Source: Oscillibacter valericigenes
GTDB lineage: Bacteria > Bacillota > Clostridia > Oscillospirales > Oscillospiraceae
Length of the DNA stretch: 51,227 nt
Assembly: GCF_016902445.1 (NCBI RefSeq)
Contig: NZ_JACSNX010000020.1
Coordinates: 1 to 51,227, forward strand
Reading direction: 5' to 3'
Shown here: piece by piece, positions 1-51,227 of the stretch
Numbering within the stretch: position 1 is the first letter of the stretch
How the letters are laid out: the number at the start of each line of letters is the position of its first letter
Notes under the pieces: generated by a model
Seen by the model: the letters and a program-made list of their open reading frames with translations, nothing else
Database searches by the model: none
What the model was told of the DNA's origin: nothing
Made by a program: the position numbers and the translations under genes

Positions 1-195
1 TGCGACCAAAGCGTTTTTTCTCTTTGGACCGTGCACGGCCCGTTTCTCTTTTGGCAAGACCAAAAGAGAAATGGGGGGTGCATTGCCCAGCTATCAACAT
101 AGCTGATTCCCGCGTCCAATGGGACGCACCCCTACCCAGGCGCAGTTCGGCGCCCTCAGAACTCCCTTGAAAGGGATCGGAAAGGAACTCCATTT
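1..195. repeat. Hairpin-rich leader before hisIE
   Basis: No gene is seen here. The stretch is crowded with short inverted repeats: a perfect 12-bp stem at 43-54/60-71 (TTTCTCTTTTGG), AGCTAT at 89-94/99-104, GCGTCC at 112-117/122-127, GGCGC at 139-143/150-154, and CCCTT at 164-168/171-175 just before the hisIE ribosome binding site (AAGGA, 182-186). It may hold the terminator of an upstream gene, or RNA structure ahead of hisIE. No T-tract follows the 12-bp stem, so a simple terminator is not obvious. Confidence 0.6.
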
Positions 196-840
196 ATGGA
201 AACAAAAGAACTGAAATTCGATGCCAACGGCCTGATCCCCGCCATCGTCCAGGACCACTACACCAAGGAGGTCCTGACCTTGGCCTACATGAACGCCGAG
301 AGCCTGGCCATCACCATCGACGAGGGACGGACCTGCTTCTTCTCCCGCAGCCGCCAGGAGCTCTGGCGCAAAGGCGAGACCAGCGGCAACGTCCAGCATG
401 TGGTGTCCATCACCGCCGACTGCGACGCCGACGCCCTGGTGGTGGAGGTGGTGAAGGACGGCCCTGCCTGCCACACCGGGGCGGAGAGCTGCTTCTTCCA
501 GCCGGTCTACCTGTCTGAAGAGCTGAAAGCCTTCAGCTACGAGGGCCTGTACCGTCTGATCCAGGGCCGCAAGACCGAGCCCAAGGAGGGCAGCTACACC
601 TCCTACCTCTTTGAAAAGGGCCTGGACAAGATCCTGAAAAAGGTGGGCGAGGAGTGCACCGAGGTCATCATCGGCGGCCGCAAGGAAGACAAGGAGGAGA
701 CCATCTATGAGATCGCCGACCTGACCTACCACGTCATGGTGCTGATGGTCCAGATGGGCATCTCCCTGGAGGATGTGACCCGGGAGCTGGAGAAGCGCCA
801 CGTCATCGACCACAAGGTGAAGCAGGAGCGGATGCAATGA
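196..840 (+). CDS. hisIE: HisIE: phosphoribosyl-AMP cyclohydrolase / phosphoribosyl-ATP pyrophosphatase
   Basis: Bifunctional cytosolic enzyme for steps 2 and 3 of histidine synthesis: it hydrolyses PR-ATP to PR-AMP, then opens the adenine ring. The N-terminal HisI domain (about residues 1-110) shows the signature [16 protein letters not shown] and the metal-site motifs DCDAD, ACHTG and SCFF. The C-terminal HisE domain (about 115-214) has [11 protein letters not shown] and EIADLTYH. The 214-residue length is normal for a fused HisIE. The ATG is preceded by AAGGA at 9 nt. It overlaps hisJ by 4 bp (ATGA), so the two are probably translationally coupled. The rest of the his genes must lie upstream or elsewhere. 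Confidence 0.95.
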
Positions 841-1670
841 GACTGACACCGGAATGCGGCTCCGTCCACACCCACTCCGTCCTCTGTGACGGCAAGGGGA
901 CCCTGGCGGAGATGGCCTCCGCCGCCTTCGGGGCGGGGGTCCGGTACTTCGGCGCCTCCGGCCACAGCCACACGGAGATCCCCCACGACGCGGGCAACGT
1001 CCTGCCGGCGGACCTCTCGGACTACCGCAGCCAGCTCCTGGCGCTGCGGGATGCATACGCCGGGCGGATGGAGATTTTGCTGGGCATCGAGCAGGACAGC
1101 CGGTCTTCTCAGCCGGTGCCGGACTGGACGGACTACTGGATCGGCTCCGTCCACAATCTGTATGATCCCCGGACGGGAAAGCACCACTGCGTGGACTGGG
1201 ACCGGGAGAAGCTGTCGGCCTGCCGGGACGAGCTGTTCGGCGGCGACATGCTGGCTTTGACAGAGGGCTATTACCGGGACGTGGCCGCCATGGCGGAGCG
1301 GAAGCCTGTCATCCTGGGCCACATCGACCTGGTGACCAAGCTGAACCGGGGGAACGCCCTGTTTGACGAGGAGGCGCCCCGCTACCGGGCGGCGGCGCTG
1401 GAGGCTCTGCACCACGCGGACCCGGACGCCACCCTGCTGGAGATCAATACCGGCGCAATTTCCCGGGGCTGCCGGGACACGCCGTATCCGGCGGCGTTCC
1501 TCCTGCGGGAGTGGCGGGCCATGGGGGGACAGGTCATCCTCACCGCCGACGCCCACAGCCCGGAGACGGTGATCTTCGGCTACCGCCAGGCGGCGGCGCT
1601 GGCAAGGGCGGCGGGATACCGGGAGAGCGTGCTGCTGACGGGCCGGGGCTGGGAGCCCTGCCTGCTGTGA
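837..1670 (+). CDS. hisJ: PHP-family histidinol-phosphatase
   Basis: Predicted to remove phosphate from L-histidinol phosphate, the penultimate step of histidine synthesis. The 277-residue protein has the PHP metal-site signatures in order: [11 protein letters not shown] near the start, [32 protein letters not shown] and LTADAHSPE at the end. This fits the HisJ/HisK branch of PHP phosphoesterases rather than the HAD-type HisB. The ATGA overlap with hisIE supports a role in the same pathway. Other PHP phosphoesterases share these motifs, so the substrate is inferred from context. A perfect GC-rich palindrome with T-tract follows. Confidence 0.88.
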
Positions 1671-1700
1671 GGGGCGGAGACGCCGGAAAACTTCCATAAA

Positions 1701-1730
1701 AAAGGCGCGGCAGCTGCCGCGCCTTTCTGT
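1701..1730 (+). terminator. Rho-independent terminator of hisIE-hisJ
   Basis: A 26-bp perfect palindrome (1701-1726, arms AAAGGCGCGGCAG) ends in TTTCTGTCT, 30 bp after the hisJ stop codon. Confidence 0.85.
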
Positions 1731-1741
1731 CTGAATGACAC

Positions 1742-1771
1742 TTGTGGGATCCTGTAAAAGTTTGATAAAAT
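1742..1771 (+). promoter_or_regulatory. Candidate sigma-A promoter for the HAD gene
   Basis: TTGTGG (1742-1747) and TAAAAT (1766-1771) are separated by 18 bp in an AT-rich stretch. The gene's ribosome binding site AGGGGAGG lies just before the ATG. The -35 match is only moderate. Confidence 0.45.
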
Positions 1772-1810
1772 ATAGGCAAAATACAAGGGAAAACAGGGGA
1801 GGAAACCCGC

Positions 1811-2461
1811 ATGTACCAACATGTGATCTTTGACCTGGACGGCACGCTGCTGGACACCATCCAGGATCTGGCGGACGCCGGCAACTGGGTGTGCCGCCGG
1901 AACGGCTGGCCGGAGCACTCTGTGGAGGAATTCAAGCGGATGGTGGGCAATGGGATCCCCAATCTGGTGCGGCGATTCTCACCGGAGGGGAGCCGGAGCT
2001 CCCTGCTGCTGGCCAGCACCATCGCCCAGTTCTCGGAGTATTACGGCGCCCACAATCTGGACAAGACCCGGCCCTATGCCGGCATCCCGGAGCTCCTGGC
2101 CCGCCTGAAGGAACAGGGTGTTACCCTGGCGGTCTACTCCAACAAGGCAGACGGCTTCAGCCGGGAGATCGTGGAGCACTTTTTCCCCGGTGTGTTCCAG
2201 CTGGTGCGGGGACAGATCAAGGGGATCCCGGTGAAGCCGGACCCGGCGGGCATCCACGCCCTGCTGCGGGATCTGGCGGTGGAGCCGGCGGAGACGCTGT
2301 TCGTAGGGGACAGCGACGTGGACGTGTACACCGGCCACAACGGCGGCCTGAGCGTCTGCGGCGTCACCTGGGGCTTCCGGGGCCGGCAGGAGCTGGAGGC
2401 CGCCGGGGCGGACCATCTGGCGGATACGCCGGAGGCGCTGGGAGACTATATCCTGGCATGA
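1811..2461 (+). CDS. gph: HAD hydrolase, phosphoglycolate-phosphatase-like
   Basis: A 216-residue soluble HAD phosphatase. Motif I is [10 protein letters not shown] at residues 7-16, with nucleophile Asp8 and acid/base Asp10. Motif II is the serine of VYSNKADGF, motif III the lysine of PVKPDPAGI, and motif [15 protein letters not shown]. The helical cap between motifs I and II and the overall length match Gph-type enzymes, which clear 2-phosphoglycolate formed during DNA repair. Pyrophosphatase PpaX and other HAD phosphatases are close alternatives, so substrate is uncertain. It is monocistronic: a terminator precedes it and a bidirectional terminator separates it from the opposing gene. Confidence 0.85.
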
Positions 2462-2472
2462 GCGCATAAAAG

Positions 2473-2500
2473 AAGGAGACGGGGCAGCCCGTCTCCTTTT
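2473..2500. terminator. Bidirectional terminator
   Basis: An 11-bp stem AAGGAGACGGG (2473-2483/2488-2498) with a GCAG loop lies between convergent genes. T-rich flanks on both strands suit both directions. Confidence 0.85.
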
Positions 2501-2504
2501 GCAT

Positions 2505-3122
2505 TTACTGGATCTCCAGGGTGCAGCTCTCCGGCAGGGCGGCGGACAGCAGCTGCTCCACACCGGAGACGGCCTTGGCCCGCGCCTCCTCCAGCAGCCC
2601 GCTGGACAGGGCCCGCTCCTCCATGGCCGCCTTCTGGTCCGCCTGGAAGGCAGTGAAATCCTCCACCGTGAAGGGGTTGAAGATGGAGGTCTTCTCGTCA
2701 AACACCTCCACGCTGTCCTCGTCGATCTCGTGGGAGAGGATCTCCGCCTCCGGCAGCGTGACGGTGACGGTGTCACCGCTGATGAAGACCTCTGCCGCCT
2801 CCAGATCTACGCCGGCCTTGATGGTGCCGTCGTAGGTGAGGATGAAGGACTTGGTGGTGAAGGGGATCTTCACGCCGTAAAAGTCGTTGCTGTTCTCGAA
2901 CTGGGCCATGTTGGTGTAGGCGTATGTAACGGTGGCCAGCTCCCGGATCTCCGTCAGCTGGTTCTGCAGCACCACGGCATCGATTTGCGTGGTGCCGGAC
3001 TGCCCGGCGGACCAGCGGCCCCCCAGGAAGCAGACGCCGCCCACCAGGGCGCACAGCAGAACGCCCAGCCACAGAGAGCGGGCGGTCTTCAATGGGTGCA
3101 GGGGTTCTTTTACAGTGCTCAT
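2505..3122 (-). CDS. DUF4230 domain membrane-anchored protein
   Basis: A 205-residue protein with a short basic N-terminus, one membrane helix at about residues 18-36 (SLWLGVLLCALVGGVCFLGG), and an extracytoplasmic domain. The exported part contains LATVTYAYTNM and FILTYDGTIKAGVDL, typical of DUF4230 proteins, followed by an acidic, helical C-terminus. Function of the family is unknown. The start at 3122 is chosen because AAAGGGGG lies 8 nt upstream; the open frame runs further upstream but that extension is low-complexity Pro/Arg/Ala. It has its own promoter about 110 bp upstream. Confidence 0.8.
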   Translation of the reverse strand: MSTVKEPLHPLKTARSLWLGVLLCALVGGVCFLGGRWSAGQSGTTQIDAVVLQNQLTEIRELATVTYAYTNMAQFENSNDFYGVKIPFTTKSFILTYDGTIKAGVDLEAAEVFISGDTVTVTLPEAEILSHEIDEDSVEVFDEKTSIFNPFTVEDFTAFQADQKAAMEERALSSGLLEEARAKAVSGVEQLLSAALPESCTLEIQ

Positions 3123-3229
3123 GGGCCCCCTTTCCGCGGCCGCTGCCGGCTGTGCAGGGCCGCCTGCGGACACGGCGCGCGGACATCCCAGGGGAAGGGG
3201 CCGGCGCCGATGTGTTTCCGGTCGATCCC

Positions 3230-3257
3230 ATTGTACCATGTTCTGCTGAAAAGGCAA
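3230..3257 (-). promoter_or_regulatory. Candidate promoter for the DUF4230 gene
   Basis: Read on the minus strand, TTGCCT (3257-3252) and TACAAT (3235-3230) are 16 bp apart. The implied leader is about 100 nt. Confidence 0.55.
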
Positions 3258-3362
3258 GGGCCATTCCTGTACAGACCGGAAAGACGGGCAGGGCCGCAGC
3301 TTCTGCCGCAGCCCTGCGCATGGAAAAGCTCCCGGCCTGCCGGGAAATCCCGCAGCGCCGCC

Positions 3363-3776
3363 TTACAGGGCGTCGGGACTGACGGCGTTTTCTCCGTCCT
3401 TCAGAAAGCCGTCCGTGTCGTGGACCCGGGCGTTCCGAAGCATCTGCCCGTAGCTCACGCCGATCCGGCCGCTCTGCTTGGTGACGGCATCCTCCACGGT
3501 GGGATCTCCACCGGTGAGGGCGTCGTCCTCATGCCGGTCTGCCGGATCCCGGCCGCTGTCGGCGTGATCCTTGTCATTGGGATCCAGGATATCCTCTCCG
3601 GCGTCCAGAATGTCGTCGCCGGCGTCCTGAATGGCATCGCCGGCGTCTTCCAGGCTGTCGCCGGCCGTGTTCTGATCACCGCTGTCGTGGCTGGTGTCCT
3701 TGTCGTCGCCGCCGCAGGCGGTCAGGGCAAACACCAGCAGGACAGAGGCCAGCAAGAGCCCAAACTGTCTTTTCAT
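3363..3776 (-). CDS. Small acidic lipoprotein with Asp-Ala-Gly-Asp repeats
   Basis: A 137-residue predicted lipoprotein: MKRQ start, hydrophobic signal segment, lipobox LTAC with the acylated Cys at residue 21. Next comes a very acidic Asp/Gly-rich segment with four imperfect 7-residue units of the type (E/D)DAGDxI (about residues 42-66). The C-terminal third (GRIGVSYGQMLRNARVHD) looks folded. I do not recognise the family. The acidic repeat could bind divalent cations, but that is inference. It is divergent from the Fur/PerR-type gene, sharing about 195 bp of intergenic DNA, so the two may be coregulated. Confidence 0.75.
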   Translation of the reverse strand: MKRQFGLLLASVLLVFALTACGGDDKDTSHDSGDQNTAGDSLEDAGDAIQDAGDDILDAGEDILDPNDKDHADSGRDPADRHEDDALTGGDPTVEDAVTKQSGRIGVSYGQMLRNARVHDTDGFLKDGENAVSPDAL

Positions 3777-3937
3777 GGGTCGACCTCCCTTTGCGCGGTC
3801 TTTGATGTGCGATACCCAGGTGCTATTGTCTCCGGCATATGCGGATTTAGCAGCGGAAGTTTCTGCCGGACCACCGCGCAGCTACAGAGAAAAAATGAAA
3901 AACCCTCTTGATTTTTCAGGAATACTGTGATATAAAA

Positions 3938-3958
3938 ATAATAATAATTATTATTGTT
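3938..3958. promoter_or_regulatory. Candidate Fur/PerR-family operator
   Basis: A perfect 16-bp AT palindrome, AATAATAATTATTATT (3940-3955), with two more symmetric pairs outside one mismatch. It sits just upstream of the ribosome binding site of a Fur/PerR-type gene. Fur and PerR boxes are AT-rich dyads of this general kind, so autoregulation is the simple reading. The site also lies between divergent genes. Confidence 0.65.
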
Positions 3959-3972
3959 AAGGAAGAGAGCCT

Positions 3973-4362
3973 ATGCCGCAGCGTTTTTCCCACCAGCGGG
4001 AGCGGATCTATCAGGCCGTGCTGGAGAGCCGGGACCACCCCACGGCGGAGATGGTCTACCAGCAGCTGAAGCCGGAGCTGCCCCGCCTGAGCCTGGGGAC
4101 GGTCTACCGCAATCTCCAGCAGATGGCCCGGGAGGGCCGCCTGGCGGAGCTGGACGGTCCGGCGGCCCGCTATGACGCGGTGACCCGCCCCCACACCCAT
4201 TTCCGCTGCCGCGGCTGCGGCGCCCTGATGGACCTGGAGACCGTGCCCTATGACGAGACCCTGGACCGGGCAGCCGCAGCCCAGGGCTATGCGGTCGCCG
4301 GACATTCCCTGGTATTCACCGGATGCTGTCCCCGCTGTGCGGGGCGGCAGGAGCCGGCCTGA
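3973..4362 (+). CDS. perR: Fur-family regulator, PerR-like
   Basis: A 129-residue Fur-family metal-dependent repressor. The N-terminal winged helix (about 1-75) includes the recognition segment [13 protein letters not shown]. Residues expected for PerR-type metal sensing are present: His22, Asp68, His74 and His76 in PHTHFRC. Structural zinc ligands are Cys79/Cys82 (CRGC) and Cys119/Cys122 (CPRC). The rubrerythrin gene lies 55 bp downstream on the same strand, a classic peroxide-stress pairing in anaerobes. AAGGAAGAG provides the ribosome binding site, and the palindrome just upstream suggests autorepression. Fur or Zur specificity is not excluded, but the neighbour favours PerR. Confidence 0.85.
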
Positions 4363-4417
4363 GTATAGACACGCGGAAAAAAGAGAGATCTTGATTATTT
4401 TGAAAGGAGCCAGACAC

Positions 4418-4951
4418 ATGGAACTGAAAGGCAGCAAGACGGAGGCCAATCTGTGGATCGCATTCGCCGGGGAGTCCCAGGCCCGGAACAAGTATGACTA
4501 TTTTGCCAGCAAGGCCAAGAAGGAGGGCTACGAGCAGATCGCGGCCATCTTCCAGGAGACCGCGCTGAATGAGAAGGAGCACGCCAAGCTGTGGTTCAAG
4601 GCCCTGGACGGCATCGGCTCCACGGAGGAGAACCTGGTGGCCGCCGCCGCAGGGGAGAACGAGGAGTGGACCAAGATGTACGCCGAGATGGCCAAGACCG
4701 CCGAGGAGGAGGGCTTCCTGGCCCTGGCGGCCCAGTTCGAGGGCGTGGCCAAGATCGAGAAGACCCATGAGGAGCGGTACTTAAAGCTGCTGGACAACCT
4801 GAAGAAGGGCGAGGTCTTCAAAAAGGGCGAGAAGGTCATGTGGTTCTGCCGCAACTGCGGCCACGTGGAGATCGCCGAGAGCGCCCCGGCGGTGTGCCCG
4901 GTGTGCAAGCATCCCCAGGCCTATTTTCAGATCAAGGCGGAAAATTACTGA
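4418..4951 (+). CDS. rbr: Rubrerythrin
   Basis: A 177-residue cytosolic peroxidase that reduces H2O2 to water in anaerobes. The N-terminal ferritin-like four-helix domain carries the di-iron ligands in [27 protein letters not shown] and EKTHEERY. The C-terminal rubredoxin-like domain has two CxxC knuckles, CRNCG and CPVCK, for an Fe(SCys)4 site. The start at 4418 is set by AAAGGAG 8 nt upstream; the frame upstream of it overlaps perR and reads as out-of-frame sequence. It follows perR closely and is probably co-transcribed and PerR-controlled. A strong terminator follows. Confidence 0.95.
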
Positions 4952-4966
4952 GCCGGTCTGCGGCAG

Positions 4967-4996
4967 GAGGGACCTCCGAGAGGAGGTCCCTCTTTT
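4967..4996 (+). terminator. Terminator of perR-rbr
   Basis: An 11-bp stem GAGGGACCTCC (4967-4977/4982-4992), GAGA loop, then TTTT. Confidence 0.85.
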
Positions 4997-5279
4997 CACT
5001 GCCCCGCGTCCCGCTCCAGGCGGGCAGCGCTCCGGGCCGCCTGCGCAGAGTTGGAGAAATGGACGAAAAGCCGATGGAAGCTGTTGAAAAATTGTGAAAA
5101 ATGTGCTAAAAGACGAAAAGACCGTGAACGGTTTCGGTGAAATTTTAAAATGTTTGTGAAAAACGCCGTTGACTGTCTTCCAAAAACCGGGTATGATGAT
5201 ATCAGAAAAATCATCGGTCGTTATCAGAAGCAGTTGGAACTGACTTGGTTGACTTGGTATAGAAAAGGAGAGCTGTATC
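4997..5279 (+). promoter_or_regulatory. HPr leader with sigma-A promoter
   Basis: The gap between rbr and HPr (328 bp including the terminator) holds no gene. A good promoter, TTGACT (5169-5174) and TATGAT (5192-5197) with 17-bp spacing, gives a leader of about 75 nt. A perfect tandem 9-bp repeat TGACTTGGT (5241-5249, 5250-5258) lies between promoter and ribosome binding site (AAAAGGAG). No catabolite-response element could be assigned. Confidence 0.75.
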
Positions 5280-5543
5280 ATGTATACGCAGGAGATCACT
5301 GTCAATAATGAGGTGGGTCTGCACGCGCGGCCGGCCACGTTTTTTATCCAGAAGGCAAATGAGTTCAAGAGCGGCATCTGGGTCGAGAAGGAAGACCGCC
5401 GTGTCAATGCAAAGAGCCTGCTGGGCGTTCTGTCCCTGGGCATCGTGAAGGGGACCACCATCACCCTGATCGCCGACGGCGCTGATGAGAAAGAGGCTGT
5501 CGAGGCTCTGGTGGAGCTGGTCAAGGACAATTTCGGCGAATAA
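5280..5543 (+). CDS. ptsH: HPr phosphocarrier protein
   Basis: An 87-residue HPr-fold protein. The phosphorelay site is NEVGLHARPA with His15, phosphorylated by Enzyme I during sugar PTS transport. The HPr-kinase site is Ser46 in VNAKSLLGVLSLG, implying Gram-positive catabolite control through CcpA. Both sites are present, so this is a true HPr rather than Crh, which lacks His15. No ptsI lies next to it; it is monocistronic between two terminators. Confidence 0.93.
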   Translation: MYTQEITVNNEVGLHARPATFFIQKANEFKSGIWVEKEDRRVNAKSLLGVLSLGIVKGTTITLIADGADEKEAVEALVELVKDNFGE

Positions 5544-5568
5544 GCGGACATCCGATATGAAGTGACGG

Positions 5569-5604
5569 ACACGGCCCTGCGGCGCGCAAGGCCGTGTATC
5601 TTTT
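5569..5604 (+). terminator. Terminator of ptsH
   Basis: An ACACGGCC/GGCCGTGT stem (5569-5576/5590-5597) is followed by ATCTTTTA, about 25 bp after the ptsH stop. Confidence 0.7.
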
Positions 5605-5623
5605 ATGCAGGGAGGCGGAAGCG

Positions 5624-7459
5624 GTGACAAGGGAAGAGCTGCGGGAGAAGGCCAACGACCTGCCCCTGGCCCCCGGCGTCTATCTGATGATGGACAAGAC
5701 GGGCAAGGTCATCTATGTGGGCAAGGCCAAGAAGCTGAAAAACCGGGTGAGCCAGTATTTTCAGGACAGCGCCTCCCACACCGCCAAGACGCGGAACATG
5801 GTGTCCCAGGTGGACCGGTTCGACACCATCTTCGTCACCAGCGAGTTCGAGGCCCTGGTGCTGGAGAACTCCCTCATCAAGCGGCACATGCCCCGCTACA
5901 ACATCCTGCTGAAGGACGACAAGGGCTACCCCTTTGTCCGCCTGTCCAGGGAGGCGTATCCCCGCTTCACCCTGGTGAACAAGATGGCCCAGGACGCCGC
6001 CCGGTATTTCGGCCCCTTCGGCGGCCGGTTCGAGACCCGGCAGGCCCTGGACGCGGTGCTGTCCGCCCTGCGGCTGCCCACCTGCAATCGCAAATTCCCC
6101 CGGGACATCGGGGCGGAGCGGCCCTGCCTGAACTTCCACATGGGCCGGTGCGACGGGTTCTGCCGCCCGGAGATGACGGCGGAGGAGTACAATCGCCGGA
6201 TCGAGCAGGCGGTGCAGCTGCTGGAGGGAAAGAGCAAGCAGCTCCTCCGGGACATGACCGCCGAGATGGAGGCGGAGGCGGAGGAACTCCACTTCGAGCA
6301 GGCGGCCATGCTCCGGGACCGGATCAATGCCATCGGCGCCCTGGGGAAGAAGCAGACCGTCATCGCCGGCCTCTGCGCGGACACGGACATCTGGGGGCTG
6401 TACCGGGGCTCCGGCAAGTGCTGCTACGCCATCCTCCACATGGAGGAGGGCAATCTGGCGGGCCGGGAGACAGAGCTCTTCACCGCTCCCAACGAGGAGA
6501 CGGAGGCGGAGATGCTCTCCGCCCTGACGGCCCAGTACTACCTGCCCCGGTCCATCCTGCCCCACGAGATCCTGCTGCCCTTTGAGACGGAGGACTGCGC
6601 CGAGCTCTCCGAGGTCCTGACCCGCCGGGCGGGCCACAAGGTGTGGGTCCACGTGCCCCAGCGGGGGGAGAAGGCGGAGCTGCGGGCCATGGCGGAGCGG
6701 AACGCCCGGGAGGAGGCAGAGCGGGCCACCACCGCCGAGGAGCGGACCGCCTACACCCTGGAGCTGCTGGGGAAGATGCTGAACCTGCCGTCGCCCCCAA
6801 AGCGGATGGAGTCCTTCGACATCTCCAACACCGGCAAGAGCGACATCGTGGCCTCCATGGTGGTGTACAGCGGCACCCGGCCGTTGAAATCCGCCTACCG
6901 CCGGTTCCGCATCCAGTCCCTGGAGGGGCACCCGGACGACTACGCCTCCATGCAGGAGGTGCTGCGCCGCCGGCTCCAGCGGGCGGCGGACGGGGACGAA
7001 AAGTTCCTGCCCCTGCCGGATGTGTTTCTCATCGACGGCGGCGAGACCCACGCCCGGGCGGCCCAGGCGGTGGCCCGGGAGTTCGGGGTGGAGGTGCCCA
7101 TCTTCGGCATGGTGAAGGACGACCGCCACCGCACCCGGGCCCTGGTGACGCCGGAGGGCCGGGAGATCGGCATCGTCACCCAGCAGGCGGTGTTCTCCCT
7201 CATCGGCCAGATCCAGGAGGAGACCCACCGCTTCGCCATCACCTACCACCACGAGAGCCACAGCAAAAGCGCCACCCGCTCCGCCCTGGACGACATCCCC
7301 GGCGTGGGCCCCAAGCGTCGGGCGGAGCTGCGGAAGCACTTCGGCACCATCAAGGCCATCCGGGAGGCGGACGTGGAGACCCTTGCCGCCGTGGTGCCCC
7401 GCTCCGCCGCCCAGGCGGTGTGGGACCACTTCCACCGGTTGGAGGACCAAAAGAAATAG
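5624..7459 (+). CDS. uvrC: UvrABC excinuclease subunit C
   Basis: Nucleotide excision repair nuclease that cuts both sides of a lesion. The 611-residue protein shows the whole UvrC layout: N-terminal GIY-YIG domain (PGVYLMMDKTGKVIYVGKAK), a Cys-containing linker, a UVR motif (LHFEQAAMLRDRI), the RNase H-like nuclease domain (MESFDISNTGKSDIVASMV and VFLIDGG), and a C-terminal helix-hairpin-helix pair (DIPGVGPKRRAELRKHFG). The GTG start at 5624 is preferred because AGGGAGG lies 8 nt upstream; an earlier GTG at 5594 falls in the terminator of ptsH. uvrA and uvrB are not in the window. Confidence 0.95.
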   Translation: MTREELREKANDLPLAPGVYLMMDKTGKVIYVGKAKKLKNRVSQYFQDSASHTAKTRNMVSQVDRFDTIFVTSEFEALVLENSLIKRHMPRYNILLKDDKGYPFVRLSREAYPRFTLVNKMAQDAARYFGPFGGRFETRQALDAVLSALRLPTCNRKFPRDIGAERPCLNFHMGRCDGFCRPEMTAEEYNRRIEQAVQLLEGKSKQLLRDMTAEMEAEAEELHFEQAAMLRDRINAIGALGKKQTVIAGLCADTDIWGLYRGSGKCCYAILHMEEGNLAGRETELFTAPNEETEAEMLSALTAQYYLPRSILPHEILLPFETEDCAELSEVLTRRAGHKVWVHVPQRGEKAELRAMAERNAREEAERATTAEERTAYTLELLGKMLNLPSPPKRMESFDISNTGKSDIVASMVVYSGTRPLKSAYRRFRIQSLEGHPDDYASMQEVLRRRLQRAADGDEKFLPLPDVFLIDGGETHARAAQAVAREFGVEVPIFGMVKDDRHRTRALVTPEGREIGIVTQQAVFSLIGQIQEETHRFAITYHHESHSKSATRSALDDIPGVGPKRRAELRKHFGTIKAIREADVETLAAVVPRSAAQAVWDHFHRLEDQKK

Positions 7460-7474
7460 GCATACCACGGAAAA

Positions 7475-7510
7475 AAGAACCGCCCGGAGCCATCGGCTCC
7501 GGGCGGGTTG
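7475..7510. terminator. Bidirectional terminator between uvrC and the next minus-strand gene
   Basis: A perfect 12-bp stem CCGCCCGGAGCC (7480-7491/7495-7506) with a 3-nt loop. The run of A on its left gives a T-tract on the minus strand, so it serves the minus-strand gene best and also closes uvrC. Confidence 0.8.
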
Positions 7511-7514
7511 CTTG

Positions 7515-7862
7515 TCAGTAGTTGATTTTACGGAGGACCCAGGCGACAGCAGCCGCCAGGGCCACCCCGAACAGCATTCCCTGGTAACATATGATGAGGT
7601 AGAGCAGCAGAAAGCCGATGTACTCACTGTTGTGATAGCCGGTGACCGCCGCCACCAGATGGAAGGTGGTGTTCGAGTTCAGAGCCGAAAGGAGGAGCAG
7701 ACCCAGCCAGACCGCCAGGACCAGCACCCAGGGCCAAATCCGCCGACCCCGCCGGGCCCACAGGAAAAACGGCACCCCCGTCACCAGGGCCGAGATACAG
7801 GCGTAGAGGAACAGGGACAGGAGTGTCGATATGAGGGGAACTGTCCCAAAGAAAAGAAACAT
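7515..7862 (-). CDS. Small integral membrane protein
   Basis: A 115-residue protein made almost wholly of hydrophobic segments: about residues 5-33, 42-62 (WPWVLVLAVWLGLLLLSAL), 78-95 and 96-110, so three or four membrane helices, with a basic loop ARRGRR between the first two. No family recognised. It lies between a terminator and a roughly 190-bp stretch containing the terminator of the next gene. Position upstream of the LtaS-like gene's terminator does not suggest an operon. Confidence 0.6.
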   Translation of the reverse strand: MFLFFGTVPLISTLLSLFLYACISALVTGVPFFLWARRGRRIWPWVLVLAVWLGLLLLSALNSNTTFHLVAAVTGYHNSEYIGFLLLYLIICYQGMLFGVALAAAVAWVLRKINY

Positions 7863-8020
7863 CAGATCCCCCCACTAAGGTGCAGCCGGCGCCGCGAAGA
7901 TCACCAGCACCGCCAGGGCCAGTTCCCGTTTGGACCAGGACTTCACGCAGCTCACATCCTTCCTGATGATGGGGCTTTTTTTCATTGTATCAAGACGGGC
8001 CGGGCCCGTCAAGAGCGGAA

Positions 8021-8054
8021 CAGCCCCCGGCGGACCATGGTCCGCCGGGGGCTG
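8021..8054. terminator. Terminator of the LtaS-like gene
   Basis: A 34-bp perfect palindrome (arms CAGCCCCCGGCGGACCA) directly after the stop codon of the minus-strand gene. Otherwise 7863-8020 shows no convincing gene. Confidence 0.75.
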
Positions 8055-8057
8055 GTT

Positions 8058-9935
8058 TCAGTCGATCTCCTTGTACATCAGCTTGTAGTAGCTCCACTGG
8101 CGCCATTTGAGGACCTGTGCCGCCTGCTCCGCTGTCAGCTGGTCCGTCAGGGTGCCGTCCGCCGGCAGATAGGCCTGCTTCTGCACCACCGGCAGCTCCC
8201 GCCGCAGCTGGTTCAGGAAGTCGAACCAGGGGCTCTCCTCAGTCCGGCCGGAGAGCTCCAGCACCGCGGCTCCCAGGAAGGCGGCGGAGAGGTCGCCGTC
8301 TGCCGGCAGGTCCAGGGACGCCGCAGCGGCCTCCCAGTCCAGAGCCTCCGCCCCGGCGTCGTTGGTCCAGATCACATAGGGCGTCTCATAGGAGGTCAGC
8401 GGGTCCCACTCCGGCCGGGCGGTGAAGCCCAGCTCCGCGTAGGCCAGCTGGTTGTCCCCCAGATAGGGCAGGTGGTCCCCGAAGAATACCAGCACCACCG
8501 GCTCTGACCGCTGGGAGAAGTAGTCCACCAGGCGGCCCAGCATGGCGTCCGCGTCCCGGGCGCCCTCGACATAGACCTTCAGCAGCGTCTCCACCTCGTC
8601 GGACACCGCCGCATTCAGCGGCACCTCCGGGTAGTCGTAGCCCTCGCCGTACTTGTCCGGGGTGTAGGACATGTGGTTCTGGATGGTGGTGGTGTAGTGG
8701 AACAGCGTCTCGCCGGCGGCCGCGGCGTCCTCAAATTCCTGTTCGATCAGGCCCGCCATGTAGTCGTCCGTGACCCAGCGGCCCTTGTATTCCAGGTCCT
8801 CCATCTGATCGGCGAACACCGTCTCCTCCGCCCCCAGCCAGCGGTAGACGTTCTCCCGGTTATAGAACCAGTCATCTCCGGGGTGGAAGAAGGAGGTGTG
8901 GTAGCCGTCGCCGCCGAACACCCGGAACAGGCTGTCCAGGTTCCGGTTCACCACCCGGAAGGAGGACGTGGTGGCGGCGGAGAGGGCGTTGGTCTGCATG
9001 CCCGTCAGCACGTCGAACTCCGTGTTGGCGGTGCCCCCGGCAAAGCCGGGCACCACGATATGGCCGGTGACGGCGTGGGGGTCCTCCCGCAGGGCGTGGA
9101 GATTGGGCAGGGGGTCATTTTCCTCTGTAAAGGCGAAGGCGGGGTCATCTGTGATGTCGGAGAAGGCCTCGTCCATCACCATGATGACATTCACATCCGC
9201 GCCCAGGCCCGTCTCCCCGCCGGAGTCCCAGCGCTCCGCCTCCGCCCGGTCAAAGCCCTCCGGCCGGTCCACCGGATAGGTGGTGAACTGGTGGCAGAAG
9301 CAGTAGGGGAATCCCAGCTCGTTGAACACGGAGGGAATGTAATAGGCGTTGGACACCCGGAAGGAGTTGTACAGGTCGTTGGAGGCGTAGACCGTCAGGA
9401 TCAGCCCCGCCAGGACGGCGAAGCTGGCCGCCGCGCCCAGCAGGCTCCCCAGCCAGCCCCGCAGGCGGGCGACAGGGAAAGGGCGGCTGCCCGCGAAGAG
9501 CCCCAGGGCCGCCAGCGCCAGAGAGAACAGCACCACCACAGCGATGGCCGACACCGGGAAACGGATGTCATAGGTCCCCACGGCGCTGCCGACTTCCTTC
9601 AGCAGGGCGAAGTCCCGGGGGAACACCGGCTCGTCCCGGACCTCGATCTTGATGCGGTTGGCGATGGACAGGGCGCAGACGGCGAAGTTCACCAGCGCCG
9701 CGCCGAAAAAGACGTTTCGGAACAGGCAGGTGAACACCAGCAGCAGCATCCCCACCGGCAGGCAGTTGAGGACGATCAGCAGGGGCTGGCTGCGAAAGAC
9801 GGCCAGCACGCTCCGCAGGGCGTTGGGCTGGCACCACAATGCCAGCAGGGTGATGGCGCCTGCCAGCAGAACGGCGGCCAGAAGCGTGGCCCACAGGGGC
9901 AGGCGGACTTTTGGGAAACGGTCATGGAGCTTCAA
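8058..9935 (-). CDS. LtaS-like sulfatase-fold membrane enzyme
   Basis: A 625-residue protein with about five N-terminal membrane helices (residues 12-190) and a large extracellular alkaline-phosphatase-superfamily domain. Motifs fit lipoteichoic acid synthase relatives: NVIMVMDEAFSD (first metal site), GGTANTEFDVLTG (nucleophile Thr), and VFFGDHLPYLG (metal-binding Asp-His). LtaS-type enzymes polymerise glycerophosphate from phosphatidylglycerol; other members transfer phosphoethanolamine or similar groups, so the polymer made here is uncertain. The start codon is TTG at 9935, chosen because AAAGGA lies about 10 nt upstream and the first internal ATG is inside a membrane helix. It has its own promoter and terminator. 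Confidence 0.85.
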   Translation of the reverse strand: MKLHDRFPKVRLPLWATLLAAVLLAGAITLLALWCQPNALRSVLAVFRSQPLLIVLNCLPVGMLLLVFTCLFRNVFFGAALVNFAVCALSIANRIKIEVRDEPVFPRDFALLKEVGSAVGTYDIRFPVSAIAVVVLFSLALAALGLFAGSRPFPVARLRGWLGSLLGAAASFAVLAGLILTVYASNDLYNSFRVSNAYYIPSVFNELGFPYCFCHQFTTYPVDRPEGFDRAEAERWDSGGETGLGADVNVIMVMDEAFSDITDDPAFAFTEENDPLPNLHALREDPHAVTGHIVVPGFAGGTANTEFDVLTGMQTNALSAATTSSFRVVNRNLDSLFRVFGGDGYHTSFFHPGDDWFYNRENVYRWLGAEETVFADQMEDLEYKGRWVTDDYMAGLIEQEFEDAAAAGETLFHYTTTIQNHMSYTPDKYGEGYDYPEVPLNAAVSDEVETLLKVYVEGARDADAMLGRLVDYFSQRSEPVVLVFFGDHLPYLGDNQLAYAELGFTARPEWDPLTSYETPYVIWTNDAGAEALDWEAAAASLDLPADGDLSAAFLGAAVLELSGRTEESPWFDFLNQLRRELPVVQKQAYLPADGTLTDQLTAEQAAQVLKWRQWSYYKLMYKEID

Positions 9936-9984
9936 GGGCGGACGGTCCTTTCCGGTTGGATTTCCTCACACACAGAATACATCC

Positions 9985-10012
9985 ATTATAAGAGATTTCC
10001 GGAAAAAAGCAA
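9985..10012 (-). promoter_or_regulatory. Promoter of the LtaS-like gene
   Basis: Read on the minus strand, TTGCTT (10012-10007) and TATAAT (9990-9985) are separated by 16 bp. The implied leader is about 45 nt. Confidence 0.7.
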
Positions 10013-10084
10013 GGCTCCTATGGAGCGTAGGGTGCCTTTGGGACAGTTTTGTGGTATGATACGGCTGGAAAAGGAGCGGATGAC

Positions 10085-10972
10085 ATGGACGCAAAGGCCA
10101 CCGGCGGGCTCATCGCCCGGCGCCGGAAGGAACAGAACTGGAGCCAGGGGGACCTGGCGGAGCGGCTCCACGTGACGGACAAGGCCGTCAGCAAATGGGA
10201 GACCGGCCGGGGCCTGCCCTCGGTGGACCTGCTGGAGCCCCTGGCGGAGGCTCTGGGCCTGACGGTCAGCGAGCTGCTCAGCGGCCGGGAGCTGACACCA
10301 GAGGAGCTGCCCAAAGCGGCGGGGGAGCAGATCATGGAGAGTATGCGGAAAAACCGGAGGCGGATTTGGCAGGGGGTCTTGGCGGCCCTGATGGCCGTGG
10401 CCCTGGCCGCTGGGGTGTATGTGGGATACCACTATGCCACTTCTGTATTGGGGCGCTCTGTAACGGAAGCGGACCGGGAAGGGCTCAGACGGCAGGCCAT
10501 TACCTACTTGAGCAGCCGGCAGGAGCAGTCACATTCGGAATTTGTCTACAATGAACTGACAGTTGTGGACCTGGAGCAAAAAGGAGACTATCTGGCGGCC
10601 CTCTGCGTGGACGGTAATGGCCATTGGGAGATCTGCATCTACGAGCGGGACAGCGTGTTCCCGGATCGCTGGCGGGCATATGGCGGCACGTTCGGCACAG
10701 AAGCCGGGCAGATCTTTGATATAGACTTTAGAGACCAACAGGGAAACGCCATCATTATCATGGCGGGCTGGGGCCTGCCCCGGGACATCGAAGGCTACTC
10801 CTTCAAAATCGATGACGTCACCTACACGTACTCGAAAGTGTTTGCGGGGATGTTTCTGGATCTGTTCATCCTCCCGGACAGCGGCGACGTTGCGTTCACA
10901 GGGCTGAAGCTTCTGGATGAAAACGGCAATCCCCTGCCCTATGAAAATCCACGGGAACCCGGTCTCACATAA
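10085..10972 (+). CDS. XRE-family regulator with membrane anchor
   Basis: A 295-residue protein: N-terminal HTH_3 domain (about residues 7-62, SQGDLAERLHVTDKAVSKWE), a basic stretch, one membrane helix at about 101-121 (VLAALMAVALAAGVYVGYHY), and an extracytoplasmic domain of about 170 residues without recognised motifs. The layout suggests a membrane-tethered transcription factor responding to something outside or in the membrane; the signal is unknown. The ATG at 10085 has AAAAGGAG 8 nt upstream, and TATGAT (10055-10060) is a likely -10 box. It is divergent from the LtaS-like gene, so a cell-envelope role is possible but not shown. Confidence 0.8.
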   Translation: MDAKATGGLIARRRKEQNWSQGDLAERLHVTDKAVSKWETGRGLPSVDLLEPLAEALGLTVSELLSGRELTPEELPKAAGEQIMESMRKNRRRIWQGVLAALMAVALAAGVYVGYHYATSVLGRSVTEADREGLRRQAITYLSSRQEQSHSEFVYNELTVVDLEQKGDYLAALCVDGNGHWEICIYERDSVFPDRWRAYGGTFGTEAGQIFDIDFRDQQGNAIIIMAGWGLPRDIEGYSFKIDDVTYTYSKVFAGMFLDLFILPDSGDVAFTGLKLLDENGNPLPYENPREPGLT

Positions 10973-10975
10973 GAC

Positions 10976-11013
10976 AAAAATCCCCTCTGTTCGACAATAG
11001 AGGGGATTTTTCG
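10976..11013 (+). terminator. Terminator of the XRE gene
   Basis: A 13-bp stem AAAAATCCCCTCT (10976-10988/10999-11011) with a 10-nt loop and T-tract, right after the stop codon. Confidence 0.9.
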
Positions 11014-11035
11014 CATAAGGTTATACAAATCGTAT

Positions 11036-11214
11036 CGAATTTCGAAGAAATTCGGATCCATTTTCGGCAGGACATACGCCTGCCGAAAATACTTTGACCC
11101 GTGCGCCTTGGGCGCACACACCAGTCCGCGCCCAAGCCACTGAAAGCGGCGCGGAAGTACCCTTGGGGTGCAGACTGGTGAGGGGGAATCGTGGAGGCAG
11201 ACCAAAGGTCTGCC
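11036..11214. repeat. Intergenic hairpin island
   Basis: No gene is seen, but hairpins follow one another: CGAATTTC (11036-11043/11047-11054), ATTTTCGGCAGG (11060-11071/11079-11090), GTGCGCC (11101-11107/11111-11117), and GGCAGACC (11196-11203/11207-11214). Between them, at about 11120-11178, a longer imperfect fold pairs ACCAGTC and GCCCAAG with CTTGGG and GACTGGT. It could be a structured RNA or a decayed repeat element. Confidence 0.6.
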
Positions 11215-11220
11215 GGAGCG

Positions 11221-11247
11221 TAAAGGGGGGACGAAGTCCCCTCTTTA
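11221..11247 (-). terminator. Terminator overlapping the stop of the COG0523 gene
   Basis: A 12-bp stem (11221-11232/11236-11247) with one wobble pair and a GAA loop. On the minus strand it begins at the stop codon and ends in CTTTA. Confidence 0.6.
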
Positions 11248-12177
11248 GAACGTCACGACTTCTTGCTGGGGCTTCTCACACGGACCGATGGAGATCACGT
11301 GCAGCACCGGCCCCTTGCCCTTGTAGGCGGCGTGGTTCTCCACCGCCATCCGGCCGGTGACCTCGATCCAGTCCCGGTTCTGGTACTGGTTCAGGTTCAT
11401 GCCCTTGGCGATGAGGCCCATGAACTGGATGTCGTTCTCACAGCAGGTCATCACAAAGCGGCCGGGGCAGTGGATGCCCGGGTACTTCTTGGAATGGCAC
11501 ATGATGAGCTTCATGTGGACCATCTTGCCCGCCCAGCGGTCCGGGTGGTCCATCACGTCCACGTACCAGACGCCGAAGTCGTCGTCCGGCACGTCGATCA
11601 GGTCCTGGTTCAGGTCGAAGGGGCACTCGTCGCCGGTGAGGTAGTCCTCGCTGGTGCCGTCCTCCATCTCCAGGTAGATGTCCGCCCGGCGGTTCACCAT
11701 CCGCAGGTTCCGCTTGCGCAGGGCGTCCCGCAGCTCCGGGGTGCAGCGGTTGAACACCAGCATGTCCGCGTTGGTGATCTTCTCCATCATCAGCTGGCCC
11801 ATGTTCTTGGCGTACATCTCAAAGGTGGGGGCGTAGACGAAGGTCATGATCTGATACAGCACCCAGTTGGCGGGCAGCACCTCCCGGTACAGCCGCTCCA
11901 TCTGCCACATGCCGTTGTACTCGATCAGCACCTGTTTGGGGTGGTATTTCTTCTCCAGCTCCTTCAGGTAGGAGCACTTCAGGTCCTCCTCATCCTCGAT
12001 GGTGATGACCGTCACATTGTCCAGGGCGTTCTTCTCGTATTCCTCCTCACCCTCCTCACAGCAGAGCAGCAGGGTGGGGTCTTGGCGGGCGAAGCCGTCC
12101 TCCAGGATGCCGTTGATGAAATTGGTCTTGCCGGCGTCCAGAAAGCCGGCCACCAAATATACAGGAATATCAGCCAT
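11245..12177 (-). CDS. COG0523 (CobW-like) P-loop GTPase
   Basis: A 310-residue G3E-family GTPase. Walker A is GFLDAGKTNF near the N-terminus, and LIEYNGMW stands where the switch region lies. The C-terminal part (about 220-300) ends in an OB-fold-like segment, RDWIEVTGRMAVEN, resembling those in TIGR03943/DUF1980-type proteins. COG0523 proteins are usually metal insertion chaperones or regulators (Zn, Co, Ni, Fe). The start at 12177 places the Walker motif about 15 residues from the N-terminus, as in relatives; the ribosome binding site AAAGGAA is rather far (about 14 nt). A second COG0523 gene lies just upstream on the same strand, which suggests they work together. Confidence 0.8.
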   Translation of the reverse strand: MADIPVYLVAGFLDAGKTNFINGILEDGFARQDPTLLLCCEEGEEEYEKNALDNVTVITIEDEEDLKCSYLKELEKKYHPKQVLIEYNGMWQMERLYREVLPANWVLYQIMTFVYAPTFEMYAKNMGQLMMEKITNADMLVFNRCTPELRDALRKRNLRMVNRRADIYLEMEDGTSEDYLTGDECPFDLNQDLIDVPDDDFGVWYVDVMDHPDRWAGKMVHMKLIMCHSKKYPGIHCPGRFVMTCCENDIQFMGLIAKGMNLNQYQNRDWIEVTGRMAVENHAAYKGKGPVLHVISIGPCEKPQQEVVTF

Positions 12178-12305
12178 TGTAACGTGCGTTTCCTTTCGGG
12201 TAAAATGCGCGGAATGAAGGCCCGGGCAACAGAAGGCCTGTCTTTCGTCACCGGGCACCACGCCTGGCTGACCGCCAGACTCCGCAGCGCGCTAAAGTTC
12301 TTTTG

Positions 12306-12329
12306 GCTCTTTTCTTTCAAGAAAAGAGC
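12306..12329 (-). terminator. Hairpin between the two COG0523 genes
   Basis: A perfect 11-bp stem GCTCTTTTCTT (12306-12316/12319-12329) with a 2-nt loop starts at the stop codon of the upstream gene. The T-tract is poor, so partial termination or mRNA protection is possible. Confidence 0.5.
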
Positions 12330-13460
12330 TCACAGGCCGAACAGCTCCGCCAGCTTGTCCTCCTTCAGCTCGGCGCCGATGACACACAGCCGGCCGGTGT
12401 AGTCGGGATGGCCCGCCCGGACCTCGTGCTCTTCGGGGACGAAGTCGAACTCGATCCACGCTCCGCCCTCGCCGTTGACAATGCCCTTGGCCCGCAGGAT
12501 CTTGCCGTAGTCGCCGGAGTCCAGGGCCGTCAGGATCCGCTGGATGTCCGCCTGGCTGAACACCTTGGGGGTCTCCCTGCCCCAGGAGGTGAACACCTCG
12601 TCGGCGTGGTGGTGATGGTGGTGGCAGGAGCAGTTGGGGTCGTCGCACTCGTGGTCGTGGTCATGGTGGTGATGCTCATGCTCTTCATGGTCGTGATGAT
12701 GGTCGTGGTCATCATGATCGTGATGGTGCTCGTGTTCCCCGTGGTCATGGTCATGATGGTGCTCATGCGCATCATGGTCATGATGGTGGTGCTCATGCTC
12801 GTGCTCCGCCTCGTCGGCGGCGTGCTCGGCCCGCATCTTTTCCAGCAGCTCATCTGCCAGGGACACCTTCTCAATGGCGGAGAGGATGACCTTGCCGTCC
12901 AGCTGGTCCCAGGGGGTGGTGAGGATGGCGGCGTCAGGGTTCTTCTCCCGCAGCATGGCCACGGCGGACTCCAGTTTCTCCTGGCTCAGCTTCTGAGTCC
13001 GGGAGAGGATGATGGTGCCGGCGGACTCGATCTGGTTGTTGTAGAACTCGCCGAAGTTCTTCATGTAGACCTTCACCTTGGTGGCGTCCGCCACGGTGAC
13101 GAAGCTGTTCAGCTTCATGTCGTCGGTCTCGTCGGCGGTGTTCTGCACCGCCACGATCACGTCGGACAGCTTCCCCACGCCGGAGGGCTCGATGAGGATG
13201 CGGTCCGGGTGGAACTGGGCCTGCACGTCCTTCAGCGCCTTGTGGAAGTCCCCCACCAGGGAGCAGCAGATGCACCCGGCGGACATCTCGCTGATCTGGA
13301 CGCCGGACTCCTTCAGAAAGCCGCCGTCGATGCTGATCTCGCCGAACTCGTTCTCGATGAGCACCAGCTTCTCGCCGGGGAAGGCCTCCGCCAGCAGCTT
13401 CTTGATGAGGGTGGTCTTGCCGGCCCCCAGGAAGCCGGAGACGATGTCGATCTTGGTCAT
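12330..13460 (-). CDS. COG0523 GTPase with His-rich metal-binding loop
   Basis: A 376-residue G3E GTPase, probably a zinc (or other divalent metal) chaperone. Walker A is GFLGAGKTT at residues 9-17. The metal motif GCICC (Cys63, Cys65, Cys66) is the COG0523 CxCC site, and ENEFGEISID is also characteristic. Between the GTPase and C-terminal domains, residues 220-285 hold about 36 histidines mixed with Asp/Glu plus three Cys (CDDPNCSC), an unusually long metal store. The usual NKxD guanine motif is replaced by SRTQK. AAAGGA precedes the ATG. It is upstream of, and probably co-transcribed with, the second COG0523 gene. Confidence 0.88.
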   Translation of the reverse strand: MTKIDIVSGFLGAGKTTLIKKLLAEAFPGEKLVLIENEFGEISIDGGFLKESGVQISEMSAGCICCSLVGDFHKALKDVQAQFHPDRILIEPSGVGKLSDVIVAVQNTADETDDMKLNSFVTVADATKVKVYMKNFGEFYNNQIESAGTIILSRTQKLSQEKLESAVAMLREKNPDAAILTTPWDQLDGKVILSAIEKVSLADELLEKMRAEHAADEAEHEHEHHHHDHDAHEHHHDHDHGEHEHHHDHDDHDHHHDHEEHEHHHHDHDHECDDPNCSCHHHHHHADEVFTSWGRETPKVFSQADIQRILTALDSGDYGKILRAKGIVNGEGGAWIEFDFVPEEHEVRAGHPDYTGRLCVIGAELKEDKLAELFGL

Positions 13461-13565
13461 GGTATCAAGTCCTTTGCATGAAAATTTTTTCCGAACCTTA
13501 TCTTACCACCAAACTGAAAAAAAGCAACTCCCCGGGGAAAAAATTCACGAAATCCGCCTGTTTCC

Positions 13566-14048
13566 TCATTCTGACAGGGGGAACAGCGACCGTTCGTAGT
13601 CCCGGACGAACCACCGCAGCCGGGTCCGCCCCCGGGAGACCACGGTGTGGCCCTCCGCCTCCAGCAGCGCCCGCTGGGCGGGGATGCCGCCGGGGTACTT
13701 CTCGTTCAGCTCCCCGCCGGCCTTCAGGGTCCGCCAGTAGGGGGTGTCACGCTCCGGCCGCTGGAAGCTGGCCCAGGCGGCCATGGAGATGAAGATGCCC
13801 GCAGTCATGGGGTCGGTGAAGTCCGCCTGATGCCGCCGGGCCAGATGGGCCCGGATCTCCCCCGCCGTGGTGAGCCTGCCGAAGGGGACGGCCCGCATGA
13901 CGGCGTCATAGGCCAGGGGCGGCGCCAGGAGCATCCGGCTGCCGCCGTATTTTGCGATGGTGCCGGGGTCCGTTACGGTCTGGACCCTGGGCATATCCCG
14001 CGGCTGACGCAGCATGGCGTTGAAATCCTTCTGGGCCTCTTGGGTCAT
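13566..14048 (-). CDS. MGMT-like (alkyltransferase-like) DNA-binding protein
   Basis: A 160-residue protein related to the DNA-binding domain of O6-methylguanine methyltransferase: YDAVMRAVPFGRLTTAGEIR is the helix-turn-helix entry, followed by a Gly/Trp-containing core and C-terminal EKYPGGIPAQRALLEAEG. The catalytic PCHR motif is absent; TPYWR stands in its place, so direct alkyl transfer is not expected. Such ATL-type proteins flag alkylated bases for nucleotide excision repair in known cases; whether this one does is inference. The start at 14048 has GGAGG 8 nt upstream. Confidence 0.7.
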   Translation of the reverse strand: MTQEAQKDFNAMLRQPRDMPRVQTVTDPGTIAKYGGSRMLLAPPLAYDAVMRAVPFGRLTTAGEIRAHLARRHQADFTDPMTAGIFISMAAWASFQRPERDTPYWRTLKAGGELNEKYPGGIPAQRALLEAEGHTVVSRGRTRLRWFVRDYERSLFPLSE

Positions 14049-14105
14049 GTGCAACACCTCCGCCCCCAGTATAGCGCATCGGGGCCGGTGCCGCAAGGCA
14101 CGGCT

Positions 14106-15512
14106 TCAGCGCCTCCGCCGGGCGCGGCGCGCCCGGCGGATCACCGGCTGGAAGGACTCCAGCTCCCGGGCGGCGGTGCCGGAGAGCAGAAGCAGGGAGA
14201 TCAGATTGGGCACCGCCATCAGGGCATTGAAGATGTCGGAGAGGTCCCAGACCACCTCCAGGCTCTGGGCGGCGCCGAAAAACGCCGCCAGGGCGAAGAG
14301 GATCCGGTACAGGGGAATGGCCCGGCCGCCGAAGAGGTATGCAAAGGCCCGCTCTCCATAGAACTCCCACCCCAGGATGGTGGAGAAGGCGAAGAGCACG
14401 ATGCCCAGGTTCACCAGCAGTGCGCCGAAGGGGCCCAGCACCGTCTCAAAGGCCAGGGCGGTGAGGGCCGTGCCGTTCACCGGCGCGCCGGAGGCGTACG
14501 CGGTCCCCAGCACGCCGGAGGCGCAGATGCACAGGCCCGTCACGGTGCAGATCACCGTGGTGTCGAAGAAGACGCCGGTCATGCTCACATAGCCCTGGCG
14601 GGCGGGGCTGTCGGTGACGGCGGAGGCGGCGGGGATGGCGGCGGAGCCCATGCCCGCCTCGTGGGAGAAGCAGCCCCGGGCAATGCCCCAGCGGGCGGCT
14701 TCCAGAGCGGAGGCGGTCAGCGCCCCTGCCGCTCCGCCTGCCGCCGCCGTCGGGGAGAAGGCCAGGCGGACCATCTCCGCCACGGCCCCCGGCAGGGCCG
14801 TCAGGTGCCCCAGCAGCACCGCCAGGCCCGCCAGCAGATAGAGGACCGCCATGGCGGGGACCACCGCCGAGCAGACCCGGGAGATCCGCCCGATGCCGCC
14901 CCGGATGATGAAAAAGGCCAGCAGGGCCGTCGCGGCGCCGGAGATCCGGGCCGGGAGGGCAAAGCTGTCCTCCAGGGCCAGAGCGATGGAGTTGGCCTGG
15001 GCCATGTCGCCCATCCCCAGGGAGGCCGGGATGGTGAAGAGGGCGAAGCAGAGCGCCAGCGCAGCGCCCAGCCGCTTTGGCCGCAGGCCGTGCCGCATGG
15101 TGTACATGGGGCCGCCGCACATCTCGCCCCGGTCGCTGCGGCGGCGGTACTTGACGGCCAGCAGGCACTCCGCACATTTGGAGGAGAGGCCGAAGAGGGC
15201 GGAGAGCTCCATCCACACCAGGGCGCCGGGACCGCCTGCCGCCAGGGCCGTGGCCACCCCGGCGATGTTGCCGGTGCCGATGGTGGCGGCCAGGGTGGTC
15301 ATCAGGGCGGAGAAGGGAGACACATCCCCGGCCCCCCGGGCCCCGGAGCGGGTCTGCCGGCCCAGCACGCTCCGCAGGGCCCACCCCAGGTTCCGCCAGG
15401 GGAGAAAGCGGGTGCGCAGAGTGAGAAAGACGCCGGTGCCCATCAGCAGCGCCAGCATCCCGGGGCCCCAGACCAGGCGGTCGATCCGGGCGATCCATGC
15501 AGCGACGGTCAT
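14106..15512 (-). CDS. AGCS-family amino acid:cation symporter
   Basis: A 468-residue integral membrane protein of the alanine/glycine:cation symporter family, importing small neutral amino acids with Na+ (or H+). About ten hydrophobic segments are visible. Family signatures include TTLAATIGTGNIAGVATA, GGPGALVWMELSALFG and GGPMYTMRHGL, plus an unusually Arg-rich C-terminal tail. AAGGAG lies 9 nt before the ATG. The MGMT-like gene follows after 57 bp and may be read through, but no functional link is evident. Confidence 0.9.
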   Translation of the reverse strand: MTVAAWIARIDRLVWGPGMLALLMGTGVFLTLRTRFLPWRNLGWALRSVLGRQTRSGARGAGDVSPFSALMTTLAATIGTGNIAGVATALAAGGPGALVWMELSALFGLSSKCAECLLAVKYRRRSDRGEMCGGPMYTMRHGLRPKRLGAALALCFALFTIPASLGMGDMAQANSIALALEDSFALPARISGAATALLAFFIIRGGIGRISRVCSAVVPAMAVLYLLAGLAVLLGHLTALPGAVAEMVRLAFSPTAAAGGAAGALTASALEAARWGIARGCFSHEAGMGSAAIPAASAVTDSPARQGYVSMTGVFFDTTVICTVTGLCICASGVLGTAYASGAPVNGTALTALAFETVLGPFGALLVNLGIVLFAFSTILGWEFYGERAFAYLFGGRAIPLYRILFALAAFFGAAQSLEVVWDLSDIFNALMAVPNLISLLLLSGTAARELESFQPVIRRARRARRRR

Positions 15513-15577
15513 GAAAGCAGCTCCTTCCCAGTGGGAGATACTTCCAGCATAGCGGCTTTCCGGCGTTTCATGCCATC

Positions 15578-15610
15578 AAAAAACCGCGGGCGCCCGGAAG
15601 GCGTCCGCGG
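15578..15610 (-). terminator. Terminator after the recombinase-SpoVT fusion
   Basis: An 11-bp stem (15584-15594/15600-15610, one mismatch). On the minus strand it is followed by TTTTTTG, giving a good terminator 12 bp after the stop. It is presumably the native spoVT terminator. Confidence 0.8.
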
Positions 15611-15622
15611 GTATGGGCGGAT

Positions 15623-16072
15623 TCAGCTCTCCATGTGCCGGCCCAGAAAGGCGGCGATGGTCTGGGCCAGCTTGTACTCCGTGTCGCCGGTGACGGCGGC
15701 GCCGTCGCTGGTGATGAACAGCACCAGGCCCAGCAGGTCCCCCTCCGCCAGGATGGGGGCCGCCACGGCGGTCAGCAGGGCGTCACTGCCCTCAGTGACC
15801 GGCAGGGGCTGGCCGTCGCCGGTGTACTGGTAGATCTTCCGGCCCTCCATGATCCGCTCCAGCTCCGGCGTGATCCGCTTGCCCATCAGCTCCCGCTTGC
15901 TGCCGCCGGCCACGGCGATGACCGTGTCCCGGTCCGTGACGGCGCAGACGCTGCCGGTGGAGCGGCTCATGGTCTCGCAGAGCTCGGTGGCGAAGTCCTC
16001 CACGCCGCCCAGCAGCGAGTATTTCTTGAAGATGACCTCGCCCTCCCGGCTGGTGTAGATCTCCAGGGGGTC
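15623..16072 (-). pseudogene. spoVT: spoVT 3' part, separated from its start by the element
   Basis: The last 147 codons of spoVT, present only as the tail of the recombinase reading frame. Beta-strand LEIYTSREGEVIFKKYS completes the AbrB-type DNA-binding fold that starts in the other fragment; the rest is the GAF-like signal domain (CAVTDRDTVIAVAGGSKREL, AAFLGRHMES). Joined to the 33 codons at 32782-32880 it gives 180 residues, against 178 for B. subtilis SpoVT as I recall it. This is an interrupted but undamaged gene: no frameshift or stop is visible. Confidence 0.9.
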
Positions 16073-17830
16073 ACCGTCACTGATAACATTGGCATGGAAC
16101 ACCTTGTCCGGATGCTGTTTTGCCTCCTGGACGATGGTGACAGGTGAGATATGTCCCATGCCTGGCTTAAAATTTACGGTACCCTCCGGAACCTCGGCCA
16201 TGGCGGCCACGGCGGCTTCCTCCGCCGCGCCCTCCGACAGCGTCCCGCTGCGCAGGATGCTGTCCACGTCCGCCTGGAGCTGGATCTCCAGCCGGTCCTC
16301 ATAGACCTTGATCTTCCGGATGATCAGCTCCAGGTCCCGGCGCTCCAGCCGCTCTTTATTCAGGATGTCCCGGAACACCTCCATGGCCGTGCGGGCCGCC
16401 CGGTTCACCCGGATAATGGTGTTGCGCTTGTCGGACAGCAGCTCGATCTGGTGACCGATGCCCTCGATCCTTTTTTGCAGGTCGCCCTCCAGCTCGTCGT
16501 AGGTCTGCTCCAGGATGTCCTCCTGGTCCGGGTGCTTCATCAGATCCCGGATGCGCTGGCGCTTGGTGACCTTCAGCTCCTCCTGGAGGTCAGAGAGCAC
16601 CTCCGCCAGGCGGTCGGCGCTCTGCTCCGTCTCCGCCACGTCCTCCTGCTCCCGGGCCAGGTCCTCGTTGAGCCGCTCCAGCATGTCTGCCGAGTGATCC
16701 ATCACCTGCCGGACGTAGGCTTTCAGCAGCTCGTCCAGCTTGTCGGCCCGGATGTGGTGGCTGGTGCAGCCCTTCAGGCCCCGGCGGTGGTAGGTGCCGC
16801 AGGTGTAGGCGCTCTTCAGGTCGCTACGGCTCAGGGAGAACATGGGGGCTCCACAGTCCCCGCACACCAGGAAGCCAGAGTAGGTGTTGTCATACTTCTT
16901 CACCCCTCGGTAGTGGGAGGTGGAGCGCTTTTCCCGCAGGGCCCGGGTGGTGGCGAAGGTGCGGTAGTCGATGATGGCCTGGTGGTGGTTTTCGATGACG
17001 ATCTGCTCCTCCTCGTCCCGGCGCACATCTTTGCCGTTGATCTTCCTCCGGGTGTACTTCCCCTGCCGCAGGGTGCCGATGTAGAAGTCGTTGTCCAGGA
17101 TGCCCTGGACCGTCACGATGGCCCAGACGGGCTTCACCGTCCGGCTGTACTCCTCTCCGGCGGCCTCCTTCCGGTCCCGCTCCGCCATGCGGGGGGTGGG
17201 GACGCCCTGGTCGGTAAAGTAATTGGCGATCTTCTTATACCCCCAGCCCTCCTCGTTGTAGAGGCGGAAGATGGTGCGCACCACGTCCGCCTCGGTGGGG
17301 ACGATCTCGAACTCCTGCCTTTTGTTCACGATGTAGCCGTAGGGGGCGGCGCAGATCCATTTTCCGTCCGCCTGCCGCCGTTTGATGACGTTCTTTACCT
17401 TTTTGCTGGTGTCGGTGACCGGCATCTCGTTGATGAGGAACTGGAACTGGATCTTCAGCCAGTCGTCGTCATTGGGAAAATCGATGTTGTCCCCAATGGA
17501 GATGATCCGCACCCCGGCGTCCCGAAGATCCTCCAGCTCCACCAGCCCCCGGCTGTTGCGCCGGGAGAAGCGGGAGAAGTCCTTCACCACCAGGATGTCG
17601 TACTGGTGGGACATGAGACCCCGCCGCATGGCCTGGTAGCCCTCCCGCTGCTCGAAGGTGTAGCCGGAGCGGTCCCGATCCTCGTAGAAGGTGAGGGTGC
17701 TGCCGGGGAACTTGTGGGCCACGAAGTCCTGGATGATGGCTTTCTGGTTCTCGATGGACACGTTGTCCCGGTCCAGCTCGTCGTCCACGGAGATTCGGGT
17801 GTAGCCGGCGATGTCAAAGGTCTCGGTCAT
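15623..17830 (-). CDS. Large serine recombinase fused to the SpoVT C-terminal part
   Basis: A 735-residue chimera. Residues 1-588 are a large serine recombinase: resolvase domain (about 6-150) with catalytic Ser14 in YTRISVDDE and RSGYTFEQREG, VVKDFSRFSRR; recombinase domain (about 165-300); zinc ribbon CGDCGAPM...CGTYHRRGLKGC; long coiled coil (about 370-500). Residues 589-735 are not recombinase but SpoVT from LEIYTSREGEVIFKKYS to the end, including its GAF-like domain. The join falls at the element boundary, where the recombinase frame runs straight into interrupted spoVT. The recombinase should catalyse integration and excision. It overlaps rhuM by 4 bp (ATGA). Confidence 0.92.
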   Translation of the reverse strand: MTETFDIAGYTRISVDDELDRDNVSIENQKAIIQDFVAHKFPGSTLTFYEDRDRSGYTFEQREGYQAMRRGLMSHQYDILVVKDFSRFSRRNSRGLVELEDLRDAGVRIISIGDNIDFPNDDDWLKIQFQFLINEMPVTDTSKKVKNVIKRRQADGKWICAAPYGYIVNKRQEFEIVPTEADVVRTIFRLYNEEGWGYKKIANYFTDQGVPTPRMAERDRKEAAGEEYSRTVKPVWAIVTVQGILDNDFYIGTLRQGKYTRRKINGKDVRRDEEEQIVIENHHQAIIDYRTFATTRALREKRSTSHYRGVKKYDNTYSGFLVCGDCGAPMFSLSRSDLKSAYTCGTYHRRGLKGCTSHHIRADKLDELLKAYVRQVMDHSADMLERLNEDLAREQEDVAETEQSADRLAEVLSDLQEELKVTKRQRIRDLMKHPDQEDILEQTYDELEGDLQKRIEGIGHQIELLSDKRNTIIRVNRAARTAMEVFRDILNKERLERRDLELIIRKIKVYEDRLEIQLQADVDSILRSGTLSEGAAEEAAVAAMAEVPEGTVNFKPGMGHISPVTIVQEAKQHPDKVFHANVISDGDPLEIYTSREGEVIFKKYSLLGGVEDFATELCETMSRSTGSVCAVTDRDTVIAVAGGSKRELMGKRITPELERIMEGRKIYQYTGDGQPLPVTEGSDALLTAVAAPILAEGDLLGLVLFITSDGAAVTGDTEYKLAQTIAAFLGRHMES
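16058..16092. other. Left element end, attachment site (attL)
   Basis: The spoVT side (16058-16070) ends in the core GGGTC (16068-16072). The element side has arm TCACTGATAACATTGG (16077-16092), the inverted partner of the arm at the right end. The TC at 16071-16072 is the predicted crossover dinucleotide. Confidence 0.85.
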
Positions 17831-18852
17831 GTGCTGCCGCCCCCTTTCAGATATTTTTCCATGGCCCTGTCAAAGTCGGAGATGTAGTCGGCGTCCTGCT
17901 TTTTGCGGAACTCCTCATACACGGCACCCACCTTCTTCATCGCTGCCTCGCGGGAGATGCGGCCCTTGCCCTCCAGCACGTTCCGGCGGTTGTTGGTGAG
18001 GAATAGGTCGGTCTCCCGCAACCAGTCCTCCATGGACATGGGCACCTGGTCCTCCGCCATCAGCTCGGCGTAGTCGATGAACATGGTGACAAGACGGTTG
18101 AGGCGGGAGATCTCTTTCTCATTCAAGTAGTTCTTGGCCACCAGGGTGTCACTTTTCAGAATCTTCCCGTCCGGCGCTCCCTTCCAGGTGGTCAGACCCA
18201 TGGTGGGGCTGTCCGGGTTGGCCCGCTCCGAGATCAGCTCCGCCGCCGTCTTGCCGGTGACGGCGAAGTGGAGCTTGTTCTGGACGAAGGCGTAGAAAGC
18301 CCGGGTGGTCTCGCTGTTTTTGTCGTAGTCATAGCTACACTGCTCGAACACATCAGCGATCTTCTGATAGGCCCGGCGCTCACTGGCCCGGATTTCCCGG
18401 ATGCGCTCCAGCAGCTCGTCGAAGTAGTCCCTGCCGAAGGGGCGGCCGTTTTTCAGCATCTCATCGTTGAGGACGAAGCCCTTCTGGATGTATTCCTTCA
18501 GCGTTTTGGTGGCCCACTGGCGGAACCGGGTGGCCTTCTTGGAGTTCACCCGGTAGCCCACAGCGATGATGGCGTCCAGGTTGTAGTGCTCCAGGGTGCG
18601 GCGGACCTGCCGGGAGCCCTCCTGACGAACCACCGAGATTTTCTCGGTAGTTGCCTCCGGCGTCAGCTCCTCCTCAGCGTAGATGTTTTTCAGATGCAGG
18701 GAGATGTTGTCAGTGGAGCAGTCAAACAGCTCCGCCATGCCGCTCTGGGTGAGCCAGAAGGTCTCGTCCTGAAATACCACGCTGACGAACTCCTTCTCGC
18801 CTCCGTTTTCATAGAGCAGAATCTCCCCCCTGGGACTTGGCTGTTTCTCCAT
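17827..18852 (-). CDS. RhuM-family protein
   Basis: A 341-residue protein of the virulence RhuM family, common on pathogenicity islands and integrative elements. Seen: a winged-helix-like N-terminus (TFWLTQSGMAELFDCSTDNI), the conserved block YNLDAIIAVGYRVNSKKATRFRQWAT (residues about 88-113), and a C-terminal half with a Fic/Doc-like-associated helical region found in longer family members. Biochemical function is unknown; roles as DNA-binding regulator or toxin-like protein have been proposed. It is the first gene of the recombinase operon and overlaps it by ATGA. GGAAGGAGG is the ribosome binding site. Confidence 0.85.
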   Translation of the reverse strand: MEKQPSPRGEILLYENGGEKEFVSVVFQDETFWLTQSGMAELFDCSTDNISLHLKNIYAEEELTPEATTEKISVVRQEGSRQVRRTLEHYNLDAIIAVGYRVNSKKATRFRQWATKTLKEYIQKGFVLNDEMLKNGRPFGRDYFDELLERIREIRASERRAYQKIADVFEQCSYDYDKNSETTRAFYAFVQNKLHFAVTGKTAAELISERANPDSPTMGLTTWKGAPDGKILKSDTLVAKNYLNEKEISRLNRLVTMFIDYAELMAEDQVPMSMEDWLRETDLFLTNNRRNVLEGKGRISREAAMKKVGAVYEEFRKKQDADYISDFDRAMEKYLKGGGST

Positions 18853-18891
18853 AGGTTCCTCCTTCCAACAATAAGGTTTTATCTATCGTTC

Positions 18892-18934
18892 TTATCTCAG
18901 ATAACATTGTATATGAACTTTCCCGAAATTGCAA
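18892..18934 (-). promoter_or_regulatory. Promoter and candidate operator of the rhuM-recombinase operon
   Basis: Read on the minus strand, TTGCAA (18934-18929) and TACAAT (18911-18906) are 17 bp apart. Directly downstream lies a dyad, TTATC-TCA-GATAA (18892-18904), and a further TTATCT copy at 18879-18884. A repressor bound there would block expression of the recombinase. Confidence 0.65.
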
Positions 18935-18952
18935 GGGGAAACGCAAAAATTT

Positions 18953-18986
18953 GGGGAGGCAGTTTGGCCGCCTCCCCATTTTTTTA
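18953..18986. terminator. Terminator before the rhuM operon
   Basis: GGGGAGGC (18953-18960) pairs with GCCTCCCC (18970-18977). T-tracts occur on both sides, and it begins right at the stop codon of the minus-strand gene at 18984. Confidence 0.75.
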
Positions 18987-19244
18987 CGAACCCATCACCA
19001 GCCCGGCCTGCTTCTCCGCCTGGACTTCCTTCTCTGCCAGCCGCCGGCGGTTGTAGAGCAGCAGGTCCCGGGTCTGCTGGTACAGATCCTCCTCCCCGGA
19101 GAGAAAGACCGCCACCAGATATTTTTGATCCTTATATTGCTGATAGATAGGCTTCAGCGACTCCCGGAAGGCGGGGTCGTCCCGCTCCTCCCGGGTGAGC
19201 CAGAGCTCCACGATCTTGCTCTGCTCCCTGATCTCCATGCGCAA
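18984..19244 (-). CDS. Small hypothetical protein of the mobilisation region
   Basis: An 86-residue, highly charged, helical protein (EIREQSKIVELWLTREERDD ... LLYNRRRLAEKEVQAEKQ). No family recognised. A TTG at 19244 has AAAGGGG about 11 nt upstream; the ATG at 19238 is an alternative start, two codons shorter. It lies between the relaxase gene and the recombinase operon and has a terminator at its end. Small helical proteins in this position are sometimes recombination directionality factors or plasmid-maintenance proteins, but nothing in the sequence proves that. Confidence 0.55.
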   Translation of the reverse strand: MRMEIREQSKIVELWLTREERDDPAFRESLKPIYQQYKDQKYLVAVFLSGEEDLYQQTRDLLLYNRRRLAEKEVQAEKQAGLVMGS

Positions 19245-19293
19245 TCATCGATCAACCCCTTTCCCATATTTTCCTCTCTGAAAAGGAAAATAT

Positions 19294-20673
19294 TCACATG
19301 GACTGCTCCCATTTCTGTTCTTCTTCGTGGTCATCGGCTTTGTGTCCCATGGCAATCTTCTTTTCCCTCTCCTTGCGGAGAGCTTTTTTGTCACCGTGGT
19401 GGTGCGTGGTGGTGGCGTCCCTCACGGGATCAGCGTGTGCATCATGTTCCAGAGTTTTTCCCAACTGAACCAGACCGCCCACAGCACGCCCCCAGTCAAC
19501 GCCAGGGCTGTCAGCCCCAGCAGCAGACTGCTCCAGGAGATGTCTGGCAGGCGCAGTTTGGGAAGTCTGAGCCTGGGCAGAGAAAAATGCCGCTCTCTCT
19601 TTTTCCCAGCCTGTTTCAGCTCCGCCCTCATTTGGGCCACATCCCCCGCCAGCGCCTCCAGTTGGGCCTGGGTGGGGAGCTGCCCCACCTGTCGGCCCAA
19701 CGCCCGAAGTAGGGCCTCCTGTGGGCCAACGCTGGCCTCCAGGCGCTCCAGCCGGTCGCTGTTCGTTTTTTCCAGCCGGTACAGGGCAGTGAGCGCCGCC
19801 AGCAGATCGTCCCAGTTCTGCCCCGTGGGGGCATCCGGCGGCGCGGCCGGTGCGGACGGGGCCGGCGGCTGGTTCAGCCGTTTCAGTTCTTCCACGGACA
19901 ATCTCTGCCCGGATCCGGAATTCACGTTCCATGACCTCCTTGGTGTACTTTTCCTCGTGGAGCCGGTCATCCCGGCACTTCATGCCCTCTGGCGTGGTGT
20001 AGGTGATGTTCTTCCGGCTGTCCATCCAGCGCACCTGGTAGCCCTCGCTCTCCATCAGGGAGAGGAACTCGTCTTTGGTAGCAGAGTATCTCATGCACTG
20101 GTCGATGGTGTTCATCAGCCGGAACTTCCAGCTCTGGCCCTTGGCGGCAGATCGATACTCGCGGGTGCCCATGCCCTGGGACTGTTTTTTCTTCTGCTGT
20201 GGTAGGACAGAGAACCCATGCTCCAGACACAGCTCATCCGACAGCTGTCGCAGGCTGCGAAGGGTATTGGGGCCCTGCCGGAGCATTTTCCCGCTCTCCC
20301 AGCACACCGCGTTGACAACAAAGTGAGAGTGGATGTGCTCGGCGTCCAGGTGTGTAGCAATCAACACCTCGCTGTCCGGCCAGGCTTTTGCGGCGAACTC
20401 TTTCGCCAGTTGGTGAGCCTGTTCCCCGGTGATCACCTCGTCCGGAGAAAAGGACTGGACGTAGTGGTAGAACCAGACGGGGCTGTCCTTGCGGCAGGCG
20501 TCCCGGGTAGCCTGGAACTCCCGGTCGGCCAGCTGTGGCGTGCAGTTCTGCCCGCTGACCAGCTGCCGGCCATTCTCGTCCAGTGTTTTTTCATCCTGCG
20601 AGATGTATCGTGTCACGCCGCTCAGCGCACCGGCGGACTGCTTTTTGTACTTGATGAAGTTGACGGTGGCCAT
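19294..20673 (-). CDS. mobL: MobL/MobA-family relaxase
   Basis: Predicted to nick the element's oriT and lead the transferred strand. The N-terminal relaxase domain (about residues 1-250) shows VNFIKYKKQSAGALSGVTRY with a likely catalytic Tyr, and the three-histidine metal motif HLDAEHIHSHFVVNAV. The frame stays open to residue 459, but from about residue 250 it is Gly/Ala/Pro-rich and overlaps another gene in a different frame, so the true functional end is unclear; the last 45 residues are again charged and protein-like. Its ATG overlaps the mobC stop (TGATG), so the two are coupled. No coupling protein or mating-pair genes accompany it. Confidence 0.85.
   Translation of the reverse strand: MATVNFIKYKKQSAGALSGVTRYISQDEKTLDENGRQLVSGQNCTPQLADREFQATRDACRKDSPVWFYHYVQSFSPDEVITGEQAHQLAKEFAAKAWPDSEVLIATHLDAEHIHSHFVVNAVCWESGKMLRQGPNTLRSLRQLSDELCLEHGFSVLPQQKKKQSQGMGTREYRSAAKGQSWKFRLMNTIDQCMRYSATKDEFLSLMESEGYQVRWMDSRKNITYTTPEGMKCRDDRLHEEKYTKEVMEREFRIRAEIVRGRTETAEPAAGPVRTGRAAGCPHGAELGRSAGGAHCPVPAGKNEQRPAGAPGGQRWPTGGPTSGVGPTGGAAPHPGPTGGAGGGCGPNEGGAETGWEKERAAFFSAQAQTSQTAPARHLLEQSAAGADSPGVDWGRAVGGLVQLGKTLEHDAHADPVRDATTTHHHGDKKALRKEREKKIAMGHKADDHEEEQKWEQSM
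19422..19925 (-). CDS. Membrane-anchored coiled-coil protein nested in the relaxase gene
   Basis: A 167-residue protein in another frame within the relaxase gene. The GTG start at 19925 has a strong AAGGAGG (19941-19935) 9 nt upstream, itself inside relaxase codons. Seen: SVEELKRLNQ, a Pro/Ala linker, a coiled coil with TNSDRLERLEASVG and LEALAGDVAQMRAELKQAG, a basic patch, and a C-terminal membrane helix (SSLLLGLTALALTGGVLWAV). The amphipathic heptads and helix make this frame look like real protein, whereas the relaxase frame here is low-complexity. A role anchoring the relaxosome or coupling to a helper is plausible but unproven. Confidence 0.7.
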   Translation of the reverse strand: MNSGSGQRLSVEELKRLNQPPAPSAPAAPPDAPTGQNWDDLLAALTALYRLEKTNSDRLERLEASVGPQEALLRALGRQVGQLPTQAQLEALAGDVAQMRAELKQAGKKRERHFSLPRLRLPKLRLPDISWSSLLLGLTALALTGGVLWAVWFSWEKLWNMMHTLIP

Positions 20674-20990
20674 CAGCGGTGCTCCTGTTCGGCCAGCTCC
20701 CGGAGCTGATGGTAGATCCGCCCCAAGGCCTCCAGAGTCTCACACAACCGGACTTCCTGAATCTTGCCCATGTTGGCCAGCACCACCAGCTGGTTGACGT
20801 TTCGGCCGATGCCCTTGAGCTCGTGGGTGAACTCTTTCAGCCCGTCGATCACCATCACCCGGTGCCGCAGGGCGGCGGCGCGGACGTAGGCGCCCGTGGA
20901 CATGTGGGCCGCCTCCGCCTTGGCCTGGATGGTTTCATATTGCTCCGGTGTCACCCGGAGCGTGATCCGTTTCTCTTTTTTCTGCTTCAT
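20673..20990 (-). CDS. mobC: MobC-like relaxosome accessory protein
   Basis: A 105-residue protein with an N-terminal ribbon-helix-helix (KRITLRVTPEQYETIQAKAE, MSTGAYVRAAAL) and the MobC-type segment LKGIGRNVNQLVVLANMG. MobC proteins bind oriT and help the relaxase open DNA. The start at 20990 has GAGG about 5 nt upstream; the longer open frame to 21287 runs through the hairpin-rich non-coding region and is rejected. It is first in the mob operon and overlaps mobL by TGATG. Confidence 0.88.
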   Translation of the reverse strand: MKQKKEKRITLRVTPEQYETIQAKAEAAHMSTGAYVRAAALRHRVMVIDGLKEFTHELKGIGRNVNQLVVLANMGKIQEVRLCETLEALGRIYHQLRELAEQEHR

Positions 20991-21300
20991 TCGCACCTCT
21001 CGTTTCCTCGTCTCACCAAACGAGAGCCCAGCGGAGCGGGTCTCGTTTGGAAAGGAGACGCAGTGTAGTGAATTTACTTTCGGCTTTTTGCCGAAAGCAA
21101 ATGATATGGAACTTGCGTCGACGCAGTGGGTCCGGGCTTCCGCCCGGAATACGCCGGTTTTCCGGCGGCGCCAAGACCGACAAAGTCGGACAGGTGCTCT
21201 GCTTGCCCTCCCAAAAGGGAGGAGTCCGTTCCCCGGCGGGGCCACCGTTTTCCTGTGGCAGTGATCCGCAGAGAAGGAAGAATGCAAGGGTGCAAAGCCC
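20991..21300. other. Candidate oriT and hairpin cluster upstream of mobC
   Basis: This 310-bp gene-free stretch carries a perfect 10-bp inverted repeat CCAAACGAGA/TCTCGTTTGG (21016-21025/21041-21050) with a 15-nt spacer, placed just before mobC as oriT dyads usually are. Further hairpins follow: CTTTCGG (21077-21083/21091-21097), palindrome TGCGTCGACGCA (21114-21125), TCCGGGC (21131-21137/21142-21148), CGCCGG (21152-21157/21162-21167), CCGAC (21177-21181/21185-21189), CCTCCC (21207-21212/21217-21222). The nick site cannot be named from sequence alone. Confidence 0.6.
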
Positions 21301-22281
21301 TTAGGCCGTTACATCCTTACAGCCTTGCTCCGGCAGATGCCAGTACCACTGGCCGCCCCGCTTCTCCGAAATGACACCCAGGTTTTTCTTGGCGATCATC
21401 AGGGTGCGCTCCGACACTCCCAGCTCTCTGGCCCGGCTCAGCACGGCCTCGGCGGGCGTGGTCTCCGTGAGCATCCGCTCCAGCTCCTCCTCCATCTGGG
21501 TGGTCTTGGTCTGGAACCTCCCGCCGCCGCTGAGCACATCGTCCACCGACAGGTCGCAGGCTCCCTTCCACTGGAAGCCGTGCTCCCCGTCCAGCAGGAA
21601 GGCGATGGACTTTCCCTCGGGAGCAAGGCTGTTCTTGTCCTGGGCGACCACACGCACCGTCGGGTCCTCTTTCAGCCGCCCCACCACCAGCACGCTCCGG
21701 GCGGCGGCCCGGAAGTCGATGGATCCCAGGCCCCGGTAACCGGCCTTCAGCCCCTGGGCCTTGTTCATGTGCCCGATGAGGATCACGGCACATCCGGTGC
21801 GCTCCGCCATGGCCGCCACTCGTTTCAGAACGGGACGCACCTCGTTGGCCCGGTGCATGTCCACACCGTCCCCCAAGTATGCCTGGATGGGGTCCAGCAC
21901 GATGAGCTGTGCTTTGGTCTGCTGGACCGCCTGCTCCAGCCGCTGGTCACAGAGGGTCAGCTCCCGCTGGCTCTCGTCGATGACCAGCACCCGGGAACAG
22001 TCCGCGCCGGCGGCGTCCAGCCGTGGCTTGATGGTGTCCGCCAGCCCGTCCTCCGCCGTCTGGTAGATCACGTTCAGCGGCTCCAGCGCCTGTTCGCTCT
22101 CCGGCAGGGCCTCACCCCGGGTCAGGGCGGCGATGATCGCCAGCACGAAGGTGGTCTTGCCCTCGCCAGGGTCGCCCTGGACGATGGTCAGCTTTCCTCG
22201 CGGGAGATACGGATACCAGAGCCATTTCACCTCCTCTGCTCTGATCTCGCCCATGGAAATGAGCTTCAGATCAGGTTTCAT
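21301..22281 (-). CDS. RepA-like RecA-fold ATPase
   Basis: A 326-residue AAA_25/RepA-type ATPase, related to hexameric plasmid replicative helicases. Walker A is VQGDPGEGKTT (about residues 33-43), Walker B LIVLDPIQAYLG, and GHMNKAQG and RGLGSIDFRAAARSVL follow, as in RSF1010 RepA relatives. The C-terminal part resembles a winged helix (LSRARELGVSERTLMIAKKN). It may allow replication of the excised circle. The start at 22281 has AAGGA at 9 nt; the upstream extension to 22452 crosses the divergent promoter region and is rejected. Confidence 0.8.
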   Translation of the reverse strand: MKPDLKLISMGEIRAEEVKWLWYPYLPRGKLTIVQGDPGEGKTTFVLAIIAALTRGEALPESEQALEPLNVIYQTAEDGLADTIKPRLDAAGADCSRVLVIDESQRELTLCDQRLEQAVQQTKAQLIVLDPIQAYLGDGVDMHRANEVRPVLKRVAAMAERTGCAVILIGHMNKAQGLKAGYRGLGSIDFRAAARSVLVVGRLKEDPTVRVVAQDKNSLAPEGKSIAFLLDGEHGFQWKGACDLSVDDVLSGGGRFQTKTTQMEEELERMLTETTPAEAVLSRARELGVSERTLMIAKKNLGVISEKRGGQWYWHLPEQGCKDVTA

Positions 22282-22426
22282 TTCCTCACATCCTTTCCTG
22301 TGTGTTCGCGAAAGCGACCATTCCCTTCCCGCCGTTTTCATGATAAAATCAGAAAAGGAAAACTTACATGGGAAAGGAACTTCCCGATTTTTTGAAAAAG
22401 TCGATGCGACGGAAGGGAGGTAGCTC

Positions 22427-23824
22427 ATGGACAGAAAAAGAAAACCCGGCATCTATCTTCTGACAGATGCCGGGGATGCCGTTGAATTGATCCTGGTTTG
22501 GCTGGACGGCCGGGAGACGCGCCTGCGGGGACAGTCACCCGCCGAGGAGTTGGTCTCCTTCGTGAACTTTGATTTCTCCACCTATCGGGCCTCCGTGGAG
22601 CGTCTGTGGGAGGAGCACGACGTGTTTGAAGAGCGCGATGAAGTGCCCTACGAGGACTATGTGGACTTCACGCGGCAGGCGCTCCCCCTGGCGGAACAGC
22701 TCGCAGAGATCGCGCCCGTGGCGTATTGGGACGTTCTGCACTACCTGGGCCCTGCCACAAAGATGCTGTATGACGGCAAGTCCATCTTCCCATCCCGGAA
22801 GGCTTTGGCTGTCCTCAACGCGCTGCGCCATCCATATTTTATCCAGAACCGGCTGAGAAACCTGTTCGAGATCGGCTTCGCGGACTTCGAGCGCGGGACT
22901 CAACAAGACCGTTTCCGCATGCTGGAGGATACCTGGCCGGGCCTGATCGATCGGGCGTTCCCCATCCGCTTTTTGCCGGAGCCGTCCGGCGCTCCCGTGG
23001 GCACAGTCAGGGAATATGCCCTGGACGATCTGTATGAGCTCTGCCTGGCGGAGCTGTCTCTCTACTTTCAGCAGGATCGGCGGCGGATCGCCCGCTGTGA
23101 GAACTGCTGGCGGTATTTTGTGCCCAGGACCGAGGCGGAGTCCCGGTATTGCTACGGGGAGATGGACGGGAAGCCCTGCAAGCAGGAGGGGGCAAAGCGT
23201 ATGCGCCGGTTCCGAGCAGAAACGGACGAGGCGCTGGCGGCCTATGAGCGTCTGCGACGGCGACTGGAGGAGCGGGCCAACCGGCTGGAGCTGGCGGGTC
23301 CGGGAGGGGAAAACCACCTGATCCCCTTCGGCAGAACACAGTATGAGGCGTGGTTGGACGGAGCGCGGGAGGCAAAGAAGGCGTATCAGGCGGGCGGTAT
23401 CTCCGCCGAGGAATTCCTGCGGCGAATCGACGTGGACGGGGAACTGGACGACTACAAAGCAGCGCGGGACACATTCCCCGCGCCCGGCCAGACGCCCTGG
23501 CGGGACTACATCAAAAGAGATATGGACTTCGTTCCCGGCAAGCGGTTCACGGACATGCTGTACCTGGATTTGTCAGCGGATAATCCCGCTTGGACCATGA
23601 TCACCGCCGAGGAGCAGATCCGAAAGGCACGAGGCGGACATGCCAGCCTCCACGACCGCTACGGCGCGAAGGACCCGGTGGACCCCAAGGCCCACGCCAA
23701 GGAACTGGAGGAAATGTTTGCCCCTCGCGAGCCTGATCCACAGGTGGAGCTCATGAAACGTTTGATCGCTGAGGCGGCCAGGATCTCCATGGAGACTGTG
23801 TGGCCGGAAGAAGATGGTACCTGA
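22427..23824 (+). CDS. DUF6076-like protein with zinc-finger motif
   Basis: A 465-residue soluble protein and the only plus-strand gene in the element. A central Cys cluster, CENCWRYFVPRTEAESRYC (around residue 224), followed by a further CK, resembles the CGNR/treble-clef zinc fingers in DUF6076 proteins common on Clostridia mobile elements. The C-terminal half is helical and charged. Function unknown; DNA binding is a reasonable guess. GGGAGG precedes the ATG. It is divergent from the RepA-like gene, and the 145-bp gap between them must hold both promoters. Confidence 0.65.
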   Translation: MDRKRKPGIYLLTDAGDAVELILVWLDGRETRLRGQSPAEELVSFVNFDFSTYRASVERLWEEHDVFEERDEVPYEDYVDFTRQALPLAEQLAEIAPVAYWDVLHYLGPATKMLYDGKSIFPSRKALAVLNALRHPYFIQNRLRNLFEIGFADFERGTQQDRFRMLEDTWPGLIDRAFPIRFLPEPSGAPVGTVREYALDDLYELCLAELSLYFQQDRRRIARCENCWRYFVPRTEAESRYCYGEMDGKPCKQEGAKRMRRFRAETDEALAAYERLRRRLEERANRLELAGPGGENHLIPFGRTQYEAWLDGAREAKKAYQAGGISAEEFLRRIDVDGELDDYKAARDTFPAPGQTPWRDYIKRDMDFVPGKRFTDMLYLDLSADNPAWTMITAEEQIRKARGGHASLHDRYGAKDPVDPKAHAKELEEMFAPREPDPQVELMKRLIAEAARISMETVWPEEDGT

Positions 23825-23830
23825 GTAACA

Positions 23831-25645
23831 TCATGACTTTTGAATTGAATTTCTCCAAAGGTTTTTTATGGGAAATCTATCAAATAGTTTTCTCTCATCT
23901 TCACTCATCTGCTTATAGATCAGTTCAGCCTCCTGAAAGCTCTCCAGCAAAATACTTGCTGCAAGTTGGTATGGAAGGACTATGCCTGGCCTTTCAAGCA
24001 TGAAAAGATACTCTTTTTCTTCTGCCGATAGAGCCCGCCGCCGTTTCTCAATCTGAAGACGATTGACTATGATGACTTCTTCAGGAATATCGTGATGTTG
24101 CTCAACAAAGGATAACAAGTTAAGACAAATATCTAAAACTTCCGTGCTTTTGGTTTGATCATAAAGTTTTAGAAGTTCTAAGGTAAGGTTAATAATTCTG
24201 TCTCCATATAGAGTAGAGTATGGTTGCTTTTCTACTGACCGTACAATTTCATTTAAATCGACATTGTCGAGTTCAGACAACAGAGTTATATCCATTAGGA
24301 TGTAGGGGCTGATTGCAAAACCGTCATCAGGGGACTGGTCTGCCTCAGCAGTCATTTTGAGATTTTCCATGTCGAAAAAATTCGACAAGTATACGCCTTT
24401 ACCATCTTCTGATTTCTTTAAGTTAAGCAGAACAGAGATGCCGCCAAACTCAATTTTACCATAAGCCAATGCACCATCAAAGGAAAAAGGAACAGGAACG
24501 CCCTTATCAATTCCGATTACCACATTTCGCAGTTTTTGATATTCTTCATCGGTCATCTTTGCCAGATTCAAATCTTTGTTTACGTGAAGTTGCTTTAAAA
24601 CCCTTGCTATTGTCTGCAACCAGGAAAGTCTCTGCTCCAGTTCTTGTTGAGTATGCCCGGTAAGTTTGAAGTCTGAACAGGGCAGTACCAAAGGGCCTAT
24701 TTTAACAGGCTCCCCCCGCATTAGAGCTGTCAGCAATCTCAATTGGCGTATTTGCTCATGTAAAGTATCACATGGATGATATTGAAAATTGAGCTTGTTT
24801 TGGGAAATCGACCCGACAATCCCCGTCCCCAGTTGAAAGGACTTTATGTTTCCGGGCTTCCGAATAATATCTATCTGGTCATATAACACTTCACCGTTCA
24901 CTGTGACCCGTATGTTTTGGTGGGTGACAATGACTTCCGGCTGGATGAGATCAACGGCAAAGTTGGCTTCAACTCCTGACGGTTTTGCATAGATGCATAT
25001 TTGATGCTGTAGCAGCTCATCAACTACATCGTCAAATCTTTTTAAGCCAAACCCTGGCACAGAAAACCCAAAGTGGTCTACTACCATTCCGCTTGTTTCC
25101 AAATCGTTGAGGCTTTTCACATTTGGCAGCAGCGTCCACTGCTTTTCACGATTAGTCAGGAAATCAGATAAGATGCGTACAATCCTGCTTTTATCTCCGA
25201 CCGGGAACGTTTCCAGGGATATCTGTTTGGTTTTTTGATTGCCGGCCTGCTCAAGCAATCTTCGTAACTGAAAACGCAATAATGGCGCATAAAAAATCCT
25301 ATACTGCTCATCCGTTTTTATTTGAACCACGAAAAAGATGGCGCCGCCATCTCGGAAAAAGTTGCACAGATCAGCTACCTCGACTTGATAAACTGCTTTT
25401 TTCTGAAGTTTTCTTACATAGGTTCCCTTCACCTGGACTGGAATCCTGCCGACAAGCTCTCTTTTGGGGAATGATGTCTGTGACGAGTACAGGCGTATTT
25501 CACCATCCCAAGATGGCCCTTTATCTTCTGTCGGGATAGTTGGCACAACAAGTCCTGTGTTTAGGAGAGCACTTTCCAATCTATTGACAGCGATTCTTTC
25601 AACCCATTCAGTATTGACCGATTCCTCTGCCTTTTGCTTTCTCAT
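23831..25645 (-). CDS. DUF4365-type nuclease-like protein, last gene of the defence operon
   Basis: A 604-residue protein. The N-terminal domain (about residues 10-160) matches DUF4365: VERIAVNRLESALLNTGLVV, then GPSWDGEIRLY and GRIPVQVKGTYV, a D...E...QxK arrangement typical of PD-(D/E)xK nuclease folds. The remaining 440 residues are helical with no recognised domain. It starts 1 bp after the mod stop codon, so it is translationally linked to the modification gene. Gene is clearly AT-richer than the surrounding chromosome. It may be a second effector nuclease or a restriction accessory; function is inferred from fold and context only. Confidence 0.7.
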   Translation of the reverse strand: MRKQKAEESVNTEWVERIAVNRLESALLNTGLVVPTIPTEDKGPSWDGEIRLYSSQTSFPKRELVGRIPVQVKGTYVRKLQKKAVYQVEVADLCNFFRDGGAIFFVVQIKTDEQYRIFYAPLLRFQLRRLLEQAGNQKTKQISLETFPVGDKSRIVRILSDFLTNREKQWTLLPNVKSLNDLETSGMVVDHFGFSVPGFGLKRFDDVVDELLQHQICIYAKPSGVEANFAVDLIQPEVIVTHQNIRVTVNGEVLYDQIDIIRKPGNIKSFQLGTGIVGSISQNKLNFQYHPCDTLHEQIRQLRLLTALMRGEPVKIGPLVLPCSDFKLTGHTQQELEQRLSWLQTIARVLKQLHVNKDLNLAKMTDEEYQKLRNVVIGIDKGVPVPFSFDGALAYGKIEFGGISVLLNLKKSEDGKGVYLSNFFDMENLKMTAEADQSPDDGFAISPYILMDITLLSELDNVDLNEIVRSVEKQPYSTLYGDRIINLTLELLKLYDQTKSTEVLDICLNLLSFVEQHHDIPEEVIIVNRLQIEKRRRALSAEEKEYLFMLERPGIVLPYQLAASILLESFQEAELIYKQMSEDERKLFDRFPIKNLWRNSIQKS

Positions 25646-25646
25646 A

Positions 25647-27533
25647 TCATATCTCCCACACCGTCTCGTCCCCGCAGATGTTGCGGATCTTCAGCCGCAG
25701 GGGTTTCCCTTCACTGCGGATCGTACCGTCCCAGAAGTCCTTGGTTTTCTCGCCGTTTTGGATGACAAAGCCGTTCTTGTCGATCTTGATCTCACTGTCG
25801 GAGTGCCACTCGCCCTGGGCGGCGGTGCAGTCCAAACTCAGGTACTCGATCAGCTCCAGGCCGGTGTCGCTGATCTCGATGGGCTTGAAGGGCTTCTTGG
25901 CGGTGGCGTTTAAGCGGGCCTTTTGGTTGAACTCGTCGATTTTCTGGAGCACCCGGTCGCTGACGAAGGCGTCCACCGCCACGGCATAGCGGCCGAAAAG
26001 GTCGTCCGTCCGCTCCTCTATATGGAACTGTGCCCAGTCGCCGATGACCACGCCGTCCAGCACCGCTTTCAGATCCCGCAGTTCGATCTCCACATCGGTG
26101 CTGTCGTCCTGGGCGATAAACTTGCGGATCTCCTCCTCACTGGTGATGTCGATGTAGTAGACAATAACCTTTTTGATGCTGCTGTCCAGATCGGGGATGG
26201 CCTGATGGATGATGCGGTTCATGGTTACCACATCCAGCAGCTTGGAGGAGCTGTCCATCAGGTTGGGAACATAGACCGGGATGGTGCCCAGCCTGCTGTC
26301 GGTGATGGCACCCTCCCAGAAGGAGTCCAGGGAGTCCTCATTTTTCAGCCCGGGGATCAGGGATTTGATCTTGTCCATAGTCTGGACTGGGTTGCGGTAG
26401 AGCTGGACACCGTCTTTGATCTCCAGCACCTCAAACTGGGCGCCGTCCGCCTTCAGCCGATCCCGGGTGGTCTGGATGGAGTTGAGGCCGATGTCACAGT
26501 GGATGAACCGGCGGCCCAGTTTACTGGCCGCCGCCGCCGTGACGCCGCTGCCGCCGAAGAAGTCGGCCACCAGCATTCCCTCGTTGGAAGAGGCTTTGAT
26601 GATGCGCTCTAATAATACCTCAGGCTTTTGAGTAGAGTAATCAACAGATTCTTTTGCAGAATTATTAATCTTATCGATGTCCCAAACATCATCAACAACA
26701 ACGCCTTCTTTAATGGCTTCGTCTAAATATCGGGCTACTCGTTTCCCTCCGCCAGCGTCTGATAGCACATATCGTCTTCCATTTTCATCTATTAGTGGTT
26801 TTTGTTTCCGCTTTTTTATATATTCATCTTCTGATTCCCATTGTTCAAAAAACGAATTGAAGTTTTTACCATTATCATCTAAGCAATAATAGAGTAATGT
26901 GTCGTGACGTTTTTCAAAACTGTTTTTTAGTTTCTTATTCCACCCTGAATAATGCCACACAATATCATTTGAAAAGCAGTCTTCCCCAAAAATCTCATCC
27001 ATCAAAATTTTTACATAATGTACAATGTGCCAATCCAGATGCACATAGATGGACGCCGTCTCACTCATGACACTCTTGATGGCCATGAGGTTTTCATACA
27101 TCCAGCTGAGGTACTTCTCCTTGTCCCACACATCGCCGTACATCTTCTCCTCAAAGGCCTTCAGCTCGTCCATGTCCAGCTCCTGCTCCGCCTGGGCGAT
27201 GGCCTCGGCCACCTTGGGGTTGCGGCGGATGTAGACCTTCTTGGCATAGTCGGCGCCGCTGGCAAAAGGCGGATCGATATAGACCAGATCCACCTGGATG
27301 CCCTGATCCTTCAGATAGGCACAGGCGGAGACGCACTCCCCCCGGATCACCAGGTTACCGTCCGGATTCCCGCCCACCGTCTCCTGTTGCTCCATCTCAT
27401 ACAGGGGCATCCCCCGCTGGAGCACCATGGACACATCGTCCGCGCCCTTGTACTTGAGGATGCGGTTGAAGTTGCCCAACACAGCCTGTCCCTCGACGGG
27501 CTCGGGGATGAAGGGGATATATTTAATCGGCAT
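25647..27533 (-). CDS. Type III-like DNA methyltransferase (Mod)
   Basis: A 628-residue beta-class amino-methyltransferase, predicted to methylate adenine in the recognition site. Catalytic motif IV is YIDPPFASG (residues about 85-93) and the AdoMet motif is VADFFGGSG (322-330), in the beta order, with the recognition region between. Size and layout match Type III Mod subunits, which also specify the site for Res. The segment encoding roughly residues 175-312 is strikingly AT-rich compared with both flanks, as if the recognition domain had been swapped in. It lies 3 bp after the Abi_alpha gene and 1 bp before the DUF4365 gene. Confidence 0.88.
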   Translation of the reverse strand: MPIKYIPFIPEPVEGQAVLGNFNRILKYKGADDVSMVLQRGMPLYEMEQQETVGGNPDGNLVIRGECVSACAYLKDQGIQVDLVYIDPPFASGADYAKKVYIRRNPKVAEAIAQAEQELDMDELKAFEEKMYGDVWDKEKYLSWMYENLMAIKSVMSETASIYVHLDWHIVHYVKILMDEIFGEDCFSNDIVWHYSGWNKKLKNSFEKRHDTLLYYCLDDNGKNFNSFFEQWESEDEYIKKRKQKPLIDENGRRYVLSDAGGGKRVARYLDEAIKEGVVVDDVWDIDKINNSAKESVDYSTQKPEVLLERIIKASSNEGMLVADFFGGSGVTAAAASKLGRRFIHCDIGLNSIQTTRDRLKADGAQFEVLEIKDGVQLYRNPVQTMDKIKSLIPGLKNEDSLDSFWEGAITDSRLGTIPVYVPNLMDSSSKLLDVVTMNRIIHQAIPDLDSSIKKVIVYYIDITSEEEIRKFIAQDDSTDVEIELRDLKAVLDGVVIGDWAQFHIEERTDDLFGRYAVAVDAFVSDRVLQKIDEFNQKARLNATAKKPFKPIEISDTGLELIEYLSLDCTAAQGEWHSDSEIKIDKNGFVIQNGEKTKDFWDGTIRSEGKPLRLKIRNICGDETVWEI

Positions 27534-27536
27534 GGA

Positions 27537-28331
27537 TTATCTTTCCTTTCCCAAGCACACTTCTATAAATTGTTTGCCGTAATCATTTGCCACAACCGCA
27601 TGATTACTAATTTTAATTTCGATTTCTTTTCCAAATGCTTCAAAGATTTTTTTTCGTGACTGTATATATGGAGCAGATTTTAATGTTTCGTAGTCAGCAC
27701 TTTGAATAGACCCATCTATAATATTAATCAATCCGAGTCTTCTCAAATTGATAAGTGAGGAAGACACCAGGAATGGATCTGCAATATGACTCAATTCTTC
27801 TACGAAATAATCCGGCATCCCATTTATATACATTTGGCTTGAGTCTTTTAGTGCAAATCTTGCTGTTATACAGCGCAATTGTTTATAGCTTGAAATCTCA
27901 GAAATCACCCTTGCATCTAAAGAGTTCATTTGTCGTATTGTCTCCACAAAGGCAGGGTGGGCTTTTGAAACGGTTCTATTGTCCATGGAAGATGCGAGTA
28001 GATTTTCATACATCTCCCGTAACTCTGCCTCATCGTATGTATATCGTAAAGCCTCAAGCGCGGGACCAGCGACTGATATGGGTGGGGGTTGCAAATTTTC
28101 ATCCGGAATATCACTTATCTTCGCTTTCAGATCGTCCTCAAAGGCCTCTAACTTATACCGGAAAGTCAGATTGGCTTTTTTGACCGGGTACAGGACAACA
28201 TGATTGAAAAAGCCCACTACTGCAGATAACGCCCCATCTGCTTGCTTTTCTGTTTCTGGAAGATTCTGATGTATTGCGTTAGAAATAGGCTCTATAGCAT
28301 CGGGTAAAATAGATGATTTATTATCACTCAT
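27537..28331 (-). CDS. Abi_alpha (DUF4393) family protein
   Basis: A 264-residue protein resembling the Abi_alpha family: FFNHVVLYPVKKANLTFRYK near residue 50, LREMYENLLASSMD in the middle, and a winged-helix-like C-terminal region (LINLRRLGLI). Members have been linked to abortive infection, but the mechanism is not known to me. It sits between Res and Mod with gaps of 2 and 3 bp, an unusual place that suggests it acts with them. The gene is AT-rich relative to the chromosome. Confidence 0.75.
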   Translation of the reverse strand: MSDNKSSILPDAIEPISNAIHQNLPETEKQADGALSAVVGFFNHVVLYPVKKANLTFRYKLEAFEDDLKAKISDIPDENLQPPPISVAGPALEALRYTYDEAELREMYENLLASSMDNRTVSKAHPAFVETIRQMNSLDARVISEISSYKQLRCITARFALKDSSQMYINGMPDYFVEELSHIADPFLVSSSLINLRRLGLINIIDGSIQSADYETLKSAPYIQSRKKIFEAFGKEIEIKISNHAVVANDYGKQFIEVCLGKER

Positions 28332-28333
28332 AA

Positions 28334-31195
28334 TCAGCCCTCCTCAAAAAATGCACAAATCTTTCTCTGTGTCAGCACAAGCCTCTCCCGCTCCGACATA
28401 CTGTCCTCCAGATACAGGTACTCAAACCGCTCATAGCCGAAGGCGGCATTGTTCTGGCGGAGGAACTCTGTCTCCATAAAGGTTTTCCGATCCTTAAATT
28501 TGGGGTCGTTGGCATATGCCTGGCCCTTGGTCTCGGCAATCAGCACCTTGTGGATCACGCCGCCCTTCCGTTGGAAAATCAGGAAGTCCGGTGTGTACAG
28601 CCCTACATACTCCCAGCGGCCCCCGCTGTGCCGGTAGCACTTGATTTTAAACTCGGTCAGCGCCCGGTCGCCGTTATAGTAAACCTCCAGGCCCAAATGC
28701 TCCACCTCCGGGAAGGTGAGTACTTCATTCAGAAAGTCCTGTTCAAAGGAGCTGTCGGTGTGGTAGGGAAGATAGTGGAAAGAGCGATCCTTCTGGGGGT
28801 GTGAGGTAAACTTCTTCCGGAGCGAGGCCAGGATGTCCTCCTGCCCCAGCTCCTGGGCCAAGTCCATCATTGCCTGGGCTTTCTTGTCCAGTTTCAACTT
28901 GCCCCGGTCATCCAGAATGATCTTTTCCACCTGCTCCTGTTTGGGGCAGTAGTCATCCGGATTCGTTGTCTCAACCACCGGTGTGAAGTTCGTAATATTC
29001 AACAGGCTGGCCGACTGGGGGATGCACTCCTCCTTTGTCTCAAAGGAGCGGCTGTCGCAGAAGGCTTTTCGGATATTGGCCTCCACCGCAGCCCGGTCAT
29101 ACCTGGAGCTGAAGTAGCGGCCATCGTCCCGCTGGTAGGTGATGGTCTGGAACACCTCCCGCAGGATAGGGTCATAGGGCAGCAGCTGCTCCATGGTGAG
29201 GGTCTCCAGGGAGCGGCGAACGATCCCGCAGAGCCAGGGGAAGTAGCTGGCGGGGGTATCGCCGTGCTCCGCGTCGTCCACCGTCCGCTCCAGCACCTCC
29301 ATGGTGAGGTCGGTGGTCTTGATCACTCCGGCAACTATCTGCGTGTTTTTACAGGCGTCGGGCAGATTTTCCTCTGGCCGGGCCTTCTCTGCGATCAGCG
29401 TCTCATAGCGGATCTTCAACTGATAGAAGTCCACCTTGGGGAGCCGAAGGTACTTCGTCCGGTCGTAGCGGTTCAGCTTGGTCTTGTGGTGATCCGCATC
29501 GGTAAACTCCTGGAGGGAGATATGGTGCTGTTTCTGCAGTTGGCTGTTGAGCTTGTCCGCATTGCTGCTGTTGAGATAAATGAGAGCGGTCTCCAGGGCG
29601 TCCTTCTGCACCTGGCGCAGACAGCGGCAGGCCGTCTGGAGCACCATGTTTTTGGGACAGTCCCCCTCCTGGGAGAGGATGATCCCCGTCAGACTGCGGC
29701 AGTCCCAGCCCTCTTTCCCGATTTGCACCAGCAGGATGATGCGAACCTTGGAGAAGGGCTGATCCAGGCTGTCAAATTCCATCTGGCTGTCCGCCGGCTG
29801 GGGGTACTGCTTGTTGCCTTTGTGAAATTTCAGGATGCAGTCGGCGGACAGGCCGTATTCCGCCGTGATGCCGGCTACCAGAGGATAGACCAACTCCTCC
29901 AGCTTTTCGATGGTTCCGCAGTAGATGCCCAGCTTGGCACAAGTCCCGTCCGGGTAGACCGTGTCTTTATAATTGTCCAGAAACTCCCGAACGCCTCGGT
30001 CAATGATCCGTCCGCTGTCAGGCAGCTCCGCGATCTTCACGATGGGTCTTTTGAGAAAATTCCCCACGCCATCGATCAGCGGATAGTAGTAGACGATGTT
30101 GGAGATCTCCGCAGAGGAGACGGAGAGGCCATCCGTCACCTGGATCTTTTCCGCTTTTTCCAGATAGGGGGTACCGGAGAAACCGACAACGGAATTGATG
30201 GTCTGATTTTCCGCCCACTTGTTGACCACTGCGCGGAGCTTGATCTCATCGCTGACCGCGTGGTGGACCTCGTCAATGAACACGGACAGGGCGGGCAGCT
30301 TTCCGATCAGGTTTCGCAGCTCGTTGGCCTGCCGGTCCTTTTCATCGTCGCTCTCCTCAAACATGCTGATCTGTCCGGCCTTTTCCTGGATGCGATCCAG
30401 GATCACCTTCTCCGCATTGGTCACAGCTACCAGGCCGAACAGCTCAGACAGCGGCTGGTGGTTAGCAATCTTCTGCACGTTGGGATTTTTCGTTTTATTA
30501 GACTTCTTCGCCGTCTTGGACTGATCCAGCACCTCAAAGGACAGTAGCCGCTTGATCTCCGATGCCGCCGGCTCCGGGATCACCCAGGTGGGGTCAAACC
30601 GCTGGATGGTCTTCAAACTTGGCACCACGGAGGACTTCAGGCCGGAGGGAGCGAAGATCATAAAGTTATGGGCAAAGGCTGGGTTATTCGGTTCATTTCT
30701 GGCAAAATACAGATCCAGGTAGATGAATGCCGCCATCAGATAGGTCTTTCCCGCCCCCATGGGGAGACTGAACAGGTAGTCTGTATAGGACACCCCATAG
30801 AAGGCCTTCTGGAAGAATATTTCATAATCAATACTCTCCGGGTCTTTGCGGATCTGCTTTTCCAGCATTTCGGAAACCTGTTCCCCGCTGTCATTTTTTA
30901 GACGGGCATATTCAAACAGCGCCGCAGCAGCAGGATGGGTAGCCAGAAAGTCACGGATGCTGGCGGAAATTTCCTCCTGCTCCAAGTCCAGGGTATTGAA
31001 TGCCCCCTGGCAAAATAACTGCGAGAGCGGCACACATCCACAGGCGATTTTCAGGTACAGATATGTCTTGATGGCATCCACCTGGGCGTCACGCATCTGG
31101 TTTGTCTGCTCAATATATTTCACGACCTCCCGCGCAGTACAAGCAGGGGAGGAAAACCAACGGTCCCGTGCATTGGTGATCATTTGATAAAACAT
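28334..31195 (-). CDS. Type III-like restriction subunit (Res): SF2 helicase with nuclease domain
   Basis: A 953-residue protein. Helicase motifs in order: Walker A SLPMGAGKTYLMAAF, DEAH-like VFIDEVHHAV, VGFSGTPYL, QIGKEGWDCRSLTGIIL and TACRCLRQ. The C-terminal domain ends in a PD-(D/E)xK nuclease: GLYTPDFLIF and VLIAETKGQAY. This is the full layout of Type III Res. Res normally needs Mod for site recognition; here mod lies downstream with an Abi_alpha gene between. Its ATG overlaps the stop of the upstream HTH gene (TGATG), so translation is coupled. Confidence 0.88.
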   Translation of the reverse strand: MFYQMITNARDRWFSSPACTAREVVKYIEQTNQMRDAQVDAIKTYLYLKIACGCVPLSQLFCQGAFNTLDLEQEEISASIRDFLATHPAAAALFEYARLKNDSGEQVSEMLEKQIRKDPESIDYEIFFQKAFYGVSYTDYLFSLPMGAGKTYLMAAFIYLDLYFARNEPNNPAFAHNFMIFAPSGLKSSVVPSLKTIQRFDPTWVIPEPAASEIKRLLSFEVLDQSKTAKKSNKTKNPNVQKIANHQPLSELFGLVAVTNAEKVILDRIQEKAGQISMFEESDDEKDRQANELRNLIGKLPALSVFIDEVHHAVSDEIKLRAVVNKWAENQTINSVVGFSGTPYLEKAEKIQVTDGLSVSSAEISNIVYYYPLIDGVGNFLKRPIVKIAELPDSGRIIDRGVREFLDNYKDTVYPDGTCAKLGIYCGTIEKLEELVYPLVAGITAEYGLSADCILKFHKGNKQYPQPADSQMEFDSLDQPFSKVRIILLVQIGKEGWDCRSLTGIILSQEGDCPKNMVLQTACRCLRQVQKDALETALIYLNSSNADKLNSQLQKQHHISLQEFTDADHHKTKLNRYDRTKYLRLPKVDFYQLKIRYETLIAEKARPEENLPDACKNTQIVAGVIKTTDLTMEVLERTVDDAEHGDTPASYFPWLCGIVRRSLETLTMEQLLPYDPILREVFQTITYQRDDGRYFSSRYDRAAVEANIRKAFCDSRSFETKEECIPQSASLLNITNFTPVVETTNPDDYCPKQEQVEKIILDDRGKLKLDKKAQAMMDLAQELGQEDILASLRKKFTSHPQKDRSFHYLPYHTDSSFEQDFLNEVLTFPEVEHLGLEVYYNGDRALTEFKIKCYRHSGGRWEYVGLYTPDFLIFQRKGGVIHKVLIAETKGQAYANDPKFKDRKTFMETEFLRQNNAAFGYERFEYLYLEDSMSERERLVLTQRKICAFFEEG

Positions 31196-31389
31196 CAGCG
31201 GTCTCCTTTAAAAACTTCTTTGGCTTGACGAGTTCTTCCATCCAACGGTTTCTGTGCATCTTTTGGGATAGCCCAGACCCGTCCCAAGCGATATGCGCCT
31301 GGGATGCGACCATTTCCGCACAGAATCTCAACTCTCCGCTGAGTAAGGCCCCATTCCGCCGCTTTATCTTTTGGTGTCACATAGTCCAT
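31195..31389 (-). CDS. Small HTH protein, first gene of the defence operon
   Basis: A 64-residue protein with a MerR/excisionase-like helix-turn-helix: MDYVTPKDKAAEWGLTQRR, VEILCGNGRIPGAYRLGR, VWAIPKDA. Start at 31389 is set by AAGGGG 9 nt upstream. It overlaps the res start codon. It could be a controller protein for the restriction genes or an excisionase-type directionality factor for the recombinase; the sequence does not decide. A dyad in its upstream DNA may be its own operator. Confidence 0.75.
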   Translation of the reverse strand: MDYVTPKDKAAEWGLTQRRVEILCGNGRIPGAYRLGRVWAIPKDAQKPLDGRTRQAKEVFKGDR

Positions 31390-31433
31390 ATCTAAAAACC
31401 CCTTGTTTTTGAACGGCTTTTCTGACATTATAC

Positions 31434-31463
31434 ATCGATTTGCCGAATAATACAAATATCGAT
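31434..31463. promoter_or_regulatory. Candidate operator ahead of the defence operon
   Basis: ATCGATTTG (31434-31442) faces CAAATATCGAT (31453-31463), an imperfect dyad ending in ATCGAT on both sides, about 45 bp before the HTH gene start. TATTAT inside the dyad (minus strand) could be the -10 box. Confidence 0.4.
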
Positions 31464-31522
31464 CACACAGATTTGTTACGAACTTTGTTGTACACTATTT
31501 TTTAGTGCAATAGGGTAAAGGA

Positions 31523-31563
31523 AACCCAGCCTGCATAGATACTTACTCCATGCGGGCTGGGTT
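31523..31563 (-). terminator. Terminator of the BRO-N gene
   Basis: A 14-bp stem AACCCAGCCTGCAT (31523-31536/31550-31563, one wobble pair) with a 13-nt loop, then TTTCC on the minus strand. It separates the BRO-N gene from the defence operon. Confidence 0.75.
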
Positions 31564-31600
31564 TGTGCCTGAGTGCTTAGGCAAGCTATAAGCTCTGCAT

Positions 31601-32536
31601 CTAATTATCCCGATCCTTATCGGAAATTTTGTTATCCTTATGCTGGAGTTCCTCCGTCCCCTCCGCCAGCTCCGCCGCATCCTCCACCACTCCGGTCACC
31701 AGCTGCTGGAGGGTTTGGGCGTTCTCCGCCGTCACCACCGGCCGGCCGGTCTCCTGCTCCAGCTCCCTCCGGGCGTTGCCGGCGATGCGGCCGCCCCGCC
31801 GGGCCACCTTTCGGTTTTCCTCCAGGCCCTCGGGCTGTTCCGAACGGGAGATGCTGGTGGTAGAGGCCTCGGCCAGCATGTTCAGCACCAGCTCCAGGTC
31901 GCTCATGTTGTCCCGCAGGTTTTCCTTTTTCAGCCCTTTGAGCCGCTTATACTGCCGGGTGGTCATGCCGGACCAGGCCCGGCTGATCTCGTCGGTGAGG
32001 ATGGCGTACTCCCGGCCCCTCTCCACGCCCCGCTTCTGCCACTCATCGGTGAGCTCGTTGCGGATGCGGATGGCCAGCAGCCGCTGGTGAACCCACTCCT
32101 CGGAGTAGCCCTTTTTCAGGTAGGTCTCCAGGGCCCGGTCGATGGCCTGCTCTGGGTCGATGGTCTCCTCGATCCGCTCCCGGCCCACCTGGGCCAGCCA
32201 CAGCTTGAAGGGCTCCGCCTTGGGGGAGGGGATGGACTGGATAATCCGCAGCAGCTGCTCCGTGTCGGCCACGTCGGTGAGCCGCTTTCTGCCGTCGGCG
32301 GCGGTCATTTTCAACTGCTTACAATTTGTAAGCAGTTGATCCGCCCCCTCTTCCTTCAGGCGTTTTTTCAGCACCGCCCAATAGGTGCTGGCTCCCCGCG
32401 GCGTGGACTGGTCGGTCAATGCCCCCACCACGTCCACCACGGAGAAGTACCACTCCTCCTGTTCCGCATCCCAGGCGGTGCGGATCTTTTGATTTTCAAA
32501 GAGTTGGATCTGATCGTTCTGCTTTTTCTCGTCCAT
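31601..32536 (-). CDS. BRO-N domain protein (phage antirepressor-like)
   Basis: A 311-residue protein with an N-terminal BRO-N domain (IRTAWDAEQEEWYFSVVDVV, WAVLKKRLKEEG, RLTDVADTEQLLRIIQSIPS, KAEPFKLWLAQVG), found in phage antirepressors and on integrative elements, and a helical C-terminal part (MTTRQYKRLKGLKKENLRDN) ending in a charged tail. The start at 32536 has GGGAGG 8 nt upstream. It lies downstream and in the same direction as the cut-off spoVT start, with no obvious terminator between, so the sporulation promoter of spoVT may drive it while the element is integrated. Confidence 0.8.
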   Translation of the reverse strand: MDEKKQNDQIQLFENQKIRTAWDAEQEEWYFSVVDVVGALTDQSTPRGASTYWAVLKKRLKEEGADQLLTNCKQLKMTAADGRKRLTDVADTEQLLRIIQSIPSPKAEPFKLWLAQVGRERIEETIDPEQAIDRALETYLKKGYSEEWVHQRLLAIRIRNELTDEWQKRGVERGREYAILTDEISRAWSGMTTRQYKRLKGLKKENLRDNMSDLELVLNMLAEASTTSISRSEQPEGLEENRKVARRGGRIAGNARRELEQETGRPVVTAENAQTLQQLVTGVVEDAAELAEGTEELQHKDNKISDKDRDN

Positions 32537-32694
32537 GGTATGTACCTCCCGGCTGATCAGCCTCATTTTACCACATCCTGCACTGTAAAGCGAGACAGAA
32601 ATGGGTCTCTTTGCCTGCCAATGTGGTCTGTTTTCCTCTGATTTTGCTCCTTTACACCCCTCTCGAATATCTACGGTGGAAAGGATGCCATTCG

Positions 32695-32880
32695 TCAGGA
32701 TGTACAACTCCACCCGCCCCGTTTTGCCAGATCCAGCATTCCAACGCAGAATTTCTGCCACGGCTCCAATGTAATCAGTGATGGGTCGCCTTCCCGGATC
32801 CGCATGGTGCGCCGGATCTCCTTGGGGATCACCACCCGCCCCAGGTCGTCGATCCGCCGCACGATTCCAGTTGCCTTCAT
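32695..32880 (-). pseudogene. spoVT: spoVT 5' part, cut by the element
   Basis: A 61-codon frame. Residues 1-33 are the start of SpoVT (MKATGIVRRIDDLGRVVIPK, then EIRRTMRIREGDP); residues 34-61 are element sequence (SLITLEPWQKFCVGMLDLAK...) ending at a stop. The AbrB-type swapped-hairpin domain is broken before its last strand, so a functional DNA-binding dimer is unlikely. The ATG has AAAGGAG about 10 nt upstream, and a forespore-type promoter lies further up. SpoVT is a sigma-G-dependent regulator of late forespore genes and spore coat/germination properties in Bacillus. Confidence 0.92.
32766..32800. other. Right element end, attachment site (attR)
   Basis: Element arm CCAATGTAATCAGTGA (32766-32781), one base, core GGGTC (32783-32787), then spoVT sequence (32788-32800). 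The arm is the inverted partner (15/16) of the left arm. The TC at 32786-32787 is the predicted crossover dinucleotide. Confidence 0.85.
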
Positions 32881-32937
32881 ATCGAAAACTCTCCTTTGCC
32901 ATTGAGATTTTTGAGGATGATTCTGCCTGGCAAAAGC

Positions 32938-32966
32938 TAGTATCCGCAGGATTTGTTTGGCTATGC
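32938..32966 (-). promoter_or_regulatory. Sigma-G/sigma-F-like promoter of spoVT
   Basis: Read on the minus strand: GCATA (32966-32962), 17 bp, GATACTA (32944-32938). The forespore consensus is gHATR and CATnHTA, so only the first -10 base differs. The implied leader is about 50 nt. Agrees with sigma-G control of spoVT in Bacillus. Confidence 0.65.
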
Positions 32967-32994
32967 AGGACCGGCGGGTGGTTTCATTTGGCAA

Positions 32995-33345
32995 TCAGTC
33001 CGCCTCCGGCAGATACTCCTGCACCACCAGCCCGTCGGCGGACACCAGGTAGTTGGTGAGATAGGACATGTGGTCCCCGTCCACCAGCCAGGAGACCCGG
33101 TAGTTGTAGTAGTCCACGCCGTCTATGGTCACGGTCCCCTCGTACCCGTAGGACATGACATTGCCGGTGGCGGCATCCACGGTGCCCAGCTGTTCTTCCA
33201 GAATGGCGGCGCCCTCCTCCGGGGTGATGGAGAGGGAGGCGGCGATCTCTTCCTGCGGCACCTCCGTCTCCGGCGCGGAGCGGCCGCAGGCGGTGAGCAA
33301 CAGCAGAGCGGACAGGGCCGCACAGAGCACACACGAAATTTTCAT
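32995..33345 (-). CDS. Small lipoprotein with PepSY-like domain
   Basis: A 116-residue predicted lipoprotein: MKISCVLCAALSALLLLTAC signal with lipobox LTAC, then a mature part with SLSITPEEGAAILEEQLG and GVDYYNYRVSWLVDGD, a pattern of helix plus strands reminiscent of PepSY-like domains, ending in VVQEYLPEAD. Function unknown. The ATG at 33345 has AAAGGAAG about 9 nt upstream; the frame upstream of it is rejected. It precedes spoVT on the same strand, 114 bp away, with the spoVT promoter between. Confidence 0.75.
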   Translation of the reverse strand: MKISCVLCAALSALLLLTACGRSAPETEVPQEEIAASLSITPEEGAAILEEQLGTVDAATGNVMSYGYEGTVTIDGVDYYNYRVSWLVDGDHMSYLTNYLVSADGLVVQEYLPEAD

Positions 33346-33671
33346 GGGGACGCTTCCTTTCGCTTCCGCCTGCCGGGCGGAATGATCTCTTTCTGTTAAG
33401 ACGAGATCAAAAAGCCGAAAGTTCCTGGAAAAATCCTGGCTCTTCCCACAAAAACCGACAAACATTCTTGTGAAAATGCGGGAAAAATCTGGGAAATCCA
33501 ACCAATTTGCGGGACCCTTTTTCGACAGGACCATCCTTGACGGTATTTTGCCCAGGAAGTATAATAGAACCAATTCCATGTATATCCAGATCCGGCGCCG
33601 ACAGCGCCCGGAAAAAAGAAAACAAGGGAGCCTGCCGGCGCTCCGCGGCGGCAGGGAGAGGAGCTGCTGCC
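33346..33671. promoter_or_regulatory. Intergenic region with the glycogen operon promoter
   Basis: A near-ideal sigma-A promoter lies at 33537-33565: TTGACG, 17 bp, TATAAT. The leader to glgB is about 100 nt and includes the ribosome binding site (GAGAGGAG). The left part must also contain the promoter of the divergent lipoprotein gene. No gene is seen. Confidence 0.85.
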
Positions 33672-35590
33672 ATGGCAAAGCAAGGACAGGCGGACCGTTT
33701 CCATCAGGGAACGTTGACGGACGGCTGGCGCTGGTTCGGTGCCCATCCGGCCACCAGGCGGGGAAGGCCTGGCTGGACGTTCCGGGTGTGGGCGCCCCAT
33801 GCGGAGGCGGTGTCCGTCGTGGGCGATTTCAACGACTGGCAGGAGGGGGCGGCGCCCCTGACCCGCAAGGGGGAGATCTGGGAGGGATTCCTGCCGGACC
33901 TGCCGGTCTATACCTCCTATAAATATGCGGTCCGCGGGGCGGACGGTCAGGTCCGCCAGAAGGCGGACCCCTACGGCTTCCACACGGAGACCCGGCCGGC
34001 GACGGCCAGCAAGCTGTACGACATCAGCGGATTCAAGTGGACGGACGGCACTTTTCGGGAGAAAAAGGCCAAGCACCCAGTCTATACATCGCCGCTGAAT
34101 ATCTATGAGGTCCACCTGGGCTCCTGGCGCAAGCGGGACAACGGGGACTTCATCGACTATAAAGATCTGGCCCGGGAGCTGGCCGCCTACGTGAAGGACA
34201 TGGGCTACACCGCCATTGAGCTGCTGCCGGTGACGGAACACCCCCTGGACGACTCCTGGGGGTATCAGTGCACCGGATACTTCGCCCCCACCTCCCGGTT
34301 CGGGACGCCGAAGGACTTCATGTGGTTCGTGAATCACATGCACAAAAACGGCATCCTGGTGCTGCTGGACTGGGTGCCTGCCCACTTCTGCAAGGACATC
34401 CAGGGACTCTACGAGTTCGACGGCACCTGCTGCTACGAGTACAGCGACCCCAACAAGCGGGAGCACGCCGCCTGGGGCACCCGGGTCTTTGACTACGGCC
34501 GGCCGGAGGTGAAGAGCTTCCTGTTCTCCTCCGCCCGCTTCTGGCTGGAGGAGTACCACATCGACGGGCTGCGGGTGGACGCGGTGGCCTCCATGCTGTA
34601 CCTGGACTATGACCGCCAGGGCGGCGCCTGGACGCCGAACCAGTACGGCGGCCACGAGAACCTGGAGGCCATCGAATTCCTGCGGGAGCTGAATGCCATG
34701 GCCTTCCAGACGGACCCCGGCGTGCTGATGATCGCCGAGGAGTCCACGGCCTGGCCGCTGGTGACCCGTCCGCCGGACGTGGGGGGCCTGGGCTTCAACC
34801 TGAAGTGGAACATGGGCTGGATGAACGACATGTGCCACTACCTGAAGCTGGACCCCTTCTTCCGCCAGTACAACCACAAGGACATCACCTTCTCCATGAT
34901 GTACGCCTTTTCCGAGAATTTCGTGCTGCCCATCTCCCATGACGAGGTGGTCCACATGAAGGGCTCCATCGTGGGGAAGATGCCCGGCGACTACGACAAC
35001 CAGCTGCGGTGCCTGAAGGGCTTCTACGCCTATCTCCTGGCCCATCCGGGAAAGAAGCTGCTGTTCATGGGGGCGGAGCTGGGCCAGTGGCACGAGTGGG
35101 ACTCCAACGGCCAGCTGGACTGGTATCTGCTGGACCGGCCGGAGAACCAGAAGATCCACCGCTTCTTCCGGGAGATCAACGCCTTTTACAAGAAGACCCC
35201 CGCCCTGTGGGAGATCGACTTCGACTGGGAGGGTTTCGAGTGGCTGGTGCCGGACGACAACCACAACAATGTGGTGGTGTTTCTGCGGAAGGACCGGAAG
35301 GGCCGCGACCTCATGTGCGCGGTGAACTTCTCCCCCAACACCTACACGGACTATCGGATGGGCGTGCCGCCCCACAGGCGGTATGTCCCCGTGTTCAATA
35401 CCGACGACCCCGCATACGGCGGTGAAGGCTTCGGCGATAGCGGGGCGGTGGCGGTGGAGGCGGTGCCCTCCCACGGAAAGGAATACTCCGCCGCCATCCG
35501 GATCCCGGCCTTCGGCGCGGTCTTCCTGCGGGGCGAGGGGACGTTCCCAGGATCCAGGAAGAAACAACAGGCAAAGGAGTTGGAAAAGAA

Positions 35591-35594
<4 letters not shown>
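33672..35594 (+). CDS. glgB: 1,4-alpha-glucan branching enzyme
   Basis: A 640-residue GH13 enzyme that makes alpha-1,6 branches in glycogen. N-terminal CBM48 module ([20 protein letters not shown], about residues 35-115). The GH13 barrel includes [35 protein letters not shown] (nucleophile Asp), MIAEEST (acid/base Glu) and PISHDEVVH (transition-state stabiliser), then a C-terminal beta domain. The start at 33672 follows GAGAGGAG; the upstream extension lacks family similarity. First gene of a five-gene operon; overlaps glgC by ATGA. Confidence 0.95.
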
Positions 35595-36795
<1,201 letters not shown>

Positions 36796-36799
<4 letters not shown>

Positions 36800-37911
36800 A
36801 CGGCATGCACGGGATCATCTTTTCCTATGAAAAGCGCAACGACCTGCGGGAGCTGGGGGAGATCCGCTCCGCGTCGTCCATTCCCTTCGGCGGCCGGTAC
36901 CGGGCGGTGGACTTCGCCCTGTCCAATCTGGTGAACGCCGGCGTCACGGACGTGGGCGTGGTGCTCCACGGCCACTATCAGAGCCTGCTGGACCACCTGG
37001 GCACCGGCAAGGACTGGGACCTGTCCCGCAAGCGGGGCGGCCTGAAGATCCTGCCTCCCTTCGCCTACAAGCAGCACTGGGGCGAGGCGGCGGCCTTCCG
37101 GGGCAAGATGGAGGCTCTCGCGGGCGTCCGGTCCTACCTGCAGGAGATCCGCCGGGACTATGTGGCCCTGATGGACGGCGACCTGGTGGTGAACCTGCCC
37201 CTGTCCGACATCTATGACCAGCACATCAAGTCCGGGGCGGACATCACCGTGGTCTGCGGCAACGACAGCTTTGAGACGGAGAACGGCACCTATTTCGAGA
37301 TGGACAGCACCGGCCGCATCACGGACGTGCTGTACCACCTCCACCGGCCCCGGGGCTACCGGGGGCTGGAGGTGTACATCCTCTCCACCAAGCTGCTGCT
37401 GGACCTGGTGGACGAGTGCGCCACCCGGGACCAGTTCAGCCTGCGGCGGGACGTGCTCCAGGCCCGGAAGGACAGCCTGAAGCTCCAGAGCTACATCTGG
37501 GGCGGCTTCGCGGCTCAGATCCGGTCTGTTCAGGAGTATTACGACCGCAGCATGCAGCTGCTGGACCCGGCCATCCGGGCGGAGCTGTTCTGCGCGGAGC
37601 GGCCCATCCGGGCCAAGGCCACCGACAAGTCCTCCGCCTACATCGGGCCGGACGGCTACTGCGAGAATTCCCTGATCGCCGACGGCTGCAACATCGAGGG
37701 CGTGGTGGAGAACTCCATCCTCTTCCCCGGCGTGGTGGTGGAGAGCGGCGCGGTGGTGCGCAACTGTGTCCTGTTCAAGGAGACGGCAGTGCGCCGGAAC
37801 GCGGCGGTGTCCCATCTGATCGCGGACAAAAACGTGGAGGTCCTGCCGGACCGGACGCTGATGGGCCACAGTTCGTATCCCATCGTCCTTGCCAAGGGGA
37901 GCAAGGTCTGA
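36796..37911 (+). CDS. glgD: GlgD, regulatory partner of ADP-glucose pyrophosphorylase
   Basis: A 371-residue GlgC paralogue. It keeps the fold ([30 protein letters not shown], beta-helix with [16 protein letters not shown]) but lacks the N-terminal GGxGxRL nucleotide-binding loop, having [19 protein letters not shown] instead. This is the known GlgD pattern: a catalytically weak or inactive subunit that raises GlgC activity. Start overlaps the glgC stop (ATGA). About 150 bp separate it from glgA, with a separate ribosome binding site there. Confidence 0.93.
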
Positions 37912-38059
37912 ACTGCGGGGGAGAGCTTTCAGGAGACCGCGGGAGCGGCCGGGCCGGAGAGAGGACAGACGGCCCCCGTTCCCAGCCATACCGGGGGCAC
38001 CGGAAGGCGCCCCCACGTCCCGCCCGGCGGGACACGGGAACTGTGAAAGGAGAGGACTT

Positions 38060-39886
38060 ATGAAGATCTTATATGTGGCCAGCGAGGCGGTGCCTTTCTG
38101 CAAGACCGGGGGCCTTGCGGATGTGGCGGGTTCCCTGCCGGAGGCCCTTGCGGCCCAGGGCGCGGAGGTGGCGGTGGTGCTGCCCCTGTACCAGAAGGTG
38201 CGGGAGCGGTTCGGCAGCCAGCTGACCTTCGAGTGCTATGACTATGTGGACCTGGCCTGGCGCCACAGCTACTGCGGGCTGTTCTCCCTGGAGAAGGACG
38301 GCGTCACCTGGTATTTCCTGGACAACGAGCAGTACTTCAACCGCCCGGAGCTGTATGGCTATATGGACGACGGAGAGCGGTTCGGCTTCTTCTCCCGGGC
38401 CGTGGTGCGGATGCTGCCCCACTTCCGGTTCTGGCCGGACGTGCTCCACTGCAACGACTGGCAGACCGCCCTGGTGCCCATCTACCTGAAGGACGACGGC
38501 GTGCGGGAGGAGCGGTTCCGCAGCATCCGGACGGTGCTGTCCATCCATAACATCGAGTACCAGGGCCGCTATGGCCGGCAGACCCTGGGGGACCTGTTCG
38601 GCCTGGACCACGGCTGGGCGGACGACGGCACCATCCTGATGGACGGGGACGTGAATCTGCTGAAGGGCGCCATTTTGTGCGCCGATGCGGTGAACGCCGT
38701 CTCCCCCACTTACGCCAACGAGCTGAAGATGCCCTACTTTGCCCACCGGCTGGACGGCATCATGCGCCGCTGCGGCTACAAGCTGTCCGGCGTGCTCAAC
38801 GGCATCGACGTGAAGCGGTACGATCCCGCCACGGACAGCCACATCGCCGCCAATTACACCGCGGAGGATATGGCGGGCAAGCAGGCGGACAAGGCGGAGC
38901 TGCAGAAGCTCATGGGCCTGCGGCAGGAGCCCTATGTGCCCATCGTGGGCATCGTCAGCCGGCTGGTGAGCCACAAGGGCCTGGACCTGGTGTGCGAGGT
39001 GCTCCACGACATGATGGAGCTGCCCCTGCAGCTGGTGATCCTGGGCAAGGGCGACCGGAAGTACGAGGAGTTCTTCCAGTGGGCGGCCAACCAGTATCCC
39101 GGCCGCATGGCCGTGCGGCTGGACTACAACGAGGAGCTGTCCATGGCCATCTACGCCGGCGCGGACCTGTTCCTGATGCCCTCCCGCAGCGAGCCCTGCG
39201 GCCTGAGCCAGATGATCGCCATGCGGTACGGCACCGTGCCCATCGTCCGGGAGACCGGCGGACTGAAGGACACCGTCACCCCCTATGAGGCGTGGCGGGA
39301 TTCCGGCAACGGATTTACCTTTGCAAATTACGCCAGCAGTGATATGCTGTATGTGATCCGGGAGGCGGTGTACCTGTACAAGGACTATCCCGACGCCTTT
39401 GCCCGCCTGCGGGCCCGGGCCATGGCCTGCGATTTCAGCTGGGCCCGGAGCGCGGGGGAGTACCTGCACATCTACAGCGCCGTCACCGGCCAGCCCTGGC
39501 CGCCGGCAGGGGAGCCCGCACCGGCGAATGAGGCCGCACCGACAGAGGAGTCCGTACCGGCAGAGGAGACCGCGCCTGCGGCGGAACCCCCCGCTGCGGA
39601 GGAGGCAGCGCCGGAGGAAGCAGCCCCTGCGGAAGCGCCCGCAGAGGTGCCCGCTGAGGCAGCCGCCCCGGCGCAAGCGCCTGCCCGGGAGCCCGCACCG
39701 GCAGAGGCCCCGGCCGACGCGCCGGAGAAGAAGCCGGCCGCCGGAAAGCGGACGGCGGCCAGAAAGACGGCCGCCAAGAAGCCGGCCGCGAAAAAGACCG
39801 CGGCCAAGACCGGCAGGAAGACACCTGCCAAAAAACAGACCACTCCCAAGAAGGGGACTGCCGGGAAAGAGGACCCGGCGGAGTAA
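38060..39886 (+). CDS. glgA: Glycogen synthase with long acidic/basic C-terminal tail
   Basis: A 608-residue GT5 glycogen synthase adding glucose from ADP-glucose. The catalytic part (about residues 1-480) is standard: KTGGLADVAGSLP at the N-terminus, LHCNDWQTALVP, LSIHNIEYQGRYG, GIVSRLVSHKGLDL, and PSRSEPCGLSQM near the active site. Family members normally end there (about 475-480 residues). Here residues 483-608 add a Pro/Ala/Glu-rich acidic linker (about 75 residues) and then a Lys/Ala-rich stretch like histone H1 tails (KKPAAKKTAAK, 15 Lys and 3 Arg in about 50 residues). The start at 38060 has AAAGGAG. glgP follows after 8 bp. Confidence 0.95.
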   Translation: MKILYVASEAVPFCKTGGLADVAGSLPEALAAQGAEVAVVLPLYQKVRERFGSQLTFECYDYVDLAWRHSYCGLFSLEKDGVTWYFLDNEQYFNRPELYGYMDDGERFGFFSRAVVRMLPHFRFWPDVLHCNDWQTALVPIYLKDDGVREERFRSIRTVLSIHNIEYQGRYGRQTLGDLFGLDHGWADDGTILMDGDVNLLKGAILCADAVNAVSPTYANELKMPYFAHRLDGIMRRCGYKLSGVLNGIDVKRYDPATDSHIAANYTAEDMAGKQADKAELQKLMGLRQEPYVPIVGIVSRLVSHKGLDLVCEVLHDMMELPLQLVILGKGDRKYEEFFQWAANQYPGRMAVRLDYNEELSMAIYAGADLFLMPSRSEPCGLSQMIAMRYGTVPIVRETGGLKDTVTPYEAWRDSGNGFTFANYASSDMLYVIREAVYLYKDYPDAFARLRARAMACDFSWARSAGEYLHIYSAVTGQPWPPAGEPAPANEAAPTEESVPAEETAPAAEPPAAEEAAPEEAAPAEAPAEVPAEAAAPAQAPAREPAPAEAPADAPEKKPAAGKRTAARKTAAKKPAAKKTAAKTGRKTPAKKQTTPKKGTAGKEDPAE

Positions 39887-39894
39887 GGAGACAC

Positions 39895-42321
39895 ATGACA
39901 CCATTTACCACACAGACCCTGGAGAAAGCCCTGACCGCCAAGCTGATGGTCAGCTTCGGCAAGACGGCGGAGGAGGCCACGGACGGGGAGATGATGCGGG
40001 CCAGCGCCCTGGTCCTGCGGGACGTGATGGCCCTGCGGGAGGTGGAGACCCGCCAGAAGGTCCGCCATGACCACGCCCGGCAGGTCCACTACCTGTCCCT
40101 GGAGTTTCTGATGGGCCGCAGCCTGATGAAGAACGCCTACAACCTGGGGATCCTGCCCCAGCTGCGGGAGGCGCTGGAGAATATGGGCTTCAAGGCGGCG
40201 GACATCTTTGAGATCGAACCGGACGCCGCCCTGGGCAACGGCGGCCTGGGCCGTCTGGCCGCCTGCTATCTGGACTCCCTGACCACCCTGGAGATCCCCG
40301 CCACCGGCTACTCCATCTGCTACGAGCTGGGCATCTTCAAGCAGAAGATCGTGGAGGGCCAGCAGGTGGAGCTGCCGGACAACTGGAAGGACCTGGGCGC
40401 CGCCTGGCTGATGCCCAAGCCCGCCGAGACCCAGGAGGTCCGCTTCGGCGGCACGGTGCGGGAGTTCTGGGACAACGGCCACCTGCACATCGTCAACGAG
40501 GATGCCACCGTGGTCCAGGCCGTGCCCTGCGACATGGAGATCGCCGGCTACGGCACGGAGCACGTGAACGTTCTGCGGCTGTGGGACGCCCGGTCCACCC
40601 AGCCGGTGGACATGTCCCTCTTCTCCAGGGGCGAGTATCTGAAGGCTGCGGAGGACGAGGCCATGGCGGAGACCATCGCCAAGGTCCTCTACCCGGAGGA
40701 CAACCATCTGGAGGGCAAGTCCCTGCGCCTGAAGCAGCAGTATTTCTTCGTGTCCGCCACCATCCAGTCCATTGCCGCCAAGCACACGGAGCTGTACGGC
40801 ACCATGAAGAACTTCCATGAGAAGAACGTCATCCAGATCAACGACACCCATCCGGCCCTGGTGATCCCGGAGCTGATGCGGATCCTGATCGACGACGCCG
40901 GTATGGACTGGGACGAGGCGTGGGAGATCACCACCAAGTCCGTGGCCTACACCAACCACACCGTCCTGGCGGAGGCGCTGGAGCGCTGGCCCCAGAACCT
41001 GTTCGAGCACTTCCTGCCCCGGATCTGGCAGATCACCCTGGAGATCTCCCGCCGCTGGCAGAAAAAGGTGGAGGACTTCTACCACGATCCCAAGAAAACG
41101 GAGAAGATGGCCATCGTCTGGGGCGGCCAGGTCCGCATGGCCAACCTCTGCATCGCCGGCGGCATGGCGGTCAACGGCGTCAGCGGACTCCACTCCGAGA
41201 TCCTGAAGAAGGATGTCTTCAAAGAGGCCTACGGCATGGAGCCCTGGAAGTTCCAGAACGTCACCAACGGCATCGACCACCGCCGCTGGCTCAGCGAGAT
41301 CAACCCCGGCCTGGATGGCCTGATCCGGGACCTGACCGGCGGTGACGACTATCTGCTGCGCCCCCAGGCCTTGAAGAAACTGGACGACTACGCCGACGAC
41401 GCCTCGGTCCTGGAGACGCTGGGCGCCATCAAGCGGGCCAACAAGGAGTCCTTTACCGCCTACGCCAAAAAGACAAGGGGCGTGGAGCTGAATCCGGACG
41501 CCATCTTCGACGTGCAGGTGAAGCGGCTCCACGAGTACAAGCGGCAGCTTTTGAACGTGCTGCACATCATCGCCCTGTACCAGAAGCTGCAGGATGACCC
41601 CAATGCTATCACCCAGCCCCACACGTTCCTGTTCGGCGCCAAGGCGGCGCCGGGGTATGCGGTGGCCAAGCGGATTATCCGCCTCATCAACTCCCTGGCG
41701 GACCAGATCGACCACGACCCCATCTGCAAGGATAAGCTCCAGGTGGTGTTCCTGGAGAACTACCGGGTCTCCCTGGCGGAGCAGCTGATGCCCGCCAGCG
41801 AGGTGAGCCAGCAGATCTCCACCGCCGGCAAGGAGGCCAGCGGCACCGGCAACATGAAGTTCATGATGAACGGCGCCCTGACCGTGGGCACCCTGGACGG
41901 GGCCAACGTGGAGATGCACGACCTGCTGGGGGACGAGAACATGTTCCTCTTCGGCCTGCGGGCCGACGAGGTGGAGCAGCTGAAGCGGGAGGGCTATGTG
42001 CCCCAGCGGCTGTACAACCGGGACCCGGTGCTCCACCGGTGTCTGGACGCCCTGCGCAGCGGCTTCCGGGACGGTGTCCACTACGACGACCTGTACCAGC
42101 GGCTGCTGTTCGGCGCCGGCGGCAGCCCGGCGGACGAGTACTTCCTGCTGGCGGACTTTGCAGCCTACTGCCAGGCGGAGCAGCGCATGGTGGAGACATA
42201 CCGGGACCAGACTGTCTGGAACCGCATGAGCCTCCACAACATCGCCCGCAGCGGCGTGTTCGCCGCCGACCGGGCCGTGGCGGAGTACGCCGACCACATC
42301 TGGCACGTGCCCCACAAGTGA
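39895..42321 (+). CDS. glgP: Glycogen/starch phosphorylase
   Basis: An 808-residue GT35 phosphorylase releasing glucose-1-phosphate from glycogen. Seen: YLSLEFLMGRSL near the N-terminus, GNGGLGRLAACYLDSL, NDTHPALVIPELMR, VTNGIDHRRWL, and the pyridoxal-phosphate signature EASGTGNMKFMMNGALTVG with its Schiff-base Lys. Length is normal. AAGGAG precedes the ATG, 8 bp after glgA. Synthesis and breakdown genes in one operon suggest glycogen turnover is set by enzyme regulation rather than by transcription. A strong terminator follows. Confidence 0.95.
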   Translation: MTPFTTQTLEKALTAKLMVSFGKTAEEATDGEMMRASALVLRDVMALREVETRQKVRHDHARQVHYLSLEFLMGRSLMKNAYNLGILPQLREALENMGFKAADIFEIEPDAALGNGGLGRLAACYLDSLTTLEIPATGYSICYELGIFKQKIVEGQQVELPDNWKDLGAAWLMPKPAETQEVRFGGTVREFWDNGHLHIVNEDATVVQAVPCDMEIAGYGTEHVNVLRLWDARSTQPVDMSLFSRGEYLKAAEDEAMAETIAKVLYPEDNHLEGKSLRLKQQYFFVSATIQSIAAKHTELYGTMKNFHEKNVIQINDTHPALVIPELMRILIDDAGMDWDEAWEITTKSVAYTNHTVLAEALERWPQNLFEHFLPRIWQITLEISRRWQKKVEDFYHDPKKTEKMAIVWGGQVRMANLCIAGGMAVNGVSGLHSEILKKDVFKEAYGMEPWKFQNVTNGIDHRRWLSEINPGLDGLIRDLTGGDDYLLRPQALKKLDDYADDASVLETLGAIKRANKESFTAYAKKTRGVELNPDAIFDVQVKRLHEYKRQLLNVLHIIALYQKLQDDPNAITQPHTFLFGAKAAPGYAVAKRIIRLINSLADQIDHDPICKDKLQVVFLENYRVSLAEQLMPASEVSQQISTAGKEASGTGNMKFMMNGALTVGTLDGANVEMHDLLGDENMFLFGLRADEVEQLKREGYVPQRLYNRDPVLHRCLDALRSGFRDGVHYDDLYQRLLFGAGGSPADEYFLLADFAAYCQAEQRMVETYRDQTVWNRMSLHNIARSGVFAADRAVAEYADHIWHVPHK

Positions 42322-42332
42322 TCCTGAGACTG

Positions 42333-42375
42333 ACGCCCCGGGAGCGGCTGGACTGCTGCTCCCGGGGCGTTTTTT
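42333..42375 (+). terminator. Terminator of the glycogen operon
   Basis: A 13-bp stem ACGCCCCGGGAGC (42333-42345/42358-42370) with a 12-nt loop, then TTTTTT. Confidence 0.9.
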
Positions 42376-42501
42376 CGGACGCCGGTCCCCGCCGGCGCAA
42401 AAAAATCTGCATCCTGTGAGATATTTTGCCCCGCTGGGGGATATTCCTGTCAGAAAGGCCTTTCCGGGCGGCGGCGCCGCCCATCCCGACAGTGAGGTGT
42501 G

Positions 42502-42981
42502 ATGAGATTGACGGACACGGAGTTTGAGACGGCGGTAGGGCGATACGGCGACACGGTCTTCCGGCTGGCGTACAGCTATCTGAAAAACTGCGCCGACGCG
42601 GAGGACGTGATGCAGGAGACGCTGCTGAAGCTCTATCTGGCACGCAAGCCCTTCCAGTCGCCGGAGCATGAACGGCACTGGGTGGTCCGGGTGGCGGTGA
42701 ACGAGTGCAAAAAGCTCCTCCGCTCTCCCTGGCGGCGGAGGACCGGCCCCCTGGAGGAGGCCGGAGAGCCGGCCTTCGACACGCCGGAGCAGAGCGAGCT
42801 CTTCCGGCAGGTCATGGCCCTGCCGCCCAAGTACCGGGCCGCGGTGTATCTCTACTATTACGAGGGCTGCTCCGTGCAGGAGACTGCGGCGGCCATGGGC
42901 GCCAATCCCTCCACCGTGCAGACCTGGCTCATGCGGGCCAGGGGGAAACTGAAACTGATCTTACAGGAGGCAGAGCCATGA
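42502..42981 (+). CDS. ECF-type RNA polymerase sigma factor
   Basis: A 159-residue sigma-70 family ECF protein. Region 2 is about residues 10-72 (YGDTVFRLAYSYLKNCADAE, DVMQETLLKLYL) and region 4 about 103-152 (LPPKYRAAVYLYYYEGCSVQ, ETAAAMGANPSTVQTWLMRA). An in-frame GTG immediately upstream is an alternative start. It overlaps the next gene by ATGA; that gene encodes a membrane protein likely to be its anti-sigma partner, so the pair probably senses envelope conditions. Target genes cannot be told from the window. Confidence 0.9.
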   Translation: MRLTDTEFETAVGRYGDTVFRLAYSYLKNCADAEDVMQETLLKLYLARKPFQSPEHERHWVVRVAVNECKKLLRSPWRRRTGPLEEAGEPAFDTPEQSELFRQVMALPPKYRAAVYLYYYEGCSVQETAAAMGANPSTVQTWLMRARGKLKLILQEAEP

Positions 42982-43637
42982 TCGACAAGAGAATGTACCG
43001 GGAGACCTTTTCCCAACTCCGTGCCTCCGACCAGGCCAAACAGGAGGTATTGCAGAAGATGCAGGAGATGAAGCAGAGAAAGCGGATGCCCCGGGTGCTG
43101 CGGGGCGCGGCTCTGGCGGCGGCCATGGTGATGGCCCTGGCCGTCACCGCCGGGGCGGTGAACGTGGCCACGGACGGGGCGCTCTTCCGGCAGTTCACCA
43201 TCGTCTGGACGTCCGGAGACCAGTACCTGGCCCGGGATGACCAGGGGAACGCGGTGTCCATCACGCTGGTGGACGGAGACGTGGTGACGGAGGAGGACGG
43301 CCGCCTGATCCTCCACGTGGACGGAGAGGACATCGACATCACCGAGGAGCTGGAGACCGAGGGCGTCTATGATTACGCCTACGACATGGAGGTGGTCCGG
43401 GAGGACGGCAGCCGGGAGACCCGCACCGTCACCATCGAAGTGACCGGCACCCCGGAGAACTGGACTGTGACCCAGGACAACGGGGACGGCGTGGCCTACG
43501 AGACCGCCGGCGGCAGCGGCGCCGCGGGGGACTCCGTCACTGTCACGGAACCGGCGGACGGCGCCGGGGAATTGCCGGAGGCCGGCGATGGCAGCACGGA
43601 TCTGAAACGGGCCCAGGCCGTCATGCCGGAGGCGTGA
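42978..43637 (+). CDS. Membrane-anchored putative anti-sigma factor
   Basis: A 219-residue protein: a cytoplasmic N-terminal helix-rich segment (MYRETFSQLRASDQAKQEVL), one membrane helix at about 40-58 (VLRGAALAAAMVMALAVTAG), and an acidic extracytoplasmic part (VDGEDIDITEELETEG) ending in Gly/Ala-rich low complexity. The layout matches ECF-coupled anti-sigma proteins in Clostridia, but no classical zinc-binding anti-sigma motif is present, so the role rests on the ATGA overlap with the sigma gene. AGGAGG gives strong initiation. Confidence 0.75.
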   Translation: MIDKRMYRETFSQLRASDQAKQEVLQKMQEMKQRKRMPRVLRGAALAAAMVMALAVTAGAVNVATDGALFRQFTIVWTSGDQYLARDDQGNAVSITLVDGDVVTEEDGRLILHVDGEDIDITEELETEGVYDYAYDMEVVREDGSRETRTVTIEVTGTPENWTVTQDNGDGVAYETAGGSGAAGDSVTVTEPADGAGELPEAGDGSTDLKRAQAVMPEA

Positions 43638-43648
43638 TACGGGCAAAA

Positions 43649-43680
43649 AAACGCGGACAGGGAATTCCCTGTCCGCGTTT
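43649..43680. terminator. Bidirectional terminator
   Basis: A 32-bp perfect palindrome (arms AAACGCGGACAGGGAA) flanked by A-tract and TTT, between convergent genes. Confidence 0.9.
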
Positions 43681-43898
43681 CAGCGTTCTTTGCTGAGACC
43701 CAGAAGATAGTCCGTACTGACCCCATAGTACCTGCTCAATGTGATCAGATGGTGGATCGGGAGCTCGTTTGCACCCCGCTCATAGCGGGCGTACATCGTC
43801 TGGGAGGTTCCGAGCACCTCTGCGATCTGGGTCTGGGTCTTGTCAGCATCTTCCCGCAGGTCCCGCAAAATGCGCACATAATCCATTCCGCTGTCCAC
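43680..43898 (-). CDS. Small XRE-family regulator
   Basis: A 72-residue Cro/CI-type HTH protein: RILRDLREDADKTQTQIAEV, LGTSQTMYARYERGANELPI, then HHLITLSRYYGVSTDYLLG. It consists of little more than the DNA-binding domain. The GTG start at 43898 is preferred because GGAGG lies 6 nt upstream; an ATG at 43886 is possible. It lies alone with a terminator at its end, and its upstream region has AT-rich, partly symmetric segments (TTTAC/GTAAA around 44008-44020) that could be autoregulatory sites. Confidence 0.8.
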   Translation of the reverse strand: MDSGMDYVRILRDLREDADKTQTQIAEVLGTSQTMYARYERGANELPIHHLITLSRYYGVSTDYLLGLSKER

Positions 43899-44312
43899 GT
43901 GGCACCTCCGTATCCGCTTGGAAGTCTTTTTGTTCTTACAATGTACCATAAATCCCGCAGATTTTACGGGAGCAATACAAAATTTTACTACAATTATAAG
44001 ACAAATTTACTGTAAAATTTAAGGAATACGAAAAAATGGGAACAAATCCTCCATATCTGCTCCGGAGGACGGGATCCGGCGGATGGAGCGGGGGGAACGG
44101 CGGGCGGACAGGTCCTTTTCCTTGACAGAACTTTACAAATGTGGTTTTACTATATATAATAATACCCGTTTCCGGCGGCGGGGTCCAGAGGCGGCGGAGA
44201 AATTTTCCGGCTGCCCGGCGCAGACGCGGAAAAGCGCCCCGAACCCGGCAGGACGGCCTGCCGCGGGTCCGCGGAAAACGAAGGAACGGACAGACGAAAG
44301 AGGAAGAGAGTC
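43899..44312. promoter_or_regulatory. Divergent region with promoters and the helicase leader
   Basis: The 414 bp hold no gene. For the helicase, TTTACA (44132-44137) and TATAAT (44155-44160) are 17 bp apart, and a perfect TTGACA lies 10 bp further upstream (44122-44127). The leader to the ATG is about 145 nt and GC-rich, long for a single gene, as in cold-induced RNA helicase genes. The left side must contain the promoter of the small XRE gene. Confidence 0.75.
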
Positions 44313-45467
44313 ATGGAATATACAGAAGGCGTCCGGTTCGACAGCCTGCACCTGTCACCGGAGATCATGCGTGCCATCGAAAAGCGCAACATCGAGGTGT
44401 CCACCCCGGTCCAGGCGGGCTGCATCCCGCCCATGATGGACTGGCAGGACGTGATCGCCAAGGCCCCCACCGGCACCGGCAAGACCTTTGCCTACGGCAT
44501 CCCCATCGTGGAGCACGTGGACCCGGAGGACGAGAGCGTCCAGGCGGTGATCCTGGCACCCACCCGGGAGCTGGCCATCCAGATCACCGACGAGATCCGG
44601 GACCTGTCGGCCTTCAAGCCCGGCGTGCGGACGGTGTGCCTCTACGGCGGCGCCCCCATCGGCCGGCAGATCGACACCCTGAAGAAGCACCCCCAGATCG
44701 TGGTGGCCACGCCGGGGCGGCTCAGCGACCACATGAAGCGCCGCACCGTCCGGGTGGACACCGCCCGGACCGTGGTGCTGGACGAGGCGGACCGGATGCT
44801 GGACATGGGCTTCATCCACGACGTGACCCGCCTGCTGGACAAGATGAACAAGCGGAAGAACCTGGGGCTCTTCTCCGCCACCATCTCCCGGGAGGTGATG
44901 GACATCGCCTGGGTGTACCAGCGGGACGCGGCGGAGATCACCGTCCGGGAGGACGAGCAGAACAAGCCGGACATCAAGCAGTTCCGCATGGACGTGCCCC
45001 ACGACGGCAAGGCCGACGCCATCGAGCGGATCCTCAACGAGACGGGCTTCGACCGGTGCATGGCCTTCTGCAACACCAAGGGCTCCACGGAGCGGATCAC
45101 CAAGTTCCTGCAGATGCGGGGCATCGACGCCGAGTGCATCCACGGCGACATCCCCCAGCGCAAGCGGGAGCAGGTGATGGACAAGTTCCGCCGGGGCGAG
45201 CTGCGGGTGTTCGTGTCCACGGACGTGGCGGCCCGGGGCATCGACGTGGACGACGTGGACATCGTGTTCAACTGCGACGTGCCGGACGAGAACCAGGACT
45301 ACGTCCACCGCATCGGCCGCACCGGCCGGGCCAAACGGCAGGGCGTGGCGGTGACCTTCGTGTCCGACTACCCTGCCAAGATGCGGATCGACGACATCGC
45401 CGAAAAGACCCGGAACGAGATCGTGCCGGTGAAGTTCGGCGAGGACGGCCACCTGACCACGGTGTGA
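44313..45467 (+). CDS. DEAD-box RNA helicase
   Basis: A 384-residue ATP-dependent RNA helicase with all core motifs: Q motif (STPVQAGCIP), motif I APTGTGKT, Ia PTRELAIQ, Ib TPGRL, II VLDEADRML, III SAT, IV MAFCNTK, V STDVAARGID and VI HRIGRTGRA. The two RecA-like domains fill the whole length and there is almost no C-terminal extension, so it resembles short CshA/RhlE-like enzymes without an added RNA-binding domain. Likely roles are mRNA turnover or ribosome assembly, especially in the cold. It has its own promoter, long leader and terminator. Confidence 0.92.
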   Translation: MEYTEGVRFDSLHLSPEIMRAIEKRNIEVSTPVQAGCIPPMMDWQDVIAKAPTGTGKTFAYGIPIVEHVDPEDESVQAVILAPTRELAIQITDEIRDLSAFKPGVRTVCLYGGAPIGRQIDTLKKHPQIVVATPGRLSDHMKRRTVRVDTARTVVLDEADRMLDMGFIHDVTRLLDKMNKRKNLGLFSATISREVMDIAWVYQRDAAEITVREDEQNKPDIKQFRMDVPHDGKADAIERILNETGFDRCMAFCNTKGSTERITKFLQMRGIDAECIHGDIPQRKREQVMDKFRRGELRVFVSTDVAARGIDVDDVDIVFNCDVPDENQDYVHRIGRTGRAKRQGVAVTFVSDYPAKMRIDDIAEKTRNEIVPVKFGEDGHLTTV

Positions 45468-45494
45468 GCAGACCCAACACAGGAGATGATCAGG

Positions 45495-45526
45495 ACCGGA
45501 CGCGGATCGCCGCGTCCGGTTTTTTT
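45495..45526 (+). terminator. Terminator of the helicase gene
   Basis: A perfect 11-bp stem ACCGGACGCGG (45495-45505/45510-45520), ATCG loop, then seven T. Confidence 0.92.
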
Positions 45527-45633
45527 GGAGATCTGCCGCCGAAAAAGCCGGGGATCTCCGGGGCGTCCGGGCGGGATTTGTGAACAGAGTCTTAAATTTT
45601 GTAATTTTTTGTTACTTTTTAGCGGCTGGCAAC

Positions 45634-45662
45634 TTTACAAGCCGGGGAAAAGCCTTTATAAT
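45634..45662 (+). promoter_or_regulatory. Promoter of the oligopeptide-binding protein gene
   Basis: TTTACA (45634-45639) and TATAAT (45657-45662) are 17 bp apart, the same hexamers and spacing as at the helicase gene. The leader is about 65 nt. Confidence 0.8.
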
Positions 45663-45734
45663 AAATCAGGTCATTTGACACTTGCGGGCGCCCACGGGCG
45701 CCTGTTCTGTACTCCAGAAAAGAGGAGCGATGGT

Positions 45735-47420
45735 ATGAAACACTGGAAGCGGCGGCTGGCGCTGCTCCTGGCCGCGGCGCTGTGTGTCTCCGCACTGGCC
45801 GGATGTGCCCGGGGCGGAGATGCGATGTCCCTCTCCGTCTGCGTGGGCGGTGCGCCGGAGGAGCTGGATCCCATTTACGCCACAGAGCCGGCGGACCAGA
45901 CGATTTTGGTCCATCTGTATGAGAACCTGATGCGCAAGACCGCCGGCGCCTCCGGCGCCACGGTGACCAACGGCGTGGCCAAGAGCGCCACTTCGGAGGA
46001 GAACACCGACGGCACGGTCACCTGGACCTTCCAGCTGCGCGGCGCAGAGTGGTCTGACGGGCGGGAGGTCCTGGCGGGCGACTTCGTCTATGCCTGGCAG
46101 CGCCTGGCAGACCCGGCCAACGACTCGCCCTTTGCGTCCCTGCTGTCTGTGGTGGCGGGCTATGACGAGGTGCGGGAGACCGGCGACGTCTCCCTCCTGC
46201 AGGTCACGGCGGAGGATGACAGCACCCTGGTGGTGGTGCTGAACGGGAAGTACGACTGGTTCCTGGAGGAGGTCTGCACCGCCCCGGCCACCATGCCCCT
46301 GCGGCAGGATCTGCTGACCGGGGAGAGCGCGGCCGAAGAGACGGCGGAGGACGGCGCGGAAGCCGCGGAAGCGGCGGAGGCCGCGCCCTGGTGGTCCGAC
46401 GTGGCGGGCCTGGTGACCAACGGTCCCTATCAGGTGAGCGGCTATGAGGCGGGGGAGAGCCTGACGCTGGAGACCAGCGGGACGTACCACAGCGATATCT
46501 CCGGCCCCGGGACGCTGACCTTCCGCTTTGCCGATACGGCGGAGGAGGGACAGGCCCTTTACGACGCCGGGACCGTGGACTTCCTGGGTGTTTTGCCGGA
46601 GGAGCAGATGGCATCCCTGGTGGAGGCGGAGAGCCGCGCGCTGACGCCGGAGCTGGGGACATGGGCAGTGGTGTTCAACTGCGCCCAGGACACCCTGATG
46701 GACGCCCGGGTCCGCCGGGCGCTGAGCCTGGTGATCGACCGCACCGCCGCGGCGGAGGCTGCGGGCGTCACGGCCCGGGCGGCTGAGGGGCTGATCCCCC
46801 CCGGCGTGCCGGAGAGCGATGAGGCGGACTTCCGCACGTCCGGCGGGGACCTGCTGGACAACGATCCCAACCACCGGGCCGACCTGCAGGAAGAGGCACG
46901 GGCCCTGCTGACAGAGGCGGGCTATGTCAGTGTCCAGGACCTGGGGGAGCTGGAGTATCTCTACGTGGATGCGGGGAACGGCGCCGCCGTGGCACAGGCC
47001 CTGGTGCAGGCGTGGCAGAGCGCTCTGGGGCTTCGGGTGACGGCCCGGGCCGTGACGGAGGAGGAGCTGGCCGCTGCTCTGGAGGAGGGGACCTTCTCCC
47101 TGGCGGGAATAGAGATCCGGGCCCTTGGGAACGACGCGGAGTGCTTCCTGAGACAGTGGAGCTCCACCGGCGGAGAGAACGTGTCCCGGTATGCCAACAG
47201 CGCCTATGACACGCTGCTGTCGGTCATCGCCGGGGCGGAGGACGAGACGGCCCGGCTGGGCTGCCTCCACGACGCCGAGGCCCTGCTGCTGGAGGAGGGC
47301 GCCGTGGCACCCCTGTACACCACCGTGACGGCCTGGACCCTGCGGGACAGCCTCACCGGCCTGGTGCGGGACGGGCGGGGCTGGTTCAGCTTCGCCGGCG
47401 TGGTGGCCCGGGAAGCATAG
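45735..47420 (+). CDS. Oligopeptide ABC transporter substrate-binding lipoprotein
   Basis: A 561-residue OppA-type (SBP_bac_5) lipoprotein. The signal ends in lipobox LAGC (Cys24). The mature part begins LSVCVGGAPEELDPIYATEP, with VTWTFQLRGAEWSDGREVLAGD and YAWQRLADPAN as family signatures. An acidic Glu/Ala-rich insert (residues about 195-215, EETAEDGAEAAEAAEAAPWW) is unusual. No permease or ATPase genes adjoin it, so it either works with a transporter encoded elsewhere or is an orphan receptor. The start at 45735 has AGAGGAG 8 nt upstream. Confidence 0.9.
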   Translation: MKHWKRRLALLLAAALCVSALAGCARGGDAMSLSVCVGGAPEELDPIYATEPADQTILVHLYENLMRKTAGASGATVTNGVAKSATSEENTDGTVTWTFQLRGAEWSDGREVLAGDFVYAWQRLADPANDSPFASLLSVVAGYDEVRETGDVSLLQVTAEDDSTLVVVLNGKYDWFLEEVCTAPATMPLRQDLLTGESAAEETAEDGAEAAEAAEAAPWWSDVAGLVTNGPYQVSGYEAGESLTLETSGTYHSDISGPGTLTFRFADTAEEGQALYDAGTVDFLGVLPEEQMASLVEAESRALTPELGTWAVVFNCAQDTLMDARVRRALSLVIDRTAAAEAAGVTARAAEGLIPPGVPESDEADFRTSGGDLLDNDPNHRADLQEEARALLTEAGYVSVQDLGELEYLYVDAGNGAAVAQALVQAWQSALGLRVTARAVTEEELAAALEEGTFSLAGIEIRALGNDAECFLRQWSSTGGENVSRYANSAYDTLLSVIAGAEDETARLGCLHDAEALLLEEGAVAPLYTTVTAWTLRDSLTGLVRDGRGWFSFAGVVAREA

Positions 47421-47427
47421 AGAGGAG

Positions 47428-47462
47428 ACGGGACGGCGCACCCTGCGCCGCCCCGTTTTTTC
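47428..47462 (+). terminator. Terminator of the substrate-binding protein gene
   Basis: A 13-bp stem with one mismatch (47428-47440/47444-47456), 3-nt loop, then TTTTTT. Confidence 0.85.
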
Positions 47463-47582
47463 GGGCATGGCCGGCTCCCGCTGATGGCCGCTATTAGCCC
47501 ATCTAAAATAGACAAAGCGCACCAGAAGTCCGGCTGAAAATAGGGCGGCCAGACAAAAATGGGATATCGGTGCAGAAAGTCA

Positions 47583-47612
47583 TTGCAACCGGCCGCAGAG
47601 ATGGTATATACT
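47583..47612 (+). promoter_or_regulatory. Promoter of pyruvate carboxylase
   Basis: TTGCAA (47583-47588) and TATACT (47607-47612) are 18 bp apart. The leader is about 45 nt. Confidence 0.65.
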
Positions 47613-47663
47613 AAACAGAACTGAAAATTCCCGCCTCCCGGCGGAAGTAAGGAGGAACGATTT

Positions 47664-50600
47664 ATGAGCCAAGAATTCAAAAAGGTCCTGGTAGCCAACC
47701 GGGGAGAGATCGCCATGCGGATCTTCCGGGCCTGTCACGACCTGGGCCTCCAGACCATCGCCATCTACTCCAACGAGGATATGTACAGCATCTTCCGCAC
47801 CGCCGCAGACGAGTCCTACCTGATCGGAGAGAATGAGAGCCCCCTGGGGGCCTATCTGGACATCCCCCGCATCATCGAGCTGGCCAAGAAGCACGGGGCC
47901 GACGCCATCCATCCCGGCTACGGCTTCCTCAGCGAAAACGCCGACTTTGCCCGGGCCTGCGAGGCCGCCGGCATCAAGTTCATCGGCCCGCCCTCCCGGA
48001 TCCTGGAGCTGATGGGCGACAAGCTGTCCGCCAAGCAGATCGCCGTGGCCTGCGGCGTGCCCACCACCCCCGGCACCACCGAGCCCCTGAAGAGCCGGGA
48101 GGACGCCCAGAAGCTGGCCATGGAGTTCGGCTTCCCCGTGATCCTGAAGGCGGCCGCCGGCGGCGGCGGCCGGGGCATGCGCCGGTGCGACACCGTGGAA
48201 GAGGTGGGCGTCAACTTCGACCTGGTGAAGGCGGAGGCCAAGAAGGCCTTCGGCAACGACGACATCTTCATGGAGAAGTTCCTGGTGGAGCCCAAGCACA
48301 TCGAGGTGCAGGTGCTGGGCGATGAGCACGGCAACGTGGTCCACCTGTTCGAGCGGGACTGCTCCCTCCAGCGGCGCTACCAGAAGGTGGTGGAGTTCAC
48401 CCCCGCCTTCTCCGTGGCCCCTGAGATCCGGGAGGCCCTGTACGCCGACGCGGTGAAGATCGCCCGGCACGTGGGCTACGTGAACGCCGGCACCCTGGAG
48501 TTCCTGGTGGACAAGGAGGGCCATCACTACTTCATCGAGATGAACCCCCGCATCCAGGTGGAGCACACCGTTACCGAGATGGTGACGGGCATCGACCTGG
48601 TGCGCTCCCAGATCCTGATCGCCGAGGGCCGGCCCCTCAGCGACCCCGACATCGGCATCCCCAGCCAGGACTCCCTGCACCTGAACGGCTATGCCATCCA
48701 GTGCCGCGTCACCACCGAGGACCCGGCCAACAACTTCGCCCCTGACACCGGCAAGATCACCGCCTACCGCTCCGCCGGCGGCTTCGGCATCCGGCTGGAC
48801 GGCGGCAACGCCTACACCGGCGCCGTGATCTCCCCGTACTATGACTCCCTGCTGGTGAAGATCACCACCTGGGACAACACCTTCCCCGGCGTGTGCCGGA
48901 AGGCGGCCCGGGCCATCAACGAGATCCACGTCCGGGGCGTCAAGACCAACATCGCCTTCATCACCAACATTCTGAAGAACCCCACCTTCATCGCCGGCGG
49001 CTGCCACACGAAGTTCATCGACGAGACGCCGGAGCTGTTCGAGCTGGACGAGGGCCAGGACCGCGCCACCAAGATGCTGAAGTATATCGGCAACATCGTG
49101 GTGAAGGAGCGGGACGAGCACAAGCTGTACGACGAGTGCCGGTTCCCGCCGGTCACAGGCCGCCGGCCCGACGGCCTGAAGCAGATGCTGGACGCCAAGG
49201 GCCCCAAGGCCGTGGCGGACTGGGTCAGGGACCAGAAGAAGCTGCTGATCTGCGACACCACCTGCCGCGACGCCCACCAGTCCCTGCTGGCCACCCGGGT
49301 CCGCACCCGGGACATCCTCAAGGGCATGGAGGGCACCAGTGAGATCCTGGCGGACGCCTTCTCCCTGGAGTGCTGGGGCGGCGCCACCTTCGACGTGGCC
49401 TACCGCTTCCTCCACGAGTCCCCCTGGGAGCGGCTGGACCTGATTCGGGAGAAGGCCCCCAACCTGCTGCTGCAGATGCTGCTGCGGGGCGCCAACGCCG
49501 TGGGCTACACCAACTATCCCGACAACGTCATCCGGGAGTTCATCAAGGAGGCCGCCCGCAGCGGCATCGACGTGTTCCGGGTGTTCGACTCCCTGAACTG
49601 GATCCCCGGCATGGAAGTGGCCATGGACGAGGTCCTGAAGCAGGACAAGATCTGCCAGGCCACCATCTGCTACACCGGCGACATCCTGGATCCCAAGCGG
49701 GACAAGTATCCCCTGGACTACTATGTGAAGCTGGCCAAGGAGCTGGAGCACCGGGGCGCCCACATGCTGTGCATCAAGGACATGTCCGGCGTGCTGAAGC
49801 CCTATGCCGCCAAGAAGCTGGTCTCCACCCTGAAGCAGGAGATCGGCATCCCCATCCAGCTCCACACCCACGACACCTCCGGCAACCAGGTGGCCGCCTA
49901 TCTGCTGGCGGCGGAGGCCGGCGTGGACGTGGTGGACTGCGCCATCAGCTCCATGGCGGGCATGACCAGCCAGCCCTCTCTCAACGCCGTGGTGGCGGCT
50001 CTGCAGGGCACGGAGCGGGACACCGGCCTGGACCTGGACCGGCTGCAGTACCTGACCGAGTACTGGGAGGACGTGCGCAAGCGGTACGACTCCTTCGAGG
50101 CGGGCCTGCAGTGCAACAACGCCGACATCTACCGCTATGAGATCCCCGGCGGCCAGTATACCAACCTGAAGCCCCAGGTGGAGTCCCTGGGCCTGGGCGA
50201 CCGGTTCCTGGAGGTCAAGGAGAACTACCGCCGGGTCAACGAGATGCTGGGCGACATCGTGAAGGTGACCCCCTCCAGCAAGATGGTGGGCGACCTGGCC
50301 ATCTTCATGACCCAGAACGGCCTGACGCCGGAGAACATCGTGGAGAAGGGCGAGGGCCTGGCCTTCCCGGACAGCGCCGTCAGCTACTTCTCCGGCATGA
50401 TGGGCCAGCCCGCCGGCGGATTCCCCAAGGATCTGCAGCGGGTGGTGCTGAAGGGCAAGGAGCCCATCACCTGCCGCCCCGGCGAGCTGCTGCCCCCCGT
50501 GGACTTTGAGGAGAAGAAGCGGGAGATGCTGGCCTTCGACCCGGATCCCTCCTGGCGGGCGGTCCTCAGCTACTGCCTGTATCCCAAGGTGGTGGAGGAC

Positions 50601-51080
50601 TTCGTGAAGAACCAGAAGGAGTACGGCTATATCATGCGGCTGGGCAGCCACGTGTTCTTCCACGGCCTGGCGGTGGGCGAGACCAACAAGGTCAACATCG
50701 CAGACGGCAAGACCCTGGTCATCAAGTACCTGGGCCTGGGCGAGGTGGACAAGGAGGGCATGCGCACCGTCAGCTTCGAGCTCAACGGCATCCGCCGGGA
50801 CGTGCAGGTGCCCGACGAGGAGGCCCAGAAGAGCATCGTCAAGGTGCCCATGGTGGACCCGGAGGACAAGAGCCAGGTGGGCTCCTCCATCCCCGGCGCG
50901 GTCAGCAAGATCGCCGTCAAGGTGGGCGACGCTGTGGAGAAGAACCAGACCCTGGCCACCATCGAGGCCATGAAGATGGAGACCGCCATCACCGCCCGGA
51001 TGTCCGGCACGGTGGCGGAGATCCTGGTGAAGGAGGGCGAGACCGTCAAGGGCGGCCAGCTGCTCCTGGTCATCAAATAA
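47664..51080 (+). CDS. pyc: Pyruvate carboxylase
   Basis: An 1138-residue biotin enzyme making oxaloacetate from pyruvate, HCO3- and ATP. Domains in order: biotin carboxylase (1 to about 450: VLVANRGEIAMRI, KAAAGGGGRGM, FIEMNPRIQVEHTVTE), carboxyltransferase (about 525-800: DTTCRDAHQSLLATRVRT, VFRVFDSLNW, IQLHTHDTSG), and biotin carrier (about 1070-1138: ATIEAMKMETAITA with the biotinylated Lys). Length matches single-chain PYC. AAGGAGG precedes the ATG. It replenishes the TCA branch and gluconeogenesis; with the glycogen operon upstream it fits a carbon-storing fermenter. Three tandem hairpins follow. Confidence 0.97.
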   Translation: MSQEFKKVLVANRGEIAMRIFRACHDLGLQTIAIYSNEDMYSIFRTAADESYLIGENESPLGAYLDIPRIIELAKKHGADAIHPGYGFLSENADFARACEAAGIKFIGPPSRILELMGDKLSAKQIAVACGVPTTPGTTEPLKSREDAQKLAMEFGFPVILKAAAGGGGRGMRRCDTVEEVGVNFDLVKAEAKKAFGNDDIFMEKFLVEPKHIEVQVLGDEHGNVVHLFERDCSLQRRYQKVVEFTPAFSVAPEIREALYADAVKIARHVGYVNAGTLEFLVDKEGHHYFIEMNPRIQVEHTVTEMVTGIDLVRSQILIAEGRPLSDPDIGIPSQDSLHLNGYAIQCRVTTEDPANNFAPDTGKITAYRSAGGFGIRLDGGNAYTGAVISPYYDSLLVKITTWDNTFPGVCRKAARAINEIHVRGVKTNIAFITNILKNPTFIAGGCHTKFIDETPELFELDEGQDRATKMLKYIGNIVVKERDEHKLYDECRFPPVTGRRPDGLKQMLDAKGPKAVADWVRDQKKLLICDTTCRDAHQSLLATRVRTRDILKGMEGTSEILADAFSLECWGGATFDVAYRFLHESPWERLDLIREKAPNLLLQMLLRGANAVGYTNYPDNVIREFIKEAARSGIDVFRVFDSLNWIPGMEVAMDEVLKQDKICQATICYTGDILDPKRDKYPLDYYVKLAKELEHRGAHMLCIKDMSGVLKPYAAKKLVSTLKQEIGIPIQLHTHDTSGNQVAAYLLAAEAGVDVVDCAISSMAGMTSQPSLNAVVAALQGTERDTGLDLDRLQYLTEYWEDVRKRYDSFEAGLQCNNADIYRYEIPGGQYTNLKPQVESLGLGDRFLEVKENYRRVNEMLGDIVKVTPSSKMVGDLAIFMTQNGLTPENIVEKGEGLAFPDSAVSYFSGMMGQPAGGFPKDLQRVVLKGKEPITCRPGELLPPVDFEEKKREMLAFDPDPSWRAVLSYCLYPKVVEDFVKNQKEYGYIMRLGSHVFFHGLAVGETNKVNIADGKTLVIKYLGLGEVDKEGMRTVSFELNGIRRDVQVPDEEAQKSIVKVPMVDPEDKSQVGSSIPGAVSKIAVKVGDAVEKNQTLATIEAMKMETAITARMSGTVAEILVKEGETVKGGQLLLVIK

Positions 51081-51092
51081 CAGCTGCTGGCA

Positions 51093-51120
51093 GAGGGCCG
51101 GTCCGTGAGGACCGGCCCTC
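51093..51120 (+). terminator. GC-rich hairpin after pyc
   Basis: A perfect 12-bp stem GAGGGCCGGTCC (51093-51104/51109-51120), GTGA loop, starting 13 bp after the stop. It lacks an immediate T-tract. Confidence 0.65.
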
Positions 51121-51188
51121 AGCTTGTCGAAAAAGTCTTTTCGACAAGCTGCTTGCGATTCTCAGAACTTTGAAAAGTTCTGAGAATC
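51121..51188. repeat. Two further tandem hairpins after pyc
   Basis: AGCTTGTCGAAAA (51121-51133/51138-51150, perfect 13-bp stem, 4-nt loop) and GATTCTCAGAACTT (51157-51170/51175-51188, perfect 14-bp stem, 4-nt loop). They follow the GC-rich hairpin without a gap and resemble the other hairpin-dense gaps in the window. Confidence 0.7.
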
Positions 51189-51227
51189 GGTTGATTGGAA
51201 ACGAAAGACACCCTTCCTGGGTTTCTT

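What the first reader, a model, noticed from the sequence alone, without database searches (positions are those of the whole stretch)
15623..32966. A mobile element splits spoVT and may restore it on excision
Seen: the first 33 SpoVT codons (32880-32782) and the last 147 (16066-15623) are separated by about 16.7 kb. Joined at the shared core they give a continuous 180-residue SpoVT with no frameshift or stop, including the usual RIREGDPLEI join. Known: skin in sigK and similar elements interrupt sporulation genes and leave by recombinase action during sporulation. Inference: this element is either such a regulated intervening element or a recent insertion that keeps spoVT repairable. I know of no described element in spoVT, but I could not search.
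Basis: partly seen in the sequence, partly recalled or inferred. Interest (0 to 1): 0.95.

Follow-up and report, generated by a model that had tools for sequence, protein, structure and literature searches.

The report
Recombinase that borrows spoVT's tail
In this bacterium a 16.7-kb mobile element splits the sporulation gene spoVT so that the element's recombinase gene runs in frame into the rest of spoVT, the same join is seen in 97 of the 101 loci examined, and a forespore-type promoter motif before a small partner gene suggests that the element is predicted to leave, and so repair spoVT, inside the developing spore rather than in the dying mother cell.

Summary
The split is real: 33 spoVT codons, a 16,715-bp element, then 147 codons. 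It is not a private accident. The recombinase frame has no stop of its own at this end and reads into SpoVT; 97 of 101 loci examined (91 distinct) do the same, on recombinases that move between hosts. At the other end the 33 codons read into a conserved element-coded tail. So attP lies inside the recombinase gene, and integration exchanges the recombinase's last ~28 residues for SpoVT residues 34-180. The predicted unintegrated form exists among public metagenome proteins (97% identity over all 616 residues). In all 36 genomes where I paired both ends, the joined flanks read in frame. One 84-residue gene, sm86, accompanies the recombinase almost everywhere; I predict that it is the directionality factor. 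It has a forespore-type promoter motif; the only other match in the window precedes spoVT. I therefore favour excision in the forespore, the germ line, unlike skin and SPbeta, which leave only the mother cell. Excision, its compartment and re-integration are untested. The window's copy carries relaxase, restriction-like and abortive-infection genes.

The parts
32938..32966 (-). promoter-like motif of spoVT, GCATA-N16-GGATACTA
   Evidence: one of only two exact matches to GNATA-N14..18-GGAWAMTA on both strands of the window; the pattern was drawn up after seeing sites of this kind
32782..32880 (-). spoVT codons 1-33 (5' part)
32786..32787 (-). attL crossover dinucleotide GA (inferred)
   Evidence: centre of the inverted attP arms, the same in 36 of 36 paired genomes; coordinate, recounted
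32695..32781 (-). element-coded tail (28 codons and stop) in frame behind the 33 spoVT codons; in the unintegrated form it would be the recombinase's own C-terminus
   Evidence: identical tail in the natural 616-residue protein P0001
31601..32539 (-). Bro-N protein (PDC-S13 in PADLOC)
31195..31455 (-). small protein, no Pfam or PADLOC match
28334..31195 (-). ResIII-type restriction/helicase protein
27537..28331 (-). Abi_alpha protein (PDC-S47)
25647..27533 (-). N6/N4 DNA methyltransferase (type II/III-like)
23831..25645 (-). 604-residue protein, no family match
22427..23824 (+). DUF6076 protein
21301..22452 (-). AAA_25 ATPase
20673..21287 (-). NikA-like/MobC mobilization protein
19294..20673 (-). 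MobA/VirD2-type relaxase
19267..19295 (-). forespore-type promoter motif of sm86, GAATA-N16-GGAAAATA
   Evidence: second of two exact matches in the window; motif present in sm86 upstreams 40/83 exact, 58/83 with at most one mismatch
18984..19238 (-). sm86, 84 residues and stop, predicted recombination directionality factor
   Evidence: upstream of the recombinase in 72 of 80 loci; 18 of 21 fused genomes against 1 of 129 others
17827..18852 (-). RhuM-family protein; its stop overlaps the recombinase start
16067..17830 (-). large serine recombinase, element-coded part (588 codons)
16071..16072 (-). attR crossover dinucleotide GA (inferred)
15623..16066 (-). spoVT codons 34-180 and stop, in frame with the recombinase

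Best explanation
This is a mobile element whose attachment site lies inside its own serine-recombinase gene, so that integration into spoVT gives the recombinase the SpoVT sensor domain, and its small partner protein sm86 is predicted to drive excision in the forespore, which would rebuild spoVT there. Shown: the element splits spoVT at codon 33/34; the recombinase frame runs into SpoVT codons 34-180; the spoVT start runs into a conserved element-coded tail; the 616-residue recombinase ending in that tail exists among public metagenome proteins. Inferred: (1) sm86 is the directionality factor; (2) its motif is a sigma-F/sigma-G promoter, so sm86, and probably RhuM and the recombinase behind it, are made in the forespore; (3) excision there restores spoVT in the compartment where sigma-G will transcribe it; (4) the freed circle, now coding a recombinase with its own tail and no longer supplied with sm86 after germination, re-integrates into spoVT; (5) the exchange of C-termini helps to set the direction, since the C-terminal region is where directionality factors act in this enzyme class. 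Step 5 is the weakest.
For: Fusion in 97 of 101 loci given, 94 of them running to a stop behind a SpoVT part of 135-151 residues. Element-coded tail in frame at attL, 36 of 36 paired genomes, with pN/pS 0.30 over tail codons 14-24 beyond the attP arm. attP arms are inverted about the same GA in 36 of 36 (12-17 of 19 positions complementary; 32 of 36 never reached by 500 shuffles, the other four by 1-5). Natural unintegrated-form proteins P0001, P0121, P0122. sm86 is the only companion gene found in most loci: 72 of 80, 53 of 55 with at least 3 kb upstream; 18 of 21 fused genomes against 1 of 129 others. Textbook consensus scans made before any motif was drawn up: sigma-F within one mismatch in 27 of 79 sm86 upstreams (0.3 expected), sigma-G within one mismatch in 38 of 48 spoVT upstreams (0.9 expected). 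Derived motif: 58 of 83 sm86 upstreams, 0 of 93 upstreams of the recombinase gene, 2 of 29 of the sigma-E gene spoIVA; 36 of the 41 exact matches in 1.24 Mb lie within 80 nt upstream of sm86; box columns carry up to 2 bits, most spacer columns under 0.3. Sporulation genes present.
Against: No excision has been observed. attP was not found in 400 genomes of the family (up to 2 mismatches), in IMG/VR or in the 308 loci held, and only 3 of the 120 listed proteins have the unintegrated form; P0122 has an unrelated N-terminus and may be a misassembly. These junctions could also come from tandem copies. The derived promoter motif is weak in known forespore genes here: gpr 4 of 27, SASP 0 of 22, and spoIIR gave no clear signal. 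sm86 matches no known directionality factor by family, PDB sequence or fold. sm86 was not found in fused genomes G097, G039 and G119. Excision in the forespore risks loss of the element from the lineage. The SpoVT fusion may be a mere by-product. The fusion model is poor (pLDDT 66, pTM 0.32).
Confidence: 0.55

Rival explanations
1. An ordinary integrative and mobilizable element that uses spoVT as its target and simply disables it until rare excision; the fusion and the tail are consequences of where attP lies and have no role.
For: Relaxase and MobC in the window. Recombinase and SpoVT identity are almost unrelated across 4,278 pairs (Spearman 0.11), so insertions are often recent. 38 ungapped clusters of SpoVT parts among 157 full fused proteins, most with recombinases near-identical to the window's. 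spoVT loss may be tolerated by gut anaerobes (inference). MobA was found in only 18 and MobC in 12 of 80 loci, but at most 10 kb were inspected.
Against: It does not explain why sm86, and not the recombinase, carries a promoter motif akin to that of spoVT in most loci, nor why 94 of 94 fused frames that reach a stop keep a SpoVT part of 135 residues or more.
Confidence: 0.27
2. [quoted passage not shown]
For: Same general anatomy as skin, SPbeta/spsM, gin and yin: serine recombinase inside an element that splits a sporulation gene (passages of PMC5025042, PMC4191935, PMC5595907, PMC10747680).
Against: spoVT is a forespore gene: sigma-G dependent in C. difficile (passages of PMC3738446) and sigma-G-like here in 38 of 48. 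Mother-cell healing would not supply the forespore. A sigma-E pattern was found before sm86 in 3 of 83 (0.4 expected); the same pattern was in 4 of 29 spoIVA upstreams, so it is a weak probe.
Confidence: 0.06
3. The fusion is a selected hybrid protein with a new function in the integrated state, for example a recombinase kept silent or activated by the SpoVT GAF domain, and excision is not part of sporulation.
For: Fusion conserved down to about 52-57% identical recombinases (L021, L022); SpoVT part always complete; linker predicted to supply two strands before the host strands (low confidence).
Against: Fused SpoVT parts follow the host, so the hybrid is rebuilt at each insertion and cannot be tuned by descent; L020/L096 and L043 keep a recombinase without SpoVT at other sites.
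Confidence: 0.12

Closest known systems
skin element in sigK (C. difficile skinCd; CD1231 recombinase and CD1234 directionality factor)
   Same: serine recombinase inside an element that splits a sporulation gene; a small separate directionality factor under developmental control while the recombinase is not (passages of PMC5025042)
   Different: there the factor is mother-cell specific and the spore keeps the element; here the target and the predicted factor have forespore-type promoters, and the recombinase is fused to the host gene
SPbeta prophage in spsM (SprA/YokA, SprB/YotN)
   Same: recombinase of the same class; YokA is the nearest full-length recombinase among solved structures; excision rebuilds a sporulation gene (passages of PMC4191935)
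   Different: prophage, mother-cell excision, factor unrelated to sm86 by the searches made
gin in gerE and yin in yabG
   Same: gin is a non-phage intervening element with GirC and a small GirX; yin circularises in culture (passages of PMC5595907 and PMC10747680)
   Different: gerE belongs to the sigma-K mother-cell programme, and a putative sigma-K promoter is reported before the yin factor; no host-gene fusion was seen in the passages
integration-dependent immunity of mycobacteriophage BPs
   Same: attP lies inside a coding gene, and integration changes the C-terminus of its product (abstract of PMC4557955)
   Different: there the gene is the repressor and integration shortens it; here it is the recombinase, and integration swaps a short tail for a host sensor domain
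engineered integrase-directionality factor fusions
   Same: extra sequence at the integrase C-terminus changes direction of recombination (abstract of PMC5737554)
   Different: artificial, and the fused part is the directionality factor, not a host domain
SSV1-type archaeal integrases
   Same: attP within the integrase gene (recalled; review PMC8371274 seen in a listing only)
   Different: tyrosine enzyme, and integration splits the gene instead of leaving it open with a new end (recalled)

Membership tests
sporulation gene-intervening elements (skin type) | element inserted within a sporulation gene | tested here: met
sporulation gene-intervening elements (skin type) | serine recombinase inside the element | tested here: met
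sporulation gene-intervening elements (skin type) | joining the flanks restores the reading frame | tested here: met
   36 of 36 paired genomes over the 72-nt junction; full 180 codons for the window
sporulation gene-intervening elements (skin type) | separate directionality factor | tested here: inconclusive
   sm86 by association only; no family, sequence or fold match
sporulation gene-intervening elements (skin type) | mother-cell target gene and mother-cell control of excision | tested here: not met
   by promoter motif only: forespore-type motifs before spoVT and sm86. For this reason it is not filed as skin type; it is said to work like one
sporulation gene-intervening elements (skin type) | excision during sporulation | not testable with these tools
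   needs sporulating cultures
integrative and mobilizable elements | own integrase and relaxase | tested here: met
integrative and mobilizable elements | no complete conjugation apparatus | tested here: inconclusive
   none among the 13 element proteins scanned with Pfam, which cover the larger open frames but not every small one
integrative and mobilizable elements | mobilisation by a helper | not testable with these tools
   experiment needed
large serine recombinases | Resolvase, Recombinase and zinc-ribbon domains | tested here: met
   Ser14, Arg12, Arg87 and Arg90 invariant among 38 aligned rows (that Ser14 is the nucleophile is recalled)
large serine recombinases | short symmetric attP with a central dinucleotide | tested here: met
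integration-dependent switch (BPs type) | attP inside a coding gene, C-terminus changed by integration | tested here: met
integration-dependent switch (BPs type) | the change alters activity | not testable with these tools
   biochemistry needed

The most novel reading that the evidence does not exclude
A germ-line intervening element: sigma-F in the forespore turns on sm86, the fused recombinase cuts the element out of the future spore's chromosome just before sigma-G needs spoVT, the circle travels in the spore and re-integrates at outgrowth, and the exchange of recombinase C-termini (SpoVT domain when integrated, own tail when free) tells the enzyme which state it is in. Every spore would then carry a healed chromosome plus a free mobile element.
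Probability: 0.42. Interest if true: 0.95.

Novelty: new variant of a known kind. Interest (0 to 1): 0.85.

Why it matters
Elements that interrupt sporulation genes are described as leaving only the doomed mother cell, which is how they stay in the lineage (passages of PMC4191935). An element in a forespore gene with forespore-type control would break that rule and would make each spore a moment of mobility. About one in seven of the family genomes sampled carries the fusion (21 of 150), with varied cargo, so it could be a common vehicle among gut spore-formers. An attachment site inside the recombinase gene is also a natural example of an enzyme whose end is rewritten by its own reaction. I found no description: no paper in the library holds 'serine recombinase' with 'spoVT' or two of 'SpoVT_C', 'PF15714', 'SpoVT C-terminal', 'serine recombinase', and the two papers with intervening, sporulation and spoVT are a C. 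difficile sporulation study and an Epulopiscium genome study. Subscription papers and preprints are not held.

Tried and rejected
Intact and fused spoVT in one metagenome bin (G150) as proof of excision: rejected, the two differ by 18% at nucleotide level. G184 likewise holds an intact spoVT that is only 68% identical to the fused one. A free circle in L020/L096: rejected, the recombinase there runs into what looks by eye like the 3' end of lepA (recognised from memory), so it is another integration site. The 4.2-kb 'Bacteriophage sp.' record MT839487.1 as a circle: rejected, it merely ends before the junction. Viral contigs gave no relative and plasmids none at E 1e-50. An attP pattern was absent from 400 genomes, IMG/VR and the 308 loci held. 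spoIIR as a sigma-F control gave 2 of 26 within one mismatch and was uninformative. The sigma-E pattern used was not discriminating: it also matched 12 of 48 spoVT, 4 of 27 gpr and 4 of 22 SASP upstreams. Pairwise dN/dS of the SpoVT part among fused loci shows low values in close pairs but cannot separate selection after insertion from selection before it, so I do not use it. The structure of sm86 (pLDDT 81.7, pTM 0.48) has no PDB match at E 0.001. The model of the fusion is too poor for claims on the linker. Scan counts use related sequences: 82 distinct sm86 upstreams fall into 42 protein clusters at 70% identity, 25 of which have a member within one mismatch of the derived motif. The derived motif was drawn up after looking at the sequences; only one search used consensus sequences fixed beforehand (recalled from B. 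subtilis).

Rows left out: the 101 loci are the window, L003-L022 and L032-L111. L023 (frameshifted copy elsewhere, G014), L024 (46% relative with its own stop, G143) and L025 (fused fragment, G119) were not in that count. L032-L111 are the best 80 of 302 relatives, so distant ones are under-sampled. One search used 36 genomes; left out were three duplicates by another handle (G145, G095, G053), G143, G165 (three left ends, two fusions) and G163, G167 and G181 (incomplete left ends; a stop lies in the G167 match).
Full report
On the minus strand, spoVT codons 1-33 (32880-32782) and codons 34-180 (16066-15623) are separated by an element; joined, they give an uninterrupted 180-residue SpoVT. 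The genome has no other SpoVT_C match, and a species of the same genus has an unbroken 180-residue gene, 84% identical.

The element's recombinase is fused to SpoVT. The 735-codon frame 17830-15623 carries Resolvase, Recombinase, zinc-ribbon and SpoVT_C domains in one reading frame. Searching 150 genomes of the same family with it found the fusion in 21, the window's own and one contig fragment included. A scan of 84,980 species genomes found 302 loci with a relative of the recombinase; the best 80 were kept. Of 101 loci examined (window, 20, 80) 97 are fused in frame, 91 of them distinct; 94 reach a stop codon behind a SpoVT part of 135-151 residues and three run off the contig. The four without fusion are L020 and L096 (one locus found twice, at another site), L043 (other DNA follows) and L086 (contig ends first). 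Several carriers are isolates, so this is not a metagenome artefact.

The fusion is rebuilt at each insertion rather than inherited as a gene. Recombinase identity and SpoVT identity are nearly unrelated across 4,278 pairs (Spearman 0.11); of 163 pairs with recombinases above 85% identity, 95 have SpoVT parts below 65% (six loci are present twice). Among 157 full fused proteins from the 5.8-billion-protein search, the SpoVT parts fall into 38 clusters, by a crude ungapped clustering.

The other end mirrors this. Behind spoVT codon 33 the frame stays open into an element-coded tail, typically SQTTLxxWxxFCxxMLDLAKRxGW. Among 39 genomes reached through the loci, 27 have the 33-codon start plus tail over its near-full length and three have partial ones. 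Of 42 distinct left ends (three of which are not of this kind or are cut: L030, L178, L184), 37 align without gaps: beyond the attP arm, pN/pS is 0.30 (tail codons 14-24) and 0.36 (codons 8-24), which points to a translated tail. The simplest reading is that attP lies inside the recombinase gene and that the tail is the recombinase's own end in the free form.

That reading made a prediction, and the prediction was met. Searching with the window's recombinase joined to the left-end tail returned a natural 616-residue protein, P0001, 97% identical over its whole length with an identical tail and 36 member sequences; the other 119 listed carry SpoVT_C. A second search on the junction alone listed two more with tails, P0121 (610 residues) and P0122 (395 residues, with an unrelated start, perhaps misassembled), against 117 fused ones among the 120 shown of 302. 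They may stem from circles or from tandem copies. In assembled genomes attP is not seen: 0 of 400, none in IMG/VR and none in the 308 loci held. So the integrated state prevails in what has been sequenced.

Attachment sites. For 36 genomes with both ends I joined the element halves and the host halves. attP has inverted arms about the same GA dinucleotide in 36 of 36; 12-17 of 19 arm positions are complementary, never reached by 500 shuffles in 32 genomes and reached 1-5 times in four. The joined host halves read ...REGDPLEIYT... (RDGDP once) without a stop in all 36. Codon wobble agrees: the third base of the proline codon is G in 33 of 36 left ends but varied in right ends (20 G, 8 C, 7 T, 1 A), as expected if the crossover lies before it. 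In the window the crossovers are 32787-32786 and 16072-16071 (recounted).

A partner gene. Against the stretches upstream of the recombinase in the 80 loci (at most 10 kb), most cargo of the window is absent: relaxase in 18, MobC in 12, RhuM in 19, DUF6076 in 6, the restriction and Abi genes in none. One gene is nearly universal: an 84-residue protein (window 19238-18984) in 72 of 80, and in 53 of the 55 loci with at least 3 kb upstream. In the 150 family genomes it occurs in 19: 18 of the 21 fused ones and G014, which has a broken recombinase. It has no Pfam family, no PDB relative and no fold match, and about 1,900 relatives in the protein collection. I call it sm86 and predict that it is the recombination directionality factor, which serine integrases need for excision (abstract of PMC5737554; passages of PMC5025042).

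Timing. spoVT is a forespore gene under sigma-G in C. difficile (passages of PMC3738446). With textbook consensus sequences (recalled), 38 of 48 spoVT upstreams here match sigma-G within one mismatch (0.9 expected), and 27 of 79 sm86 upstreams match sigma-F within one mismatch (0.3 expected); sigma-A and sigma-E patterns matched no sm86 upstream at that level. A motif then read off the sequences, GNATA-N14..18-GGAWAMTA, occurs exactly in 40 and within one mismatch in 58 of 83 sm86 upstreams (0.6 expected), exactly in 23 of 48 spoVT upstreams, in 0 of 93 upstreams of the recombinase gene and within one mismatch in 2 of 29 upstreams of the sigma-E gene spoIVA. Known forespore genes match it poorly (gpr 4 of 27, SASP 0 of 22 within one mismatch), although the sigma-G consensus is enriched there (6 of 27 and 6 of 22, against 0 of 29 for spoIVA). 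In 1.24 Mb of loci there are 41 exact matches, 36 of them within 80 nt upstream of sm86. The boxes are conserved, most spacer positions are not, and 57 sites lie 28-45 nt before the start codon with spacers of 16 or 17. In the 51-kb window there are exactly two matches, one before spoVT (32966-32938) and one before sm86 (19295-19267), where shuffles give 0.01 on average. The hosts keep sporulation genes: spoIVA in 40 of 41 and 29 of 29 genomes, spoIIR in 26 of 30, gpr in 28 of 29, SASP in 22 of 23; the window's genome has all four.

Model. In the growing cell the element sits in spoVT and makes a recombinase with a SpoVT tail. In the forespore sigma-F (or sigma-G) would switch on sm86 and probably the genes behind it (RhuM, recombinase; the last two overlap). 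Excision would rebuild spoVT in the compartment and at the time it is needed. The circle codes the own-tail recombinase; once sm86 is gone after germination, integration would be favoured. Shown are the anatomy, its conservation, the attachment sites, the free-form protein and the motifs; inferred are the role of sm86, the compartment, the re-integration and the role of the tail exchange.

How it differs from what is known. skin, SPbeta and the elements in spoVFB and spoVR are described as leaving only the mother cell, so that the spore keeps them (passages of PMC4191935 and PMC5025042); gin and yin were seen in passages. An element under forespore control would be of a new sort. The nearest match to the tail exchange is phage BPs, whose attP lies in its repressor gene (abstract of PMC4557955). 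Because the mother-cell feature fails by motif, I do not file this as a skin-type element; I say that it works like one, in the other compartment.

Cargo. The window's copy carries relaxase and MobC, an AAA ATPase, and a block with methyltransferase, ResIII and Abi_alpha proteins, Bro-N and RhuM. Elements in five relatives with both ends on one contig span about 16, 16, 19, 22 and 40 kb; by eye their cargo differs, with large surface proteins in some and a polysaccharide cluster in the longest (not searched by family).

Noticed in passing
L020 / L096 (G029, Oscillibacter sp. Mgla_MAG_ref_444): A 74% identical recombinase is integrated elsewhere, at what looks by eye like the 3' end of lepA, with spoVT intact in the genome: a natural off-target or retargeted insertion without fusion.
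   Followed up: partly
G143: L178, L186, L024: spoVT is split at the same codons by an element whose nearest recombinase (46% identical) ends at its own stop, so spoVT can be occupied without the fusion.
   Followed up: partly
G165: L047, L055, L165, L181, L182: One bin with two fused recombinases and three different left ends: tandem insertions or a strain mixture.
   Followed up: no
L194-L196 (G078): A 40-kb member whose cargo looks by eye like a polysaccharide or glycosyltransferase cluster.
   Followed up: no
L030:525-626 (G080): A second copy of the first 34 spoVT codons, identical in sequence to the query, lies 0.9 kb from an intact spoVT: perhaps a remnant of an insertion.
   Followed up: no
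L198 (MT836658.1, 'Bacteriophage sp.', human faeces): A record labelled phage encodes a 52% identical recombinase whose frame ends in a SpoVT-like C-terminus, with an sm86-like frame before it (by eye); the label is doubtful.
   Followed up: partly
window 23831-31455: Methyltransferase, ResIII and Abi_alpha genes next to a 604-residue protein without family: a possible undescribed defence set.
   Followed up: partly
window 12330-13460 (-): A nucleotide-binding protein with a very histidine-rich stretch, seen in the ORF list.
   Followed up: no
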